Shown one piece after another: positions 1 to 64,000 of a stretch of DNA of 64,000 bases (position 1 is the first letter of the stretch; each line of letters opens with the position of its first letter). Source of the stretch: Microglena sp. YARC (lineage: Eukaryota > Chlorophyta > Chlorophyceae > Chlamydomonadales > Chlamydomonadaceae); the NCBI GenBank assembly GCA_022414725.1, contig CM039466.1, forward strand, positions 33,607,174 to 33,671,173, read 5' to 3'. Both the position numbers and the translations under genes were made by a program. Below the pieces are notes generated by a model. The model was not told where the DNA came from. It saw only the letters and a list, made by a program, of their open reading frames with translations, and made no database searches.

Positions 1-82
1 TACATACATACATACATACATACATACATACATACATACATACATACATACATACAACCATGCATACATACATACATACATA
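1..82. repeat. (TACA)n microsatellite
   Basis: Near-perfect tetranucleotide repeat with one interruption near position 55. It runs up to the putative exon that starts near 98. Confidence 0.95.
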
Positions 83-97
83 CTGCCACCATATGCA

Positions 98-731
98 GGG
101 TTGATTCAACGAGTGCTGTGCTGGTTGAAGCCAAGCCTGGCTGTATCACTCATACTGGGAGGCATCGCCCTTGCTGCGGCCCTCGGGGGCTCCCTGGCGT
201 CTCTCACTCTATTCATTTCAGCATTTGTGCTGTGGTGCATCAGCTGCCGAAGTGTGTCTGGGCGAGGGGGGGGGCCTGCCCTGCTGCCTGTGGGCAGAGA
301 CGACAGGGACGGCAGGGATGGCAGGGATGGCAGAGACAGCAGGGATGGCAGGGATGGCAGAGACAGCAGGGATGACAGGGACGACAGAGACGACAGGGAC
401 GGCAGGGACCCTCGCTCCAGCGCAGAATACCTTGAGACCCCTGCTAGTGAGAGCAACCCGGGTGCGTCTGGCGGCAACGTAGAAGAGAGCGATGACATAG
501 GCGATGGTACAATCTATGAGGGGGACCGAGCACCTGGAGGGGACGTGTGGCATAGCGTGCATGTCAACAGAACTGCGCAAGTGGCTGGGCCCAGCCATCG
601 CATGAACACGGCGTCAGGGTCAGGCCCAGACTTACCCAGAGTGAACACCTCCCCGTTCCAGCGTGTGGCTGACTGGAGGGATAACGCTGCTGCCGAGAAT
701 CCCCTGGGACCAGCCGTGTCAACCATGTCAT
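98..731 (+). CDS. Putative exon: hydrophobic segment plus Asp/Arg/Gly repeat
   Basis: I do not recognise this protein. The frame is open from the window edge to a TAA at 740. It has no in-frame ATG near its start, so I read it as an internal exon: a possible acceptor (atatgcag) lies at 90-97, and a strong donor matching GTAAGT lies at 732. Encoded features are two adjacent hydrophobic stretches (about residues 13-48 counted from 101), then a run of about 12 triplets of the DGRD/DSRD type from a 9-bp tandem repeat (297-410), then a polar, Ser/Pro-rich tail. The hydrophobic stretch suggests a membrane protein. The repeat and the lack of a recognisable domain mean it could also be a chance ORF. 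Confidence 0.35.
297..410. repeat. 9-bp coding minisatellite
   Basis: Tandem 9-bp units (gacagggac, ggcagggat and variants) within the exon at 98-731. They encode repeated Asp-Gly-Arg and Asp-Ser-Arg triplets. Confidence 0.8.
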
Positions 732-869
732 GTAAGTTGTAACTAGCCTGCTCAGGATGCAGGCTTGTCTAGATTTTCAGAACCATTGTCCAGTCATTCA
801 TTTGTTGTAGTGTTGCTGCTGTCTCGTGTTCATGTTCCAATTCACTGTTTATTTGGGGGGAGGCTACGA

Positions 870-1073
870 CAGGGATTTTTCCAGTTCAGAAACTGGGTTT
901 TTGTAGCTTTATGGGTTTAGGCCTCCTCCAGGGACAGTCTCCTCATAGCTTTTTAGGGGGGCATTAGGGCCATAGATTTGGGTTATTTATTGCGGCATTT
1001 AGGGCCATAGATTTGGGTTATTTATAGCGGCAATTGGGGCCAATACGGGGTCAAAAGTGGTAAAAATTCCCTG
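870..1073. mobile_element. hAT-like MITE, CAGGGATTTTT / AAAATTCCCTG ends
   Basis: Inverted ends start CAGGGATTTTT. The internal GCCTCCTCCAGGGACAG is shared with copies near 19893-20135, 32148-32317 and 41400-41525. The element is flanked by two related copies of a short unit (820-869 and 1076-1130), so it appears to sit inside a local duplication. No clean target duplication is seen here. Confidence 0.6.
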
Positions 1074-1337
1074 AGTCTTGTTCATGCTCCCATTCACTGT
1101 TTATTTTGGGGGGCTATGAGTATCAGCTTGTAAGGCGCCTAGGATGTTGTTCATTTGATCCCGGGGTTAAGGATTTCAACAAGCAGTTTGAGTGCGAGTT
1201 GCCGACCAGCATCTACTGTGTGCACATGTCTAACTGCAGTGCTCAGCTGCACTGTTTCTTTTGGGGGGCTACGAGTAGCAGCTTCTAGGCAGCTCCTTTT
1301 ACCCACCCTTGGGTCAACCTGATGCTAGCTATTTCGT

Positions 1338-1562
1338 CAGGGATATTTTTTCCGGAATATATACAGATCGGAATACGTGACCCCGTTTTGGCCAAAATTG
1401 CTGGAATAAGAAACCTAAATAAAAGTTTTTTTACTGAAATTGACTAAAAACAACCCAAACCGACCAAAATCGGAATAAGGATCCTGTTTTGGGAGGAAAG
1501 AAGGGAGGATAAAATGAAAAGGAATAAGATTTCCTCTTTTTTATTTGAAACAAATATCCCTG
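1338..1562. mobile_element. hAT-like MITE, CAGGGATATTT ends
   Basis: 225-bp element with inverted ends CAGGGATATTT and AAATATCCCTG. The flanking 8-mers tatttcgt and tattgcgt match at 7 of 8 bases, consistent with an 8-bp target duplication. It is the same family as 10574-10802: the internal sequence agrees along its length. Confidence 0.75.
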
Positions 1563-2089
1563 TATTGCGTCTGCAAGCTGTCATGATAGGCATTCCAATG
1601 CAGCTGCAAGCTGTGGGTTTGTCCCAGTGGCTGGCTAATAGAGCTGGCTGGAAGCTGCTACATGTAGCCAAACAAAGTAACAGTGCCCCAATTCTCATTC
1701 TTCGTGCCATTCCCAGCACTTTCAACTGGGGCACGTTTGGGGCCTACTTTTGATCTTCATGATTATATTTCTTGTCATAGCATGACCCAGCATCAAATGT
1801 GATTTAAAGGCTGCCAACATGGTTGTGTTCAGAGCCACTTTTTCCGTGTAGCGCGTCGCAAATTGAGTGACTCATTGCAACCCCAGTGCGACGCGCTGCC
1901 CCCCAAACCCCGCAAAGCCCGGGGGCTCGGGTGGGTGTTTCTCACTAGTTTAGCCAGACCCATGTGTCGCCATGCAGCAACAGAATGGCGACCCGACGTC
2001 GAAAAAAATGATGACAGCTAGATGTTCATGCCTGCCCATCTGCCCTGAGCATGCATGCAAACTGTTTTTTTTACATGCAAAGTTTTTTT

Positions 2090-2335
2090 TTAGCTCCCAG
2101 AGTTACCCCTCTGTCCGGTCGGTTGTTTGTTTATCGGCACAAAAACGTGGCCCTGACTATGTCAGAAAGCCTAGCTTCAGCACCTGCACTCGGTTCTGGT
2201 GCCACCTGTCGCTCCCTCCCCGTTTCCCACCCTTCTGGTTTGCCTATCCATCTTCCTATCTCTGCCACTCTCCTGTTACACGACACCAGCTCCGCCATTT
2301 TTCCACGTTGCTTGCGACGCGCCATAGACTTGTAC
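2090..2335 (+). repeat. Diverged dispersed GC-hairpin element
   Basis: Diverged copy of a roughly 200-bp family also at 4126-4318, 11389-11605, 12059-12280, 14669-14875, 24350-24570, 36056-36170 and 50830-51035. One end carries a GC-rich hairpin (ccccc...ggggg); the other end reads like gcgtcgcataggacttgt. I could not assign it to a class. Confidence 0.5.
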
Positions 2336-2391
2336 CATTCAACACTACCCCTCCATGTGCATTGACAAGCCCACTCAACAGTTGGGTCCCA

Positions 2392-2510
2392 ACTTGAACT
2401 TAAACTTGCACTTGGTCACATAGCTTCAGCCAGCATTTTGGCTGCTCGCCGCCTTCGGCAGTAAACAAATTATTACCAGGAAAATGTAAACGCGAACAAA
2501 TCACTTTTTA
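2392..2510 (-). mobile_element. Hairpin retroposon with (CAAGTT)n tail
   Basis: Read on the minus strand: about 110 bp with a GGCGAGCAGCC...GGCTG hairpin near its 3' end, then ATGTgACC, then a tail of CAAGTT-like units (plus strand 2392-2420). Other copies lie at 6853-6960, 7205-7300, 22196-22275, 25385-25490 and 62582-62687. The copy at 62582 has a 12-bp target duplication. Confidence 0.65.
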
Positions 2511-2732
2511 CCAACTTGTAACACAGCTCTCCCCTGTGTCTCAACAGTCCAATGGCGGGAGCCGCTTCCTACACAGCTTTATCCTTCTCTTTGTCAACTT
2601 GAACTTGGAATCCCCATATTATCCTTCTCTTCTGTCAACATATAGACTTGTTACATTCGATAACTGCATACATAGACTTATTTTATTTTATTGCTTCATA
2701 CATATAGACTTGTTACATTCAACACTAGCCCT

Positions 2733-3201
2733 CCATGTTCATTGACAAGCCCACTCAACAGTTGGATCCCACCTTGCAACGCAGCCCACCCCTGCGTCTC
2801 AACCCCTTCCTCCCCCACCTCCTACTCCTTCCAGGTCCTAGCCCCCCATGTTCCATGACAAGCCCTCTCAATAGTTGGGTCCCACCTTGCAACGCAGCTC
2901 GCCCCTGCGTCTCAACCCCTTCCTCCCCCACCTCGTGCTTACTCCTTCCAGGTCCTAGCCCCCCATGTTCCATGACAAGCCCTCTCAACAGTTGGATCCC
3001 ACCTTGCAACGCAGCTCGCCCCTACGTCTCAACCCCTTCCTCCCCCACCTCGTGCTTACTCCTTCCAGGTCCTAGCCCCCCATGTTCCATGACAAGCCCT
3101 CTCAACAGTTGGATCCCACCTTGCAACGCAGCTCGCCCCTGCGTCTCGACCCCTTCCTCCCCCACCTCGTGCTTACTCCTTCCAGGTCCTAGCCCCCTAT
3201 C
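2733..3201. repeat. 117-bp minisatellite, four units
   Basis: Units begin at 2733, 2850, 2967 and 3084. Because 117 is a multiple of three, a 193-aa frame with 39-aa repeats is open across it (2735-3316). No domain is seen and I treat the frame as a by-product of the repeat. Confidence 0.9.
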
Positions 3202-3360
3202 TCCTATGCTAGCTTTCAAGCTAGCAAAGTCATCCGTTGGAGTCCCTAGGTCGCCGCCACCATCTTGTTTCGAAGTTCCAGTCTTCCGTTCAAGGCCCAA
3301 ACCTGTACAGTTTTGAGGTGCCTGGTTATATTCTGCAAGTGTATGCTTCTGTAAGTGACG

Positions 3361-4075
3361 GACAGCTGCAAGGGGGTCAGACAGCTGCATCGAGTAGGTA
3401 TGCTACTGTAAGTGGTATGCCTCTGTTAGTGATGGACAGCTGCATCGAGTAGATATGCTTCTGTAAGTGGTTTGCTTATGTAAGGGATGGACAGCTGCAT
3501 CGAGTAGGAATGCTTCTGTAAGTGGAATGCCTCTGTTAGTGATGGACAGCTGCATCGAGTAGGTATGCTTCTGTTATTGGTGTGATTCTGTAAGGGATGG
3601 ACAGCTGCATCGAGTAGGAATGGCTCTGTAAGTGGTGTGATTCTGCAAGGGATGGACAGCTGCATCAAGTAGGAATGCTTCTGTAAGTGGTGTGATTCTG
3701 CAAGGGATGGACAGCTGCATCGAGTAGGAATGCTTCTGTAAGAGATGGACAGCTGCATCGAGTAGGAATGCTTCTGTAAGTGGTGTGATTCTGCAAGGGA
3801 TGGACAGCTGCATCGAGTAGGAATGCTTCTGTAAGTGGTGTGATTCTGCAAGGGATGGACAGCTGCATCGAGTAGGAATGCTTCTGTAAGAGATGGACAG
3901 CTGCATCGAGTAGGAATGCTTCTGTAAGTGGTTTGCTTCTATAAGGGATGGACAGCTGCATCGAGTAGGTATGCTTCTGTAAGTGATGTGATTCTGTAAG
4001 GGATGGACAGCTGCATCGGGGTTAGACAGCTGCATCGATTAGGTATGCTTCTGTAAGTGACGGACAGCTGCATCG
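3361..4075. repeat. 55-bp minisatellite with 38-bp short variant
   Basis: The core gacagctgcatcgagtagg recurs every 55 bp (3380, 3435, 3490, 3545, 3600, 3655, 3710, 3803, 3858, 3951, 4006). Two 38-bp spacings (3710-3748 and 3858-3896) come from an internal deletion variant. Most units contain ctgtaagtg, a donor-like sequence on the plus strand. Confidence 0.92.
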
Positions 4076-4125
4076 GGCGAGCATTATTCTGATTAGGACC
4101 CTTCACATGTAGCAGTGTTTTTTTC

Positions 4126-4318
4126 TAAGCCCCCTCTTCAAGGGGGCGGGAGCCCCCAGGGTCACCCCGCTGTCCATCTGTGCGTGTGACCGCCTGACCG
4201 AGACGAAGCCTGACACTCAGCCAACGGTCTCATAACTAACTCGCTTCCATTGCCACCTGTCGCTCTGTTGCGAACACTCTCCGCCAATTTTTAGCGTTGC
4301 TTGCGACGCTGCATACAA
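4126..4318 (+). repeat. Dispersed GC-hairpin element
   Basis: Starts with the hairpin ccccctcttcaaggggg and ends near gttgcttgcgacgctgcat. A partial copy of the aggcagctcc MITE (compare 14480-14660) follows at about 4333-4425. Confidence 0.65.
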
Positions 4319-4509
4319 CTTGTTATTTTCAGCAAAAAGCAGCAGATTCTAGGCAGCTCCCCTGACTGGCTATTCAGCCAAAGCTTATGCAACCTAGTGT
4401 GTCTGGAAGCTGTCCGAATCCGCTATATAATTTTAGGAGGGCAACTGGTTACATATTTGAGGCTATTGTGTGTTGTGAGCACAGATGCCTGGTGCTGGCA
4501 TATCGGCAT

Positions 4510-4694
4510 CAGGGTTCTTCAGGACGATGCGTCCTCCGACGCAGACGCAACATCGAGGGGTCCGTCGCGTCGCAGGACGCAACATGGGGAGGGTCCGTTG
4601 ACCAGAAGGAAGGGTCTGTTGCGTCGCAGGACGCAGGCCATACAATCGGTTGCGTCTCAGGCAGAAGAGCTGGGGGTCCTCCTGAAGTACCCTG
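4510..4694. mobile_element. hAT-like MITE, CAGGGTtCTTCAGGA ends
   Basis: Inverted ends cagggttcttcagga and tcctgaagtaccctg. Flanking 8-mers atcggcat and gttggcat agree at 6 of 8. The interior carries several gcgtcgcaggacgca units. A second full copy is at 27278-27470 and a partial one at 26330-26462. Confidence 0.65.
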
Positions 4695-5514
4695 GTTGGC
4701 ATCATTCAAATGGCTTTTGCAGTCCTGATTTCCTCAATGTCACGAGGGCTTGCCTCATTCTTCGATCCATTCTTTTTCTGGACTCGCATGTATCTCGAAC
4801 TTGACTTCTACATTTCTGGTTTTGGTATTCGGTTTTGTTTTATGGGGGATTGTTGGGAAATCATCGGTCGGGGGGGAGATAACAGAGGACTGAAGTGAAA
4901 GATCTCCTGTCGTCAACTATCATCTTTTCAGGCCACGAGCTTTTTAGAGCAGCATGCATGTGGCTTGTAGCTAGTAGCTAACAGCCTGTAGCCACGAGCT
5001 TCTTAGAGCAGTTGTTTTTATGTATTTGTAGGGTTAAGGGTAACCAGATGTTATTTCACTCACCAAACCCCGGGACTGAAACGTCGTGAAGCTCAATTGC
5101 TGCTTCTTCCTTCACGCGGCTTCACGGCATATAAACTCTAGAACCGTTCATTTTCTGTCTGTAACATTCCTGCGTGGTCCAAGTCTTCCCGTCTCATGTT
5201 ACTTATTTCGTTTTTAGCCTTTTACTCATCCCTCTTCCTCAGTCCTTGTACACCTCCAAGTCCTTGTATGCGTGAACTTAGTTAGATGGATTCCAGATGG
5301 ATTCAGCCACAATTTTTTCTGTTCGCCGTCTTCGGCAATAATTGGTAGTAAAGCAATATTATTATATTATTCAACATGTCTCGGTTATTTCATAAGCTCG
5401 TTCTTCAGAGAAACCAGAGCATATGTGCATTCTATATTCTGACATTATAATAATCTCAGATAATAGAAGCTGGGTGTAAGACAGAGAAACCAAAGCATAT
5501 CCGTGTGTACGTAG

Positions 5515-6843
5515 GGACTTGAACTTGAACTTGGATACATAGCTTCAGCCAGCAATTTGGCTTCTCGCCCTCTTCAGCAATGAAAAAAGTTATTGGTAGG
5601 ACCTGATGGCGATGACGCTGGCGTAAAAAGTAGGCACGATGGCTCATTTTACTTAGACTAGGAAATCAGGTTCTGATACTTTATTCTCGAATTCAGTAGG
5701 GCTTAGTCAGTACATTACTACATTCAAATACCACATGGTTCTCATCTTGAATGGTTCCAGAATCTCTTAGGTGACACATTCGATCCTTCAAAGAAATTAT
5801 TGACGTTTGACGTTTCCATGCATCAGTTTCCACCTTCAGGTAGTGGGAGGAAGTTATAAATCTAGATATATTACACACCACCTTGTGAGGTAGGTCTCAG
5901 ATGAGAGAATTAGGCATCTCAGGTTTCCCACTCTCATCCCATGAGGAGCAGAGGAGGACGTAAAAGTCTGGTTCAGGAGGACATCCAAGTCTGGTACACA
6001 GCATTCTTCCTTCCTTGTGATCCCGAGCTTTCAGGGCGCGTATCTGATAACTTGGTGCTATAGTAAAAGAAAATATGATTGGAGAAAAGGACCTTCTCCA
6101 CTTTGTTCCAGTTAACTGGTTTAAGATTCGAAGGTCCCACACCTCAATGTAAATTGGTGGCCAAATATTCATCCTGTGAATCTTCCAACTTCTAAGGAGT
6201 ACAATGCCGCTAGGGCACCAGACACATCCTTGCTCCAACAGTCTTAGCGTTCTCTAGCAATATTGAGATCGACAAGGGCAACGTCCCTAATCATACCATA
6301 GTAACTATAACGGTATTTCACATTGGAGTTCCAGAATTAAATCGCTGATTTCAACCAGTAATAATGAATTGGGAATTGAAATGTTTATTTCAAAGCAATG
6401 TATTGGGGGACAGATCGCTTCACTCCTAGGACTCGTTTCATAAATCCAGCATGCCTCATGTGGATACCTGTAGATGCTACTTTGTCTCTGCTGATGGCAC
6501 CAAGATGTTGAAGATGATGAATGAGACAATTGCTCCAGATTTGAGAGCCATACATTCCAGCAGATAGGGCAAAGGACTGGAACAGTCAAAGCATGGCGTG
6601 TGGTAAACTGGTAATCCTTAACTGCATACGGTACTCTTCACACATATCTGTAACACGCTTGATCCCGCCCCCAAAAGGCCGAGCTGCGTATTCAGAAGCA
6701 AATTGCATTGTACCGGTGGATATTGTAATTTGTTTTTTAGTTGTGAAAGGACTTTCACCCCAGGAGGTGGGTCTCCCGACACAAACCAGCGACTCGGAGG
6801 ATTCAGTAGAGTCAGTCTTTGAGACCTCGACCCAATGTCCCAA
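5515..6843 (-). mobile_element. Decayed LINE 3' part with RT C-terminal zinc motif
   Basis: Broken frames on the minus strand run from 6843 to 5693. The last one contains a C-x-L...QDENHVVFEC stretch preceded by a HYLKVETDAW-like segment, the layout typical of the C-terminal zinc-binding region of non-LTR reverse transcriptases. Earlier frames read like the RT thumb and connection region, but stops and frameshifts break them. Downstream on the minus strand (5590-5515) come the GCGAGAAGCC...GGCTG hairpin, atgtatcc and a (CAAGTT)n tail. The catalytic RT core is absent, so this is a 5'-truncated dead copy. The family assignment rests on the motif layout only. Confidence 0.55.
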
Positions 6844-7094
6844 TCATGCCAAATGAATTTGAACTTTGATACAAGGCCCCAGCCAGCAATTTAGCTGCTT
6901 GCCGTCTTCAGCAGTAAAATAAGTTTACCATGAAAAATGTAAACGTTAACATATCGTTTCCCCCATGCCAACTCATGCCAACAGTCTTCATTGATCTCAT
7001 TATCTCATTTCGCCACCATTCGAACTGAATCCTCCGTGTCGCTGGTTTGTGTCGGGAGACCCACCTCCTGGGGTGAAAATCCTTTCACAACTAA
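6737..7094. repeat. 71-bp near-perfect inverted repeat around a retroposon
   Basis: Arms 6737-6807 and 7024-7094 are reverse complements with about two mismatches. The spacer holds a hairpin retroposon copy (about 6853-6960). A partial relative of the arm lies at 13080-13145. Confidence 0.85.
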
Positions 7095-7427
7095 TTTTTT
7101 TTTTTTTTTTTAGTAGACAACTACCTCGCAGCTTAATGTGAGTTCAATGTGATATACATTGGATGGGGGAAGGCCAAGGAAATACAGGCTTCAAATTACG
7201 CAGTTTGAACTTAGTTACATAGCTCCAGCCAGCAATTTGGCAGCTCGCCGTCTGCGGCGATACAATTAATAACCTGGGGGAAACCTCGCAGCATAGAAAA
7301 CAACTGCCATAGTAAAATGATAACACCTTGGTGGTTACCTGGCCTGCTTTACACGATAAGAGCAGGTAGAATCATTGTGCGGCAAGAAAAGGATGAGTAC
7401 AGGGGGCAGCCCCCCCCCCCCCCCCCC

Positions 7428-7525
7428 TCACACACACTGGTGGTTTGCCCCAGTGCAAGCTAACAGGCTGGCCTTCTCAACCTCACGCTTCGTAATAAGG
7501 CGAACTATTTATTTATTTAGTGAGT
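7428..7525 (+). mobile_element. SINE-like repeat with (TTTA)n tail
   Basis: Carries ggtggtttgccccagtgc...ctcaacctcacgc, a short hairpin (cgcttcgtaataaggcg) and a tttatttattta tail. Other copies: 13846-13935, 21616-21712, 34205-34290 (-) and 60935-61025. It is preceded by a C homopolymer at 7409-7427. Confidence 0.65.
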
Positions 7526-7597
7526 GCATAACTCAAATATTTGTGCTGATAATAATGCTTGCTTGCTGCAATATTGCCTTTCTTTTTCTGAGGATTT

Positions 7598-7675
7598 GTT
7601 GGAAGACCCCTCCCCGATGTTGTGGAGCGGGCTTATCTTGAGCCAACAATGGCTTGTCGATGACAATGTAATGTA
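7598..7675 (+). repeat. Dispersed short repeat (gtggagcgggctt family)
   Basis: gaagacccctcc...gtggagcgggctt...gccaacaatggc...tgtcgat is shared with 28183-28245. Confidence 0.6.
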
Positions 7676-7699
7676 AGAACAGTGGAAATTAAAACACCC

Positions 7700-8165
7700 A
7701 AGCGGATACTGACGTCAGCTAAGGAAGCGTGGCACCCCAGGCTACCCCGGTCCACAGACCAATGGCGAGCGCTGGTTCCGACACAGCTTTATCCTTCTCT
7801 TTTGTCAACTTGAACTTTGACTCTCTATACCATCCTTCTCTTTTGTCAACATAGCTCTCAGCTTCTGCTCAATATCAAGCTCGTGCACATTTGTAAATTA
7901 CAATTAAGACATCTAAGAGGGTGCTGGCGACAGCTAAGGAAGCATGGCCCCCCAGGTCCCTCCAGTGCACAGACCAATGGCGAGAGCCGCTTAGCTGTCG
8001 CCACCCCCCCAGGGTGCTGGCGACAGCTAAGGAAGCATGGCCCCCCAGGCCCCCCCAGTGCACAGACCAATGGCAAGAGCCGCTTCCTCCACAGCTTTAT
8101 CCTTCTCTTTTGTCAGCAGAGCTCTCAGCTTCTGCTCGATATCAAGCTGGTACAAATATGCAAAA
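7700..8165. repeat. Three tandem diverged units of about 90-200 bp
   Basis: The block gacagctaaggaagc...gaccaatggcgagagccgctt recurs at about 7715, 7925 and 8022. Units end in agctttatccttctcttttgtc, a block also found at 2575 and 2625. No gene is seen. Confidence 0.75.
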
Positions 8166-8572
8166 AGGTTGCAGGATAGTCAGTTTTGATACCTGAATGA
8201 AAACAAATTATGTTTTGAAGAAGGGATTATCCCAATACAAATGTCCGTTAGTTAGTTGGTTAGCTAGCTAGCTAGTTAGTCTGTCAGTCAGTCATAAAAC
8301 AACATTTTCAGGTTTCATGAATATTCATGAATTTGCAAAAAAGGTTGCAGGGTAATCAGTGTTGGTGAAGAAGGTATACTGATTGTTTCAGGTTGCTGTA
8401 TCAAGCTTAACCTAAACCAGTACATCCTGAGCTGAAATGATTTCAGCATGACGGTGGGTTGTTGGAAGTGTTCAAACGTTTTGTCAGCATGAAGGTGGGT
8501 TGTTGGAAGTGTTCAAACGTTTCTCGGTGCCAGGCTGCCCGCTCCAACAATGTTTGCGACTCTGTCAAACCT

Positions 8573-8892
8573 CCTGGCCCTGTCAAAGTCCCTGACCCTG
8601 TCCAACTTCCTGACCCTGTCCAACCTCCTGACCCTGTCCAACCTCTTGACCCTGTCCAACTTCCTGACCCTGTCCAACCTCCTGACCCTGTCCAACCTCT
8701 TGACCCTGTCCAACCTCCTGACCCTGTCCAACCTCTTGACCCTGTCCAACCTCCTGACCCTGTCCAACCTCTTGACCCTGTCCAACCTCCTGACCCTGTC
8801 CAACCTCCTGACCCTGTCCAACCTCCTGACCCTGTCCAACCTCCTGACCCTGTCCAACCTCCTGACCCTGTCCAACCTCCTGACCCTGCCCA
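8573..8892. repeat. 18-bp minisatellite (about 18 units)
   Basis: Tandem ccaacctcctgaccctgt with a second type, cctcttgacc. The unit length is a multiple of three, so all forward frames and two reverse frames stay open, giving spurious PDPVQP-type or LTLSNL-type proteins. Confidence 0.95.
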
Positions 8893-9003
8893 ACAATGTT
8901 TGTGACACTGTAACATCACCCGCTTGAAGCCACCACCCATGTGTAGGGAACGGCTAAATGATATCATGTGATGCCGGAAGTCTGACTGGCCTGGTCGCCT
9001 AGA

Positions 9004-9292
9004 TGGGGGTTGGGGGTTGGGTTGGGGGTTGGGTTGGGTAGGGGTTTGGGTTGGGTTGGGGGTTGGGGTTTGGGTTGGGTTGGGTTTGGGTTGGGGTTTG
9101 GGGTTTGGGTTGGGGTTTGGGTTTGGGTTGGGGTTTGGGTTGGGTTGGGGTTTGGGTTGGGTTGGGGTTTGGGTTGGGTTGGGTTGGGGGTTGGATTGGG
9201 TTGGGGTTAGGTTGGGTTGGGGGTTGGGTTGGGTTGGGGGTTGGGTTGGGGGTTGGGTTGGGTTGGGGGTTGGGTTGGGGTAGGCTGGACCA
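9004..9292. repeat. G-rich (TTGGG/TTGGGG)n tract
   Basis: About 290 bp of irregular ttggg, ttgggg and tttggg units with strong G-quadruplex potential on the plus strand. It resembles a telomere-like repeat but is internal and irregular. A short relative lies at 10043-10070. It abuts the mobile element at 9290-10030. Confidence 0.9.
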
Positions 9293-10030
9293 GGATTACC
9301 CGTATTTCTATTTAATTGTGTATATCCTATGTGAAGAAGGATACATCCCCTTGGATATGGTTTGCAGTTAGGACCTTTTACAAGTAATTTAATGTCGTGT
9401 AGCATGTCCATCCTTCTGTAAGCTGAGCCTTCTCTCCCCATGCCCCAAATGGAATGTAAATAGGCTATTGACATTGCACACACGCCACTAGACTATAGCT
9501 TTAAAAAATGAAAGTGAACGGACCAAGTAGCAAGCTTTGTTTGGGTAGCCACATGGCATGTTTGGGGCATGCATGGAGTACACATACATGATAGGTAGAG
9601 CTGCCAGATGTGTGCCCTGGGCCACACACTTGCCAGTATGTGCCAGATTACCCTACCTAAGCAGCCCTATTTGGGCATACCAAGATTAGAATCACACATG
9701 GTGTCCATGAGGCATATCCAGACCTCCCCGCCCACATTTGTGTGTACTCAATGCACCCCCCAAGTATGCCACGTGGCTACCCAAACCAACCTTCCAACTT
9801 GGTCCGATGACTTCACCATTTAAACGTCGCATCCCGGTTATAGATCACCAAGCGGGGCCGGCCCGAGTGCCGATCTCACGCGACCACCGTGCCTGGCCTT
9901 AGACATGAAGACAACTGAGAGGGTAGAGGACACGCTCAGCCTAGGTTGTGCAGAAATGGTGCGGTATGGAAGATGAAATTCGCCAGAAACGTCGATGGGG
10001 TTGGTTACAAGGGTAGCCATACGGGTAATC
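9290..10030 (-). mobile_element. Unclassified element: C-terminal coding stub plus 3' tail (copy A)
   Basis: Homologous along its length, in opposite orientation, to 59640-60400. Read on the minus strand it has a conserved coding end (10015-9838, protein ending ...RVRSALGPAPLGDL then stop). A non-coding tail of about 550 bp follows, whose first 300 bp is bounded by inverted blocks beginning GGACCAAG (near 9514 and 9800). Only the coding end and the tail are present. I do not recognise the protein. Confidence 0.6.
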
Positions 10031-10214
10031 CTGGTACGCCCTAGGGGTTGGGTTGGGTTGGGTTGGGGGGGGCTGGAATGCTTCTGGATTGCAACATGCA
10101 CACCTGTACTGCAGGCTACATGTATGTATTGCACTTTCAGTTGTGCTGTTTTGCACTATTTCAGGCTGTATTTAAGTATGTTACAGTCCTGGGGTTGCCA
10201 CTTTGGGTGAGGGG

Positions 10215-10365
10215 ACTTGTCCAATATAGGATATCATATGATGCTGGAAGTCTGACTAGGCTAAAGTTACCATTTATATACAAAATCGTATGATGCAGTT
10301 TGTATGATATCATATGATGTCATACTCACCTTTGGTCTCCATCATATGATATGCCGGTACCTACC
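10215..10365. mobile_element. AT-palindromic MITE (GGACCGG family)
   Basis: Carries atgctggaagtctgactaggctaaa...atatcatatgatg...gccggtacctac. It is the same family as 12705-12830, 34385-34559, 34992-35177, 39835-40020 and 47543-47682. The left end is decayed here. Confidence 0.6.
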
Positions 10366-10376
10366 CATGTGCTCAC

Positions 10377-10807
10377 CAGGGTACTTCCAAGCGCGCGCTT
10401 TTGCGCGCTGGCGTGCTGCCTTTTTGAGCCCCACTGCGCGTTTCGCGCAGTTTTTTGCACCCCCCTGTGGGCGCAGAAAGCAATTGTGCGCTTTTTGCAC
10501 TACAAAGCGCAGTTTTTTTGTTTTCAAGTGCGCTTAAGCGCTGGCCAATTTGGTCAATGGAAGTACCCTGGTGCAGGGATTTATTTTTCCGGAATGTATT
10601 CCGATCGGAATATGAGACCCTGTTTTGGCTCAAATTGCCGGAATAAGAAACCTAGAAAGAGTTTTTTTTACGACTCAAATTGACTTTAAATGACCCAAAT
10701 CGACCAAAATAAGAAAAAATCCTGTTTTGGGAGGAAAAAAGGGAGGGGAAAAATAAAAAGGAATAAGATTTCCTCTTTTTGATTTGAAAAAAAAAATCCC
10801 TGCCCTG
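10377..10807. mobile_element. hAT-like MITE (CAGGGTACTTC) split by a second MITE
   Basis: Ends are CAGGGTACTTC and GAAGTACCCTG; length without the insertion is 194 bp. The 8-bp duplication GTGCTCAC is perfect (10369-10376 and 10808-10815). Read on the minus strand it is GTGAGCAC, the first eight intron bases after the exon at 10816-10911, so the insertion lies exactly at a 5' splice site. Related copies: 13410-13603, 40041-40235, 45253-45447 and 51256-51453. Confidence 0.9.
10574..10802. mobile_element. Nested hAT-like MITE (CAGGGATTT ends)
   Basis: 229-bp element inserted into the right end of the preceding MITE. It creates a perfect 8-bp duplication CCCTGGTG (10566-10573 and 10803-10810). 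It is the same family as 1338-1562. The nesting shows that this family was active after the CAGGGTAC family had inserted. Confidence 0.9.
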
Positions 10808-10815
10808 GTGCTCAC

Positions 10816-10911
10816 CTGCTCTTTCAGCACAGACAATGTTTGTTCTTGTTTAAGAAGCGCTTGCTCCTTCTTTATGAGGACCAGCTCCTTCTCGGCTAAC
10901 TCAGCTCTGAT
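10816..10911 (-). CDS. Internal exon encoding a coiled coil
   Basis: A 32-codon exon with acceptor ctgctgcag and donor GTGAGCACC, phase 0 at both ends. It encodes a Lys/Glu/Gln/Leu heptad-like helix beginning IRAELAEKELVLIKKEQ. No stop or shift is present. The host gene is unknown; the exon at 14161-14452 on the same strand is also charged, but its donor phase is 1 and it would not join directly. The acceptor with the first codons is repeated three more times upstream (junctions near 11013, 11115 and 11217). Confidence 0.6.
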
Positions 10912-11235
10912 CTGCAGCAGTGGAATGAAAGAAGGTTCAGACAAGTCCTATGCAGCGAGACAGTTGGCCGACGTGCCAGGCTTCAATGTTTAACTAACTA
11001 ACTCAGCTCTGATCTGCAGCAGTGGAGTGAAAGAAGGTTCAGACAAGTCCTATGCAGCGAGACAGTTGGCTCACGTGCCAGGCTTCAATGTTTAACTAAC
11101 TAACTCAGCTCTGATCTGCAGCAGTGGAGTGAAAGAAGGTTCAGACAAGTCCTATGCAGCGAGACAGTTGGCTGACGTGCCAGGCTTCAATGTTTAACTA
11201 ACTAACTCAGCTCTGATCTGCAGCAGTGGAGTGAA
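10901..11235. repeat. 102-bp tandem array of a splice-acceptor region
   Basis: Units start at 10901, 11003, 11105 and 11207. Read on the minus strand each carries ctgctgcag followed by ATCAGAGCTGAGTTAG, the acceptor and first codons of the exon at 10816-10911. The rest of the unit resembles the GC-hairpin family (agtcctatgcagcg...gacagttggctgacgtg). Confidence 0.9.
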
Positions 11236-11388
11236 AGTGAAAGACGTGTGAAAGAGGTTACAGAGCAGGACTTTTGTCTTCCATTGATTGCAGGACTCAT
11301 ACACTACAAGTTGCTGCAGTACAACTAATTTCCTTCCATTTCTCCTCTCATCTGATTAACAGCCGTGGAGTGAAAGAAGGTTCAGACA

Positions 11389-11605
11389 AGTCCTGTGCAG
11401 CGTCGCAAGCAACGCGGAAAATTGGCAGAGTGTGTTGGCAATGGAACGCAAGGTATCAACAATGGAGCTGACCGAAACCAGTTAGTTATGAGACAGTTGG
11501 CTGACGTGTCAGGCTTCAATTTTTTTGTTGGACGGTCAAACGTACAACGGGGTAAGCCTGGGAGCTCCCGTCCCCCAGAAGGGGGGCTCCGCCAAAAATA
11601 TCACG
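11389..11605 (-). repeat. Dispersed GC-hairpin element
   Basis: Reads caagtcctgtgcagcgtcgcaag at one end and the cccccagaaggggg hairpin at the other. This is one of the better preserved copies. Confidence 0.7.
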
Positions 11606-11655
11606 AGTACTTCACAATACAGATGCAACAAGTCAGCTCTGATCTTAGTTAGTTG

Positions 11656-11805
11656 TTACAGTCCAGGGGTAGACCAAATAGGCTAATGGGACTCGCCCAA
11701 CCATGACAGGAGGGGCTTTATCGAAAAACACTGATGAACTGAACCCCAAACAATCGTTTTACAGAAGGGGGCCCTGAGTTTGTGCTACAGTGAAAATTGA
11801 TCTGC
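11656..11805 (+). mobile_element. SINE-like repeat (ACAGTCCAGGGGTAG family)
   Basis: Contains acagtccaggggtagaccaaataggct...gggactcgccc...ctgaaccccaaacaatcg. Other copies: 21960-22195 (-), 27535-27640 (-), 43862-43968 and 61665-61810. Confidence 0.6.
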
Positions 11806-11879
11806 AACATTGGAGTGAGAGAAGTGGGCATCAGGGACAAGTCAAGTCTGACCACCAGGGGACCGTGTGAGCATGTGTG

Positions 11880-12490
11880 AAGGCGTAAGTGCAGGTTTGT
11901 GCATGTGTGTGTGTGTGAAGGTGTAGGTTTGTGTGTGTGTGTGAGCGTGTGTGTAGGTGTAGGTGTAGGTGTAGATTTTTGTGTGTGTGGGGGGGGGTGT
12001 GGGTGTGGGTGTGTGTACCTTGGGGTACCCTACTATTTCCTATTTCCTATTTACTAGAAGAGCCACCAGGGAAAAGTCCTGGGTGTGTCGCAAGGAATGC
12101 GGAAAGTTGGCGAAGAGTGTTGGCTATCGGAATTGAGTGCAGCAGACCGAAGCCAGGGTTTACGACAGGGCCAGGGACCAGGGTTTCTTGTGGTCGTGTC
12201 GGTCGGACGGACGGACAGCGGGGTGGCCCTGGGGGCTCCTGCCCCCTAGAAGGGGGGGCTCCACCACAAAACATGAGCACCTCACGATAGAGATTACACA
12301 AGTCAGTGATAGCACCTCACAATAGAGAGATCACATGGCAATGAAGTGATGATGATGAGAATGATGATGATGAGAATTACATTTTGAGAATGATGATGAG
12401 AATGATGATGAATGATGATGATGAGAATGATGATGAGAATGATGATGATGAGAATTACATGAGAGTGATGATGATGAGAATTACATTTTT
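11880..12490. repeat. GT-rich tract, GC-hairpin element and (GAT/GAA)n tract
   Basis: (GT)n-like sequence spans 11895-12015. A GC-hairpin element copy in reverse orientation spans about 12059-12280. A GAT-rich tract follows at 12345-12490. Its flank (12490-12545) matches 47250-47310, which is also joined to an (ATC)n tract, so this is a dispersed repeat with a trinucleotide tail. Confidence 0.7.
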
Positions 12491-12704
12491 CCTGGTGCCC
12501 TACTGGACTTCAAATGTGCCTGCACCTTGACGGAGCCAAGGGGGACTTAACAAAGTGTGCAGGATGAAACGCACAAGATGCAGTGAATAGAGGTAGAGAA
12601 GCAGTATCCCTGGAGCAACTCGTGCCTCTGCCTATATTGTCCCAAACCCAATCCTAAATCCTAATAATTCCTGGAACTGGAAGAGTACCAGGCAATTGGG
12701 GGCA

Positions 12705-12830
12705 GTGTCATGATATGACTTGTCCGTCATATCATGTACTGCCTGCATTTATAAACAATAGCATACAATGCATTTTGTTTGATTTCATACTCGCCTTTTG
12801 TCAACATCGTACGATATGTCGGTCCCTACT
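12705..12830. mobile_element. AT-palindromic MITE (GGACCGG family), diverged
   Basis: Ends with tactcgccttttgtcaacatc...gtcggtccctac. The left half is decayed. Confidence 0.5.
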
Positions 12831-12892
12831 TATGTGTGTCCGGGTCTTACATAATGTTGAAATTGTGCATATGAATGTTGTATTCACACAAC

Positions 12893-12967
12893 CTCCCCCC
12901 CCCCCCCCCCCCACACACACACACCACTCTCACGCACTAGTACCCCCCCCCCCCCCCCCCCCCCCCC
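12893..12967. repeat. Poly-C tracts with CA-rich spacer
   Basis: Two C homopolymers of about 20 bases around a cacacacac spacer. Other C or G homopolymers of this kind occur at 7409, 17067, 26401, 27380, 39187, 45873 and 62380. Confidence 0.9.
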
Positions 12968-13409
12968 TTACCAACCACGTGGCTTCTTCCTGCGGGTGCA
13001 ATTCGCCACCGCCCCTAAGTGTGCCTACTCTTTTGTAGGAGTGGTAAGATTACTCTTTTGTAGGAGTGGTAACGCCATTCAAACTGAACCTTCCGTGCCG
13101 CTGGTTTGTGTAGGGAGACCCACCTCCACAACTAAAAAAAAAAAAAACCCTCCATATTCTTGAACTTGAAAAATGTGAACACAAATCTTGTTTTATTTTT
13201 TTCGTTTCCCTCCATATTCCGTAGTGTGGAACAAAATACAAATTGGAAATTATTACGCCATGCCACGGTGCGTGAGTCTAAAGAAGCCTTCCTGTTCGCT
13301 TGCACTGAGAAAGGTAAACATGGGTTTTGCTTTCGCAGACCGCTAAGGCGGGATAGCATGGAGGAAAGTAGTATGGCACTGCTAATCTTACACTCTATCA
13401 TGAGCACAC

Positions 13410-13603
13410 CAGGGTACTTCCAAGCGCGCGCTTTTGCGAGCTGGCGCGCTGCCTTTTTGAGCCCCACTGTGCCTTTTGCGCAGTTTTTTGCAACCCCCTG
13501 TGGGCGCACCAAGCATTTTTTGCGCTTTTTGCACTCGAAGCGCAGTTTTGTTTCTTTCAAGTGGACTAAACCGCTGGCCAATTTGGTCGATGGAAGTACT
13601 CTG
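13410..13603. mobile_element. hAT-like MITE (CAGGGTACTTC family)
   Basis: 194 bp with TIRs CAGGGTACTTCCA and TGGAAGTACTCTG and a perfect 8-bp duplication GAGCACAC (13402-13409 and 13604-13611). The interior is rich in gcgc palindromes. A short tandem of gaaatagcc units follows at 13625-13690. Confidence 0.9.
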
Positions 13604-13845
13604 GAGCACACACTGCATCTAATATTTTGAAAAAGCCTGAAATAGCCCGAAATAGCCTGAAATAACCCGAAATAACCCGAAATAGCCATACAATATATTA
13701 CGAGCACACTCTGCATGGCCCCGGTGGACCTACCCACACCTTGCTGTCAACCTCACCACCAACCTACACGCTGTATCCACATGCAGGCTACCTCTGGACT
13801 GTGTCATAACAACAACACAAGCAACACAAATAATACAAACAACAT

Positions 13846-13935
13846 TGGTGGTTGGCCCCAGTGAAAGCAAACGGGCTAGCCCCCTCAACCTCACGCCTCG
13901 TAACAAGGCATACAATTTATTTATGTATCTATTTA
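13846..13935 (+). mobile_element. SINE-like repeat with (TTTA)n tail
   Basis: Copy of the gccccagtgaaagcaaacggg family with the cgcctcgtaacaaggc hairpin and an atttatttatg tail. Confidence 0.7.
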
Positions 13936-14160
13936 TAAGAACAACGACAACAACAACAACAACGACATCTTCAAAAACAGCATAAGATTTCTGATACCAC
14001 ACTGTCCTACTATTAGGCTTGGGTTGTACAACACTTGTGGCGTACAACATGGGCTCGAGAAATCTGAAATTAAAAACACTGACAACAACAACGACAACAG
14101 CAACAAGCAATTTCTGATACTACATGATGCCCAACGGGCACATGCGTACAAGCCACCCAC

Positions 14161-14452
14161 CTCTTCTAGTTCTCGGATTCTGCCTTTTTTTTTTTTTTCG
14201 AGATGCCTTCCGCCTCTCCTCTTCCATTAGCAACTGCTTGGCTGCCTCATCGGTCACTTCTTCATCACTAAGTGGCGCTGGGGTGGCCTTCTTCACTTTA
14301 GGGGGCTCGAGCGGTGACGAGGTCCCGCTCACTGATGTTGCGCTCTCTTTACTAGCGTCAGCTTCATCAGGACGTTGTGAAGCTTGGCTCTCCGCTGCCC
14401 AAGCTCTGCTGCTTGTTGTGGAGCCTGCCAGGTAGGCGGCGAAAGGCATCAT
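14161..14452 (-). CDS. Putative exon: charged, Lys-rich segment
   Basis: Open frame on the minus strand, 14452 down to a donor GTGGGT whose GT lies at 14160-14159. It encodes a Ser/Glu-rich linker, a SDEEVTDEAAKQLLMEEER helix and a poly-Lys run (A homopolymer at about 14185). The exon either starts at ATG 14452 or after the acceptor cctggcag just inside it. It ends in phase 1. I do not recognise a domain. Composition and the donor favour a real exon, but the poly-A run could hide a frameshift. Confidence 0.4.
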
Positions 14453-14479
14453 GTGGGTGGTGTGGGTGCAGTGTTTTTC

Positions 14480-14660
14480 ATTTCAGCTGAAGCATCAGCT
14501 TCTAGGCAGCTCCCCAGACTGGCTATTCAGCCAAAGCTGATGCAACCTAGTGTGTCTGGAAGCTGACAGAATCTGCTGTCTGGAACTGTTGAAATCTTGG
14601 GGCTTACCTCAGTGGCTGGCCCAGGGAGCTGCCTAGAAGCTGCTGCTCGTACCTGAAAAG
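14480..14660. mobile_element. MITE with CAGCTTCTAGGCAGCTCC inverted ends
   Basis: Left end gcttctaggcagctcccc and right end gggagctgcctagaagct are inverted copies about 45 bp long. Partial relatives: 1280-1300, 4333-4425, 15020-15120, 23640-23880 and 60665-60860. Confidence 0.75.
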
Positions 14661-14668
14661 AAATAGTC

Positions 14669-14875
14669 CTATGCAGCGTCGCAAGCGACGCGGAAAATTG
14701 GCGGAGTGTGTTGGCAACGGAACAACAGGTGGCAACGGACTGGAGCTGACCAAAACCAGGTAGTTAGACATTTGGCTGACGTGTCTGGCTTTATTTTTTT
14801 TTGCCGCACAAACGGACAAATGGGGAACCCTGGGGGCTCCCGCCCCCCAGAAGGGGTGGCTCTGCCAAAAACTAT
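14669..14875 (-). repeat. Dispersed GC-hairpin element
   Basis: Starts agtcctatgcagcgtcgcaag and ends at the cccccagaagggg hairpin. It lies directly beside the preceding MITE. Confidence 0.7.
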
Positions 14876-15119
14876 GTGTGGGTGCAGTCAAAGGGATGGG
14901 AAGGAACCATGATTGCTTGGGCCTAAGATGGATGATGTGCTGGTGTGTGTGCCATGTGTGTGCTAGTGTTGTTGTTGCTGTGGCAGAACTTGTGTAGATG
15001 GGGGATGCGGCATAGTTTTTATTTTGAGGTACGAGCAACAGCTTATAGGTAGCTCCTCTGGCTGACTTTTCAGCCAAATATCAAGCAACCTAGTGCACCT
15101 GGAAGCTGCCGTTATCAGT

Positions 15120-17060
15120 CTTCAAAATAAGTTGGTTCATGGTTGTTGATGAAAAGGCTATGCATGGAACTGCCACTTGATGAAAAAGCTACGCATGGAA
15201 CTGCCACTGATCTACGCGGAGGACTAGAAGGCACTTACAAAGAAATAAGGCCGTTAAGAACATCCTTCTGCTGTCACGTCGATGCGATGGCATAGCCTCA
15301 GGAGATTGCACAGCTTGGATACTGGTCCTAACATGGCCAACCAAACGAATTTGCCGGCAAGTCCTCAGCTGTCGAGACTGAAGCTGATTGGCGAGCCCCA
15401 CATCAAGGCGATGAGTTAACCGCATGTGTGTTACCTACAGCTCGTATCTATTTCATCGGAAGGGACGACGCCCAGACTATATTCAATGCAAAAAAACGGG
15501 CAGCACCAACGCAGCACTCGTGTCAACTGGGTTCCTCTTCAGTGCGACGAATCTTCTGGGAAAACGAAGGCCTACGAAAGCAGGAGTAGGGGCTACTAGA
15601 ACTATACACAAGCGTCTATAGGAACGTAATATACTTTCTGTGAGGAAATTTGCGCGATCGACCTTGGTGGGTTACAGTACAGAAGCGGGGAAGACCAATA
15701 ATAACCTAGTATGTGTGAAGAATCTTGAAAAGAAAGGAAACAATACGCCGAGCGGCGTCCAAGATCAAAAATTGGTGACCATGCAACTCGTCAGCTTGTC
15801 ACCTTGCCCTCTGCTCCTGCCAACCAACAAAGTATGTCCCGCGCACATGGACAGTACAACGCTATCTTGCCGGCTGCCAGGTGTGCGACGCGCACGACTC
15901 ACGCTCACGGACGCCTCCTTTCTTCGCGAAGTGCTCCCTAACCTAACCGCTGCCCACATTCCCACGCTGCAAAAGTTAAAATACCATTTGAACCTGGACC
16001 CAACTCCTGTCCTTTTTGCCATCACCTCCCTTTGCAGTTGCGCTGTTATAATTTTTGGCTACCTACCTCGGTGCTACTTTCTCCACTGCGAGTGAAAGTT
16101 TGCTAAATCAGCTGAAAGCGGACTGCTCCCGCGCAAATTGTTGCCCGCTCTGTCGGCGACACCTAAGTAGCGGTCTAATGGAGCCGGCTGCATGATATGC
16201 TTGTCGCCGCTTAATGCTGTAAATGCGGCTCCGTGGTATCACTCCATTTCATAATACTGCCGTCGGGCAGCGAGCCAGTAGGCCACTTTGTCGATGCCGA
16301 GTACAAGAGGTAAGCTCGGAAAGGATTTCACGACCCAATTGCCTGCGCGGGCATCGCGCAATCCTCGCCTTATGAGCTGTTTTTATTATGCCCGCTAGCA
16401 GCAGCAATTAATACGGTGAATGCGGATGATTCACTCCCATCAGTAACTTGAGATCATGTTTCCCCAACCAGCATGAATGCAAATTCAGGACGCGTAGAGC
16501 GCTGCGCTGTTGCGTCGAAACGCATGCTGCCTTCCGCCCTTCATCGGAATAATGTATCCACCACAATTGCCATCATCATTATCATCCGCTCGGCATGCAA
16601 AACTTGCATGTCCAGCATGTCAATCCTTTGCAGGATAAGATAGCAGCTAGTAGCTAGCTGCATCCTCTGCATCTGTCCCAACTGGGGCAAGATTCAGATC
16701 TATATCCTGCAATGTGCAGTACACCAAGAGAATGTTTGCTTCATTCCCGCATGCAGTCCCTGCTAGAGTGACAGTCATGCTGTTGACTGATTATGAACTG
16801 TATCAATCTGGAACTTCACTCTTCGATCCAACAGTAACCCCTTCTTGACAACCCGCCTAGGTCCTTGAAAAACCTGATTTATTGTCTGGGGCTGCTCTGC
16901 CTGCCTGTCTGTCTGGGGCTGGTGTCAGGGGCTGGGGCTGTGTGTCTGGGGCGTATCTGCGTCTGGGTTTTGTCTATGTCTGGGGATGTGTGTCCAGGGC
17001 TGATCCGCCTGCCTGTGCGTAGGTTGAATAAAGTGTGTTCATGTCTCAGTGCATGGCCAC
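15120..17060. other. Low-repeat stretch without a recognised gene
   Basis: This is one of the few stretches without obvious repeats. Short frames exist: 15781-16095 on + could encode 104 aa with a hydrophobic C terminus, and 15189-15425 on - could encode 78 aa. Neither shows a motif I recognise, and I cannot tell intron from intergenic DNA. Confidence 0.3.
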
Positions 17061-17074
17061 CACATCTTTTGAGC

Positions 17075-17106
<32 letters not shown>

Positions 17107-17164
17107 AATGCCCACTTAACACCTCCTCCACTGTTCTCCTACTAGACAAATAACCTGTGCCCGC

Positions 17165-18187
17165 AATAACGGTGCATTTCCATTAAACAACTTGGCTTGA
17201 GTTGCCGCCTGTAGTACGCTTCTAGTACAGCAATCGTTTCAAAAATCGCATTTCCAGTGAACGACTTTACTTGACTTGACATCTGTAGTATGCTTAGTAC
17301 TTCGTACAGCAATCAATTCAAAAATCACATTTCCAGTGAACGACTTGACTTGACTTGACGTCTGTAGTACGCTTAATACTTTGTACAGCAATCAATTCAA
17401 AAATCACATTTCCAGTGAACGACTTGACTTGACTTGACGTCTGTAGTACGTTTAATACTTTGTACAGCAATCAATTCAAAAATCACATTTCCAGTGAACG
17501 ACTTGACTTGACTTGACGTCTGTAGTACGCTTAATACTTTGTACAGCAATCAATTCAAAAATCACATTTCCAGTGAACGACTTGACTTGACTTGACGTCT
17601 GTAGTACGCTCAGTACTATGTACAGCAATCAATTCAAAAATCACATTTCCAGTGAACGACTTGACTTGACTTGACGTCTGTAGTACGCTTAATACTTTGT
17701 ACCGCAATCAATTCAAAAATCACATTTCCAGTGAACAACTTGACTTGACTTGACGTCTGTAGTACGCTTAGTACTTTTGTACAGCAATCATTTCAAAAAT
17801 CACATTTCCAGTGAATGACTTGACTTGACTAGACGTCTGTAGTACGCTGAGAATTTCATACAGCAATCATTTCAAAAGTCACATTTCCATTGGACTCAAC
17901 TTGTCTTGAGTTTGGACCAACTGCCGTTTTGAAAAAAGTGGTAGATGTCAAGTCAAGTAAATTCTTGGTTTTTTTATTTGACTCAAGTCAAGTCTCTTTT
18001 GGGGACATGCATCGACTCAAATTGAATTGAGCTGTACGTCTCATGTCAAATCTGCGCAGTTCAGGTGCGAAGTCAAGTCCGCCTAACTGAAGTCAAGTCA
18101 GGTCAAGTCATGTCGTTAATTGGAAAAACACAGTTACTGAAGTCAAGTCAGGTCAAGTCAGGTCGTTCATTGGAAATACACAGTTAC
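17165..18187. mobile_element. TIR element with internal 79-bp tandem array
   Basis: Ends near 17168 (taacggtgcatttccattaa) and, inverted, near 18186 (ttggaaatacacagtta) form an imperfect terminal inverted repeat of about 40 bp. The interior left two thirds (17170-17890) is a tandem array with 79-bp period (catttccagtgaacgactt at 17249, 17328, 17407, 17486 and on). Cttgacttgac runs on the left and tcaagtcaagt runs on the right can pair. Confidence 0.65.
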
Positions 18188-18339
18188 TCCCTCACATAGT
18201 ATCCCATACTGCCTCTCATTCCGACAATGTCACCCAATCATACTCAATACAGCTTGGTCTAGTTCCCGTGTTCATGGCCTGTTTCGCGTGACACAGCCAT
18301 GAACAATCAATAGTTGACCTCTGGCATGATGTGCTGATT

Positions 18340-18485
18340 TTGCCCTTCCCTCCTCCCCCCCCCCCCCCCCATCTCCTCCCTTCCTCCTTCCCCCTCCCTC
18401 CCTTCCCCCACTCCCTCCCTCTCCCCCATCCCCCTCCCCCCACTCTCGCTCCATTCTACCCCCCACCCCCACCCACCCACGCCCC
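18340..18485. repeat. CCCTCC-rich polypyrimidine tract
   Basis: Strand-asymmetric C/T tract ending just before the acceptor of OPR exon 1. It could act as an over-long polypyrimidine tract. Confidence 0.8.
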
Positions 18486-18512
18486 CTCTCCATCATGTGT
18501 TTGACCTATCAG

Positions 18513-21500
18513 GCTGTGAACCCAGTGTTGCCGTATGACAGCAGCCTACAGGCCCAGGTGGGGGTCGTGCCTTCAGCAGGGCCCCCTGTGGAACTCCCAG
18601 AATGGAAGCCCCCAATCTCCAGAGCTTTTGCCATCACCAAACGAATCTCCCAGGCAGAGAATGTGCATCACCTTCAACAAGTGCTAGCTGACAACTCCGT
18701 GGGCCTGAACGAAATTCATGTTTCAGCAGCTTTTTCTCGGGTGGTTAAGTTGGTCAAGGCTGCAGCCAGGGGTAGGGGCTTGCAGGCTGCAGGCACACGC
18801 CTGCTGTACTTCCAACTTCTCCCTGATCTTTCCAGCCTCGCTGTTCTCCACCTTGACAAACTGTCAGCACGGAGTGTGTCAACTATAGTTCACAGCTTGG
18901 GAGTTTTAGAGTATATGGACCATGAGCTGGCCGCTGAGCTGGAGCGGAGGGCAGAGCCCATGCTGTGGGACTTTTCAACCCAGGGGTTGGCCAACACCAT
19001 GTGGGGCTTCGCCAAGCTAGACCACCGTCCTTCCCCGCTCTGGATGGCCGCCTTCCTAGCCATCTGCTTGTCAAGCCCGTGTCTCGCTAGCTTCAAGCCC
19101 CAGGAAATGTCCTCCCTCCTGTGGTCCCTAGTCAAGATCAAGTTCAAGGTCCGAAGTGAGAAGTTGGAGGAAGTGCTCGTAGTGGTACAGCAGCAGCTAG
19201 ATGAGTACAGCTCCCAGAGCCTGACCATGATCGTGTATTCCCTCGCTTGCTGTGAGCACCAGCCTGGTGAGGCTTGGCTGGCAGACTTCGCAACGCAGGT
19301 GGTTGGTCCTAAGTTGCGCAGCTTCACTCCCCAGGGGCTGACTCAGACGCTGTGGGCGCTGAGTAAGACAGGCTTTGTCGCAGATGCAGCGTTCAAGTCT
19401 GCCGTGCTGATACGCGTGGATCAGCAGTTGAAGCAGTTCAATAGCACTGACCAAGCCACTGTCCTGTATGCCTTTGCTCAGCTGCAGATACAGCCAGGTC
19501 CAGCGATCCTAAACAAGCTACAGATGGCTAGCTTTGGAGACATGTGGGGCATGGGCGCACACGATGTAACCGCCATCATTTGGTCCTTTGCCAAGTTAGG
19601 CTACGTGCCTAGGCGCAAATGGCTGAGCCGCACTGTTAGCGTCCTGTACTCACACCTTCCCACCCTGAAGCCCAAGGAGCTGGTCATGACCATCTGGGCC
19701 CTTGCTCGATACAACTTGCGACCACCAGCACAGTTCATGATCGCCTTCCGCCATCGGCTCGATGTATTAGCTGGAGAATTCCTCCCGCAGGAAATAGCAA
19801 ACACCATGTGGGCCCTCGCCCGATTTGGCTACTACCCATCTAGAGCACTGCTGGCGGAGTTCTTCATGGCGACTAACAACAGGTGACATAAGGAAGGGAT
19901 AGCAGTTTTTTTTTTTCCACTACAAAACGATCACTACTTATGACCCCGTTTTGGCCCCATTTGCCGCAATTTGTTTTTGCCCTAAAAGCCATTAAAAGCT
20001 ATAATTGCTACAAAAAGCTACAAAAAGCTATGACAAGCTGCAAAATCTTTAAAAAACTATACACACGCTGTCCCTGGAGGAGGCATAAAACCATAGAGCT
20101 AGGAAAAACACACTTTCAGATTTGAAAATAAGTCCTGAGAGATAGTACATGCTGTGAACTGGGAGGGCAAGTGTTGCGTTTTCATTTCAATATCTCCAGC
20201 TTGACCAAGGATCAATATGTTTTCAATAATCGTACTTGGTATTTGACCATCCAGTTGCATTGCATTCTTTGCGGGCAAGCTGGCTAGTAAAAGAATCAGT
20301 AAGTGTTGCATGTAATTTTAATCCCTCCAGCTTGACCAAGGACTGATATTTTCCAATGATCTTACCTGGTATTTGTCCATCCTGTTGTCTTGCATTCTTT
20401 GGGGTCACTCATATTTCTTGAAAGACGCCCATACAATCAAATTATTCCTCGTTGTGCAACACGACAGGATAACCCGGAAGGGGGAAGGGTGGGAAGTTCC
20501 TCCCACGGATGACATCAAGCGACACTTCAGGGTAGCAAGAACTCCTCAGTATCTCAAAGAATATGAGTGCATCCTACCGTTGGAGAATGGGGTACTGTCC
20601 TTCAAGGCGATGGAGTTTTCTTTTCACAGCATACACACTCCCCCTTGCAGGCTGTCGTCCTTCAAAGCGATGGAGTGAAGCCACATCCATCCTCCTTCAA
20701 AGCGATAGATTTTTCTTCACAACATACACACTCCCCCTTGCAGGCTGTCGTCCTTCAAAGCGATGGAGTGAAGCCACATCCATCCTCCTTCAAAGCGATA
20801 GATTTTTCTTCACAATATACACACTCCCCCTTGCAGGCTGTCGTCCTTCAAAGCGATGGAGTTGAGCCACATCCATCCTCCTTGAAAGCGATAGAGTTTC
20901 CTTCACAACATACACACTCCCCCTTGCAGGCTGTCGTCTTTCAAGGCCATGGAGCTAAGCCACATGATATGGGCCCTGGCAAGTGTGAGCCACATGCGAC
21001 TGACAGTCGATCGCCAGTGGTTGGACGAGTTCATGAAGTCTACTTTCCACAAGATGAGTGAATTCAGTCCGCAGGGGCTAAACAACACCATCTGGGCAAT
21101 GTCAAAACTCAAGGTAGACCCGACCCCAGCTTGGCTGTACTGCTACTGTACTGCTTGCCGCCAGCAGCTCACAGCAGGCAGCCTCAGCGCTCTGGACTTG
21201 GGCCAGATCATTTCCAGCCTCAGGGATCTCAGTATGAACAAGCAGCTTCATAAGGTGAGCGTTCAATTGGTGGGGTGAAGACATGATTCTTCTGGAGCCA
21301 GAGGGCTATGCCCTTTCTATTTCTATTAAAGGCTATGCCCCCCTTTATAAAGGGCATTGGCCCCCCTTTTCTTATTAGGGCCCTAACGGGTTTGGCCCTG
21401 AGGGCCTTAGGTGAGTATTAAGGGGTTAGGGCATAGCCCTAACTGGCCCAGAAGAATCCTGTCTTCACCCAGTTTAACTCGAATTACATTAGCCAGGCCC

Positions 21501-23603
21501 ATGTGTCGCTATTCAGCGGCAGAATGGCGATATGTCGGCAAAAACTAAGTGTGACAGACAGCATGCAGCATCCTGACTCCAGCACGCCCTCTGAGGAGAT
21601 GCAATTCGAGCGTGTATTGGTGGTTGGCCCCAGTGAAAGCAAACGGGCTGGTCCCCTCAACCTCACGCCTCGTAATAAGGCGTACCATTTATGTCTTTAT
21701 AATTTAACTGGAATACCTGCGCCCTCAGCCCCTTTCAGTGATATACATTGGTCTATTGGTAGACCAAATTGCTCTAAGGACGAAGAGTCGGGGGTTCGAT
21801 TCCCCCTACGGTCGCTCTTGGCGTTGCAGGTCATTGTCAACCGCAATGGTGGCTTGTCCAGTTGAGGTAGAAGACCGCTCTCTACCCGCGTACGACTGGT
21901 TCCCTTAACACCACGCCCCACCAGGCATTATCATTACCTTAATTACCTGTGCCCTCACCTCATTCCTTGCAACCCCTCTTGCCAAGTATCACTGTAGCAC
22001 AAATTCAGGGCCTCTGTCGGTTAAATGATTGTTTGAAGTTCAGTTCATCAATTTCAAATTCAGGGCCCCCATCGGTTAAATGATTGTTTGAAATTCAGTT
22101 CATTAATTTTTACCGTTTCAGTCCCTGATATCATTTTGATGGTTTGACAGGTCCCTTAAGCCTATTTGGCTACCCCTGGACTTCAACAACATACTTGAAC
22201 TTGGTTACTTCAGCCAGCAATTTGGCTGCTTGCCGTCTTTGGCAGTGTTTGCTTTTACCAGGAAATAGAACAGAGCTTTCCACTGTTTATTTTTTTGACT
22301 GTATGAGGCAGCTTCTATGCAGCTCCCTTTCCCTGTACTCAGGCTAAAGACACAGAACGGAGAGGCCGCGATATATAATATAAGCAATCTTAGGCTTGTC
22401 TCTGCTTCTGACAAAGTCACCTTCCTTACTTAACCATAGGTGGATGATTTGATTCTCGACATGGTCGACTATCTAGCCGGGGTGGAGCTTCAGAGCCAGG
22501 CATACACCCAGCAGCAGCTATCACTATTCTTCTCAATGAGGGCCTCCAACCTGACTCGTTCAAAGAAGAGCCTGGCAGCGGCTGGAGGGGGGGATTCGGC
22601 TGCAGCATCAAGTGGGCAGGAGAATGGAGCATCGAATGGGCAGGAGAATGTGGAATCTGCTGCAGCATCGAATGGGCATGAGAATGGTGCATCGAATGGG
22701 CAGGAGAATGGTGCATCAAATGGGCAGGAGAACGGGGATTCTACTGCAGCATCGAATGGGCATGGGAATGGAGCATCGAATGGGCATGATAATGGAGCAT
22801 CAAATAAGCATCAGCAAGGAGCACCGAATGGGCATGAGAATGGTGCATTGAATGGGCAGGAGAATGGTGCATCAAATGGGCAGCAGAACGGGGATTCTAC
22901 TGCAGCATCGAATGGGCATGAGAATGGAGCATCAAATAGGCTTCAGGAAGGAGCATCGAATGGGCAGGGGAGTGCAGCATCGAATGGGCATGAGAATGTA
23001 GACGCACATGGCTTCAATGACAGGGTGTCCTCCGCCGATGCACAGCCTGAGAGCTCGGAGGCAGCTGAGTTCACAGCAGAACTGAGCGCCATGGTCCTAG
23101 CTGGCCAGGTGGACATAGCTGGCCAGGCAGTCTCTACACCAGGCAGCCCAAATGAGAGCATTGCCCGAGTAGGGCGCAAGCATAGTATACGCGTTAGGAG
23201 GCAACTGGCAGCCCTGGCAGATGGAGCAGTTTCTCACTGGCAGCAGATACTCGTTCACCGCTCCAATGAGCAGGAGCTGGGAGCAGGAGCTGATCACCGT
23301 GACGATGGCAGCGAAGCTGAGTTCCGCATGAATGGTCAAAGGGCTATGACAGAGGCATCAGCAAGCTCGCACTCAGGGGATGAGTTCCGCACTGATCAGA
23401 GCAGCATGTCTGCATCAGGTGGGGGGAGGCCCCAGCATTTGTGGGGGTCGGGTCACAGCAAGGAGGTTGGAAGCCAACAGCATCCTGCCGGGCTGAGACA
23501 TTCTCATCGGCAGCAGCATGTGGCGCTCAGCCCAGGCAATGGCCCTGGCATAGGTGTGCACAATGACGGCCTTCAACTTGAAATCGGCAAGTCCAAGCTG
23601 TAG
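18513..23603 (+). CDS. OPR (octotricopeptide repeat) protein, three exons
   Basis: Exons are 18513-19882, 20930-21254 and 22440-23603 (stop TAG). Phases fit at both junctions (phase 2, then 0), and the reading continues a repeat across each. The first exon follows acceptor cctatcag; an in-frame ATG at 18495 could alternatively be the start, but an upstream exon with a transit peptide is more likely. The protein has ten or so degenerate repeats of 37-40 residues, each with a xTxWAxAKLGY-like core (GLANTMWGFAKL, VTAIIWSFAKLGY, IANTMWALARFGY, LNNTIWAMSKL). This is the OPR pattern, whose known members bind organellar RNA in green algae. The last exon ends in an Asn/Gly/Glu/Ala-rich low-complexity tail (about 22610-23010) and a polar C terminus. 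Intron 2 is packed with SINEs and a MITE. The target RNA and organelle cannot be told from sequence. Confidence 0.82.
19893..20135. mobile_element. hAT-like MITE beside the OPR exon 1 donor
   Basis: Starts about ten bases after the GTGACA donor. It shares the ctgtccctggaggaggc and cactttcagatttgaaaa blocks with 32148-32317 and 41400-41525. A tandem pair of about 135-bp units follows (20170-20405, ctccagcttgaccaaggac). Confidence 0.55.
20580..20929. repeat. 93-bp tandem array of the OPR exon 2 acceptor
   Basis: The segment cccccttgcag + GCTGTCGTCyTTCAA recurs at junctions 20650, 20743, 20836 and 20929. Only the last opens into the true exon; the upstream copies run into TGA within about ten codons. 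Confidence 0.9.
21273..21470. mobile_element. MITE with GGGTGAAGACA inverted ends
   Basis: 198 bp in OPR intron 2. Left end gggtgaagacatgattcttc and right end gaagaatcctgtcttcaccc are inverted copies, extending inwards through gggctatgccct. Confidence 0.8.
21616..21712 (+). mobile_element. SINE-like repeat with (TTTA)-type tail
   Basis: ggtggttggccccagtgaaagc...cgcctcgtaataaggcg, then a tttatgtctttataattt tail. It lies in OPR intron 2. Confidence 0.7.
21731..21937 (+). mobile_element. tRNA-derived SINE (subfamily 1)
   Basis: The head resembles a tRNA: an A-box-like ggtctattggtagacc and a perfect B box GGTTCGATTCC at 21793-21803. The body ends ccacgccccaccaggcattatcatt. A second copy is at 44626-44832 (-). 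It shares its tail (gtcaaccgc...ccacgccccaccaggcg) with subfamily 2 at 34601-34815 and 39486-39690. Confidence 0.8.
21960..22275 (-). mobile_element. SINE-like repeat plus hairpin retroposon
   Basis: 21960-22195 is a reverse copy of the ACAGTCCAGGGGTAG family with an internal duplication of about 68 bp (gggcc...tgtttgaa...cagttcat). 22196-22275 is a hairpin retroposon read on the minus strand. Confidence 0.6.
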
Positions 23604-23639
23604 GGCTCTAAGAAGGGAAATGAGGAGTTTTTTAGCAGA

Positions 23640-23880
23640 AGTTTCTAGGCCAGGATGGAAAGCATTTGTGTAGCGCTTAGCATGGCCTCTGGGCTAAGCC
23701 CCACTGGAAGCTGACAGCTTGGCATGGCCACTGGGCAAAGCCCCACTGGAAGCTGACAGCTTAGCATGGCCACTGGCCTAAGCCCCACTGGAAGCTGACA
23801 GAATCATCGTTCCAGTACTAATGAACTCTTGAGGCTGAGCCCAGTGGCTTAGCCCATGGCATGAGACTAATTCGCTCCGT
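23640..23880. repeat. Tandem units derived from the AGGCAGCTCC MITE
   Basis: Three units of gcatggccactggg..aagccccactggaagctgacag, then a stretch matching the right half of the MITE at 14480-14660. It lies just after the OPR stop codon and may be in its 3' UTR or beyond. Confidence 0.65.
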
Positions 23881-24349
23881 GTACTTCCACTGGTGCCATG
23901 GCACGAGACTACCTCTGGTTCATGTACTGCCACTGGTGCTTTGGAGCTTGCATGTTTTGTTTGATTGTTAGCTAGTCTGGCCACCCTCAGTACCTTGCCA
24001 ACCCCTTAGACTCCGTGATATTCTGATGTTAGACCAAGTCTATGATCCAATACGTTCTGGGCAAGGGCTGCTTCCGCATACTTGATTTGGGATTAGATCA
24101 GCTCTAGCCTAGGGCATAATTGCAAAGAGGGAGGGGGGAGTCCAACATTGAGTGCATGTTGATAGTAGCCATGCCCCCGTGTATTAATAGCTCCTCTGCT
24201 ATACTTGCCTAGAAGAAAATATGGGAACTTCTGTTTCCCCATGCCTAGTACTGCACGCAAGTCAGGACTGCGTAGCTGGGCATTGGCAACAGCCTGTGAC
24301 TTGGGAGGTTGTAGTCAAGTTATTGCATCACACAATGCGCGTTAGTGCA

Positions 24350-24570
24350 AGTCCTAGGCAGTGTCGCAAGCGACGCAGGAAATTGGCGGGGAGTGTTGGC
24401 TATCGGAACGACAGGTGGCAACGGAATGGAGCGGGCCGACGTCAGGAAGTTGCGAGACAGTTGGCTGGCGTGTCAGACTTCGTCTCGGTCGCACGTCGGT
24501 CGATCGCACAAATGGACAGGGGGGCTCCCGCCAACCAGAGGCTTGCACTCCAACGTTCAACAAGCATGAT
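24350..24570 (-). repeat. Dispersed GC-hairpin element
   Basis: Starts caagtcctaggcagtgtcgcaag. The hairpin end is eroded (gggggctcccgcc). Confidence 0.6.
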
Positions 24571-24717
24571 GAGATAATTAGTAATGAGCCATGTAGTGAC
24601 AGGACGTGGATTAATTGTTACAAGGTTCTTTATGCCAGGATTGGCGTCTAACCGTCTGCACATTGCAGCCAACAATTACCCCCCGTGCGGGAACCTCGGA
24701 AAACAGGAATTTCTAGC

Positions 24718-24805
24718 GCACATGTCGGATTGCAGGTTCGAACCGGGGACTCCTTCGCTTGTGGTGATCATTTTAACCCGTACACCACTCAGACCAGGTC
24801 GAGGA
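24718..24805 (-). other. tRNA-like stretch with B box (degraded)
   Basis: The minus strand reads gtctgagtggtgtacgggt, a spacer, then ccccGGTTCGAAcc. The A-box-like and B-box-like order and spacing fit a tRNA head, but the T stem and acceptor stem do not pair. I read it as a tRNA-derived SINE head or pseudogene. Confidence 0.35.
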
Positions 24806-24959
24806 TTAATTGTTTGGCGTTCCTCGGGGCAAGAGAAGAAAAAACTAGTAGGTGAGAAGAATCACGAGACTCAGAGATTTTGAACTTAAAATATCGGTAA
24901 GCAACCTAGCATTGCATCTAATCTAGCCTTGCAAGATTTGCCCCCCAAGGGGCGACAAT

Positions 24960-25490
24960 ATATATAATATTGTATTGGATTGTTACATGGTTTTTCAGCC
25001 CACTCTGGGCTGCTCGCCGGTCTTCCAAATCCAATTCCCCCCATTCAATACCCATGGAAACCAGGGAACATACTGAGCGGATTAGATAGTTTCAAGACTT
25101 GTCCAGGTCAGCAATAGGTAGGCCCCATGTGCATGTGTAGCATGAGATTGAAATTGAAATTATTACATCCGTGTACAGTTACTCACAGGACGTGAAGTTA
25201 AGGACACCATAGCGTAAGCCGGAGCATGATATTCATGTGTTGCACTTAGTGTCTTGTGTCCTCAAGATGTCTACATCCCTTCTTTGCCACGTATTGATAA
25301 CTCAAGTGCTGTGTTCGACTTTTGTGTGTAACACAAGATGTTCACATTCTGAAGCTTTGTGTGTAAATGATTGACGTGTGCAGGGCCCTTGAACTTCAAC
25401 TTGGTTAGTTAGACTCAGCCAGCATTTTGGCTGCTCGCCGTCTTAGGCAGTGAAAAACACTATTACCAGGAAAATGTAAACGCGAACAAG
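24960..25490 (-). mobile_element. Three LINE/SINE 3' ends with hairpins
   Basis: 24960-25110 has a minus-strand hairpin AGCAGCCCAGAGTGGGCT then ATGTAACAATCC. 25140-25240 is a copy of the ACGGTGACTA retroposon in minus orientation with a GATGTAATAATTTC tail. 25385-25490 is a hairpin retroposon of the CAAGTT-tail type. Confidence 0.6.
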
Positions 25491-26329
25491 TCATCTTCTA
25501 CAATATGCCACATGTCGACCACCCTTCTCATCTACTTGGTTGATTTTTATGAATATAACACGAATGATGGCTCATATTATGCATGTGTCATCATGTGTTG
25601 TGCAGCAATGAATAAAGCTGTAAACCTGTTCCTCCATTTCCCCACTGAAGATTGTCAAATTAACACGAGTGTTGGGGCATGTCACAAGTACCCTATATTA
25701 CCCAAGGCACACCAGCCCCAAATGTATTGTTGCCTCCATAGGTGTACTTGGGGGGTCAGACTGGTAAGCATGTTGTGCTACTCTGATGCTGGTGTGTGTC
25801 GTGGGCACACACATTAACCTAAATGCGTATGGCCCTTAGCAAGTAGGCCCCTATATGGTGTTCCATATGTGGCGCCTAGTTTTTTTGCAGTAGTCCCTCA
25901 CAGCCGCTCGTTGATCAAATGAACGTGTACCACTACACCTATTGACACCTATTGGTGAGAGATACCAACCCACGACCAGGGTCGTGCCATTCGCGTTCGC
26001 GTACAGATTACAGATGGAGCCCCCTCTTCAATAGTCAGTTCAAATTTGGGAGCCACATGTGCATGCAAGATGAGTCTAGTATACCCACCATGTGAGAGAC
26101 ATATGTATCCCTGAAGCCCAGACGCGCTGCGGAGGTTCGGAAAAGCGCTAAAGCGTGAAAATAGGTTTGGAGCCTCGCAATAGATCACCCAGGGAAACGT
26201 TACCACTGGACCTGGCTCGGCTATTGGAGAAAGGTTTTGCCTAGCGCAGTAAGTTTGGACCCCGAACTCACAGAATGTCACAGTGTGGGTGACGAAATAT
26301 GTAGACAGGCTCCATAGGTTACTTTATTC

Positions 26330-26462
26330 CGGAAGCGGGGGATACGTTTGAACACATCTACTGCATCCTGCAATGCAACGGACCATTCCTTCTGGTCAAT
26401 GCCCCCCCCCCCCCCCCCACACACACGTTGCACCCTGCGACGCAATGGACTCGTATACAATC
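26330..26462. mobile_element. Partial MITE (gcgtcctgcaacgcaacgg family)
   Basis: Matches the right two thirds of 27278-27470 (tccttctggtcaa, then poly-C, then acgttgcaccctgcgacgcaa). Confidence 0.55.
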
Positions 26463-26685
26463 ATTGATCAACGAAGGTAACGTCTCGCGACTATCCATGT
26501 CTGGATTGCAAATCAAGTAATCAGTCATGTCAAGGAATCATTTGTTAAGCCTTGGGCGACGTGTCTATATTTTTCGTGCCAACTGCCAGGCTAAAAGATT
26601 GAAAAATGCAGTTCTTGAACTGCGATACACCAGTGTCTTTCTAAGGAGCAACAAATAATGGACTGGCTTGGTTACATGGGTTTTC

Positions 26686-26782
26686 ACGGTGACTATAGCT
26701 AGCTCCGGCTTACGCTATGGTGTCCTTAACTTCACGTCCTGTGAGTAACGGTATTACACGGATGTAACAATTTCAATTTCAA
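26686..26782 (+). mobile_element. 97-bp retroposon (ACGGTGACTA) with 14-bp target duplication
   Basis: Begins acggtgactatagctagc and ends GATGTAACAATTTCAATTTC. Flanks TTACATGGGTTTTC (26672-26685) and TTACATAAGTTTTC (26783-26796) differ at two bases. It inserted into the tail of a hairpin element whose rest runs to about 26910 on the minus strand. Confidence 0.75.
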
Positions 26783-26929
26783 TTACATAAGTTTTCAGCC
26801 AACTCTGGGCTGCTCAACTTCTTCCAAATCCATTTCCCCCCATTTGATACCCAAGGAAAGCAGGGAACCCACTAAGCGGACTAAAAAGTTTTAAGACTTG
26901 CACATAAAAAAAAGCCGAGTCAATTTGTT

Positions 26930-27200
26930 ATCAGCTGGGCCAACAGGATTCAGATACTGCTGTTGGATGAAGATGGCTGCGAGTCTGATTCCTATTCGCT
27001 AGTCTCAATGTTAGAAATGTCCACGACAGGACTGTCTTCTGCCTCGAATTCAAAAATATGCCAGCACGACACACAAATATCACATGATGCTTGCCTTGAA
27101 TAACGACAGAATCATTCAAGCCACACACTTGATCACGCAAGTCACACAGGATGACCTGTCCCTTCCAACTGTCTAGTTCTAACGTGTCCCAAAATCATCA
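26930..27200 (-). mobile_element. LINE remnant: RT C-terminal zinc motif
   Basis: The minus strand encodes DQVCGLNDSVVIQGKHHVIF-V-C, aligning with the C...QDENHVVFEC motif of the LINE at 5515-6843, and is preceded by an ILGHVRTRQL-like segment. The frame is broken in the 5' half. Confidence 0.45.
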
Positions 27201-27277
27201 TATTACGGTTCACATAGTGAGGTAAATCTACTGGAAGATATAGGTTGGCAGCTCCAGCCTGCCTTCCTCATCCTGTA

Positions 27278-27470
27278 CAGGGTACTCCAGGAGGACCCCC
27301 AGGTCTGCTGCCTGAGACGCAACCAATTGTATAGATGCGTCCTGCATCGCAACAGACCCTTCCTTCTGGTCAACGGACCCCCCCCCCCCCCCCCACGTAG
27401 CGTCCTGCAACGCAACGGACTCTTCGACGTTGCGTCTGCGACGGAGGACGCAGCGTCCTGGACTACCCTC
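27278..27470. mobile_element. hAT-like MITE, CAGGGTACTCCAGGA ends
   Basis: Inverted ends cagggtactccaggagg and gtcctggactaccctc. The interior has tgcgtctgcgacggaggacgc repeats and a C homopolymer. It is related to 4510-4694 in the reverse orientation. Confidence 0.65.
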
Positions 27471-27636
27471 ATCCCATTTTGAGGACATCCTACATATCCC
27501 TTGGCGCAGGGCTGCTAACCAACACGCAACTCTATTCAGGTTGGGGTTCAATTCATCAATGCTTTTTCTTTCTAGCCCTTCCTATCACGGTTGGGCAAGT
27601 CCCTTTAGCCTATTTGGCCTACCCCTGGACTGAAGC

Positions 27637-27686
27637 ATAAGGCACTGCCTAATAAGGCAAGGCCACCTTATTAGGCAGTGCCTTAT
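27637..27686. repeat. Perfect 21-bp inverted repeat with 8-bp loop
   Basis: Arms 27637-27657 and 27666-27686 are exact reverse complements (ataaggcactgcctaataag core). It could be a foldback element remnant or a transcribed hairpin. Confidence 0.9.
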
Positions 27687-27786
27687 ACTTAGTATTTAGG
27701 CAGTAACCTACACACATATACAGGTTGTGCTGTGGTTCATCCAACTAACATGCAACTAACTAACCACTAACTGCAACTACCGTTTT

Positions 27787-28047
27787 CACGTGACCAGTTC
27801 TTAGCATCACCTTGGTATAGGGTTAGTCACGTGACCAGCTCTTAGCATCACCTTGGTTTAGGGTTAGTCACGTGACCAGCTCTTAGCATCACCTTGGTAT
27901 AGGGTTAGTCACGTGACCAGCTCTTAGCATCACCTTGGTATATATAGGGTTAGTCACGTGACCAGCTCTTAGCATCACCTTGGTATAGGGTTAGTCACGT
28001 GACCAGCTCTTAGCATCACCTTGGTATATATAGGGTTAGTCACGTGG
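27787..28047. repeat. 41/45-bp tandem array of GTCACGTGAC palindromes
   Basis: CACGTG at 27787, 27828, 27869, 27910, 27955, 27996 and 28041. Units read ccagctcttagcatcacctt...gggttagt; two carry an extra tata. Each central unit gives the 10-bp palindrome GTCACGTGAC, a G-box. No gene start was recognised next to it. Confidence 0.92.
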
Positions 28048-28514
28048 AAATAAACAAAAAAAACAATCGTGCCCACGTCTCCATGGTCAGTGTACACCTC
28101 GTAAGCAAGAGGTGCCTCAAGGTGCCTTCTCCTCACCCAGGAATGATCATATAATGATATAAACGTGGCCCGGAAAGACCCCTCCTTGACGCTGTGGAGC
28201 GGGCTTGTCTTGGGCCAACAATGGCCTGTCGATTGACCATGTTATGTGCTTGGGGCCTTTGCCCACAAGATACCCGGAAAATAAAATCAAGGAAGCCTGG
28301 GCAGCAACGGAAACTGCTAGAATGGAGAAATACTGCCAGAAACTGCCAGAATGGAGAAATACTCAGACTGAGTCACTCTTCAATGATTGCACTCAACCTG
28401 CTAGAAACTGCCAGAATGGAGAAATAATCAGCCCAAGTCACTCATCATTGATCGCCCTCAACCTTCAACCCTGAACCCATCTAGTTTCTCTCCAGAAATT
28501 GAGCTTGGTCTCTC

Positions 28515-28720
28515 TCCAGAGGCGGTTGCTTGCAGCAGAATGAGTCGACCTGTGGGGTGTGTGAGGTGTGGTTGTGGTGTGTGTGTGTGGTGTGTGTGTG
28601 TGGTGGTCGCTTGCAGCAGAATGAGTTGACCTGTGGTGTGTGTGGTGTGTATGTGGTTATGGTGTTTGGTGTGTGTGTGGCGGTCTCTTGCAGCAGAATG
28701 AGTTGACCTGTGTTGTGTGT

Positions 28721-28767
<47 letters not shown>

Positions 28768-29411
28768 GTGGTGGTGTGTGGTGTGTGTGTGGCGGTCACT
28801 TGTAGGAGAATGAGTCGACCCGTGTGGTGTGTGGTGGTGCGTGTGTGGTTGTGGTGTATGTGTGGCGGTCCCTTGCAAAAGAATTAGTCGACCTGTGTGT
28901 GTGTGTGGTGCGTGTGTGTCTGCGTGGTGCGTGGTTGCGGTGTGTGGTGTGTGTGTGTGGCGGTCCCTTGCAGCAGAATGTGTCGACCTGTGTGGTGTGT
29001 GGTGGTGCGTGTGTGGTGTGTGTGTGTGTGTGGTCGTGTGTGGTTGTGGTGTGTGGTGTGTGTTTGTGGTGTTTGGTCATGGTATGTGGTGTGTGTGTGT
29101 GTGTGTGGCGGTTGCATGCAGCAGAATGAGTGGACCTGTGTGGTGTGCGTGTGCGTGTGGCGTGTGGTCATGGTGTGTGGTGTGTGTGTGTGGTGTGTTG
29201 TGGTGCATGTGTGTCTGTGTGGTGTGTGTGATGCGTGTGTGGGGGTTGCTTGCAGCAGAATGAGTCGACCTGTGTCGTGTGTCGTGGAGGGTGTGTGTGC
29301 GTGGTTGTGGTGTGTGTGTGTGTAGAGTGTGTGGTGTGTGTGTGTGGTGTGTGTGGTGCGTGTGTTGCGGTTGCTTGCAGCAGAATGAGGCGACCTGTGT
29401 GGTGTGTCGTG

Positions 29412-29444
<33 letters not shown>

Positions 29445-29630
29445 GTGCGTGTGTGGCGGTTGCTTGCAGCAGAAATAGTCGACCTGTGTTGTGTGCCGTG
29501 GAGTGTGTGTGTGGTTGTGGTGTGTGTGGTGTGTGTTGCGGTTGCTTGCAGCAGAATGAGGCGACCTGTGTGGTGTGTGTGTGGTGTGTGGGGAGTGTGT
29601 CGTGGTGCGTGTGTGTGTGGTTTGACAGTA
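28515..29630. repeat. GT-rich minisatellite with cttgcagcagaatgagtcg core
   Basis: The core recurs about eleven times at roughly 70-145 bp spacing, separated by (GTGTGGT)n of variable length. The first codon-like flank and cttgcag look like a splice acceptor on the plus strand, but no exon follows. Confidence 0.9.
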
Positions 29631-29631
29631 C

Positions 29632-30416
29632 ATATGACAGGGCATGAAAATACATATGACAGGGCATGAAAGTACATATGACAGGGCATGAAAGTACATA
29701 TGACAGGGCATGAAAGTACATATGACAGGGCATGAAAGTACACATGACAGGGCATGAAAGTACACATGACAGGGCATGAAAGTACATATGACAGGGCATA
29801 AAAGTACATATGACAGGGCATGAAAGTACACATGACAGGGCATGCAAGTACATATGACAGGGCATGAAAGTACATATGACAGGGCATGAAAGTACATATG
29901 ACAGGGCATGAAAGTACAAATGACAGGGCATGAAAGTACATATAACAGGGCATGATATTACATATGACAGGGCATGAAAGTACATATGACAGGGCATGCA
30001 AGTACATATGACAGGGCATGAAAGTACATATAACAGGGCATGAAAGTACATATAACAGGGCATGAAAGTACATATGACAGGGCATGCAAGTACATATGAC
30101 AGGGCATGAAAGTACATATGACAGGGTATGAAAGTACACATGACAGGGCATGCAAGTCCATATGACAGGGCATGAAAGTACACATGACAGGGCATGAAAG
30201 TACATATGACAGGGCATGAAAGTACATATGACAGGGCATGAAAGTACATATGACAGGGCATGATATTACATATGACAGGGCATGAAAGTACATATGACAG
30301 GGCATGAAAATACATATGACAGGGCATGAAAGTACACATAACAGGGCATGAAAGTACATATAACAGGGCATGAAAGTACATATGACAGGGCATGAAAGTA
30401 CATATGACAGGGCATG
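29632..30416. repeat. 22-bp minisatellite (about 36 units)
   Basis: Tandem acatatgacagggcatgaaagt with few variants. Because 22 leaves a remainder of one on division by three, three frames join into a 22-aa repeat on the minus strand, giving a spurious frame up to 515 aa long. Confidence 0.96.
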
Positions 30417-30465
30417 ACTGTAAGTATTGCACTGAATTGAGGAAGTTTGAATATAGCCTCCACCA

Positions 30466-30715
30466 TTTGTCGTGCAAAAGAGTGCACAGAAATACAAGAG
30501 TCGCAAAGAACCTACCCAAATTGGTTGCACTCGCACACTTGCTCTCCATTTGTCCCATCATGGTTGTGCAAAAGAGTGCACAGAAATTCGAGAGTAGCAA
30601 AGAACCTACCCAAATTGGTTGCACTCACACACTTGCTCTCCATTTGTCCCATCGTGGTTGTGCAAAAGAGTGCACAGAAATAAGAGAGTAACAAAGAACC
30701 TACCTAAATTGGTTG
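30466..30715. repeat. 94-bp tandem repeat, three units
   Basis: gtgcaaaagagtgcacag at 30472, 30566 and 30660. Confidence 0.9.
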
Positions 30716-30767
30716 CGCTGGCATACTTGCTCTCTGAGCTGTGTTCAAAAAACCCACAGCCACAGTA

Positions 30768-31115
30768 CAGTCCATAGGCAACCTGCGGGTGGCAACACAA
30801 GCCTTCACATCATTTTTGTATTCCTGCTAGTTTGGTTTGATTTGGGTTGGGCTGGTTTGGTTTGGTTTGGTTTGGCCCAGTCCATAGGCAACCTGCGGGA
30901 GGCAACACAAGCCTTCACATCATTTTTGTATTCCTGTTGGTTTGGTTTGGTTTGGTTTGGCCCAGTCCATAGGCAACCTGTGGGAGGCAACACAAGCCTT
31001 CACATCATTTTTGTATTCCAGTTGGTTTGGTTTGGTTTGATTTGGGTTGGGCTGGTTTGGTTTGGTTTGGTTTGGTTTGGCCCAGTCCATAAGCAACCTG
31101 CAGGTGTCAACACAA
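30768..31115. repeat. Tandem units with (TTTGG)n
   Basis: Four units of ccataggcaacctgcggg...cttcacatcatttttgtattcc, each followed by a (ggttt)n stretch of variable length. Confidence 0.9.
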
Positions 31116-31189
31116 TGATACTACTTAAGTAGTAGAAGGAGAGATAACAGCACCGGCACCAGCCACAACGTCAACCGCTAAAAAACGAG

Positions 31190-32135
31190 CTCCATTCTAC
31201 ACCCGAGAAAATAAGCTCCATTCTACACCCGCAAACATATGCTCAATTCTACACCCGTGAGCATATGCGCCATATGGAGCATATACATTCTACACCCACA
31301 AAAACGGGCTCCATTCTACACCCGCAAACATATGCCCCATTCTACACCCGCGAGCATATGCGCCATTTGGAGCATATACATTCTACAACCGCAAAAACAG
31401 GCTCCATTCTACACCAGCGAACATATGCTCCATTCTACACTCGCAAAAACGGACCAAATTCTACATCCGCAAACATATGCTTTATTCTACACCCGCGAAC
31501 ATATGCGCCATGTGGAGCATATACATTCTACACCCGCAAAAACGGGCTCCATTCTACACCCGCAAACATAGGCTCCATTCTACACCCGCAAACATAGGCT
31601 CCATTCTACACCCGCAAACATAGGCTCCATTCTACACCCGCAAACAGATGCTCCATTCTGCACCCGCAAACATAGGCTCCATTCTACACCCGCAAAAACA
31701 AGCTCCATTCTACACCCGCAAACATAGGCTCCATTCTACACCCGCAAACATAGGCTCCATTCTACACCCACAAACATAGGCTCCATTCTACACCCGCAAA
31801 CATAGGCTCCATTCTACACCCGCAAACATAGGCTCTATTCTACACCCGCAAACATAGGCTCCATTCTACACCCGCAAACATAGGCTCCATTCTTCACCCG
31901 CAAACATAGGCTCCATTCCACACCCGCGAACAGATGCTCCATTCTACACCCGCAAACATAGGCTCCATTCTACACCCGCAAACAGATGCTCCATTCTACA
32001 CTCGCAAAAAACGGGCTCCATTCTACACCCGCAAACATATGCTGCATTCTACACCCGCGAACTAAAGCTCCATTCTAACCCCTCAAAAACGGGCTTCATT
32101 CTACACCCGGAAACATATGCTCCATTCTACACCCA
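31190..32135. repeat. 26-bp minisatellite (about 35 units)
   Basis: Tandem ccattctacacccgcaaacatagg with longer variants carrying catatgcgccat. Confidence 0.95.
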
Positions 32136-32147
32136 GGTCCTTGCTAT

Positions 32148-32317
32148 CAGTGATTTTTTTCCAAATCTGAAAGTGGTTGTTTCCTACCTTTAAGGTCGTA
32201 CGCCTCCTCCAGGGACAGCGTTTAGTGCTTTCTATATCGTTTTAGAACTTGTTGTATCTTTACAGGGGCATACAGGAAACTAGCGATCACTATATATAGC
32301 GGAAAAAGAAATCCCTG
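32148..32317. mobile_element. hAT-like MITE with perfect 8-bp duplication
   Basis: 170 bp between CTTGCTAT copies (32140-32147 and 32318-32325). It carries the gcctcctccagggacag block of the 870-1073 family. Confidence 0.85.
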
Positions 32318-32328
32318 CTTGCTATGGC

Positions 32329-32513
32329 TAGGGAACGGCAACTAATATTAGTCTTTGAAAAACCAATATTAACTAATATTATTTTAGTGTCACAATAATA
32401 TTAGTTTTTCAAATAAATTCGAAATTCTGGTGAGATGGCTTGTCCGACTAATATTATTTAATATTATCTCATATTATTTATTCACAAATATTATATAACA
32501 TAGCCGACCCCTA
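32329..32513. mobile_element. AT-rich MITE, TAGGGAACGGC ends, perfect 8-bp duplication
   Basis: 185 bp between GCTATGGC copies (32321-32328 and 32514-32521). Ends are tagggaacggc and gccgacccc(ta). The interior is rich in actaatatta. Its left duplication overlaps the right duplication of the preceding MITE by five bases, so two elements struck nearly the same spot. Confidence 0.85.
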
Positions 32514-32624
32514 GCTATGGCTCGCGCTGGGGTCCACGCACCCTTGTTACTAGGGAACGGCAGTATGAAATCATATGATCTCATACAACCATTCCTTAAT
32601 CATGAGTCATATCTTCACAATCCG

Positions 32625-33075
32625 GCTGCCCTCTGTTGTGGCACGACTTGCCATCACCCACACCACAGCCGCTGTGGTCATGGCTGTGGTCTAGGTCATC
32701 ATGAGCTCTCCTCTGTTGTTGCACGACTTCCAATCACCTACACCTAAGCCACTGTGGTCAAGGCTGTGGTCTGCACCTGGTAATACCTGAGTCGGTGGTC
32801 CAGCGCACTGTGGCTGGTCTTGGTCTTCATGAGCTCTCCTCTGTTGTTGCACGACTCCGTGCATACAGTCAAATAGGCGACAGGCAGACACTTCACGCTG
32901 GGACAGGCCGCATATAATGACCCAGCATTTCCCAATCAACACAATATTACAAGTGAAATACTTATCATTCATAGCAACATCATAGATCAAATATAATTAA
33001 ATTGTAATCCCGCCTTATTGTCTGCCTCCACATGGGCATACAGACGATGGTCAGTCACTTCGAGCTGGGACAGGG
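32625..33075 (-). repeat. Duplicated GNAT-exon-like fragments
   Basis: cgtgcaacaacagaggagagc (minus sense) recurs three times (about 32630, 32715 and 32845). At 33010-33070 the minus strand encodes RLYAHVEADNKAGLQF, a near copy of the end of GNAT exon 4 in which the donor GT is changed to GC. Confidence 0.6.
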
Positions 33076-33231
33076 CACTGTATCGTCTGCTGAGATTCTT
33101 GCAGAATGGTTGCCATCCATTTCTACAAACCGATTATTCTTTTTCTTCTTATTATCATGATTCAATACACTCATTTGTATTATAAAACACAAAAGACAGG
33201 AAGTGTGCCATTAAAAGCTATGCAATCCCAC

Positions 33232-34076
33232 CTTATTGTCTGCCTCCACATGAGCATACATGTTCTTGCTCCCCCACTTCTCCACAGCCCGCTCCATCCC
33301 GGCTTTCATCAGAACCTTGCCTATGCCACTGCCTCGCAGATCCTCCTACAGGATATGGTGTTTGGTGTGTGGCGGCGGTGGTGGTGGTGGGGCGGCAATG
33401 TAAGAGTATATCAAATACTATTATTTATTCACTAATATTAAAGAACATCGCAGATCCTCCAACAGGTGATATCAGCAGTGTTTCTAATTTCAGACTTCTG
33501 TAGGCCACGTTGAGTAGCTACTTGAGCTACTAAAGCCTAATTTCAGGATTGCTGCGTAGCCATTGCCATGCATTGGATGGAAAAGTATCCATGTACGATA
33601 TGTATCGCCTAACGTAATACATTGGATGGAAAGGAACATGTACCATGTACGATATGTATCGCCTTACGTCATACATTGGATGGAAAATAATGTGTACGAT
33701 GTACGATATGTAGCTCCTTACGCCATACATTGGATGGAAAAGAATGTGTACGATGTACGGTTTGTATCGCCATACGTCATCAGTGGATGGAAAGGAATAT
33801 GTACCATGTACAATATGTATCGCCTTACGTCATACATTGGATGGAAAGGAATATGTACCATGTACGATATGTATCGCCTTACATCATACATTGGATGGAA
33901 AGGAATATGTAACATGTACGATTTGTATCGCCTTCTGTCATTCATTGGATGGAAAGGAACACAGCCCACAATATAGAATGTTGAAAATAAGCGCGATCTC
34001 CTCCCAGGGCTATTGGAAAGAAGCCCAGTAATCTCCTCCCAGTAAATTGTACTCATGATAATGTTGATGATGGTGG

Positions 34077-34111
<35 letters not shown>

Positions 34112-37100
34112 TTGATGATGGTGATGATGATATTGATGATGATGATGATGATGATGGTGGTAGTAATGTTGATGTCGATGGCAATTGTGATGGTGATGCT
34201 GACAAGGATGCTGATGACAATTAACCAAGATATTAAGAGGCGAGAGGTTGAGGAGGCCAGCCTGTTTGCTTGCGCTGGGGGCAATCACCAATGGAATACA
34301 TATCTTGTATCAGGAGGTGCTCCCTTCACTCAAGCACCTTCATCTCTCACCTCACCCGAATTCAGCTGCCTCATCGCCTATTCTTAACGGGACCGGCAAA
34401 TCATATGATGTTGACCGAAAGCGAGTGTGATATCATATGATATCATGCAAACTGCATCATATGATATTGTACATAAATGGTAACTTTGGCTCCGTCAGAC
34501 TGCTGGCATCATATCATATGATGACATGATATCATGTGATATGATATTGCCGTTCCCTACCTATTCTCCATACATCAGTATGCTTACTACATACTTCACT
34601 TACCCCGTTTCGACGAATGGCTCACTGGTAGAGCTCCTTGAAATGATGGAGGTAAGGGGTTTGAATCCCTACGGGTGTGCTTTAGTGTTCGCGATCGCTG
34701 TCAACCGCCATGGTAGCTTTGTCCAGGTAAAGTAGTAACCCGTTCCCTACCGCCATAAGACAGGGCTCCCTGAATACCACGCCCCACCAGGCGTTCTCAT
34801 AACTCATTACTACACTTGAAGGATGTGGCGCGGCAGGCTGACAGCTAGGGACCGGCATATCATGGCATGATGTTGACAACCTATCTTCTTCACTGCAATG
34901 TGTTTTATCCGGGGCCTTCTACTCACAGTCTCACCCACTATCCCACGCATGCCTTGTCCCCCACCCACCAGCGCCCACAATCCCATATGACTAGGGACCG
35001 GCAAATCATATGATGTTGACCAAAGGCGAGTATGATATCATTTGATATCATACAAACTGCATCGTATGATATTGTATATAAATGGTGACTTTGGCCCCGT
35101 CAGACTGCTGGCATCATATAATATCATATGATGACATGAAATCATGTGATATTGTATTGCAGTTCTCAACCTATGCTCCATACATCACCATATTTTTCAC
35201 TAATAACGCCTGGTGGATTGGTGCAACTGGCTTGGATTGGTGCAACTGGCTTGGATTGGTGCAACTGGCTTGGATTGGTGCAACTGGCTTGGATTGGTGC
35301 AACTGGCTTACAACAAATATAAAAAGAAAACGAAGGCGGCAAGCAGCCTTAAAGGCTGGAGCCATGTACACAAGTTCAATACAATTACACCCAATATAAA
35401 AATAAAAAGAAGACGGCAAGCAGCCTTAAAGGCTGGGGCCTTGGCTGGAGCCATGTAAACAAGTTCAAGAAAATTCACACCAATCTAACTGCTCACCTCC
35501 ACAACAACATTACAACTAATTCAACCGCTCACCTCCACAACACAATTACAACCAATCTAACCGCTCACCTCAAACATTACAACAAATCGTACCGCTCACC
35601 ACCACAACAACGTTACAACCAATCTAACCGCTCACCTCAAAAATCACAACTACCATAGTGTTCCAAACAAATAACGTTCCGAAAGATTTCACTAAGTTTT
35701 TGAGACGAATATAAGCCGAAACATATAAATTCACGTTACACATTTCACGTTTGTTTCCAGAAGAATATAAGCTCACGTTACGCATTTCACGTTTGATTTT
35801 TTAATAAAACCCCTATTTCTAAATGTTCCTCCTAATTAACAGAATCATCACAACAATGTTGTAGTAGGTTGGATGACGTGCATGAGTGTTTAGGGGCGAC
35901 CTTTAGCTAGAGCAATGAGAGGCAGGTTGTCATCATCAAAATCGTCCCCACAATCACTTTCTTCAGATGGAGCATCTGAGTCATCTTTTGCTGATAGGTC
36001 CTCCTCCTCTTCATCATCTCCACTCTATTCCTTGTCCTCATCACTTCCACTCCCACCTCGGCAACATTGGCGGAAAGTGTCGGCAACAGAATGACAGGTG
36101 GCAACGATGAAGATGACCGAAGCAGTTATGAGACAGTTGGCTGACGTGGTAGGCTTCGTCTTGGTAAAAACTTGCGCAAGATGCTAGCAGGGGTCAAAGA
36201 AGGGGTCGGATAAATTGCGACTGCCTCCTGGACTTCGGCTGCAACAAGAGTTGGCTGATTTCGAGCAGGGGGTGGCTGATTTCGAACAGCTTTGGTTTAC
36301 CCGTAGGGAAGTCGCGTAACAAAAACCCACAAGGTCCTCTGAATATGGTGGCGTGGAGGTAACAAAGGCGGACTTGTCAAACGATGAACTCTGGGGGTCG
36401 ATCATTGGGCGAGAGCATGAGATCTGGAATATCGCGAATTCCCGCGAGCCGTTTTCGAACCCGCAGACACCTGGGCTCGTATTCAAGCCCTACATTCAGC
36501 CTAAGCCCTATTATCGCCGCTGCTAATCGATTCACGATCGTTTCGGCCGGGAATATAAGTTACGTTCTAATTTCACCAAGTCAAACGTGAAATTAGAACG
36601 TTATTTTTTGGAACACGGTAATCAAACCGCTCACCCCCACAACAACATTACAACAAATCTAACTGCTCACCTCCACAACAACATTACAACCAATCTAACT
36701 GCTCACCTCCACAACAACATTACAACCAATCTTACTGCTCACCTCCACAACAACATTACAACCAATCTAACTGCTCACCTCCACAACAACATTACAACCA
36801 ATCTAACTGCTCACCTCCACAACAACATTACAACCAATCTAACTGCTCACCTCCACAACAACATTACAACCAATCTAACTGCTCACCTTCATAACAACAT
36901 TACAACCAATCTAACCACTCACATCCATGAAAAAAATTACAGCCAATCGTACCACTTACCTTCACTAAACAATTACAACCAATTTAACCGCTCACCTCCA
37001 CAACACAATTCTAACCAATCTAACCGCTCAACCAATTTAACCGCTCACCTCCACAACACAATTACAACCAATCTAACCGCTCAACCAATTTAATCGCTCA

Positions 37101-40100
37101 CCTCTACGACAACGTTGAGGATGTAGCAGCCTTCATGATCTGCATCAGGCACTCCATCAGGCTGCTGCCCTGTCACAGCTTTAGGGAGACAATTACAACC
37201 AATTTTACCGCTTACCTCCACAACACAATTACAACCAATCGTACCGCTCACCTCCACAACACAATTACAACCAATCTAACTGCTCAACCAATCAAACCGC
37301 TCACCTCCACGACAACGTTGAGGATGTAGCAGCTTTCATGATCTGCATCAGGCACTCTGTCAGGCCGCTGCCCTGTCACAGCTTTACGAAGACAGTTACA
37401 ACCAATTTAACCGCTCACCTCCACAACACAATTACAACCAATCTAACTGCTCAACCATTCAAACCGCTCACCTCCACGTCAACGTTGAGGATGTAGCACC
37501 CCTCATGATCAGCATCAGGCACTCCATCAGGCCGCTGCCCAGTGACGACTTTAGGGAGACAATTGCAACCAATTTAACCGCTCACTTTCACAACACAGTT
37601 ACAACCAACCTAACCGCTCACCTCCACAACAAAATTACAACCAATTTAACCGCTCACCTCCACGACAACGTTGAGGATGTAGCACCCCTCATGATCTGCA
37701 TCTGGCACTCCATCTGGCTGCTGCCCTGTGATGGCTTTAGGGAGGCGGAGGTCAACACATCCAACAACAGCAGGAGGCTTGCCCTCTGTATTCGCAACTG
37801 CAACCTGAAGTTAACAAGAACAAGAAATTGGTGGGGGTACCTAAATTGGTGAAGTACCCAAGAAATTCGCAACTGCAACCTGAAGTACACAAGAACAAGA
37901 AATTGGTGGGGGAACCCAAATGGTAGAGGTACCCAAATTGGTGAAGTACCCAAGAAATTCGTGACTGCGACCTGACAATCACAAGAACAAGAAATTGGTG
38001 GGGGAACCCCATGCCCAGATGTTGGGGGTACCCAATTGGTGAAAGTACCCAAGAAATTTGGAACTGCAACCTGAGGTTCACAAGAACAAGAAATTGGTGG
38101 GGGTACCCAAAGCCGAAATGGTGGGGGTACCCAAATTGGTTAAGTACCCAATAAATTCTTGACTGCGATTTGACAATCAAAATCACAAGAAATTGGTGGG
38201 GGCACCCCAATGGCCCAATGGTGGGGGTACCCCAATGGTGGGGGTACCCAAATTGGTGAAGTACCCAAGAAATTCGTGACTGCAACCTGACGTTCACAGG
38301 AACAAGAAATTGGTGGGGGTACCCAAAGCCGAAATGGTGGGGGTACCCAAATTGGTGAAGTACCCAAGAAATTCGTGACTGCGTCCTGAAGTTCACAAGA
38401 ACAAGAAATTGGTGGGGGTACCCAAAGCCGAAATGGTGGGGGTACCCCAATACCCCAATGGTGGGGGTACCCAAGAAATTTGCAACTGCAACCTGACATT
38501 CACAAGAACAAGAAATTGGTGGGGGTACCCAAAGCCGAAATGGTGGGGGTGTCCAAATTGGTGAAGTACCCAAGAAATTCGTGACTGCGACCTGACAATC
38601 ACAATCACAAGAAATTGGTGGGGGTACCCCAATGCCCCAATGGTAGGGGTACTCAAATTGGTGAAAGTACTCAAGACATTTGTATGCAACCTGAAGTTCA
38701 CAAGAATAAGAAATTGGTGGGGGTACCCAAATAGTGGGGGTATCCAAATTGGTGTAAGATCCAAGAAATTCGTGACTGCAACCTGACTTTCACATGAGCA
38801 AGAAATTGGTGGGGGAACCCAAAGCCCCAATGGTGGCCGTACCCCAATGGTGGCCGTACCCCAATGGTGGGGGAACCCAAAATGGCGATGTACCGAAGAA
38901 ACTTGCGTCTGCAACCTGACGTTCAGAAGGACAAGAAATTGGTGGGGGTACCCGAAGCCCAAATGGTGGCGGCACCCAAATGGCGGGGGTACCCAAATTG
39001 GTGAAGTACCCAAGAAATTTCCAACTGCAACCTAAAGTACAGAAGAACAAAAAATTCACAACTGCAACCTGAAAACACACATCCACCCCCCACACACAAA
39101 CACAAACCCTACCCACCCTCACTACACACACACAAACACCCACACACCCACACGCATACAAACACACACCCTACCCCCACACACACCCCCCCCCCCCCCC
39201 CCACACACACACACTCCACCCTGACAAACACCCCCACACACACAAACACCCACGCCAAATCCCTGATCGCTTCCAGAAGACCCCCTTTCTGAAACGTTAA
39301 AATACCCCCCCCACCCACACCCAACCAGCCAGCCACACACACGCCACCCACTTACAACCCCCCCCCCACCCCCCCCCACCCCACACACACACAAACAAAT
39401 AAAAAGCTCTGCCCAACGCCTTTCCTCTCCTTCATCAAACTCTGCCACCTTCTTCAAAAATGTTCAAACATTGTGTCCCTTTAAACCCGTTTCGACGAAT
39501 GGCTCAATGGTAGAGCTTGTTGAAATGATGAAGGTGCCGGGTTTGAATCCCTACGGATGCGCTTTAGTTTCCGCGGTCGCTATCAACCGCCATGGTAGCT
39601 TTGTCCAGGTAAAGTAGCAGCTCGATCCCTAACCCCTGAAGACAGGGCTCCCTTAATACCACGCCCCGCCAGGCGTCCTCATAACTTTTTTAACCTCCTT
39701 AAATAAAAGCATGCATGGGGGTAAAGATAACTGCCACTTTCTTCAAAACTGGGCAATATTTTACCCCCTTGACTTGAATAAAAACAACCAGACAGTGCTT
39801 GAACACACAGCCTCCCTCAATTCTGCCTCAGCGGTGTGGTATCATATGACATAATATGGTGCCGGCAGTCTGACTAGGCTAAAGGTATAATATATATAAC
39901 ATTATATGATAAATAAACAACATCATATGCAGTCACATGAATATATGATACAATTTGTGTGTAATCATATGATACCATACTCGTCTTTGGTCAACATCAT
40001 ATAATATTCCGGTCCCTACTCGCATCTGCGGTGTGTCATGCAGGGTACTACATAGCGCGCGCGGCAACGCTATTTCGAGCACGCTTTTTGAGCCCCACTG

Positions 40101-43100
40101 CGCAATTTACGCACTTTTCCCAGCCCCCCTGTGGGCGCAAGGCGCAGTTTTTACGCTTTTTGCACTACAAAGCGCAGGCCAATTAGACGTTTGTGCCCTT
40201 TAAGCGCTGACAAATTTGACAGGAAGTAGTACCTTCACTCAATTCTGCCTCTACAGTGTGTCTTCTAATCTTCTTACCACTTGAAACTTACCAGTACCGA
40301 ACGGGGATATTATATCATAATAAAGGTAATGATAACGCCTGGTGGGGCGTGGTGTTAAGGGAGCCCGTCGTACGCGGGTGAGGAGCGGTCTCCTACCTCA
40401 ACTGGACAAGCTACCATCGCAGTTGACGACGACCTGCAATTATATCATATGATATAAAAATAAGAGAATGAGACCTGACCTTGCCGTCCTACCTGTCATA
40501 GACTCTCCTACCTGTATGTCTGATAAAGAACTCTGGGTTCTTGAGCTTGGATACTGCTCTGATACCAACCATGCTACTAAGTTTATCACTAAACACGCCC
40601 AGCATGTTGAATTAGTAAATGGCCTCAGATCGGCTGGATACCGTGTTCACTACGAAGTTATCACCGTTGGAACAACTGGTACTATTCCAACCTCTTTTTT
40701 GACTTCTATGACCACTCTTGGACTTCAAAGATCATGTGCCCTCAAACTGGCGGACACAGTCCACTCCCACACCATCACTAGCTTTCAGAGTATTTTACAG
40801 TGCAGACGCTTTATGGAAGCACACCCCGGGTCGATACCCGGGGACTAGCACACAGACCGTCCCCCCTCTCAGGTTTTGTCTTACCAGCTGTATTGTGCCG
40901 GTGCTTCCCAACCAGGGTGAAAAACCCCCGTATTAAGCTGCACTGGCATGATGTGGCTACGGTGCCTGCGGGTCAGGCATCGGTGGTAATTCTTTTTACT
41001 GAGATGGTCCTACGGTGACTATAGCTAGCTCCGGCTTACGCTATGGTGTCCTTAACTTCACGTCCAGTGAGTAACGGTTCTACACGGATGTAACAATTTC
41101 AATTTCATATGATATCATGTAGGCACGTGTGTCATGCACCGCTTCTAATCTTCTCAACACTAGAAGCGTACCAGTAGGGAACGGCAATAATAAACTATAT
41201 GATATCATGTAAGCATGTAGGCACGTGTGTCATGCACCGCTTCTAATATTTTACCACATGAAGATTACCTGTCTTAGGGAACGGCAATATCAAATGATAT
41301 CACATTGTATTCCTGTCCCAAATTACCAGACATTCGCACAGAGGCAAGCCCCTCTCCATTGGTTCCGGACCAGTGTTTCTTTTTCTCATGTTTGCCCTTA
41401 ATGGCCCTTCAAGCTTCATAAAGCTATAATAGCATTTGAAAGCTATAAAAACACTGATACACTGTCCCTGGAGGAGGCCTAAAACCATCAAGCTAGAAAA
41501 AAAACTTTCAGATTTGAAAAAAATGGGGCTCGGTCCCCTCTCCAATGTAGGGAACGGAAATATGATATCATGTCATCATATGATATCATTTGACGCCGGC
41601 AGTCTGATTAGGCCAAATTTACCAATTGGTCAACGTCATTTGATATTCTTGTCCCAACTTACCAGACATTCACACAGAGGCAAGCCCCTTACCAATTGAG
41701 GCTTACCAGTAGGGAACAGCAATATTATATCATATTCTTTTCCGGTCCCAACTGACCAGACATTCACACAGAGGCAAGCCCCTTGAAGCTTCTTACCACT
41801 TGAAGCGTACCAGTGCGACAAAACTGTATCATATTATAATCCTGTCCCAACTTACCAGACATTCACACAGAGGCAAGCCCCGCTCTGAAGTGCGTGGGAG
41901 CTGTCGTGAGGAAGTGCGTTGCTTAAGAGATAACACCTCCTTCTCGGCAAACTGACGCTTGTACGAGCCGACATAGCGCGAGTGGTCATCCTGAAAATGG
42001 GTGCATGGTGTGGTGTGGTGTGGTGGTGCATGGTGGTTGTTTGGTGTGTGGTGGTGTGTGGTGGTTAGGTGTGTGGTGTTGTTTGGTTGTTTGGTGTGTG
42101 GTGGTGTGTGGTGGTTCGGTGGGTCCTGGTGTGTGGTGGCGTGTGGTGGTTAGGTGTGCGGTGGTGTGTGGTGGTTTGGTGTGTGGTGGTTTGGTGTGTG
42201 GTGGTTTGGTGCGTGGTGGTTTGGTGGGTGGTTGTGTGGTGGGTGGAGCTGTTGGGAGGAAGTGAGCTGCTTTAGAGACGACACCTCCTTCTCGGCAAAC
42301 TGACGCTTGTACGACCCAACATAGCGAGAGTGGTCATCCTGCAAGTGGGTGTGTGGTGAGGTGTGGTGTGGTGGTGCATGGTGGTTGTTTGGTGTGTGGT
42401 GGTGGGTGGTGGTTAGGTGTGTGGTGGTGTCGGGAGGAACTGAGCTGCTTTAGAGACAACACCTTCTCGCCAAACTGACGCTTGTACGAGCCGACATAGC
42501 GAGAGTGAGCATCCTGCAAGTGGGTGCATGGTGTGGTGTGGTGTGGTGTGGTGGTGCATGGTGGTGGTTTGGTGTGTGGTGGTTTGGTGTGTGGTGGTGG
42601 GTGGTGGTGGGTGGTGGTCAGGTGTGTGGTGGTGTAGGGAGAAAGTGAGCTGCTTTAGAGACAACACCTCCATCTCGGCAAAGTAACGCTTGTACGTCCC
42701 AACATAGCGAGAGTGGTCATCCTGCAAGTGGGTGTGTGGTGTGGTGTGGTGGTGCATGGTGGTGGTTTGGTGTGTGGTGGTTGAGCTTGAGCTTCTACAC
42801 AGCAGGTGCGAAGGAGAGCACTAGGCGCCTAGGTTGTGCTGCATGCATGCAAAGCTTCTTTGGTTTGCCCAAACTACAAGGCACCGGTTCAAAGGACTGC
42901 ACACTGATATTTGGAGACCCCCCCCCCAACACACACACGACCCCACGTGTTCTGGACATCTTGCCGTCACAAAAAGCAATTCGTCATGTGCCATGTAAGA
43001 CGACATCGACAACATCTAAGCTACCGCCAATTTGCTAATGTGAGGAATGAGCTCACGAGAGTGCGCAACTTGATCACCTCGTAGTATGCTTCGGATCTCA

Positions 43101-43302
43101 ATTTGGCAACTGGCTCGAATTCTTCCACGGTGGCAGGTCGGACTTCCAATGGGATTTTCGCATGGCATGAAATAGAGGAGGGGCTCCTAAGCGCATTCTT
43201 GATTGGGTCAAATTTGGAGGTTGCAAGGTTTCCAGATTTTCTTGCTGCCATGCATCTACTTCTGCAGCCCATGGAGGACGCAGCGGAAACGTTCATCATC
43301 AT
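33232..43302 (-). CDS. GNAT-family N-acetyltransferase, four exons, 3' end missing
   Basis: Minus-strand exons are 43302-43078 (75 codons from ATG), 41990-41856 (45), 37804-37658 (49) and 33345-33232 (38), all phase 0 with GT-AG borders. The joined protein reads as one GNAT fold: a Ser/Arg-rich leader likely to be a plastid transit peptide, then EVRPATVEEFEPVAKLRSEA (strand 1/helix 1), a YVGSYKRQFAEKEV helix, VVGCVDLRLPKA, and EGCYILNVVVE followed by EDLRGSGIGKVLMKAG, where RGSGIG is the acetyl-CoA pyrophosphate loop. YAHVEADNK is the usual strand before the last helix. The final exon (roughly GLQLY... to stop) was not found below 33232. Introns of 0.2-4.5 kb are filled with satellites, many of them copies of this gene's own splice junctions. 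The substrate is unknown. Confidence 0.8.
33571..33960. repeat. 54-bp minisatellite
   Basis: cattggatggaaaggaa..tgtaccatgtacgatatgtatcgcc recurs at 33571, 33620, 33674, 33728, 33781, 33835 and on. It lies in GNAT intron 3. Confidence 0.93.
34050..34290 (-). mobile_element. (GAT)n tract and reverse SINE-like repeat
   Basis: A GAT/GTT trinucleotide tract spans 34050-34215. It abuts a minus-strand copy of the gcaagcaaacaggctgg family (34205-34290) and may have grown from its tail. Confidence 0.65.
34385..34559. mobile_element. AT-palindromic MITE with perfect 8-bp duplication
   Basis: 175 bp between CCTATTCT copies (34377-34384 and 34560-34567). Ends are taacgggaccggc and gccgttcccta. The interior is made of atatcatatgat palindromes. 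Confidence 0.85.
34601..34815 (+). mobile_element. tRNA-derived SINE (subfamily 2)
   Basis: Head cgacgaatggctcactggtagagc (A box) and GGTTTGAATCC at 34658-34668 (B box). The tail ccacgccccaccaggcg is shared with subfamily 1. The copy at 39486-39690 is closely similar. Confidence 0.8.
34992..35177. mobile_element. AT-palindromic MITE (GGACCGG family)
   Basis: Begins tagggaccggcaaatcatat and parallels 34385-34559. The sequence after it (cctatgctccatacatcac) also parallels the sequence after that copy, so a larger segment may be duplicated. Confidence 0.65.
35212..35470. repeat. 19-bp tandem array and two hairpin tails
   Basis: Five units of ggattggtgcaactggctt (35212-35312). Then come two plus-strand retroposon ends (about 35330-35380 and 35410-35470) with the hairpin AGCAGCCTTAAAGGCTG and ATGTaaACAAGTTCAA. 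Confidence 0.7.
35655..36618. mobile_element. DNA-transposon remnant with GTGTTCCAAA inverted ends
   Basis: About 960 bp with inverted ends gtgttccaaacaaataacgtt and aacgttattttttggaacac, each followed inwards by tttcac/gtgaaa blocks and rgaatataagccgaaac. A TA precedes the left end and follows the right end. Inside, the minus strand (about 36055-35895) encodes an acidic stretch interrupted by one stop and ending DDFDDDNLPLIALAKGRP, which could be a relic of a transposase gene. A GC-hairpin element fragment lies at 36056-36170. Confidence 0.55.
36620..37657 (-). repeat. 36-bp array and larger units: copies of the GNAT exon 3 donor
   Basis: Read on the minus strand, the 36-bp unit is AATGTTGTTGTGGAG + GTGAGCAGTTAGATTGG. 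That is the last five codons (NVVVE) and 5' splice site of GNAT exon 3. About nine tight units (36630-36920) are followed by three longer partial copies of exon 3 (near 37100-37190, 37300-37395 and 37475-37565), all carrying the exon's C-terminal half. On the plus strand the array opens a spurious NLTAHLHNNITT frame. Confidence 0.88.
37804..39066 (-). repeat. Array of GNAT exon 3 acceptor copies
   Basis: About 14 units of 70-110 bp. On the minus strand each holds ttcttgtgaactTCAG + GTTGCAGTTGCGAA, the acceptor and first codons of exon 3, plus ggtaccc palindromic filler. Examples of the junction lie near 37876, 37970, 38066, 38287, 38387, 38488, 38590, 38784 and 38915. Confidence 0.88.
39080..39400. 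repeat. CA-rich and poly-C tract
   Basis: cacacacaaacacc-type simple sequence with C homopolymers at 39187-39202 and 39358-39380. Confidence 0.9.
39486..39690 (+). mobile_element. tRNA-derived SINE (subfamily 2)
   Basis: A box in ggctcaatggtagagc and B box GGTTTGAATCC at 39540-39550. The tail contains ccacgccccgccaggcg. Confidence 0.8.
39835..40020. mobile_element. AT-palindromic MITE (GGACCGG family)
   Basis: Carries ggtgccggcagtctgactaggctaa...actcgtctttggtcaacatc...ttccggtccctac. Confidence 0.7.
40041..40235. mobile_element. hAT-like MITE (CAGGGTAC family), right end decayed
   Basis: Starts cagggtactacatagcgcgc and ends near gaagtagtacc. No clean target duplication remains. Confidence 0.7.
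40315..41190. mobile_element. Nested cluster: MITE, SINE fragment and LINE
   Basis: A GGACCGG-family MITE (from about 40315) holds a reverse fragment of tRNA-SINE subfamily 1 (40329-40438) and then the LINE at 40456-41105. MITE sequence resumes after the LINE (atatgatatcatg). Confidence 0.55.
40456..41105 (+). mobile_element. 5'-truncated LINE with restriction-like endonuclease end
   Basis: Frame 40468-40848 encodes a C-terminal domain beginning MRPDLAVLPV and containing ELWVLELGYCSD, K..QH..LVNGLRSAGY, VGTTGTIP and a final H...T..S.Q.ILQCRRFMEA. A PD...E-x-GY layout followed by conserved His/Gln positions fits the endonuclease-like C terminus of some algal non-LTR retrotransposons; I infer this from layout. 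The 3' UTR carries the acggtgactatagc block and ends GATGTAACAATTTCAATTTC. A 10-bp duplication CATATGATAT (40446-40455 and 41106-41115) marks the insertion. Confidence 0.65.
41313..41882 (-). repeat. Four copies of the GNAT exon 2 donor
   Basis: On the minus strand GGGGCTTGCCTCTGTGTGAA-TGTCTG + GTAAGT occurs at junctions 41856 (the exon's own), 41757 (GTCAGT), 41663 (GTAAGT) and 41327 (GTAATT). Each has about nine exon codons. MITE fragments lie between them. Confidence 0.85.
41990..42780 (-). repeat. Four copies of the GNAT exon 2 acceptor and 5' half
   Basis: Junctions on the minus strand at 41990, 42338, 42513 and 42721. Each carries ctTGCAG or ttTTCAG, then codons for D(D/A)HSRYVG(S/T)YKR..F, about 30 codons in all. 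The copies are separated by (GTGTGGT)n stretches. Only the 41990 copy continues to a good donor; the others lack one. Confidence 0.88.
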
Positions 43303-43861
43303 ACGCCCCGCCTCTTTCAGGCAGCACCAGCCGCTGCAGCGAAATTTGGTTTCAGTAGTTTGTGAGCAACATTAGGCCGGCGGGTGGCCGCTCGTGGACG
43401 GCATTTGTCGGGCGCCAGATAAGACGATTCTTATTCTGATCTCGCCGTTCGAAATTCCGAAGTAACAGGTAATGGTGGCAGAGGGGCCGGCATGGTGGGA
43501 CGAGAAGCAACGCGACCAGCAGGCTTGACGGAAATTAATCGGAGGCTGCACTCTGATGGCGTGCAGGACCAGCGATGGAGGGCAATGTAATGGCCAGGCG
43601 TGCTCTTCTTGTATTAACAACTTGTCAGGTGGTTCACCTTTCAAAAAGCTTCACACCTTGCCCGTTTGCTACACGTCGGGTCATTTCCATAAGTAGCAGA
43701 TGGATGAAGGCTTCATTCTTGTTACAAATATACGGTAGTGTTATACCTTGCATCCACACTGAACCAGATTTTTGAAACCTCCAGCGACTCTTTTGCTGAA
43801 TAAATGTTTTGTCTTGCCTCCTCTTGCCCTTATTACCATGTGTATACAGGTATGTATTTTT

Positions 43862-43968
43862 ACAGTCCACGGGTAGCCAAATAGGCTGTAGGGACTTGCC
43901 CGACCTGACAAACAGGGAGGGAAGTTTAAACAATCTGGGTTTGAATCCCAACAAGTTGTAAACGACGG
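43862..43968 (+). mobile_element. SINE-like repeat (ACAGTCCAGGGGTAG family)
   Basis: acagtccacgggtagccaaataggct...gggacttgcccgacc, followed by ctgggtttgaatcccaac, which resembles a B box. Confidence 0.55.
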
Positions 43969-44039
43969 AGGGGCGGAGTTATTGCTATGCAGATAATTCA
44001 ACTTCATGTTAATTGTCACATGTATTAATAAAGATAACA

Positions 44040-44480
44040 AACTGTTTCCATCCTCTGAATTCATTATTAATAAATTAAAATTTTATCCTCTGAATTAATT
44101 AATGTAGCAACCTGTTTCCATCCTCTGAATTCATTATTAATAAATTAAAATTTTATCCTCTGAATTAATTAATGTAGCAACCTGTTTCCATCCTCTGAAT
44201 TCATTATTAATACATTCAATTTTTTATCCTCTGAATTAATTAATGTAGCAACCTGTTTCCATCCTCTGAATTCATTATTAATACATTCAATTTTTTATCC
44301 TCTGAATTAATTAATGTAGCAACCTGTTTCCATCCTCTGAATTCATTATTAATACATTCAATTTTTTATCCTCTTAATTAATTAATGTAGCAACCTGTTT
44401 CCATCCTCTGAATTCATTATTAATAAATTAAAATTTTATCCTCTGAATTACTTAATGCAGCAACCTGTTTCCATCCTCTG
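44040..44480. repeat. 70/71-bp AT-rich tandem repeat, six units
   Basis: ctgtttccatcctctgaattc at 44042, 44112, 44182, 44253 and on. Confidence 0.93.
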
Positions 44481-44625
44481 ACGAGCCATGGTTTATTAAC
44501 ACTCTCATACTATAGTCATTGACAACTTAGTCGTGCTCGATTATTAATTTACAATAAAAGCCCTCTCCTCCGAGTAAAAAGGATATTCCATCAGTAAGTG
44601 CATTTAATCCTGTACTAAAAAGATG

Positions 44626-44832
44626 ATGATAACGCCTGGTGGGGCGTGGTGTTAAGGGCGCCCGTCGTACGCGGGTAGGGAGCGGTCTTCTACCTCAACT
44701 GGACAAGCTACCATCGCGGTTGACAACGACCTGCAACGCCAAGAGCGACCGAAGGGGGGATCGAACCCCCGACTCTTCATCCTCAGAGTGAATTAGTCTA
44801 CCACTAGACCAATATATATCACTGAAAGGGGC
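44626..44832 (-). mobile_element. tRNA-derived SINE (subfamily 1)
   Basis: Reverse copy of 21731-21937 with the B box ggttcgatcccc on the minus strand. It is well preserved, so the two copies may be young. Confidence 0.8.
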
Positions 44833-45252
44833 AAATCCTCTACTACTCTCCTACCTTCAACCACCGTTTCACAGCACCTACAAATTAAATCAGAGCGAGA
44901 TAGACCCCGACCCAATCTGTCACCGTAAACATTTAACGTGCACAAATGTGCACACTAAGACGTAATCTAGCAATGCATTTAATGTCTTCCTTATTATTCA
45001 ACCTTTCAATGGGTATAAAAACTAATGTGTCTTGTGACATCATCAAACCGGCACTCCACTGCGCCAGCATTTGGACCGAATGGATAACCATGTACAGTGC
45101 TATGTCAAGATACATGTACAAGGTAACTTCAAAACATTGCTATAAGCATTCCTATGGGCGGGTCGTGCACCGATCAAGTCGTCCCGCTAAGCATCGTATT
45201 CCACCCCCGGGTGAGCTCAATCAGAATGGATGTATACATCACTCGTGAGCTC

Positions 45253-45447
45253 CAGGGTACTACTAAGCGCGCCCGGCAGCGCGGTGCCACGCTGCCTTTT
45301 TGTGCCCCTCTGCGCGTTTCGCGCAGTTTTATCAACCCCCTGTGGACGCAGCACGCAGTTTTTGCGCTTTTTGCACTAAAAAGCGCTGACCAATTTGACG
45401 TTTGTGCGCTTTAAGCGCTGACCAATTTGGCAAGAAGTAGTACCCTG
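45253..45447. mobile_element. hAT-like MITE with perfect 8-bp duplication
   Basis: 195 bp with CAGGGTACTACT and AGTAGTACCCTG ends between GTGAGCTC copies (45245-45252 and 45448-45455). Confidence 0.9.
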
Positions 45448-45944
45448 GTGAGCTCGCAAAACTTTTGTCTAGGCATCGTTTAGGGTTTACGAAACTGTAA
45501 TCGTGCAGAATCGTTCAAATCAATTATTAATGTTTTTGTGTCCCCAAAGTGCAGACCCAGGAATCGGGCCCAAACGATTCTTAATTTTTCGTCCAAAAAC
45601 CTTCGGAAAATCACTGTCCCTGCCTCACCACTCCTTTTACTACGGCATTTGACTGGATGATGCATTTGACTCGTAGATGTCTGATTGTCAAATAAGTTTG
45701 TCACAGCTATCCAATTATTCAACAACTCCTACACTGGTGGTGCTGGTGTCATGGCGTCTCCTGCGGACCTAAGGGTGCCTACTCCCTCATTCCGAGTAGG
45801 AGAGGGTCCGCCACATCACATCTAATCCTTCCGTTCTAGGGCTAGTGCAGGGAGACCTAACCTTTTTTGCCTCCCCCCCCCCCCCCCCCCCCCAACCACA
45901 CACACACACATACACAAACAAACACAACCACCCACCAAAACAAT

Positions 45945-47329
45945 CTAGTTAGCCACTGCCACCATTGGGAAGTGAAAGGTTGGCCCACAGCTTGCACACT
46001 TCAAATCCTTTTTCTCACCAAGTTTAGTATCATTAGCAGCAGTTGCATCAGATCTCACAGCATCCCATGCTGCAATGGGGTCTGTCCCCTTAGTAGTCTC
46101 GAATTTTCTCACGAGAGCATCAATCATATCCTCAACATCATCATACTCAGCACACAAAGCCTCCGTCTCAGCAGGAGAAATCTGCTCATCAACGAAAGCC
46201 GCCGCCAGGTGTGCCTCCTGGTGAGAAGCCAGGGGTTTGCCCCCATTAAAGTAGTGACGGATGAGGTCCAGGGCCTGAGGCAGGCACTGCCTACCCAAGT
46301 AAATCTTCTTGTTGATACGACCAGGGCGGATGAGAGCAGGGTCCAGCTTCTCAGGATGGTTGGTAGTCATTACGACAATACGGCCAGGCCTGTACAAGAA
46401 GATTGGGAGTAGTGTTAAATATAAGATGCCAAGGAGGGGAGTGTGGCTCTAGGTGGGGTGGGGAGGGTGGGTGGGTTGGGGTGGGTGGGTTGAGGGGTAG
46501 GGGTTGAGGGGTAGGGGGGGTGCGTGGGTGGGGGTGGGTGGGGGGGTGTGGGGGGGGGGCAGCAGGTATGAAGGTATATCGGCCAATGAAGGAACATCGG
46601 CCAAATAAGGTACATGGACATCTATGGATTGGTAGAAGCAATACTCACGTGTCGACCACACCATCAAGGCAGTTGAGCAGTCCTGCAAGATTAAGAGCAT
46701 TCTCCTTTGCAAATATATCCACCCAGCTTGAGGCATCTGCTCCAGAAGACTTGGCAGCATCCACAGGGCTGCTAGAGCTTTTGTTTTCTCCCTTCTTATC
46801 AGCACCACCCTCGTCCACGAGGCTTTTAGGGTCACCCTTTCCGCTCTTCTCTTCCAAGTTCTTCTTGGAAGCAGCATAAGCAGCAAAAGCTGCTTTCAAG
46901 TCCAAGTCAGAGGTCCCTTGCGCACCACGTGTGTGAACAACAGAGCTAGCAGCATCAACGTCCTCCATCACAAATATAGCCTTCTTGAAGCTCATCTCAG
47001 CAGTGCTGCTCTTATCCTCACCACAGCCGGCAATCTTTAGCCTCAGGTCCATCATCAGATCAAACAACTCCTGGTTGGTCTGGATCTTCGCAAGAGAGAT
47101 GTTGATGATGTGGCGCTTGGTGTGATGGGCAAGAGCCTTGATGAAAGAGGTCTGGAGGGAGGAAAGGAGAGGAGATGGAATCAGAAGGGATGCAAGATGA
47201 TTAACTAGGAAAACTTTAAAAGGACAGATCGGCACATATATGTTTCGTGATGTTCAGAAGTCCCCCTTGAATCCGTCAAGCTGCGGGCACATTTGGAGTC
47301 CAGTAGGACACCAGGGAAAATGGCATCAC

Positions 47330-47383
<54 letters not shown>

Positions 47384-48898
47384 AGGTTGCAAGTTATGCC
47401 AACAAATAACCAGAGGTACTGAACTCTTCATGAAATCAGGACTGGCCCATGGGGTTACTAAACACTATTTTGAAAATTGTCAACACATTGGGAGACAGGG
47501 CCACCCCATCTTCTCCTAGTGAGGGGGACACAGTATGATCCGTAGGGAATGGAAATATGATATCATGTGATGCCGGCAGTCTGACTAGGCTAACGTTAAC
47601 ATTTATATACAATATCATATGATGCAGTTTGTATAATATCATACTCGCCTTTGGTCTACATCATACGATGTTCCGGTCCCTAGTGATCAGTAGATAAGAC
47701 AGCATGTGATAAGTATGTACTAGGGCATATTATGTGTCGCTCACCTTGCCAGTGCCAGGAGGGCCATGCAGTAGGAATCCAAGCTTTTGGGGATACCCGT
47801 GAATTGCAAACTTCCCTTGCTTGTTCTCAAAGGCATTGACAAGATTAAGAACAGACTCCTTCTCAGGAATGAAGAGGGATCCAAATGTGCGCTCCTCTCC
47901 AAGCCTGCAAGCAGCAATCAAAGTTAACTAAATTCAATCCAACTCAAATTCATAAAATCCAAATCTATTAAATGCATACGATTCACGGAAACGCAATTCG
48001 ATTTGATGACATTACATTTCTGACAAGAAGCTCTCCGAAAGATCTCTGAAAATACAAATAAGCCTCTGAAAACAAGCTCTATGAAAATATGGCGATCCCA
48101 ACCTGATTCCAGCTTACTTGTATCGCTTGTAGAGTGCAGGAGCCAATGCCTTGGCCGCCTCTGAAGTAAGGCTGCCGAGCGTCTTGACGGCGATGTACAT
48201 GTACCTCGAAAGGTCTGCCTTCTTGGCCTGCTCCTTGTTCCATTCCTCCAGAACCTTCTGCAAGAAGGCTTCCACCTTAGTACTGCTGCAGGCCCTCAGC
48301 CTGAATTCAGTGGTCACTGACGTCACAAGAATATCCTCGGACTTATCAACCTCCCGTGACAGTTCCACTCCGTTCTCCAGCAGGACAAAGACACCATCTG
48401 GAGGGCTAGCCATATGGCCAAACTTGTCCACCATCGTGCCTTGGCCGTCATCGTTAACATCGTCCCAATCTGAAATTCCAGAGGAAGACATGAAAGAGGA
48501 GGAGGCCGCTCCATTCTTCACCTCCTTTCTTGTCTTCTTGGCCTGCACCTCGGCGTTCTTCCACAGAAGAGTCTTGTGAGGCAGGTACCTGACAAGGGTA
48601 GGGGGGGGTAGGAAGGGAGAGGGGATGGGGCGGGGGTGGGGTGGGTAGGAGGAGGGGGTTGGTGGGGGGGAGGGTTGGGGGGGTATGTGCGTGTGGTGGT
48701 GGTGGTGGTGGTGGTGGTGGGGGGGTAGTAAGAAGTATTCAAATTATTGTTTGATCACTTTGGTGGCTTAATGAGGATTCTTGGATTTCAGTTTCATCGA
48801 ACACTCTGTTGTGTAGATAGGGAGTATGTCTAGTTGTCCACCTTTACCTCACACAACTTCATCACCTGCATCAACAGCTTCCCTACTCTTGCTGCCAC

Positions 48899-48948
<50 letters not shown>

Positions 48949-49389
48949 TATGGTATACAGTATACGGTATACATACATACAAGCCAACCTATGCATGTCT
49001 GCCACAAGCCCCACACACTTCTCACGCTGTACAACTTACTTGTTTATGTAGTGAAGGATGCCTTGCTGGATGGATGCATTCATGGTCATCTCCTCAGTGT
49101 CCATCCACCAGGCTGAGGTGTGTGTGACGCTGATGATGCGAGTGTAGCCATTGAAACGGAACATCCCCGCCAGCCTCGCAGTATGCTGCTGTGCGTAAGC
49201 CATGAGGAGGGGGATGAGCAGCATGAGGAGGGTTTCAATGGGCAGCCCACCAAATCTCTTTCTTAGGAGCAGCTGTGCAAAAGCTGATACCAAGTTTGGG
49301 TTGTTTACAGATGTTTCGTTTGATCCTGGCAGCTCAGTCGACATGGCAGCGGAGTCGCTGCACGAGGCGGGCGGTAGGACCTCCTCCAT
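45945..49389 (-). CDS. BCS1-like AAA ATPase (mitochondrial-type), five exons
   Basis: Minus-strand exons: 49389-49040, 48588-48118, 47904-47745, 47151-46649 and 46389-45945 (stop TAG), all GT-AG with matching phases; 642 aa. ATG at 49389 is the first in frame. A membrane segment lies at about residues 52-66 ([15 protein letters not shown]). The AAA module has Walker A GPPGTGK at 321-327 (ending exactly at an exon border), Walker [12 protein letters not shown] with acidic 390-391, sensor-1 RIVVMTTNH near 498-506, and LIRPGRI with candidate arginine finger 516/519. An Ala/Lys/Ser-rich insert (about 400-470) precedes [12 protein letters not shown]-terminal membrane anchor plus AAA domain is the BCS1/plant AATP1 layout; BCS1 moves the Rieske protein across the inner mitochondrial membrane. 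Which paralogue this is cannot be told. Introns hold (CAT)n, poly-A and (TA)n tracts. Confidence 0.87.
47323..47382. repeat. (CAT)n microsatellite
   Basis: About 20 CAT units in BCS1-like intron 3. It is joined to a dispersed repeat (47250-47310) that has the same neighbour at 12490-12545. Confidence 0.95.
47543..47682. mobile_element. AT-palindromic MITE (GGACCGG family)
   Basis: Complete copy from tagggaatgg to ccggtccctа-type end. Flanks atgatccg and gtgatcag agree at 6 of 8. It lies in BCS1-like intron 3. Confidence 0.75.
48898..48952. repeat. Poly-A and (TA)n tract
   Basis: About 29 A followed by about 12 TA units, in BCS1-like intron 1. Confidence 0.95.
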
Positions 49390-49838
49390 CGGAGCCCAGG
49401 ACGCAAATGAGAGGTCCAACACGGGGTCAATCAAAGACCGGCACGGATGGTTGAAGGGAGCGGATTGGAATGGCGATAAATGTTTTCGGACCGAGTAATA
49501 GGCTCTGTCCGTGAGATGGCTGTTGCGAGGCGTGCCAAGGTCTTATAGAGGAGGAAGGAGCTAGGGGGCAGCTGCCGGAAGTCTTCTTCGGGATTTAGGC
49601 GAAGCCCCCGTGGCGTGGCGGCCCGACCAGGCAAAAGTGGAGGATTTGGGCGAAGCCCCCCCCCCCCCCTCCCCTCGGCCCGACCATGGTCGCGACCAGG
49701 CGAAACGTGGAGGTTGAGATGGAGCCAGAAATAAGAGGGCTCTGCCAGAGATGAAGGCCATCGGCCGTTTCCCTTCTCACCTTCATTCTTCCTACTGCGC
49801 TTTGGTCTCTAGTAGGCTACACAGAACAGCTCAGCAAC
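49390..49838. promoter_or_regulatory. Divergent promoter region
   Basis: 449 bp separate the start codons of the BCS1-like gene (-) and the F-box/LRR gene (+), so both promoters must lie here. There is an inverted G-rich stretch (49655-49672) and repeated gcgaagccccc (49600 and 49649). I see no clear TATA box. Confidence 0.5.
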
Positions 49839-52800
49839 ATGGCGTGCAACAGCCAAGCGGATAAACACGATGCCTCGGCCGTCATGCCTTTTTCCGACGA
49901 TGCATTGTGGATCTGTCCCGAGGCTCTGCTAAAATTCTTCGACTCGGAAACACGAGGCACGTGGAGACTGGTTTGCAAACGAGCTTGCCAAGGAGTTGAA
50001 GCTGCGACCCGACGCTTAGCATGGGATGGCCGAAAACAAATTGTGAGTTGCCTATTCTGCACTCACAGCTTGCGATATATGTCATCGGTCATCAAAAAGG
50101 TACATACTCCGGTACAACTGTAAGGGGCATTTTCTGTGCCCGACATCATGAGCCTTAAGGTCCTGCAGTCAGCACCCCCAGATCTTGATGGTCAACAGGT
50201 CCATCATGAAACATGTTGGTATCAGTATCAGGATGAGTCCTATGGTTAAGAAGTCCGACAAACTTGATCCACCAATTTAGTTATTAAAGTGTCTACATGC
50301 GGCATACTTCGAATTCCAATCCAAAACAATCTTGGCTGATCCTATCTTAGCAGTTGGGTGCAGTGTCACATCTATTGCGTGATTTCCTGACATCGGATTG
50401 GGACCAAGTGGACGCAGGGATAAGGAGGAATATGCCATAGACATCGTAGACAAACAAGTTAGACAGAATTACTATTTCCGTCAGTACAGTACCGGCAGTG
50501 CCACTTCTCTTGGACTAGCTAACACGTGCCTGACACACCTGACTGCTGTCATTTCCCTCTCAGCACTCTTACTGCCATCCCTCAAGTGAGGAACAGGGTT
50601 TGATCTTAGAACCCTTAGGCCTTCCCCTGCCCATGCTTGTCTGGTTGCCCCCATTATTTCCCCTCAAACCTGTGGAACCAGCTGTCCTACCCCACCATGT
50701 TGACCCTAGCTGCCCTCCTGAGCCCCTTCCTAGGCAAACATCCTGAGGAGGAGACAGCTTTACAAGTCTGAAGGATATGGATCGCCCTGTCCTTGATTCC
50801 AATATAGCTCAGAGCTGAAACTTTCATATTTTTGGCAGAGCCCCCTCTTCAAGGGGGCGGGAGCCCCTATGTTTACCCATTTGTCCGTTTGTGTGTCCGA
50901 CAGGAAAAAAATTGAAGCTTGACACGACAGCCAACGGTTGCGTGACTAACTCGCTTCGGTCAGCTCCATCGTTGCCACCTTTCATTCCGTTGCCAACACA
51001 CTCCGCAAATTTTCCGCGACGCATAGGACTTGTTTGGTTGCATGTACAAGATCACAGCCCTTTGGTTGTCAATAGTCAGGTTGATCAAGGGGGTACTTAG
51101 TCATTCCCCTAATTTGTGGTCCTACCCCACGGCATTTCAGTCAACCCAGGTTGCAGCCAAATATGGCAATAGGCAAACATTGGAAAAGGGACTTGCCTAA
51201 GTCAATAGAATTAGGTACGATTATTTCAATACTCACGAGTTGAACCCCTATGCCTCAGGGTAATTCAAATAAAGCGCGCGCTTTTGAGCTTTTGAGCGCT
51301 GACTTTTTGACTCCCTCTGTGCTTGAAGCGCAGTTTTTTGCAACCCCTTGTGGGCGCTGCAAGCATTTATTGAGCTTTTTGCACTACAAAGCACAGTTTT
51401 TTGTTTTCAAGTGCGCTAAAGCGCTGGCCAATTTTGCCATTTGAAGTACCCTGCTATGCCACCAATATTTTTGCACCCTGTCTGGGAGCAGCACAAAGCT
51501 AGAGTGACCAGCCCATTCTCAGCAAACCATGCCCCTGTAATGTTCCCCCTGCAGATGGATTGTGAACCAGATATGGCTATCCTCTCCAGGTGCCCTGCTC
51601 TTCAGAGAGTGAAGCTGTTGGGAGCTCCCAAGGGCCTTGCCCTAACTGGACTTCCACTCAGCTTGCGTGGAATAGAGATTTCGATTAGGTCTGATTCTAT
51701 CAGTTCTGATGATCCTGGCGATTCTGATCATTCTGGTTCTGCTGATTCTGGTGCTGATGATTCTGATGCTGATTCTGCTGCTGCTGATGATGATTCTGAT
51801 GCTGCTGGTGGTCATGCTGATTCTGATGTTGCTGGTGGTCATGCTGATTCTGAAGCTGCTGATGATTCTGATGTTGTTCCGGAGGTTGGAGAGCTGACTG
51901 ATCGTCATCTGTCTCCTGCTTTACATCGTTTGGCAGAGCTGTCTCAGCTTCAGGAGGCTGCTCTACATGGCTTCCCATATACCCGTCTACCCACCTTGGA
52001 GTTCCACCCTGCCCTGCGCTCCATAGACCTCAGCACATGGGCCTGGTTGACAAATATTTCTTCACTCTCTGCATGTTGCAATCTGCATACCCTCGATATA
52101 ATTGATTGTGTGCGGCTCCAAGACATCACCGCATTGTCAGGGTGTAGCAATCTGCATACCCTAAATTTGTCTGGGTCTTTACAGCTTAGGGACATCACCG
52201 CATTGTCAGCGTGTTGCAATCTGCATACTCTGGATTTGTCCCAGTCTTCCCGTCTTAGGGACATCACAGGGTTGTCAGCGTGTTGCAATCTGCATACTCT
52301 GGCTGTGTATGGTTGTTCTCGTCTTAAGGACATCACTGCCTTGTCAGGGTGTTCCAATCTGCAGACCTTGGATCTGAGTTGGTGCGATGAACTTCAGGAC
52401 ATCACATCCTTGTCAGCATGTTCCCATCTCCATTCCCTAAATTTGACAAGTTGTCCTGTTCAAGACATCACATCCTTGTCAGCCTGTTGCAGTCTGCATA
52501 CCCTGGATCTTTCTTCCTGTCACCAACTTCAGGGCATCACATCCTTGTCAGGGTGCAGCAGTCTGCATACCCTGGATCTGTGTCATTGTGTGCGTCTTCA
52601 AGACATCTCATTCTTGTCAGCGTGTAGCAGTCTGCATACCCTAAAACTGAGAGGCTGCTGTAAACTTCATGACATCACCGCCATGTCAGTGTGCAGCAGT
52701 CTGACTTCCCTGGATCTGTCTTATTGTAATAAACTTCAAGACATCTCATCCCTATCAGCGTGTAGCAGTCTGCGTTTACTGGATCTGTCGGAATGTCATC

Positions 52801-52910
52801 TTGTTCTTGACATCACAGAGTTGTCAGCGTGTAGCAATCTGCGTGATCTACGCCTGCCTACGCAACTTCAAGACACACTGCTTACAAAACTTCAGGACAA
52901 CACAGCATAA
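49839..52910 (+). CDS. F-box-like leucine-rich repeat protein, two exons
   Basis: Exon 1 is 49839-50099 (87 codons from ATG, donor GTACAT). Exon 2 is 51555-52910 (acceptor ccctgcag, stop TAA), phase 0, 538 aa; a small exon between them cannot be excluded. Residues 24-62 (PEALLKFFDSETRGTWRLVC) look like an F-box. Exon 2 has an LRR-like start, an Asp/Ser/Ala/Gly acidic repeat (about 51700-51885), then some 14 LRRs of 23-24 residues with core NLHTLDLS.C.LQDITALSAC. F-box/LRR proteins of this kind usually select substrates for SCF ubiquitin ligases; that role is inferred. The intron holds a GC-hairpin element and a hAT-like MITE. More LRR units follow in frame beyond the stop. Confidence 0.75.
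50830..51035 (+). repeat. Dispersed GC-hairpin element
   Basis: Starts tttttggcagagccccctc and ends gacgcataggacttgt. Among the best preserved copies. Confidence 0.7.
51256..51453. mobile_element. hAT-like MITE (CAGGGTA family), 7/8 duplication
   Basis: 198 bp between ctatgcct (51248-51255) and ctatgcca (51454-51461), in the intron of the F-box/LRR gene. Confidence 0.85.
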
Positions 52911-53359
52911 TCAGCATGTCCAAATCTGCATACCCTGGATCTGCCTTATTGTAGGCTTCTTCTGGACCTCACTGCCCAGTCAGCATGTCCAAATCTGCAT
53001 ACCCTGGATCTGCCTTATTGTAGGCTTCTTCTGGACCTCACTGCCCAGTCAGCATGTCCAAATCTGCATACCCTGGATCTGCCTTATTGTAGGCTTCTTC
53101 TGGACCTCACTGCCTAGTCAGCATGTCCAAATCTGCATACCCTGGATCTGCCTTATTGTAGGCTTCTTCTGGACCTCACTGCCCAGTCAGCATGTCCACA
53201 TCTGCATACCCTGGATCTGCCTTATTGTAGGCTTCTTCTGGACCTCACTACCCAGTGCATACAATCGGTCCGTGCTCGGTCACAGGAGATTCGTGATGGG
53301 GGGGGCAGGGGGAGGGGCCAGGGGCTCTGTGCTGGATGGAATTGTTACAATGGGCAGTG
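52911..53359 (+). pseudogene. In-frame LRR array beyond the stop codon
   Basis: Five 69-bp units (starts 52912, 52981, 53050, 53119, 53188) encode 23-residue LRRs (SACPNLHTLDLPYC...). They are almost identical to each other and in the same frame as exon 2. They are cut off by TAA at 52908 and a second stop (TAG) at the end of the third unit. They look like a recent expansion behind a stop. Confidence 0.75.
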
Positions 53360-53368
53360 AATGACATA

Positions 53369-54395
53369 GTATTCAGACAGTTGACTCAGATTCCTTTACA
53401 GTTGCTTTTCATATTTCAAAATACATATAATTTACCCTTGAGGGTTTAGGAAATAAGCACATGCAGGCTTCATCATTGTCAGTACTTATATTTGCAAAAG
53501 TTGGGGGCCTGCTTGCTGGACATTGAGTCACTGCCCGAGAGGTCCAGCGATCTTTCAGATGGGGCCCTTAATTAGTGGGTATATCACACCATTGGCTAGC
53601 CTTACTGGTCTTATCAGCTGTTACCATTAAAATAAAGTCAACTGCACTATCTAGCTTGTAAGTCCAGACTGTTCAGGTCTGTCTTTGTGCTACTACCAAA
53701 AGATTCGCTACTGTCAAATAATAACAGAGTCACTTCCCCTGGGAGGCTCTGGTGGCTTCTGGAAGATAGAACTCCTGTGGGACAGAGGGATGGTGGTGGG
53801 AACTAGAAAAGCTGGTGAAGATAGAAAGCTTTGGCAGCTTGGAGCACTAAAATTTTAGTGGTCTCGGTTGCTATGCTTTCACTTATATACCGTGCAGTTT
53901 AGGGTACTGGTTGAATTCACTGGCGGTGGTCGCTCCTGGTTTTGCCGGGGTTTACGGGTATTTGAAATTTGAAGGCAGCCTTCGGAATTCTGCGCCGCGC
54001 GTCTAAATACTCCATTTCTCCCACTACTGTGTGGGAAATACGGCATTCAGACGGTTGAATCAGATTCCTTTACAGTTGCTTTTCATATTTCCAAATACAT
54101 ATAATTTACCCTTGAGGGTTTAGGAAATGAGCACATGCAGGCTTCATCATTGTCAGTACTTATATTTGCAAAAGTTGGGGGCCTGCTTGCTGGACATTGA
54201 GTCACTGCCCGAAAGGTCCAGCGATCTTTCAGATGTGGCCCCCATTGGTACAAGTGCTAGTAGACATATTTAAGGTGTATGCTGGGCCTTGAAAGGTTTT
54301 AGCTCTGTGCGCGATATTTCCCTTAATTAGTGGGTATATCACACCACTGGCTAGCCTTACTGGTCTTATCAGCTCTTACTCTTAAATAAAATCAA
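53369..54395. repeat. Direct repeat pair (about 265 and 345 bp)
   Basis: 53369-53635 and 54043-54390 are near-identical except for an 80-bp insert (about 54240-54320) in the second. They are spaced like LTRs, but I see no TG...CA ends, primer-binding site or polymerase between them. Confidence 0.65.
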
Positions 54396-55759
54396 GTCCC
54401 ACTTTGAGAGGAAAGGGAGTGTAAAAGGGGGACTGGGGGAAAGGTGTAGGAGTAAGGAGCATGTACAAGACAGCAGGCTTGGCTAAGCGATGGGGTATCA
54501 AGAGGGAAGAAGGAAAGGAAAAGCTAGGCTCAGAGGCTGGAAGCAAAGTTCAACTTGACTGAGAGGTCTGGGTTCAGATATGCTTTTATGGCATCTGATT
54601 TCCATATGCCTTGAGTTCTGATAGTCTCCCTATTAGCCGAGGCTGCTACTACACCTCCTTATCTGAGGCTGTGCATGGCAAACCTAGCTGGATCTATGTC
54701 CAGCTTGAGGTAAGAGTGGGCAATAGCAGTGAGAAAAGACTTAAGTCTATAGAACAAAGCCTGACCTGAAAGAAGGGGGGACTACAAGTGACAAAAGCAG
54801 AGCAATAAGCTCACTCCTCCTAAGGAGGCCAAAGAAACCCATCACTAGCCAAGGGATACATTTTAAATCAAAGAAAGTATCGTGTGGGCTAAAGGTCGGA
54901 AAATTACTGCAGATACGGCAATAGTACCATGGTCAAGGTGGATAAAGACTAAAAAACTGTGGCCGTACAAGGGGCAGTACAAGTTCCTAATTCCTATAGT
55001 GTTCATTCCTATCAGGGCCCAAATAATGCTATGAGTCATGGCCTCTAAGTGCCATGGAGGGAGTAACCATCCAGGGTCAGTAGCTTGGTGGCTGCAAGGT
55101 AGCTAGAGTCGCTGCAATGTCGCTAGGAGCTGGTAAGAAGCTGCAGGGCAGGTAGGACCTGCCGGGGCAGTGGAAATCAACTAAGCACTACAAAGGAGCT
55201 GCAGGGCAGATGGACTGCTGGTCAATTTAAACTTCACTAGAAAGCTGCAGGCACAAGATCTGGCTAGGGGTGCAGAGACCACATAAAGCTAGGATAGTCA
55301 ATATATACTCATATGACTATATAACTGACTCAAATGACTATATAACTGACTGACTCATATGACATAACTGACTCATATGACTATATAACTGACTCATATG
55401 ACTAAATAATTGCCTGTCATATCAATGCTAATCAGTGCAAGGACAATTATATTACACGCAGATTTAAATCAGTGAACGAGGGTATCGCTCATTTGCTAAG
55501 GGTCTGCATGCAAATATTGGTCACACCACATCAGACCGTCAGTGCACAGTATGGTACCTCAGTATATCTGTGCAGCACAGTACATTGGTGGATGGCTGTG
55601 CATCAGTGATCAGATATGCAGATGTGTTTATGCAGATCATAGCACTGATCATTATGCAGATCGGCGCATGATCAGTACATCAATGCATCAGGTTAGTACT
55701 TTCACCTTAGTCAGTCCCCATTCAATATTCCTCCCCGTCCCTCTAAATCAACTTAGCAG
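54396..55759. other. No gene recognised; short tandem units
   Basis: Contains tandem catatgactatataactgact units at about 55300-55405 and an agctgcagggcag repeat near 55140-55215. Otherwise I see nothing clear. Confidence 0.4.
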
Positions 55760-57049
55760 TTACCCGATGCCCACTGGGGGGCGCAGTGCCTTGTGGTTCC
55801 TACGGCAGTTGGTAGGATGGGGCAGGGACAGCGTGCTTGGGAGGGCAGGTGTGGTGAGGATGTGGTAGGAGTTGATGCAATTTAGGTCAGCAATGGGTGT
55901 GGCTGGATGCCAGTCGGTGGATGTGGATGGGTCCCCACAGGGATTGTTTGAATGATTTTGTGAGGAGGAGGAGGTGTGTGAGGTGGAAGTGTCGTCCCCA
56001 TCAAGTGCAGTGGATGGGGAAAGCGCTGCAGCAGTGGTTTGACTTGCATAGGTACTAAGGTCCCCCACATGCAAGTGAGCATCATCAAGAAAGTTGTCCC
56101 CACCAGGAGCAGTGGTGAAGGTGGGGGCAGATTGGTCAGATGATTTTCTTGGGTTGTCACAAGTGTCGTCCCCATCAGCAGTGCAGAATGGGATTTCCAA
56201 CGGTGATGTATTTGATGGGGACAGCGCTGCAGCATGGGATAGGTCTAATGCCAGGACATGTACATTTACAGGTGGGCATGCAATTTCAGCTGCATGTGAG
56301 GGTGAGTGCAGCTGCAGGTGAGGGTACAGTTCCCCACCATGCAAGCGGACAGCAAGATCACCTGATATTGTATAGTGGCTGGTTACTGTGGATGTGGGAA
56401 ACCTTGCCTTCACCCAGCTATCATGCAGGTTCTGACGGTGCATTTCTTGGAGCTGATGGTGCATGTCTTGGAGCTGATTGTGCATTTCTCTCAGTTTTTG
56501 GTTGGAATCAGCCTGGGTTTTAACGAACCAATCTGGTGTGGGGAAAGAGGGATTAAACTCTGAAATGATTGGGGTAGGAGCAGGGTCGGTCTTAGGGACC
56601 TTCCTAGGGGCAGGGATCTTTGTACAATCTGGAAACTTAGGAGCTCTACATGTGTCATACGTAGCACCATAGCGACCACCACCCTCGCTGGTGCAGACGG
56701 CCTCAAGGTGACATGCGCCTTGACAGTTGAAACATATTCTCTTGGGTTGAGGTTTAGTTTTATGCTGAGGCTTAGGTTTACCCTTAAACTTCCTTATTTT
56801 GAAAGGGTGGAGGGTGTTAGCACTATTGGCATAGCAGTGTGGCACGAGGGAAGGTGCGGGATCATCTCTATCATCATCGCTATCTTCATCAGCACTATCG
56901 TCATCAGCACTATCAGTTTCATCACCTCTAGCGACCAAGACATTGCCAGGTTCTTCATCATGACATATGCACTCCTCGGGAACGTACAAGCATGAGCAAG
57001 GGCGGAGAGTTGTTTGGTTGGTGTCGGCAAGGCATGGAGATTGACTCAT
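55760..57049 (-). CDS. Gag-like protein with CCHC zinc knuckle
   Basis: Single open frame of 429 aa from ATG at 57049. An acidic Asp/Ser/Glu stretch (about 43-64) is followed by a basic Lys/Pro/Gln segment and the knuckle CFNCQGACHLEAVC at 106-119 (C-x2-C-x4-H-x4-C). A short Met/His/Gln-rich helix with a seven-residue rhythm (about 185-205) and a long Ser/Thr/Pro-rich tail follow. A CCHC knuckle after a basic segment is typical of retrotransposon Gag, but it also occurs in cellular RNA-binding proteins. No protease, RT or integrase lies beside it, so if it is a retroelement it is non-autonomous or truncated. Confidence 0.6.
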   Translation of the reverse strand: MSQSPCLADTNQTTLRPCSCLYVPEECICHDEEPGNVLVARGDETDSADDDSADEDSDDDRDDPAPSLVPHCYANSANTLHPFKIRKFKGKPKPQHKTKPQPKRICFNCQGACHLEAVCTSEGGGRYGATYDTCRAPKFPDCTKIPAPRKVPKTDPAPTPIISEFNPSFPTPDWFVKTQADSNQKLREMHNQLQDMHHQLQEMHRQNLHDSWVKARFPTSTVTSHYTISGDLAVRLHGGELYPHLQLHSPSHAAEIACPPVNVHVLALDLSHAAALSPSNTSPLEIPFCTADGDDTCDNPRKSSDQSAPTFTTAPGGDNFLDDAHLHVGDLSTYASQTTAAALSPSTALDGDDTSTSHTSSSSQNHSNNPCGDPSTSTDWHPATPIADLNCINSYHILTTPALPSTLSLPHPTNCRRNHKALRPPVGIG

Positions 57050-58036
57050 GATGAGATGGAGTCGCTGACGTCCACACTGATGGTCAGGGGGTCCCCCCCA
57101 TTCCGGCTGTTAATGGCAATTACTGCCAGAATGTGAAGACTTCCGCAGGTGTAATGGGGAGTTGAGGACAGGGGGGGGAGATCGACTGGGAGGAGATGGT
57201 GAAGTAGCAGTCTTGGGCTGGAGGAGATGGAAGGAAATGAGAGTGGCTTGGAGGAGGAGGGGGGGAGGTTGGGGATGAAATCCAACTTGGAGAGATGGGT
57301 ATAGCGCAGGGTTGGGGGTGTTTGTTGTTGGCTGAAGTGGCCAGCTTTGCTTCAATGACGGGGCAGCTTCAATCCGAGCCGGCGGAGGATTCAGCGGTGG
57401 GTGAAGGGGGTGCGCAGCAAAGATCGGTAGACACACCTGGTGAGATCGATGGCACACGGGACTGCTGTGGCGAGTATTCAAAAATACTCCCTTTGTAGTT
57501 GACACTCGATCAGCAGTTCAACAAACAAATGACCGTCGGTAGTCTCCGCGTCAAGCTCCTTAGTAGGCAGCTTGTTGGTTAGTCCGAGTAGGCGGTTGGG
57601 CACATAGCCTTTTACTTTCCGGGGTTGCGTATGCGACGCAGAGACAGTGGAAGGGATAGAAGGTGGTATAGCTTACATCAGATAAACGTCTCAGAGGATG
57701 CGCAATAGAGAAGAAGAGAGATGGCACAGTACCTTAGGGCACTGGCGTGTAGAGTGCGCGCCATAGCTGGCAGCGGCACTACAGTCAGCGCAACAGGGCG
57801 GAAGTCCTGTGCGCTGTAAGTCACTCTAGATGAGCCAGGAACCGGTGAATAACAATTTCTGCTTGTGGGACATTTCATTTTTTCCCCCCCAAATCATGTT
57901 AAGTGGGTCAATTTCTGGAGCACTTTGGGACAGCTGCCTTTCCTTCTCATTCTGCCTAATTAAGTTCGAGGCAGATTTTAGGGCTTTTCCCCAAATGTAA
58001 AATCCCCATTCTCATTCATGCCCCTACGGCAGACAG
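57050..58036. other. No gene recognised
   Basis: Upstream of the Gag-like frame. Short frames on - (57110-57505) are Pro/Ser-rich and lack motifs. I see no clear promoter or repeat. Confidence 0.3.
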
Positions 58037-58048
58037 TTTTGACTGACC

Positions 58049-58140
58049 TACGGTGACTACTGCTAGCTTCGGCTTCCGCGGTGGTGTCCTTGACTTCACG
58101 TCCTGTGAGTAACTGCATTACACCGATGTAACAATTTCAA
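58049..58140 (+). mobile_element. 92-bp retroposon (ACGGTGACTA) with 12-bp target duplication
   Basis: Begins tacggtgactactgc and ends cgatgtaacaatttcaa. Flanks TTTTGACTGACC (58037-58048) and TTTTGACTGATC (58141-58152) differ at one base. It shares its 3' end with the LINE at 40456-41105 and its 5' start with the copy at 26686. Confidence 0.8.
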
Positions 58141-58734
58141 TTTTGACTGATCCAACAGGTTTGGTGCGTAACTTATTTTGTGTTGTCACCTGGGTACAAC
58201 CAAAGCCTCATAATGTTCGGTTATCGCATTTAACACATCGATCGTAGGGAAGTATAAGTATATAACTCAAATCGGATTGTATGCATGACGATGGCACCCC
58301 CGTGAAAGTGGGTTCGAGACGACTTTCACACCACCCTGCTTGCCTCTACCACTGTACCACTCCAACGGGCCAGCCTCTGGCTGTGCTACCTCCGCCCTTC
58401 CTCGACAATTGATCTGGAGGTGCGGGGTGTTCTGCCTTGCTATCAGCCAAACCGACAGGATTAGATGTGATGTGGTGGAGCCTTTCCTACTCGTTAGGCG
58501 GCAGGAGATACGTGCCCAACCTCAATATTGTGAAGGGCATTATAGATAAGAAGTACTAGTGAAGTAAAACCCAACACATCGCAAAGGGCAGGGTCACGTA
58601 GTTATGTGAAACAAAAAATGTTATGTTCTTCTATGACAACAACTGAGACCTGCCCCTAGACGAAGTGTCAAGTAAAAATAGTTGAACTGATACAGAACTG
58701 ATCACTCGATTGTTTGCACACAGGTTGCCAATCA

Positions 58735-59015
58735 ACCGCAAAAGGCCTGTAGCAGGATTACTGCAACAAGCCTGCAATAACAACAAGCCTGCAACATAAT
58801 AACTGCAACAAGCCTTCGAGAACAACAAGCCTGCAACAGAATAACTGCAACACGCCTGCAACAGAATAATTGCCAAGCTTGTAAGAACAACACGCCTGAA
58901 ACAGAATATCTGCAACAAGCCTGCAAGAACGACATGCATGCAACAGAATATCTGCAACAAGCATGCAAGAACAACAAACCTGCAACAGAATACCTGAAAC
59001 AAGCCTGCAACATTG
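58735..59015. repeat. Tandem caacaagcctgcaa units
   Basis: Units of 18-21 and about 60 bp around gcctgcaacagaataactgcaac. Minus-strand frames of Cys/Leu-rich composition are by-products. Confidence 0.9.
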
Positions 59016-59264
59016 TCTCATCCTACTCATTTATTTATCATTTATTTTTTTACTTCCTTGGAATGTCGTAGTAGCTGCGATGTCCTGTCTTGACTCTGCC
59101 TGAAGGCTGAGAGCGGAATTCATCATTATGTACTCGATGTCGTGTCCAATTTTGTTCAATGATCATATGATCAAACATCGATCATTATCATTATCCAATG
59201 ATGCTGATGCTGATAGTGATCGATGTTGTCCGGGGTCCTCGAAAATAATTCAATGACAATTTAT

Positions 59265-59545
59265 TAGCTCCACTCATCAAAAGTCCGAGCACGATGTCGA
59301 CCAATGAAAAAGTCACGAATTAGTACATGATCACAGCTCCAAAATATGGCCAGAAGCTCCTCTCACCACAAGTCCAAGTACGTTGTTGCCCAATGAAAAA
59401 GTCGCGAGTTGATGCATGATCACAGCTCCAAAATCTGGCCAGAAGCAATCGGTGTAATTGGTACAATCTGCCGTACGCAATCGGTGCTATCGGTGCAATC
59501 TTCTGCATTCAATCGGTGCAATCTGCCGTACGCTGCAAGTTCATT
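59265..59545. repeat. 84-bp duplication and short tcggtgcaatc repeats
   Basis: caatgaaaaagtc..gatcacagctccaaaat..ggccagaagc occurs at about 59303 and 59388. Gtacaatctgccgtacgc and tcggtgcaatc units follow. Confidence 0.85.
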
Positions 59546-59639
59546 TACTTGCTGCCAGCGGATGCAATGGAGTAGATGCCAACCTACAAGAGTGGGGGAG
59601 TTGGGGTCAGGGGTGGTTGGGGTGGGGAAGACAGCGAGT

Positions 59640-60400
59640 AGGGCGCGCAGGGCTTAGGCCTATGGCGCCACTTTTACGTAAGGGCAACGACGCTTTCGGC
59701 GGATTTTATCTTCCATACTGCATCATAGCAAGAGTACTTGGTCTCAACTTTAATTGCGTCTTCTCAGACAGCTCCATGTCAAAGGCCGGGCTCGGTGGTG
59801 GAGCGAGATCGGAACTCCGGTCGGAGCCCGGCTGGTGATCTTTTCCCGGTATGTGATGTTCAAATGGTTAAGTCATCGGACCAAGCTGCAAGCTTTGTCT
59901 AGGTAGCCACGAAGTATACTTGGGGGATGCATAGGGTACACCTACATGTAGGGGGGAGGCTCTGGCTAGGCCTCATGGGCACCATGAGCACTCCCTACAT
60001 AGGCAAGCCTTAATGGGGGTGCCTAGGCAGTGTCATGTGGCATATATCTGCAAGTACATGGCACATGGTGCACACCTTGCAGCTCTACCTCATATGGATG
60101 TGTACTCCATGTATCCCCAAACATGCCACATGGGCATTCAACCATAGCTTGCAACTTGGTCCGTTCACTTGTACGCTTTTAAGTTTCACCCTTGGTTTGT
60201 GTGTGTAATGTGAACAGCCTATTTACATCAAATTTTGGGCATGGGAATACAAGGAGCACCCAGCAAAAGGATGGCCATGCACCACATCATTAAATTACTT
60301 GTAAAAGGGCCCAAATGCAGCCCATACACAATGTGATGAATCCATCTTCACATGAGATATACAAAAATAAACAAACACGGGCTTAAACCTTGGGGACCCT
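59640..60400 (+). mobile_element. Unclassified element: C-terminal coding stub plus 3' tail (copy B)
   Basis: Plus-strand copy of the element at 9290-10030. The coding end (about 59690-59838) keeps DAFGGFYLPY...MSKAGLGG but is shifted by one base near its end. The tail includes the GGACCAAG inverted blocks (59878 and 60160) and a stretch matching 9300-9500 (tattaaattacttgtaaaaggnc). Confidence 0.6.
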
Positions 60401-60404
60401 AGAG

Positions 60405-60860
60405 CAGCCAAATTTCTGGTTGAAGCTATGCAACCAAGTTCAATTTCATTACATGCAAATATGCAAGGCCTAAGACAAGCCCTGACCAGGGGACTTCAAC
60501 CTCGACAGGACAAACTTGAAACTTGAAAACCTGAACACAGACTTTTACCCCCCCACACACCACCACCATCATGGTGCTCAGAAAGACCCTGGTTCATCTC
60601 CTTCGAAAAAAAACCTGCCCTCCACCCCACATTTGGGGGTCTCCATGAAAAGCGATTTGCAACTGTCTGCTGGCTTCTTCTCAGCAACTAGGTTCTTTTC
60701 AGCTACCAGCAGCAGCTACCCTGGCTAGCTACCCAGCCCAACCTAGCGCTTTTGGAAGATGACATAATCGTCTTTCTGGTACTGTTGAATTCTTAGGGCT
60801 TAGCCTAGTGGCTGGCTCAGGGAGCTGCCTAGAAGCTGCTGCTCGTAGCTGAGGAGAAAA
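60405..60860. mobile_element. Hairpin retroposon tail and AGGCAGCTCC MITE
   Basis: 60405-60455 is a plus-strand hairpin retroposon end (gcagccaaatttctggttgaagc, then atgcaaccaagttcaa). 60665-60860 is a MITE related to 14480-14660, with cagctaccagcagcagct on the left and gggagctgcctagaagct on the right. Confidence 0.6.
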
Positions 60861-60934
60861 GCTATGGTCCATGGAAAGTGATTCAAACCTGTCCGCTGCC
60901 TTCAAAGGTGGTACATGTCGTGCAAGTGCTAAAT

Positions 60935-61025
60935 TATTGGTGGTTGGCCCCAGTGCAAGCAAACGGGCAGGCCCCCTGAACCTCACTCCCAGTCTCGCGC
61001 ATAATATGGCGTACTATGTATTTAT
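60935..61025 (+). mobile_element. SINE-like repeat abutting a splice donor
   Basis: Copy of the gccccagtgcaagcaaacggg family. Its tttatt tail ends six bases from the donor of the exon at 61032-61147. A second copy of that exon's 3' end and donor (60888-60918) lies on its other side. Confidence 0.7.
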
Positions 61026-61031
61026 TCGCAC

Positions 61032-62866
61032 CTGTCCGCTGACTTCGAAGGTGACCATGAGGAAGGGGGAGCCATTGGGGCTGTCTTCAACTGAGACGAA
61101 TTTGATCATTTCGGGAGCCAGGTTGCCCATCTTAGAAATGTCGGTAGCTGCAGTGGAGTAGGGTGGGTAAGGGACTAAGGGGGGTGCAGAGAGGGGTTGG
61201 GAGGGGTGAGGTTGAGGGGGTGATTCTTCTGTTTGGTTCTTGTGTGTGTGGGGGGGGTGTGTGTGGGGGGGGGGGGAGGTGGCAGGCTGACGATATTTCA
61301 GGCCCAGGCCAGGTCAAGCTGGGATATTTTAGGGGCAGGCTGATGATATTTAGACTGCACTCTGAGGTCAGCTGATAGTGAGTGATTTGGTTAAGTGGTT
61401 CAGGACAGGCTAACAGGAATTCAGTGGTTTGGGACAGTGGTTGAAAGGCGAAGAGGAATTCAGTGGTTTGGGACAGTGGTTGACAGGCTAACAGGAATTC
61501 AGTGGTTAGGAACAGTGATTCAGGGATTCAGGACAGTGCTAACAGGGATTTTGGGATTCCTCTACGTCCCCTCCTGCAACAACTGGTGGACACCACCCAA
61601 CTGCACAATCTTTCCATCAAACCCTGTAGCACTGACGTAAGGAACCATCGTGTATGCTGTGACAGTCCGGGTGTAGCCATACAGGCTATAGGGACTGGAC
61701 CGGCCATGATATCAGGCAGGGATGTAACGGGGGGAAAATGGTGAACTGAACCCCAAATAATTGTTTGACCGACGAAGCGCCCTGCCTTCGCGCTACAGTG
61801 ACAATTTAATTATACAAACGGCTTCTTACCATATTTTTGCCTTTCCCATCTCCTCCCACCCTCACCCTCCTCCCACCCAAACCTTGCACCCACTCACCGT
61901 CATCTCCTTTAAGGGTCAAGTCGCGGTCAACAATGAACTGAAGGAACTCTGGTGCTTCGGGGTTGGAGACATCATAGACGAGGAAGCCACCCTGGCGCTC
62001 AAGGCCCACAGTGGCGTAGGTGCAGCCACCCAGCTCAAACACCTCCATCGCCTCGGGCTCAGGACCTGCGGGAATAAACAACCATGGCCATCAACAGGTT
62101 AGAAAGTAGGGGGGTAGGGCTGTTAAAATTACAACAGTCCATTCACAGGTCAGGGGACAGGGCTGTTGAAATTACATCATGCCATCGACAGTTCAGAAGG
62201 CAGGGCTGTTACAATTACAACAGGCCATCGACAGGACAGGGGGCAGGGCCGTTGAAATTTTATCATGCCATCGACAGTTCAGAAGGCAGGGCTGTTGCAA
62301 TTACAACAGTCGATTGACAGGTCAGGGGTCAGGGCTGTTCAAAACTATAACAGGCCATCAACAGGGTAGTACCTACCCCCCCCCCCCCCCCCCCCCCCCC
62401 ACTACCCCCCTCGCCTACACACACACATCTTCTCCCCTTCCCACACACACCCGCACGCACCAGCATTATCTGAACGGCTATCAAGGGCCACCTCATCACG
62501 GTCGCAGTTGAAGCATGCCGATGCGTTGATGTCAGCTGCAATGATCTTCTCAAACTCATCGGTGCTGTCGTAGACGACCTGGAAAAATGATTTGTTCGCG
62601 ATAACATTATTTTCTGGAAAATTGATGTGCACTGCCAAAGACGGTGAGCAGCCAAATTGCTGGCCGAAGCTATGTAACCAAGTTCAAGTAGACGACCTGC
62701 GATTAGCAGCTTAGTGTATGCAGGTGGCTAGGCTAGGCTGCCTCTAGGATGGAATATGTAACCAGACCAACTAGACCAGAAGGCTGGTGGAGAACCCAAA
62801 ACATTCTGAGAGGAAGAAAAAGTTAGGATTACAGAAATATATACTGAGAGGGGGGGGGAGGTAGAG

Positions 62867-62953
<87 letters not shown>

Positions 62954-63476
62954 CCAGAAGAGATGTCATGTTCAACTTGAAAGTGAGTTATTCACTCCCA
63001 ACCACCATGCAGTACCATGTGAGAACATAAGGCTCACGGTCAGTATTGCCTAGCTCACTCCCTACCACCATGCAGTACTAACTCCCAACCACCATGCAAT
63101 ACCATGCGAGAACATAAAGCCCACGATCACTCTGTGCATCTCTTACCTGTCCATCCTTAGCTCTGATGATGGAGAAAGAGCGAGCGCCATATGCATAGAT
63201 CTTGTTGTAGGGGCCCTAAACAAGAAAGAGCACATCGGGAAATCAGCAGGTAGTCAGGTTTTGAGTGCAGACATAAATATTGTCATAGGGGCCCTAATCG
63301 AGAAAGCACATCGGGAAATCAGCAGGTAGTCAGGTTTTGAGCGCAGGCTGAACCAGGTAATCTAATTGCAACCACTCCACGTATCTCACCTGCTCAAGGA
63401 ATCCCTTGCTTGTGTCGTATCCATTGGCCAGTCCAGACAGCGGGTCCATGTTAAGCCTTGCAAGCTTCTTGTCGTT
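61032..63476 (-). CDS. Choice-of-anchor-I type protein, five internal exons
   Basis: Minus-strand exons are 63476-63390, 63215-63147, 62578-62461, 62065-61898 and 61147-61032, with GT-AG borders and phases 0, 0, 1, 1, 0 that fit at each junction. The joined protein reads DPLSGLANGYDTSKG, then IYAYGARSFSIIRAKDGQ, VVYDSTDEFEKIIA, FNCDRDEVALDSRSDNA and GPEPEAMEVFELGGCTYATV. GLERQGGFLVYDVSNPEAPE and NLAPEMIKFVSVEDSPNGSP then FEVSGQ follow. This order matches the repeated-blade domain of choice-of-anchor-I proteins, found in extracellular or surface proteins of bacteria and eukaryotes. The 5' and 3' ends of the gene are not seen (the 5' end may lie beyond 64000). Several junctions have tandem copies, and a retroposon sits in the acceptor of the third exon. 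Confidence 0.8.
61160..61535. repeat. G-rich tract and gggacagtgg tandem units
   Basis: G homopolymers at 61249-61276, then three units of ggaattcagtggtttgggacagtgg (61410-61520), in the intron between the last two exons. Confidence 0.85.
61665..61810 (+). mobile_element. SINE-like repeat (ACAGTCCAGGGGTAG family)
   Basis: acagtccgggtgtagccatacaggct...actgaaccccaaataattgtttgacc. It lies in the same intron. Confidence 0.6.
62090..62345. repeat. About 60-bp tandem repeat, four units
   Basis: cagggctgttgaaattac..catcgacagg recurs at about 62120, 62155, 62210, 62245, 62290 and 62325, just upstream (minus sense) of the exon at 62065. Confidence 0.85.
62582..62687 (+). mobile_element. Hairpin retroposon inserted at a 3' splice site
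   Basis: 106 bp between perfect 12-bp copies GTAGACGACCTG (62570-62581 and 62688-62699). In the gene's sense the duplicated word is CAGGTCGTCTAC, so both flanks carry the same CAG acceptor. The insert brings its own T-rich tract (atcatttttc) before the proximal acceptor. Confidence 0.9.
62868..62952. repeat. (AG)n microsatellite
   Basis: Two AG runs with a ggtag break, followed by tandem ccaaccaccatgcagtacc units (62995-63110). Confidence 0.95.
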
Positions 63477-63860
63477 CTATCATGAAGTGGAGTGAGTAAA
63501 GTAGAGTAAGTGAAGTGGTGTAATATAAGTTCAGTGGTGTGAAAGTTGGGAAGCAAGCAAGTGAGCTGAGCGACACATTCAAGCCTTGCAATCTTGTTGT
63601 CATCCTATCATGAAGTGGTGTGAGAGAAGTGGTGTGAGCAAAGTAGAGTGAGTGAAGTGGTGTAATATAAGTTCAGTGGTGTGAAAGTTGGGAAGCAAGC
63701 AAGTAAGCGGAGCGACACATTCAAGCCTTGCAAGCTTGTCATCTGATCATGAAGTGGTGCGAGTAAAGTGGTGTGAGTGAATTAGTGTGAGTGAAGTGGT
63801 GAAATATAAGTAAAGTGGTGTGAAAGTTGCGAAGCAAGCAAGTGAGCTGTGCGACATATT
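63477..63860. repeat. About 130-bp tandem units carrying an exon acceptor
   Basis: Each unit has aagtggtgtgagtgaag-type sequence and, on the minus strand, cttcatgatag + GATGACAACAAGATTGCAAG. This is a copy of the acceptor and first codons of the exon at 63476. Junctions: 63476 (real), 63604 and 63742. Confidence 0.88.
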
Positions 63861-64000
63861 CAAGTTGAAGCGTTCGTACCAAGACAACATTTTATGGACT
63901 GTTGGGTAAATGGCAAAAAGAGCAGCGGCAGTCCATAGATGCAGCAGTACAGATACAGGAGTACAGGTACAGCACTACAGCAGCAGTACATAGATGCTGC

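What the first reader, a model, noticed from the sequence alone, without database searches (positions are those of the whole stretch)
10816..63860. Exon-intron junctions are tandemly amplified next to exons of four genes
At least nine arrays in this window are not random satellites. Their unit spans a real splice junction (several exon codons plus the adjacent intron), with the copies extending into the intron and only the innermost joined to the full exon. Cases: coiled-coil exon acceptor x4 (102 bp), OPR exon 2 acceptor x4 (93 bp), GNAT exon 2 acceptor x4 and donor x4, GNAT exon 3 acceptor about x14 and donor about x12, choice-of-anchor exon acceptors x3 and x2, and an exon donor x2. The genes are unrelated, so the cause should be general, such as slippage or break repair at junctions, or a process tied to splicing or transcription. 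I know of no described system with this pattern.
Basis: partly seen in the sequence, partly recalled or inferred. Interest (0 to 1): 0.9.

Follow-up and report, generated by a model that had tools for sequence, protein, structure and literature searches.

The report
Algal introns duplicate their exon edges
In a green alga whose DNA is packed with tandem repeats, many repeat arrays swallow the edge of an exon together with its splice site, probably because duplication strikes almost anywhere and only the copy touching the exon has to keep working.

Summary
In the GNAT gene every junction from exon 2 to exon 6 (9 of 10 tested; only the exon 1 donor is single) has extra copies of exon edge plus splice site on its intron side, 2 to 20 copies in all. 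The same occurs in chaperonin genes on other contigs. Over curated and predicted exons, 36 of 115 usable junctions have a local copy. Using only the exon-touching copies joins GNAT, choice-of-anchor, OPR and two chaperonin genes into open frames.

A junction-directed mechanism is not needed, though not excluded. TRF covers 43% of 273 kb here. Junctions exceed same-intron interior about twofold (36/115 against 17.2 expected; outside the window 24/79 against 12.6); TRF arrays give 1.0 to 1.9-fold. Position-blind simulations give 1.45 to 1.91-fold with strong insertion turnover and 0.79 to 1.12 with weak or none. Splice dinucleotides in the extra copies are mostly intact (103 of 120). Best reading: rampant, nearly position-blind tandem duplication, tolerated at exon edges.

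The parts
10896..11237 (-). tandem array, 102-bp unit x3.4, crossing the acceptor of the coiled-coil exon 10816-10911
   Evidence: TRF; sequence read; 3 upstream copies
20598..20965 (+). tandem array, 93-bp unit x3.9, crossing the acceptor of OPR/FAST_1-like exon 2 (20930-21254)
   Evidence: FAST_1 Pfam hit in exon 1; three exons join into one open frame of 953 codons
43078..43302 (-). GNAT exon 1; donor not duplicated
   Evidence: end placed by homologues, P0001 runs on to 43057
41897..42781 (-). GNAT exon 2 acceptor array, 4 copies of acceptor plus exon start
   Evidence: merged TRF array; copies at 42742, 42534, 42359, 42011
41856..41990 (-). GNAT exon 2, the copy joined to the rest of the protein
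41312..41885 (-). GNAT exon 2 donor copies x4 (spacings 99, 94, 336)
37790..39056 (-). GNAT exon 3 acceptor array, 13 copies, spacings 75-133 bp
37658..37804 (-). GNAT exon 3
36620..37669 (-). GNAT exon 3 donor array, 36-bp unit within larger 167-203-bp units, 20 in-register donors with the exon's own
33232..33345 (-). GNAT exon 4; acceptor copy at 33474 (lacks AG), donor copy at 33043 (GC in place of GT)
30768..31118 (-). GNAT exon 5 acceptor copies x4
   Evidence: TRF 30853-31045
30704..30782 (-). GNAT exon 5
30472..30734 (-). GNAT exon 5 donor array, 94-bp unit x2.8
28521..29621 (-). GNAT exon 6 acceptor array, 11 copies of CACAG plus about 29 bp of exon between CA-rich spacers of changing length
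28461..28549 (-). GNAT exon 6 (last)
63485..63864 (-). choice-of-anchor exon acceptor array, 139-bp unit x2.7, next to exon 63390-63476
63194..63346 (-). choice-of-anchor exon acceptor copy x2, next to exon 63147-63215
   Evidence: below the threshold
59545..62578 (-). choice-of-anchor I gene, last four exons (62461-62578, 61898-62065, 61032-61147, 59545-59583); none of these junctions has a copy at 77% identity
   Evidence: Pfam; gene model
46019..49224 (-). AAA ATPase gene used as a low-repeat comparison: 0 of 8 usable junctions duplicated
   Evidence: Pfam

Best explanation
This is ordinary tandem duplication at an extraordinary rate, acting almost blindly along genes. A stretch of tens to a few hundred bp is duplicated head to tail, then expanded. 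If it lies inside an exon, selection usually removes it. If it lies inside an intron, nothing happens. If it happens to cover an exon edge, the gene also survives, because the copy that still touches the full exon keeps the reading frame and the other copies become part of the intron. The outer copies then decay as intron, while the exon-side copy is held by selection, which is why copies of exon edges remain recognisable. Shown: the anatomy, the generality, which copy is coding, the unequal decay, the repeat load, and that the junction excess is modest. Inferred: the molecular route of duplication (slippage, unequal exchange or break repair), that the modest excess comes from turnover of intron interiors, and that outer copies are skipped by the spliceosome.
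For: Repeat load: TRF covers 27.8% of the window, 43.4% of a 273-kb contiguous region that includes it, 40.6% with period 20 or more, and 8 to 45% of eight chaperonin loci on contigs C1-C5. Counting each array once, the interior of the same introns is duplicated at 11-12% of sites, and at 34% if every copy counts, against 29% at junctions. Arrays found by TRF: 14 of 68 touch a junction against 13.9 expected from uniform placement. Donors and acceptors are hit alike: 18/56 and 18/59. Genes with few repeats have no junction copies: AAA 0/8, CCT8 0/8, CCT3 0/6. Position-blind simulation: in the 4 of 7 insertion settings with strong insertion turnover the centred ratio is 1.45 to 1.91. Copies differ more on the intron side (17.7%) than on the exon side (11.0%), as expected if one exon copy is constrained. 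Joined exon-proximal copies give open frames in two chaperonin genes.
Against: The junction excess is significant against same-intron controls: 36/115 against 17.2, ratio 2.09, gene bootstrap 1.46-2.84; outside the window 24/79 against 12.6, ratio 1.90 (1.31-2.69). It persists in intron-only windows (1.57 to 2.81 at 77% identity; 1.06 to 1.92 at 87-90%). With more genes TRF arrays touching a junction are 23 of 98 against 17.6, 14.3 or 11.8 (p 0.08, 0.01, 0.001). Simulations with weak insertion (3 of 7 insertion settings) give centred ratios of 0.88 to 1.12, and those without insertion (2 settings) 0.79 and 0.81; the setting that reaches 1.91 has only 15% raw interior duplication against 34% observed, and the strong-turnover setting nearest to 34% (42%) gives 1.45. 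Splice bases in the copies are kept at 221/240 against 1282/1440 exon-side and 988/1200 intron-side, a hint of selection. Distances between copies are multiples of 3 slightly too often: 41 of 95.
Confidence: 0.66

Rival explanations
1. A mutational process is drawn to exon-intron junctions (for example breaks or R-loops at transcribed junctions, or recombination between CAG|GT-like motifs), so junctions are duplicated more often than the rest of the intron.
For: About twofold excess at junctions over same-intron controls, falling with distance: 24% at 40-60 bp, 18% at 60-100, 12% at 100-200, 8.5% at 200-400. GNAT 8/10 against 2.2 expected and CCT5 6/8 against 2.6 (unmasked).
Against: The rate rises again at 400-800 bp (15%) before falling to 8%. 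Against control windows 100-400 bp away the centred ratio is 1.39 (20/82 against 14.4) and the intron-only ratio 1.00 (10/57 against 10.0). Position-blind simulations with strong turnover give up to 1.9-fold. The TRF count in the first sample equals chance. Donors and acceptors, which share little sequence, are hit alike. No consistent microhomology in 26 two-copy arrays.
Confidence: 0.18
2. Extra splice sites are kept by selection because they make recognition of short exons in long repeat-filled introns more reliable, or provide alternative exon ends.
For: 103 of 120 copies keep both splice nucleotides; 92.1% of splice bases kept against 89.0% of exon-side and 82.3% of intron-side bases. The predicted protein P0001 includes three exon-2-like segments. 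Slight excess of multiples of 3 between copies.
Against: Copies within an array are not independent, so the retention figure is weak; per-junction means are 0.81 intact against 0.83 (exon-side identity squared) and 0.68 (intron-side). Genes with few repeats manage without copies. P0001 may be only a gene-finder's model. Some copies have lost GT or AG (GNAT exon 4).
Confidence: 0.1
3. The arrays are assembly artefacts.
For: Long tandem repeats are hard to assemble; no reads could be examined here, so no call speaks for it directly.
Against: Many copies differ from each other and units vary in length, whereas misassembly usually repeats identical sequence; the pattern is found on four large contigs (C1, C2, C3, C5); P0001 holds divergent exon 2 copies too, though it may come from the same assembly.
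Confidence: 0.05

Closest known systems
Intronic tandem repeats biased to intron ends in Chlamydomonas reinhardtii and Volvox carteri (PMC3887541; abstract and passages seen)
   Same: Green algae; introns carry the highest repeat density of all regions; more repeats near the intron-exon junctions.
   Different: There the repeats are described by motif and by tenths of intron length; the passages seen do not describe units that contain exon sequence and the splice site. Here units are tens to hundreds of bp and about 3 in 10 sampled junctions have such copies.
Intron gain by tandem genomic duplication of an AGGT-bearing exonic segment (reviewed in PMC3443670; passages seen)
   Same: Tandem duplication of a short genic segment copies splice-site sequence; duplicated exon sequence becomes intron.
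   Different: There a duplication inside an exon makes a new intron. Here the unit covers an existing junction and lengthens an existing intron. Whether the introns themselves once arose that way was not tested.
Tandem exon duplication (recalled)
   Same: Exon sequence with splice sites repeated in tandem.
   Different: In the cases measured mostly one exon edge is repeated, without the other splice site of that exon. GNAT exon 2 comes close.
Minisatellites / VNTRs (recalled)
   Same: Head-to-tail units of tens to hundreds of bp, nested higher-order units.
   Different: Defined usually without reference to genes; here the end unit is pinned to a coding exon.

Membership tests
Intronic minisatellite | head-to-tail tandem units of about 10-100 bp or more | tested here: met
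   TRF: 48 merged arrays of period 20 or more in the window; e.g. 36, 93, 94, 102 bp units
Intronic minisatellite | copy number varies between individuals | not testable with these tools
   one assembly only
Intron gain by tandem genomic duplication | a new intron arises between two copies of one exonic AGGT segment | tested here: inconclusive
   the copies found lie inside introns whose flanking exons join into open frames without them, but searched the intron side only, and donor and acceptor of one intron were not compared with each other
Tandem exon duplication | whole exon with both splice sites repeated | tested here: not met
   median exon part matching the nearest copy is 35 bp over 34 junctions, ungapped; the GNAT exon 2 acceptor copies and donor copies form separate rows
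Introner elements / transposon-derived introns | the same element dispersed over many genes | tested here: inconclusive
   a genome search with 10816-11800 returned the coiled-coil array only at its own place, while bases from about 565 on matched dispersed copies; but only 40 of 8375 candidates were scored, and one array only was tested
Junction-directed amplification | arrays at junctions clearly more often than position-blind duplication gives | tested here: inconclusive
   observed ratio 1.90-2.09; position-blind simulations 0.72-1.91 depending on window and turnover

The most novel reading that the evidence does not exclude
Exon-intron junctions in this alga are true hot spots of tandem amplification, at donors and acceptors alike, through breaks or template switches at junctions of transcribed genes, so that introns grow from their ends and leave rows of intact, potentially usable splice sites; selection may then keep some of them as redundant sites.
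Probability: 0.2. Interest if true: 0.85.

Novelty: new variant of a known kind. Interest (0 to 1): 0.5.

Why it matters
If about 3 in 10 splice junctions carry nearby copies of themselves, most with intact splice dinucleotides, this alga is a natural stress test of splice-site choice: the spliceosome must pick the exon-touching site among up to about 20 similar ones. It also shows how introns can lengthen without harm, and warns that gene finders may splice extra copies into proteins, as seems to have happened in the EukProt model of this GNAT.

Tried and rejected
Junction-specific cause: tested with several kinds of window and by arrays; results both ways are in the report. The fixed intron-only window first suggested that the excess was only better preservation of exon copies (10/62 against 9.3); a wider choice of window brought the excess back, so I dropped that as the sole explanation and turned to turnover of intron interiors, which simulations partly support.

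A first uncollapsed comparison (copies at 13 of 36 junctions in GNAT, anchor and OPR; interior 20-51%) was misleading, because long arrays count many times in the interior; it was replaced by the collapsed control.

Microhomology at two-copy arrays (26 arrays): from -34 to +46 bases, no clear rule. Frame: 16 of 34 nearest and 41 of 95 successive distances are multiples of 3, weak. Decoy inactivation: splice dinucleotides are not lost faster than neighbours.

Rows dropped before counts: 114 curated junctions in 12 genes plus two added to CCT3 make 116; 112 were usable (the rest had low-complexity windows). In some searches, by my count, 130 junctions bordered a defined intron or segment and 115 were usable for the centred window; terminal junctions and the coiled-coil exon have no defined intron and fell out. 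Of the 15 ab initio exons with score 20 or more listed I used 10 and dropped five by eye (repeat-like sequence or doubtful splice sites). Uncertain chaperonin junctions were left out by eye. The gene finder was trained on genes of the window and then on its own strong exons. CCT subunit names, 'OPR' and 'ARM-repeat-like' are my recall; the calls show only PF00118 and FAST_1. Simulation parameters were set by hand.

Failed or unanswered: the genome search was busy. Paper searches timed out, so only three were answered; I make no claim that the pattern is absent from print. One search had a faulty argument. One search was a filing of this report that did not fit the form.
Full report
WHAT THE WINDOW IS. 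The window is C5:33607174-33671173 of a 568-Mb eukaryotic assembly of 2390 contigs. Proteins place it among chlamydomonadalean green algae: the GNAT protein matches Chlamydomonas eustigma and Dunaliella salina at 53% and 47% identity. One EukProt protein, P0001, is evidently of the same species: it is 100% identical over exon 1. The species was not identified; the 532-Mb size quoted for Chlamydomonas ICE-L in PMC11228838 (passages seen) is near but is no identification.

The GNAT gene runs on the minus strand from 43302 to 28461 in six exons. Copies of the junction sequence were counted with a query across each splice site: exon 2 acceptor 4 and donor 4; exon 3 acceptor 13; exon 3 donor 23 hits, of which 20 carry an in-register donor; exon 4 acceptor 2 and donor 2; exon 5 acceptor 4 and donor 3; exon 6 acceptor 11; exon 1 donor 1, that is, no extra copy. 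So 9 of 10 junctions are repeated (8 of 10 at the stricter threshold). In these eight the exon part matching the nearest copy is 11 to 94 bp, ungapped. The coiled-coil and OPR acceptor arrays are as described. The choice-of-anchor I gene (Pfam PF22494) was modelled as 11 exons, its 5' end not included, with one open frame of 498 codons and GT-AG introns. An ab initio finder recovered ten of these eleven exons in one chain, with some extra exons, at least one of them a repeat copy.

WHICH COPY IS THE EXON. Joining only the exon-proximal copies gives open frames in GNAT (aligned with homologues), the choice-of-anchor gene, OPR (953 codons) and in the sampled exons of CCT5 and CCT6. The EukProt model P0001 instead contains three exon-2-like segments in a row, which the three homologues aligned lack. 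Whether these are spliced in life or a gene-finder's error cannot be told here.

IT IS GENERAL. A Pfam search (PF00118) located chaperonin genes, and eight loci on contigs C1 to C5 were read. The subunit names used here are recalled. Junction copies occur in CCT2, CCT4, CCT5, a CCT5-like gene, CCT6 and CCT7, and not in CCT3 and CCT8. A gene about 80 to 115 kb downstream of the window shows a short exon end with its donor seven times in all at 193-bp spacing. So the pattern belongs to the genome, not to four odd genes.

THE BACKGROUND. TRF covers 27.8% of the window (23.8% with period 20 or more) and 43.4% (40.6%) of 273 kb of contiguous sequence made of the window and 209 kb downstream, including 2000 N. 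Eight chaperonin loci range from 8 to 45%. In such DNA many junctions must lie in arrays.

IS THE JUNCTION SPECIAL? For a fair test each array was counted once: a control site in the intron counts as duplicated only if it is the first (donor-like) or last (acceptor-like) copy. In 12 genes 32 of 112 junctions had a copy on the intron side (30-mer, 77% identity, within 1 kb), against 12.0 expected; five other settings gave 27 to 32% against expectations of 11.5 to 14.4. With matched controls from the same intron: 27/97 against 15.5 after masking dispersed repeats, 14.0 unmasked; against control windows only 100-400 bp away 20/82 against 14.4. With more genes: 36/115 against 17.2, ratio 2.09, gene bootstrap 1.46-2.84; outside the window, which was chosen for its arrays, 24/79 against 12.6, ratio 1.90 (1.31-2.69); donors 18/56, acceptors 18/59. 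Exon-only windows gave 36/119 against 17.8. Intron-only windows gave 27/101 against 14.8 and 30/101 against 13.2, but a fixed intron-only window gave 10/62 against 9.3, and 10/57 against 10.0 with local controls; at 87% identity they gave 15/101 against 10.1 and 18/101 against 9.4. By whole TRF arrays, 14 of 68 touched a junction against 13.9 expected, and in the larger set 23 of 98 against 17.6, 14.3 or 11.8 (p 0.08, 0.01, 0.001), depending on the unit length taken. The excess is therefore real by most measures but only one- to twofold.

CAN POSITION-BLIND DUPLICATION GIVE TWOFOLD? In simulated introns, duplications were placed uniformly and accepted when they covered a junction. Nine settings were run, with parameters set by hand. 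Without insertions (2 settings) the centred ratio was 0.79 and 0.81, and 0.72 to 0.91 over all windows. With weak insertion (3 settings) it was 0.88, 1.09 and 1.12. With strong insertion (4 settings) it was 1.45, 1.53, 1.54 and 1.91, because interior sequence is then younger than the intron ends. The setting giving 1.91 has 15% raw interior duplication, the one giving 1.45 has 42%; observed is 34%. The observed 1.90 to 2.09 is thus at or above the upper edge, and its bootstrap interval (from 1.31 outside the window) reaches down into the range. This shows that a junction preference is not required, not that there is none.

FATE OF THE COPIES. In 36 junctions with 120 copies, divergence is 11.0% on the exon side and 17.7% on the intron side, as expected if one exon copy is constrained. 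Splice bases are kept at 221/240, and 103 of 120 copies keep both. So outer splice sites are not preferentially destroyed; whether they are used is unknown.

MECHANISM. Shown: tandem units, nested expansion (36 bp within 167-203 bp at GNAT exon 3), pinning to the exon, tolerance. Inferred: duplication by slippage, unequal exchange or break repair, and skipping of outer sites. No microhomology rule was found in 26 two-copy arrays.

COMPARISON. Tandem repeats enriched towards intron ends in two green algae are in print (PMC3887541). Tandem genomic duplication as a route to new introns is in print (PMC3443670); here existing introns are lengthened, and I did not test whether they once arose that way. 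I rate this a new variant of a known kind: ordinary duplication, unusual in amount and in how often it carries splice junctions along.

Noticed in passing
window, about 11385-11600, some matches to 11736: A dispersed element: the genome search with 10816-11800 returned about 40 strong matches to this part on many contigs, at 77-88% identity.
   Followed up: no
P0001 (EukProt gene28956-32150_t): The predicted GNAT protein of evidently the same species contains three exon-2-like segments, so annotation of this genome may splice repeat copies into proteins.
   Followed up: partly
L033 (C3:22885900-22893600): A CCT5-like gene whose match needs a frame change between two adjoining pieces near 5800-5900; possibly a decaying duplicate of the CCT5 gene in L032.
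   Followed up: partly
L009 3423-4071: A 24-bp array (TRF about 20 copies) of GTGAGC-like donor motifs directly after a choice-of-anchor exon end.
   Followed up: no
L030 near 4229 (minus orientation): A likely GC-AG intron in the CCT4 gene: an AG|GCAAGT donor fits the reading frame of the next exon.
   Followed up: no
C5 about 33750610-33792000 (143-185 kb of the joined sequence): A long gene, ARM-repeat-like by eye, with several donor-side rows of copies, one short exon end seven times in all at 193-bp spacing.
   Followed up: no
window 51420-52910: A leucine-rich-repeat open frame of 496 codons on the plus strand, a coding tandem repeat.
   Followed up: no
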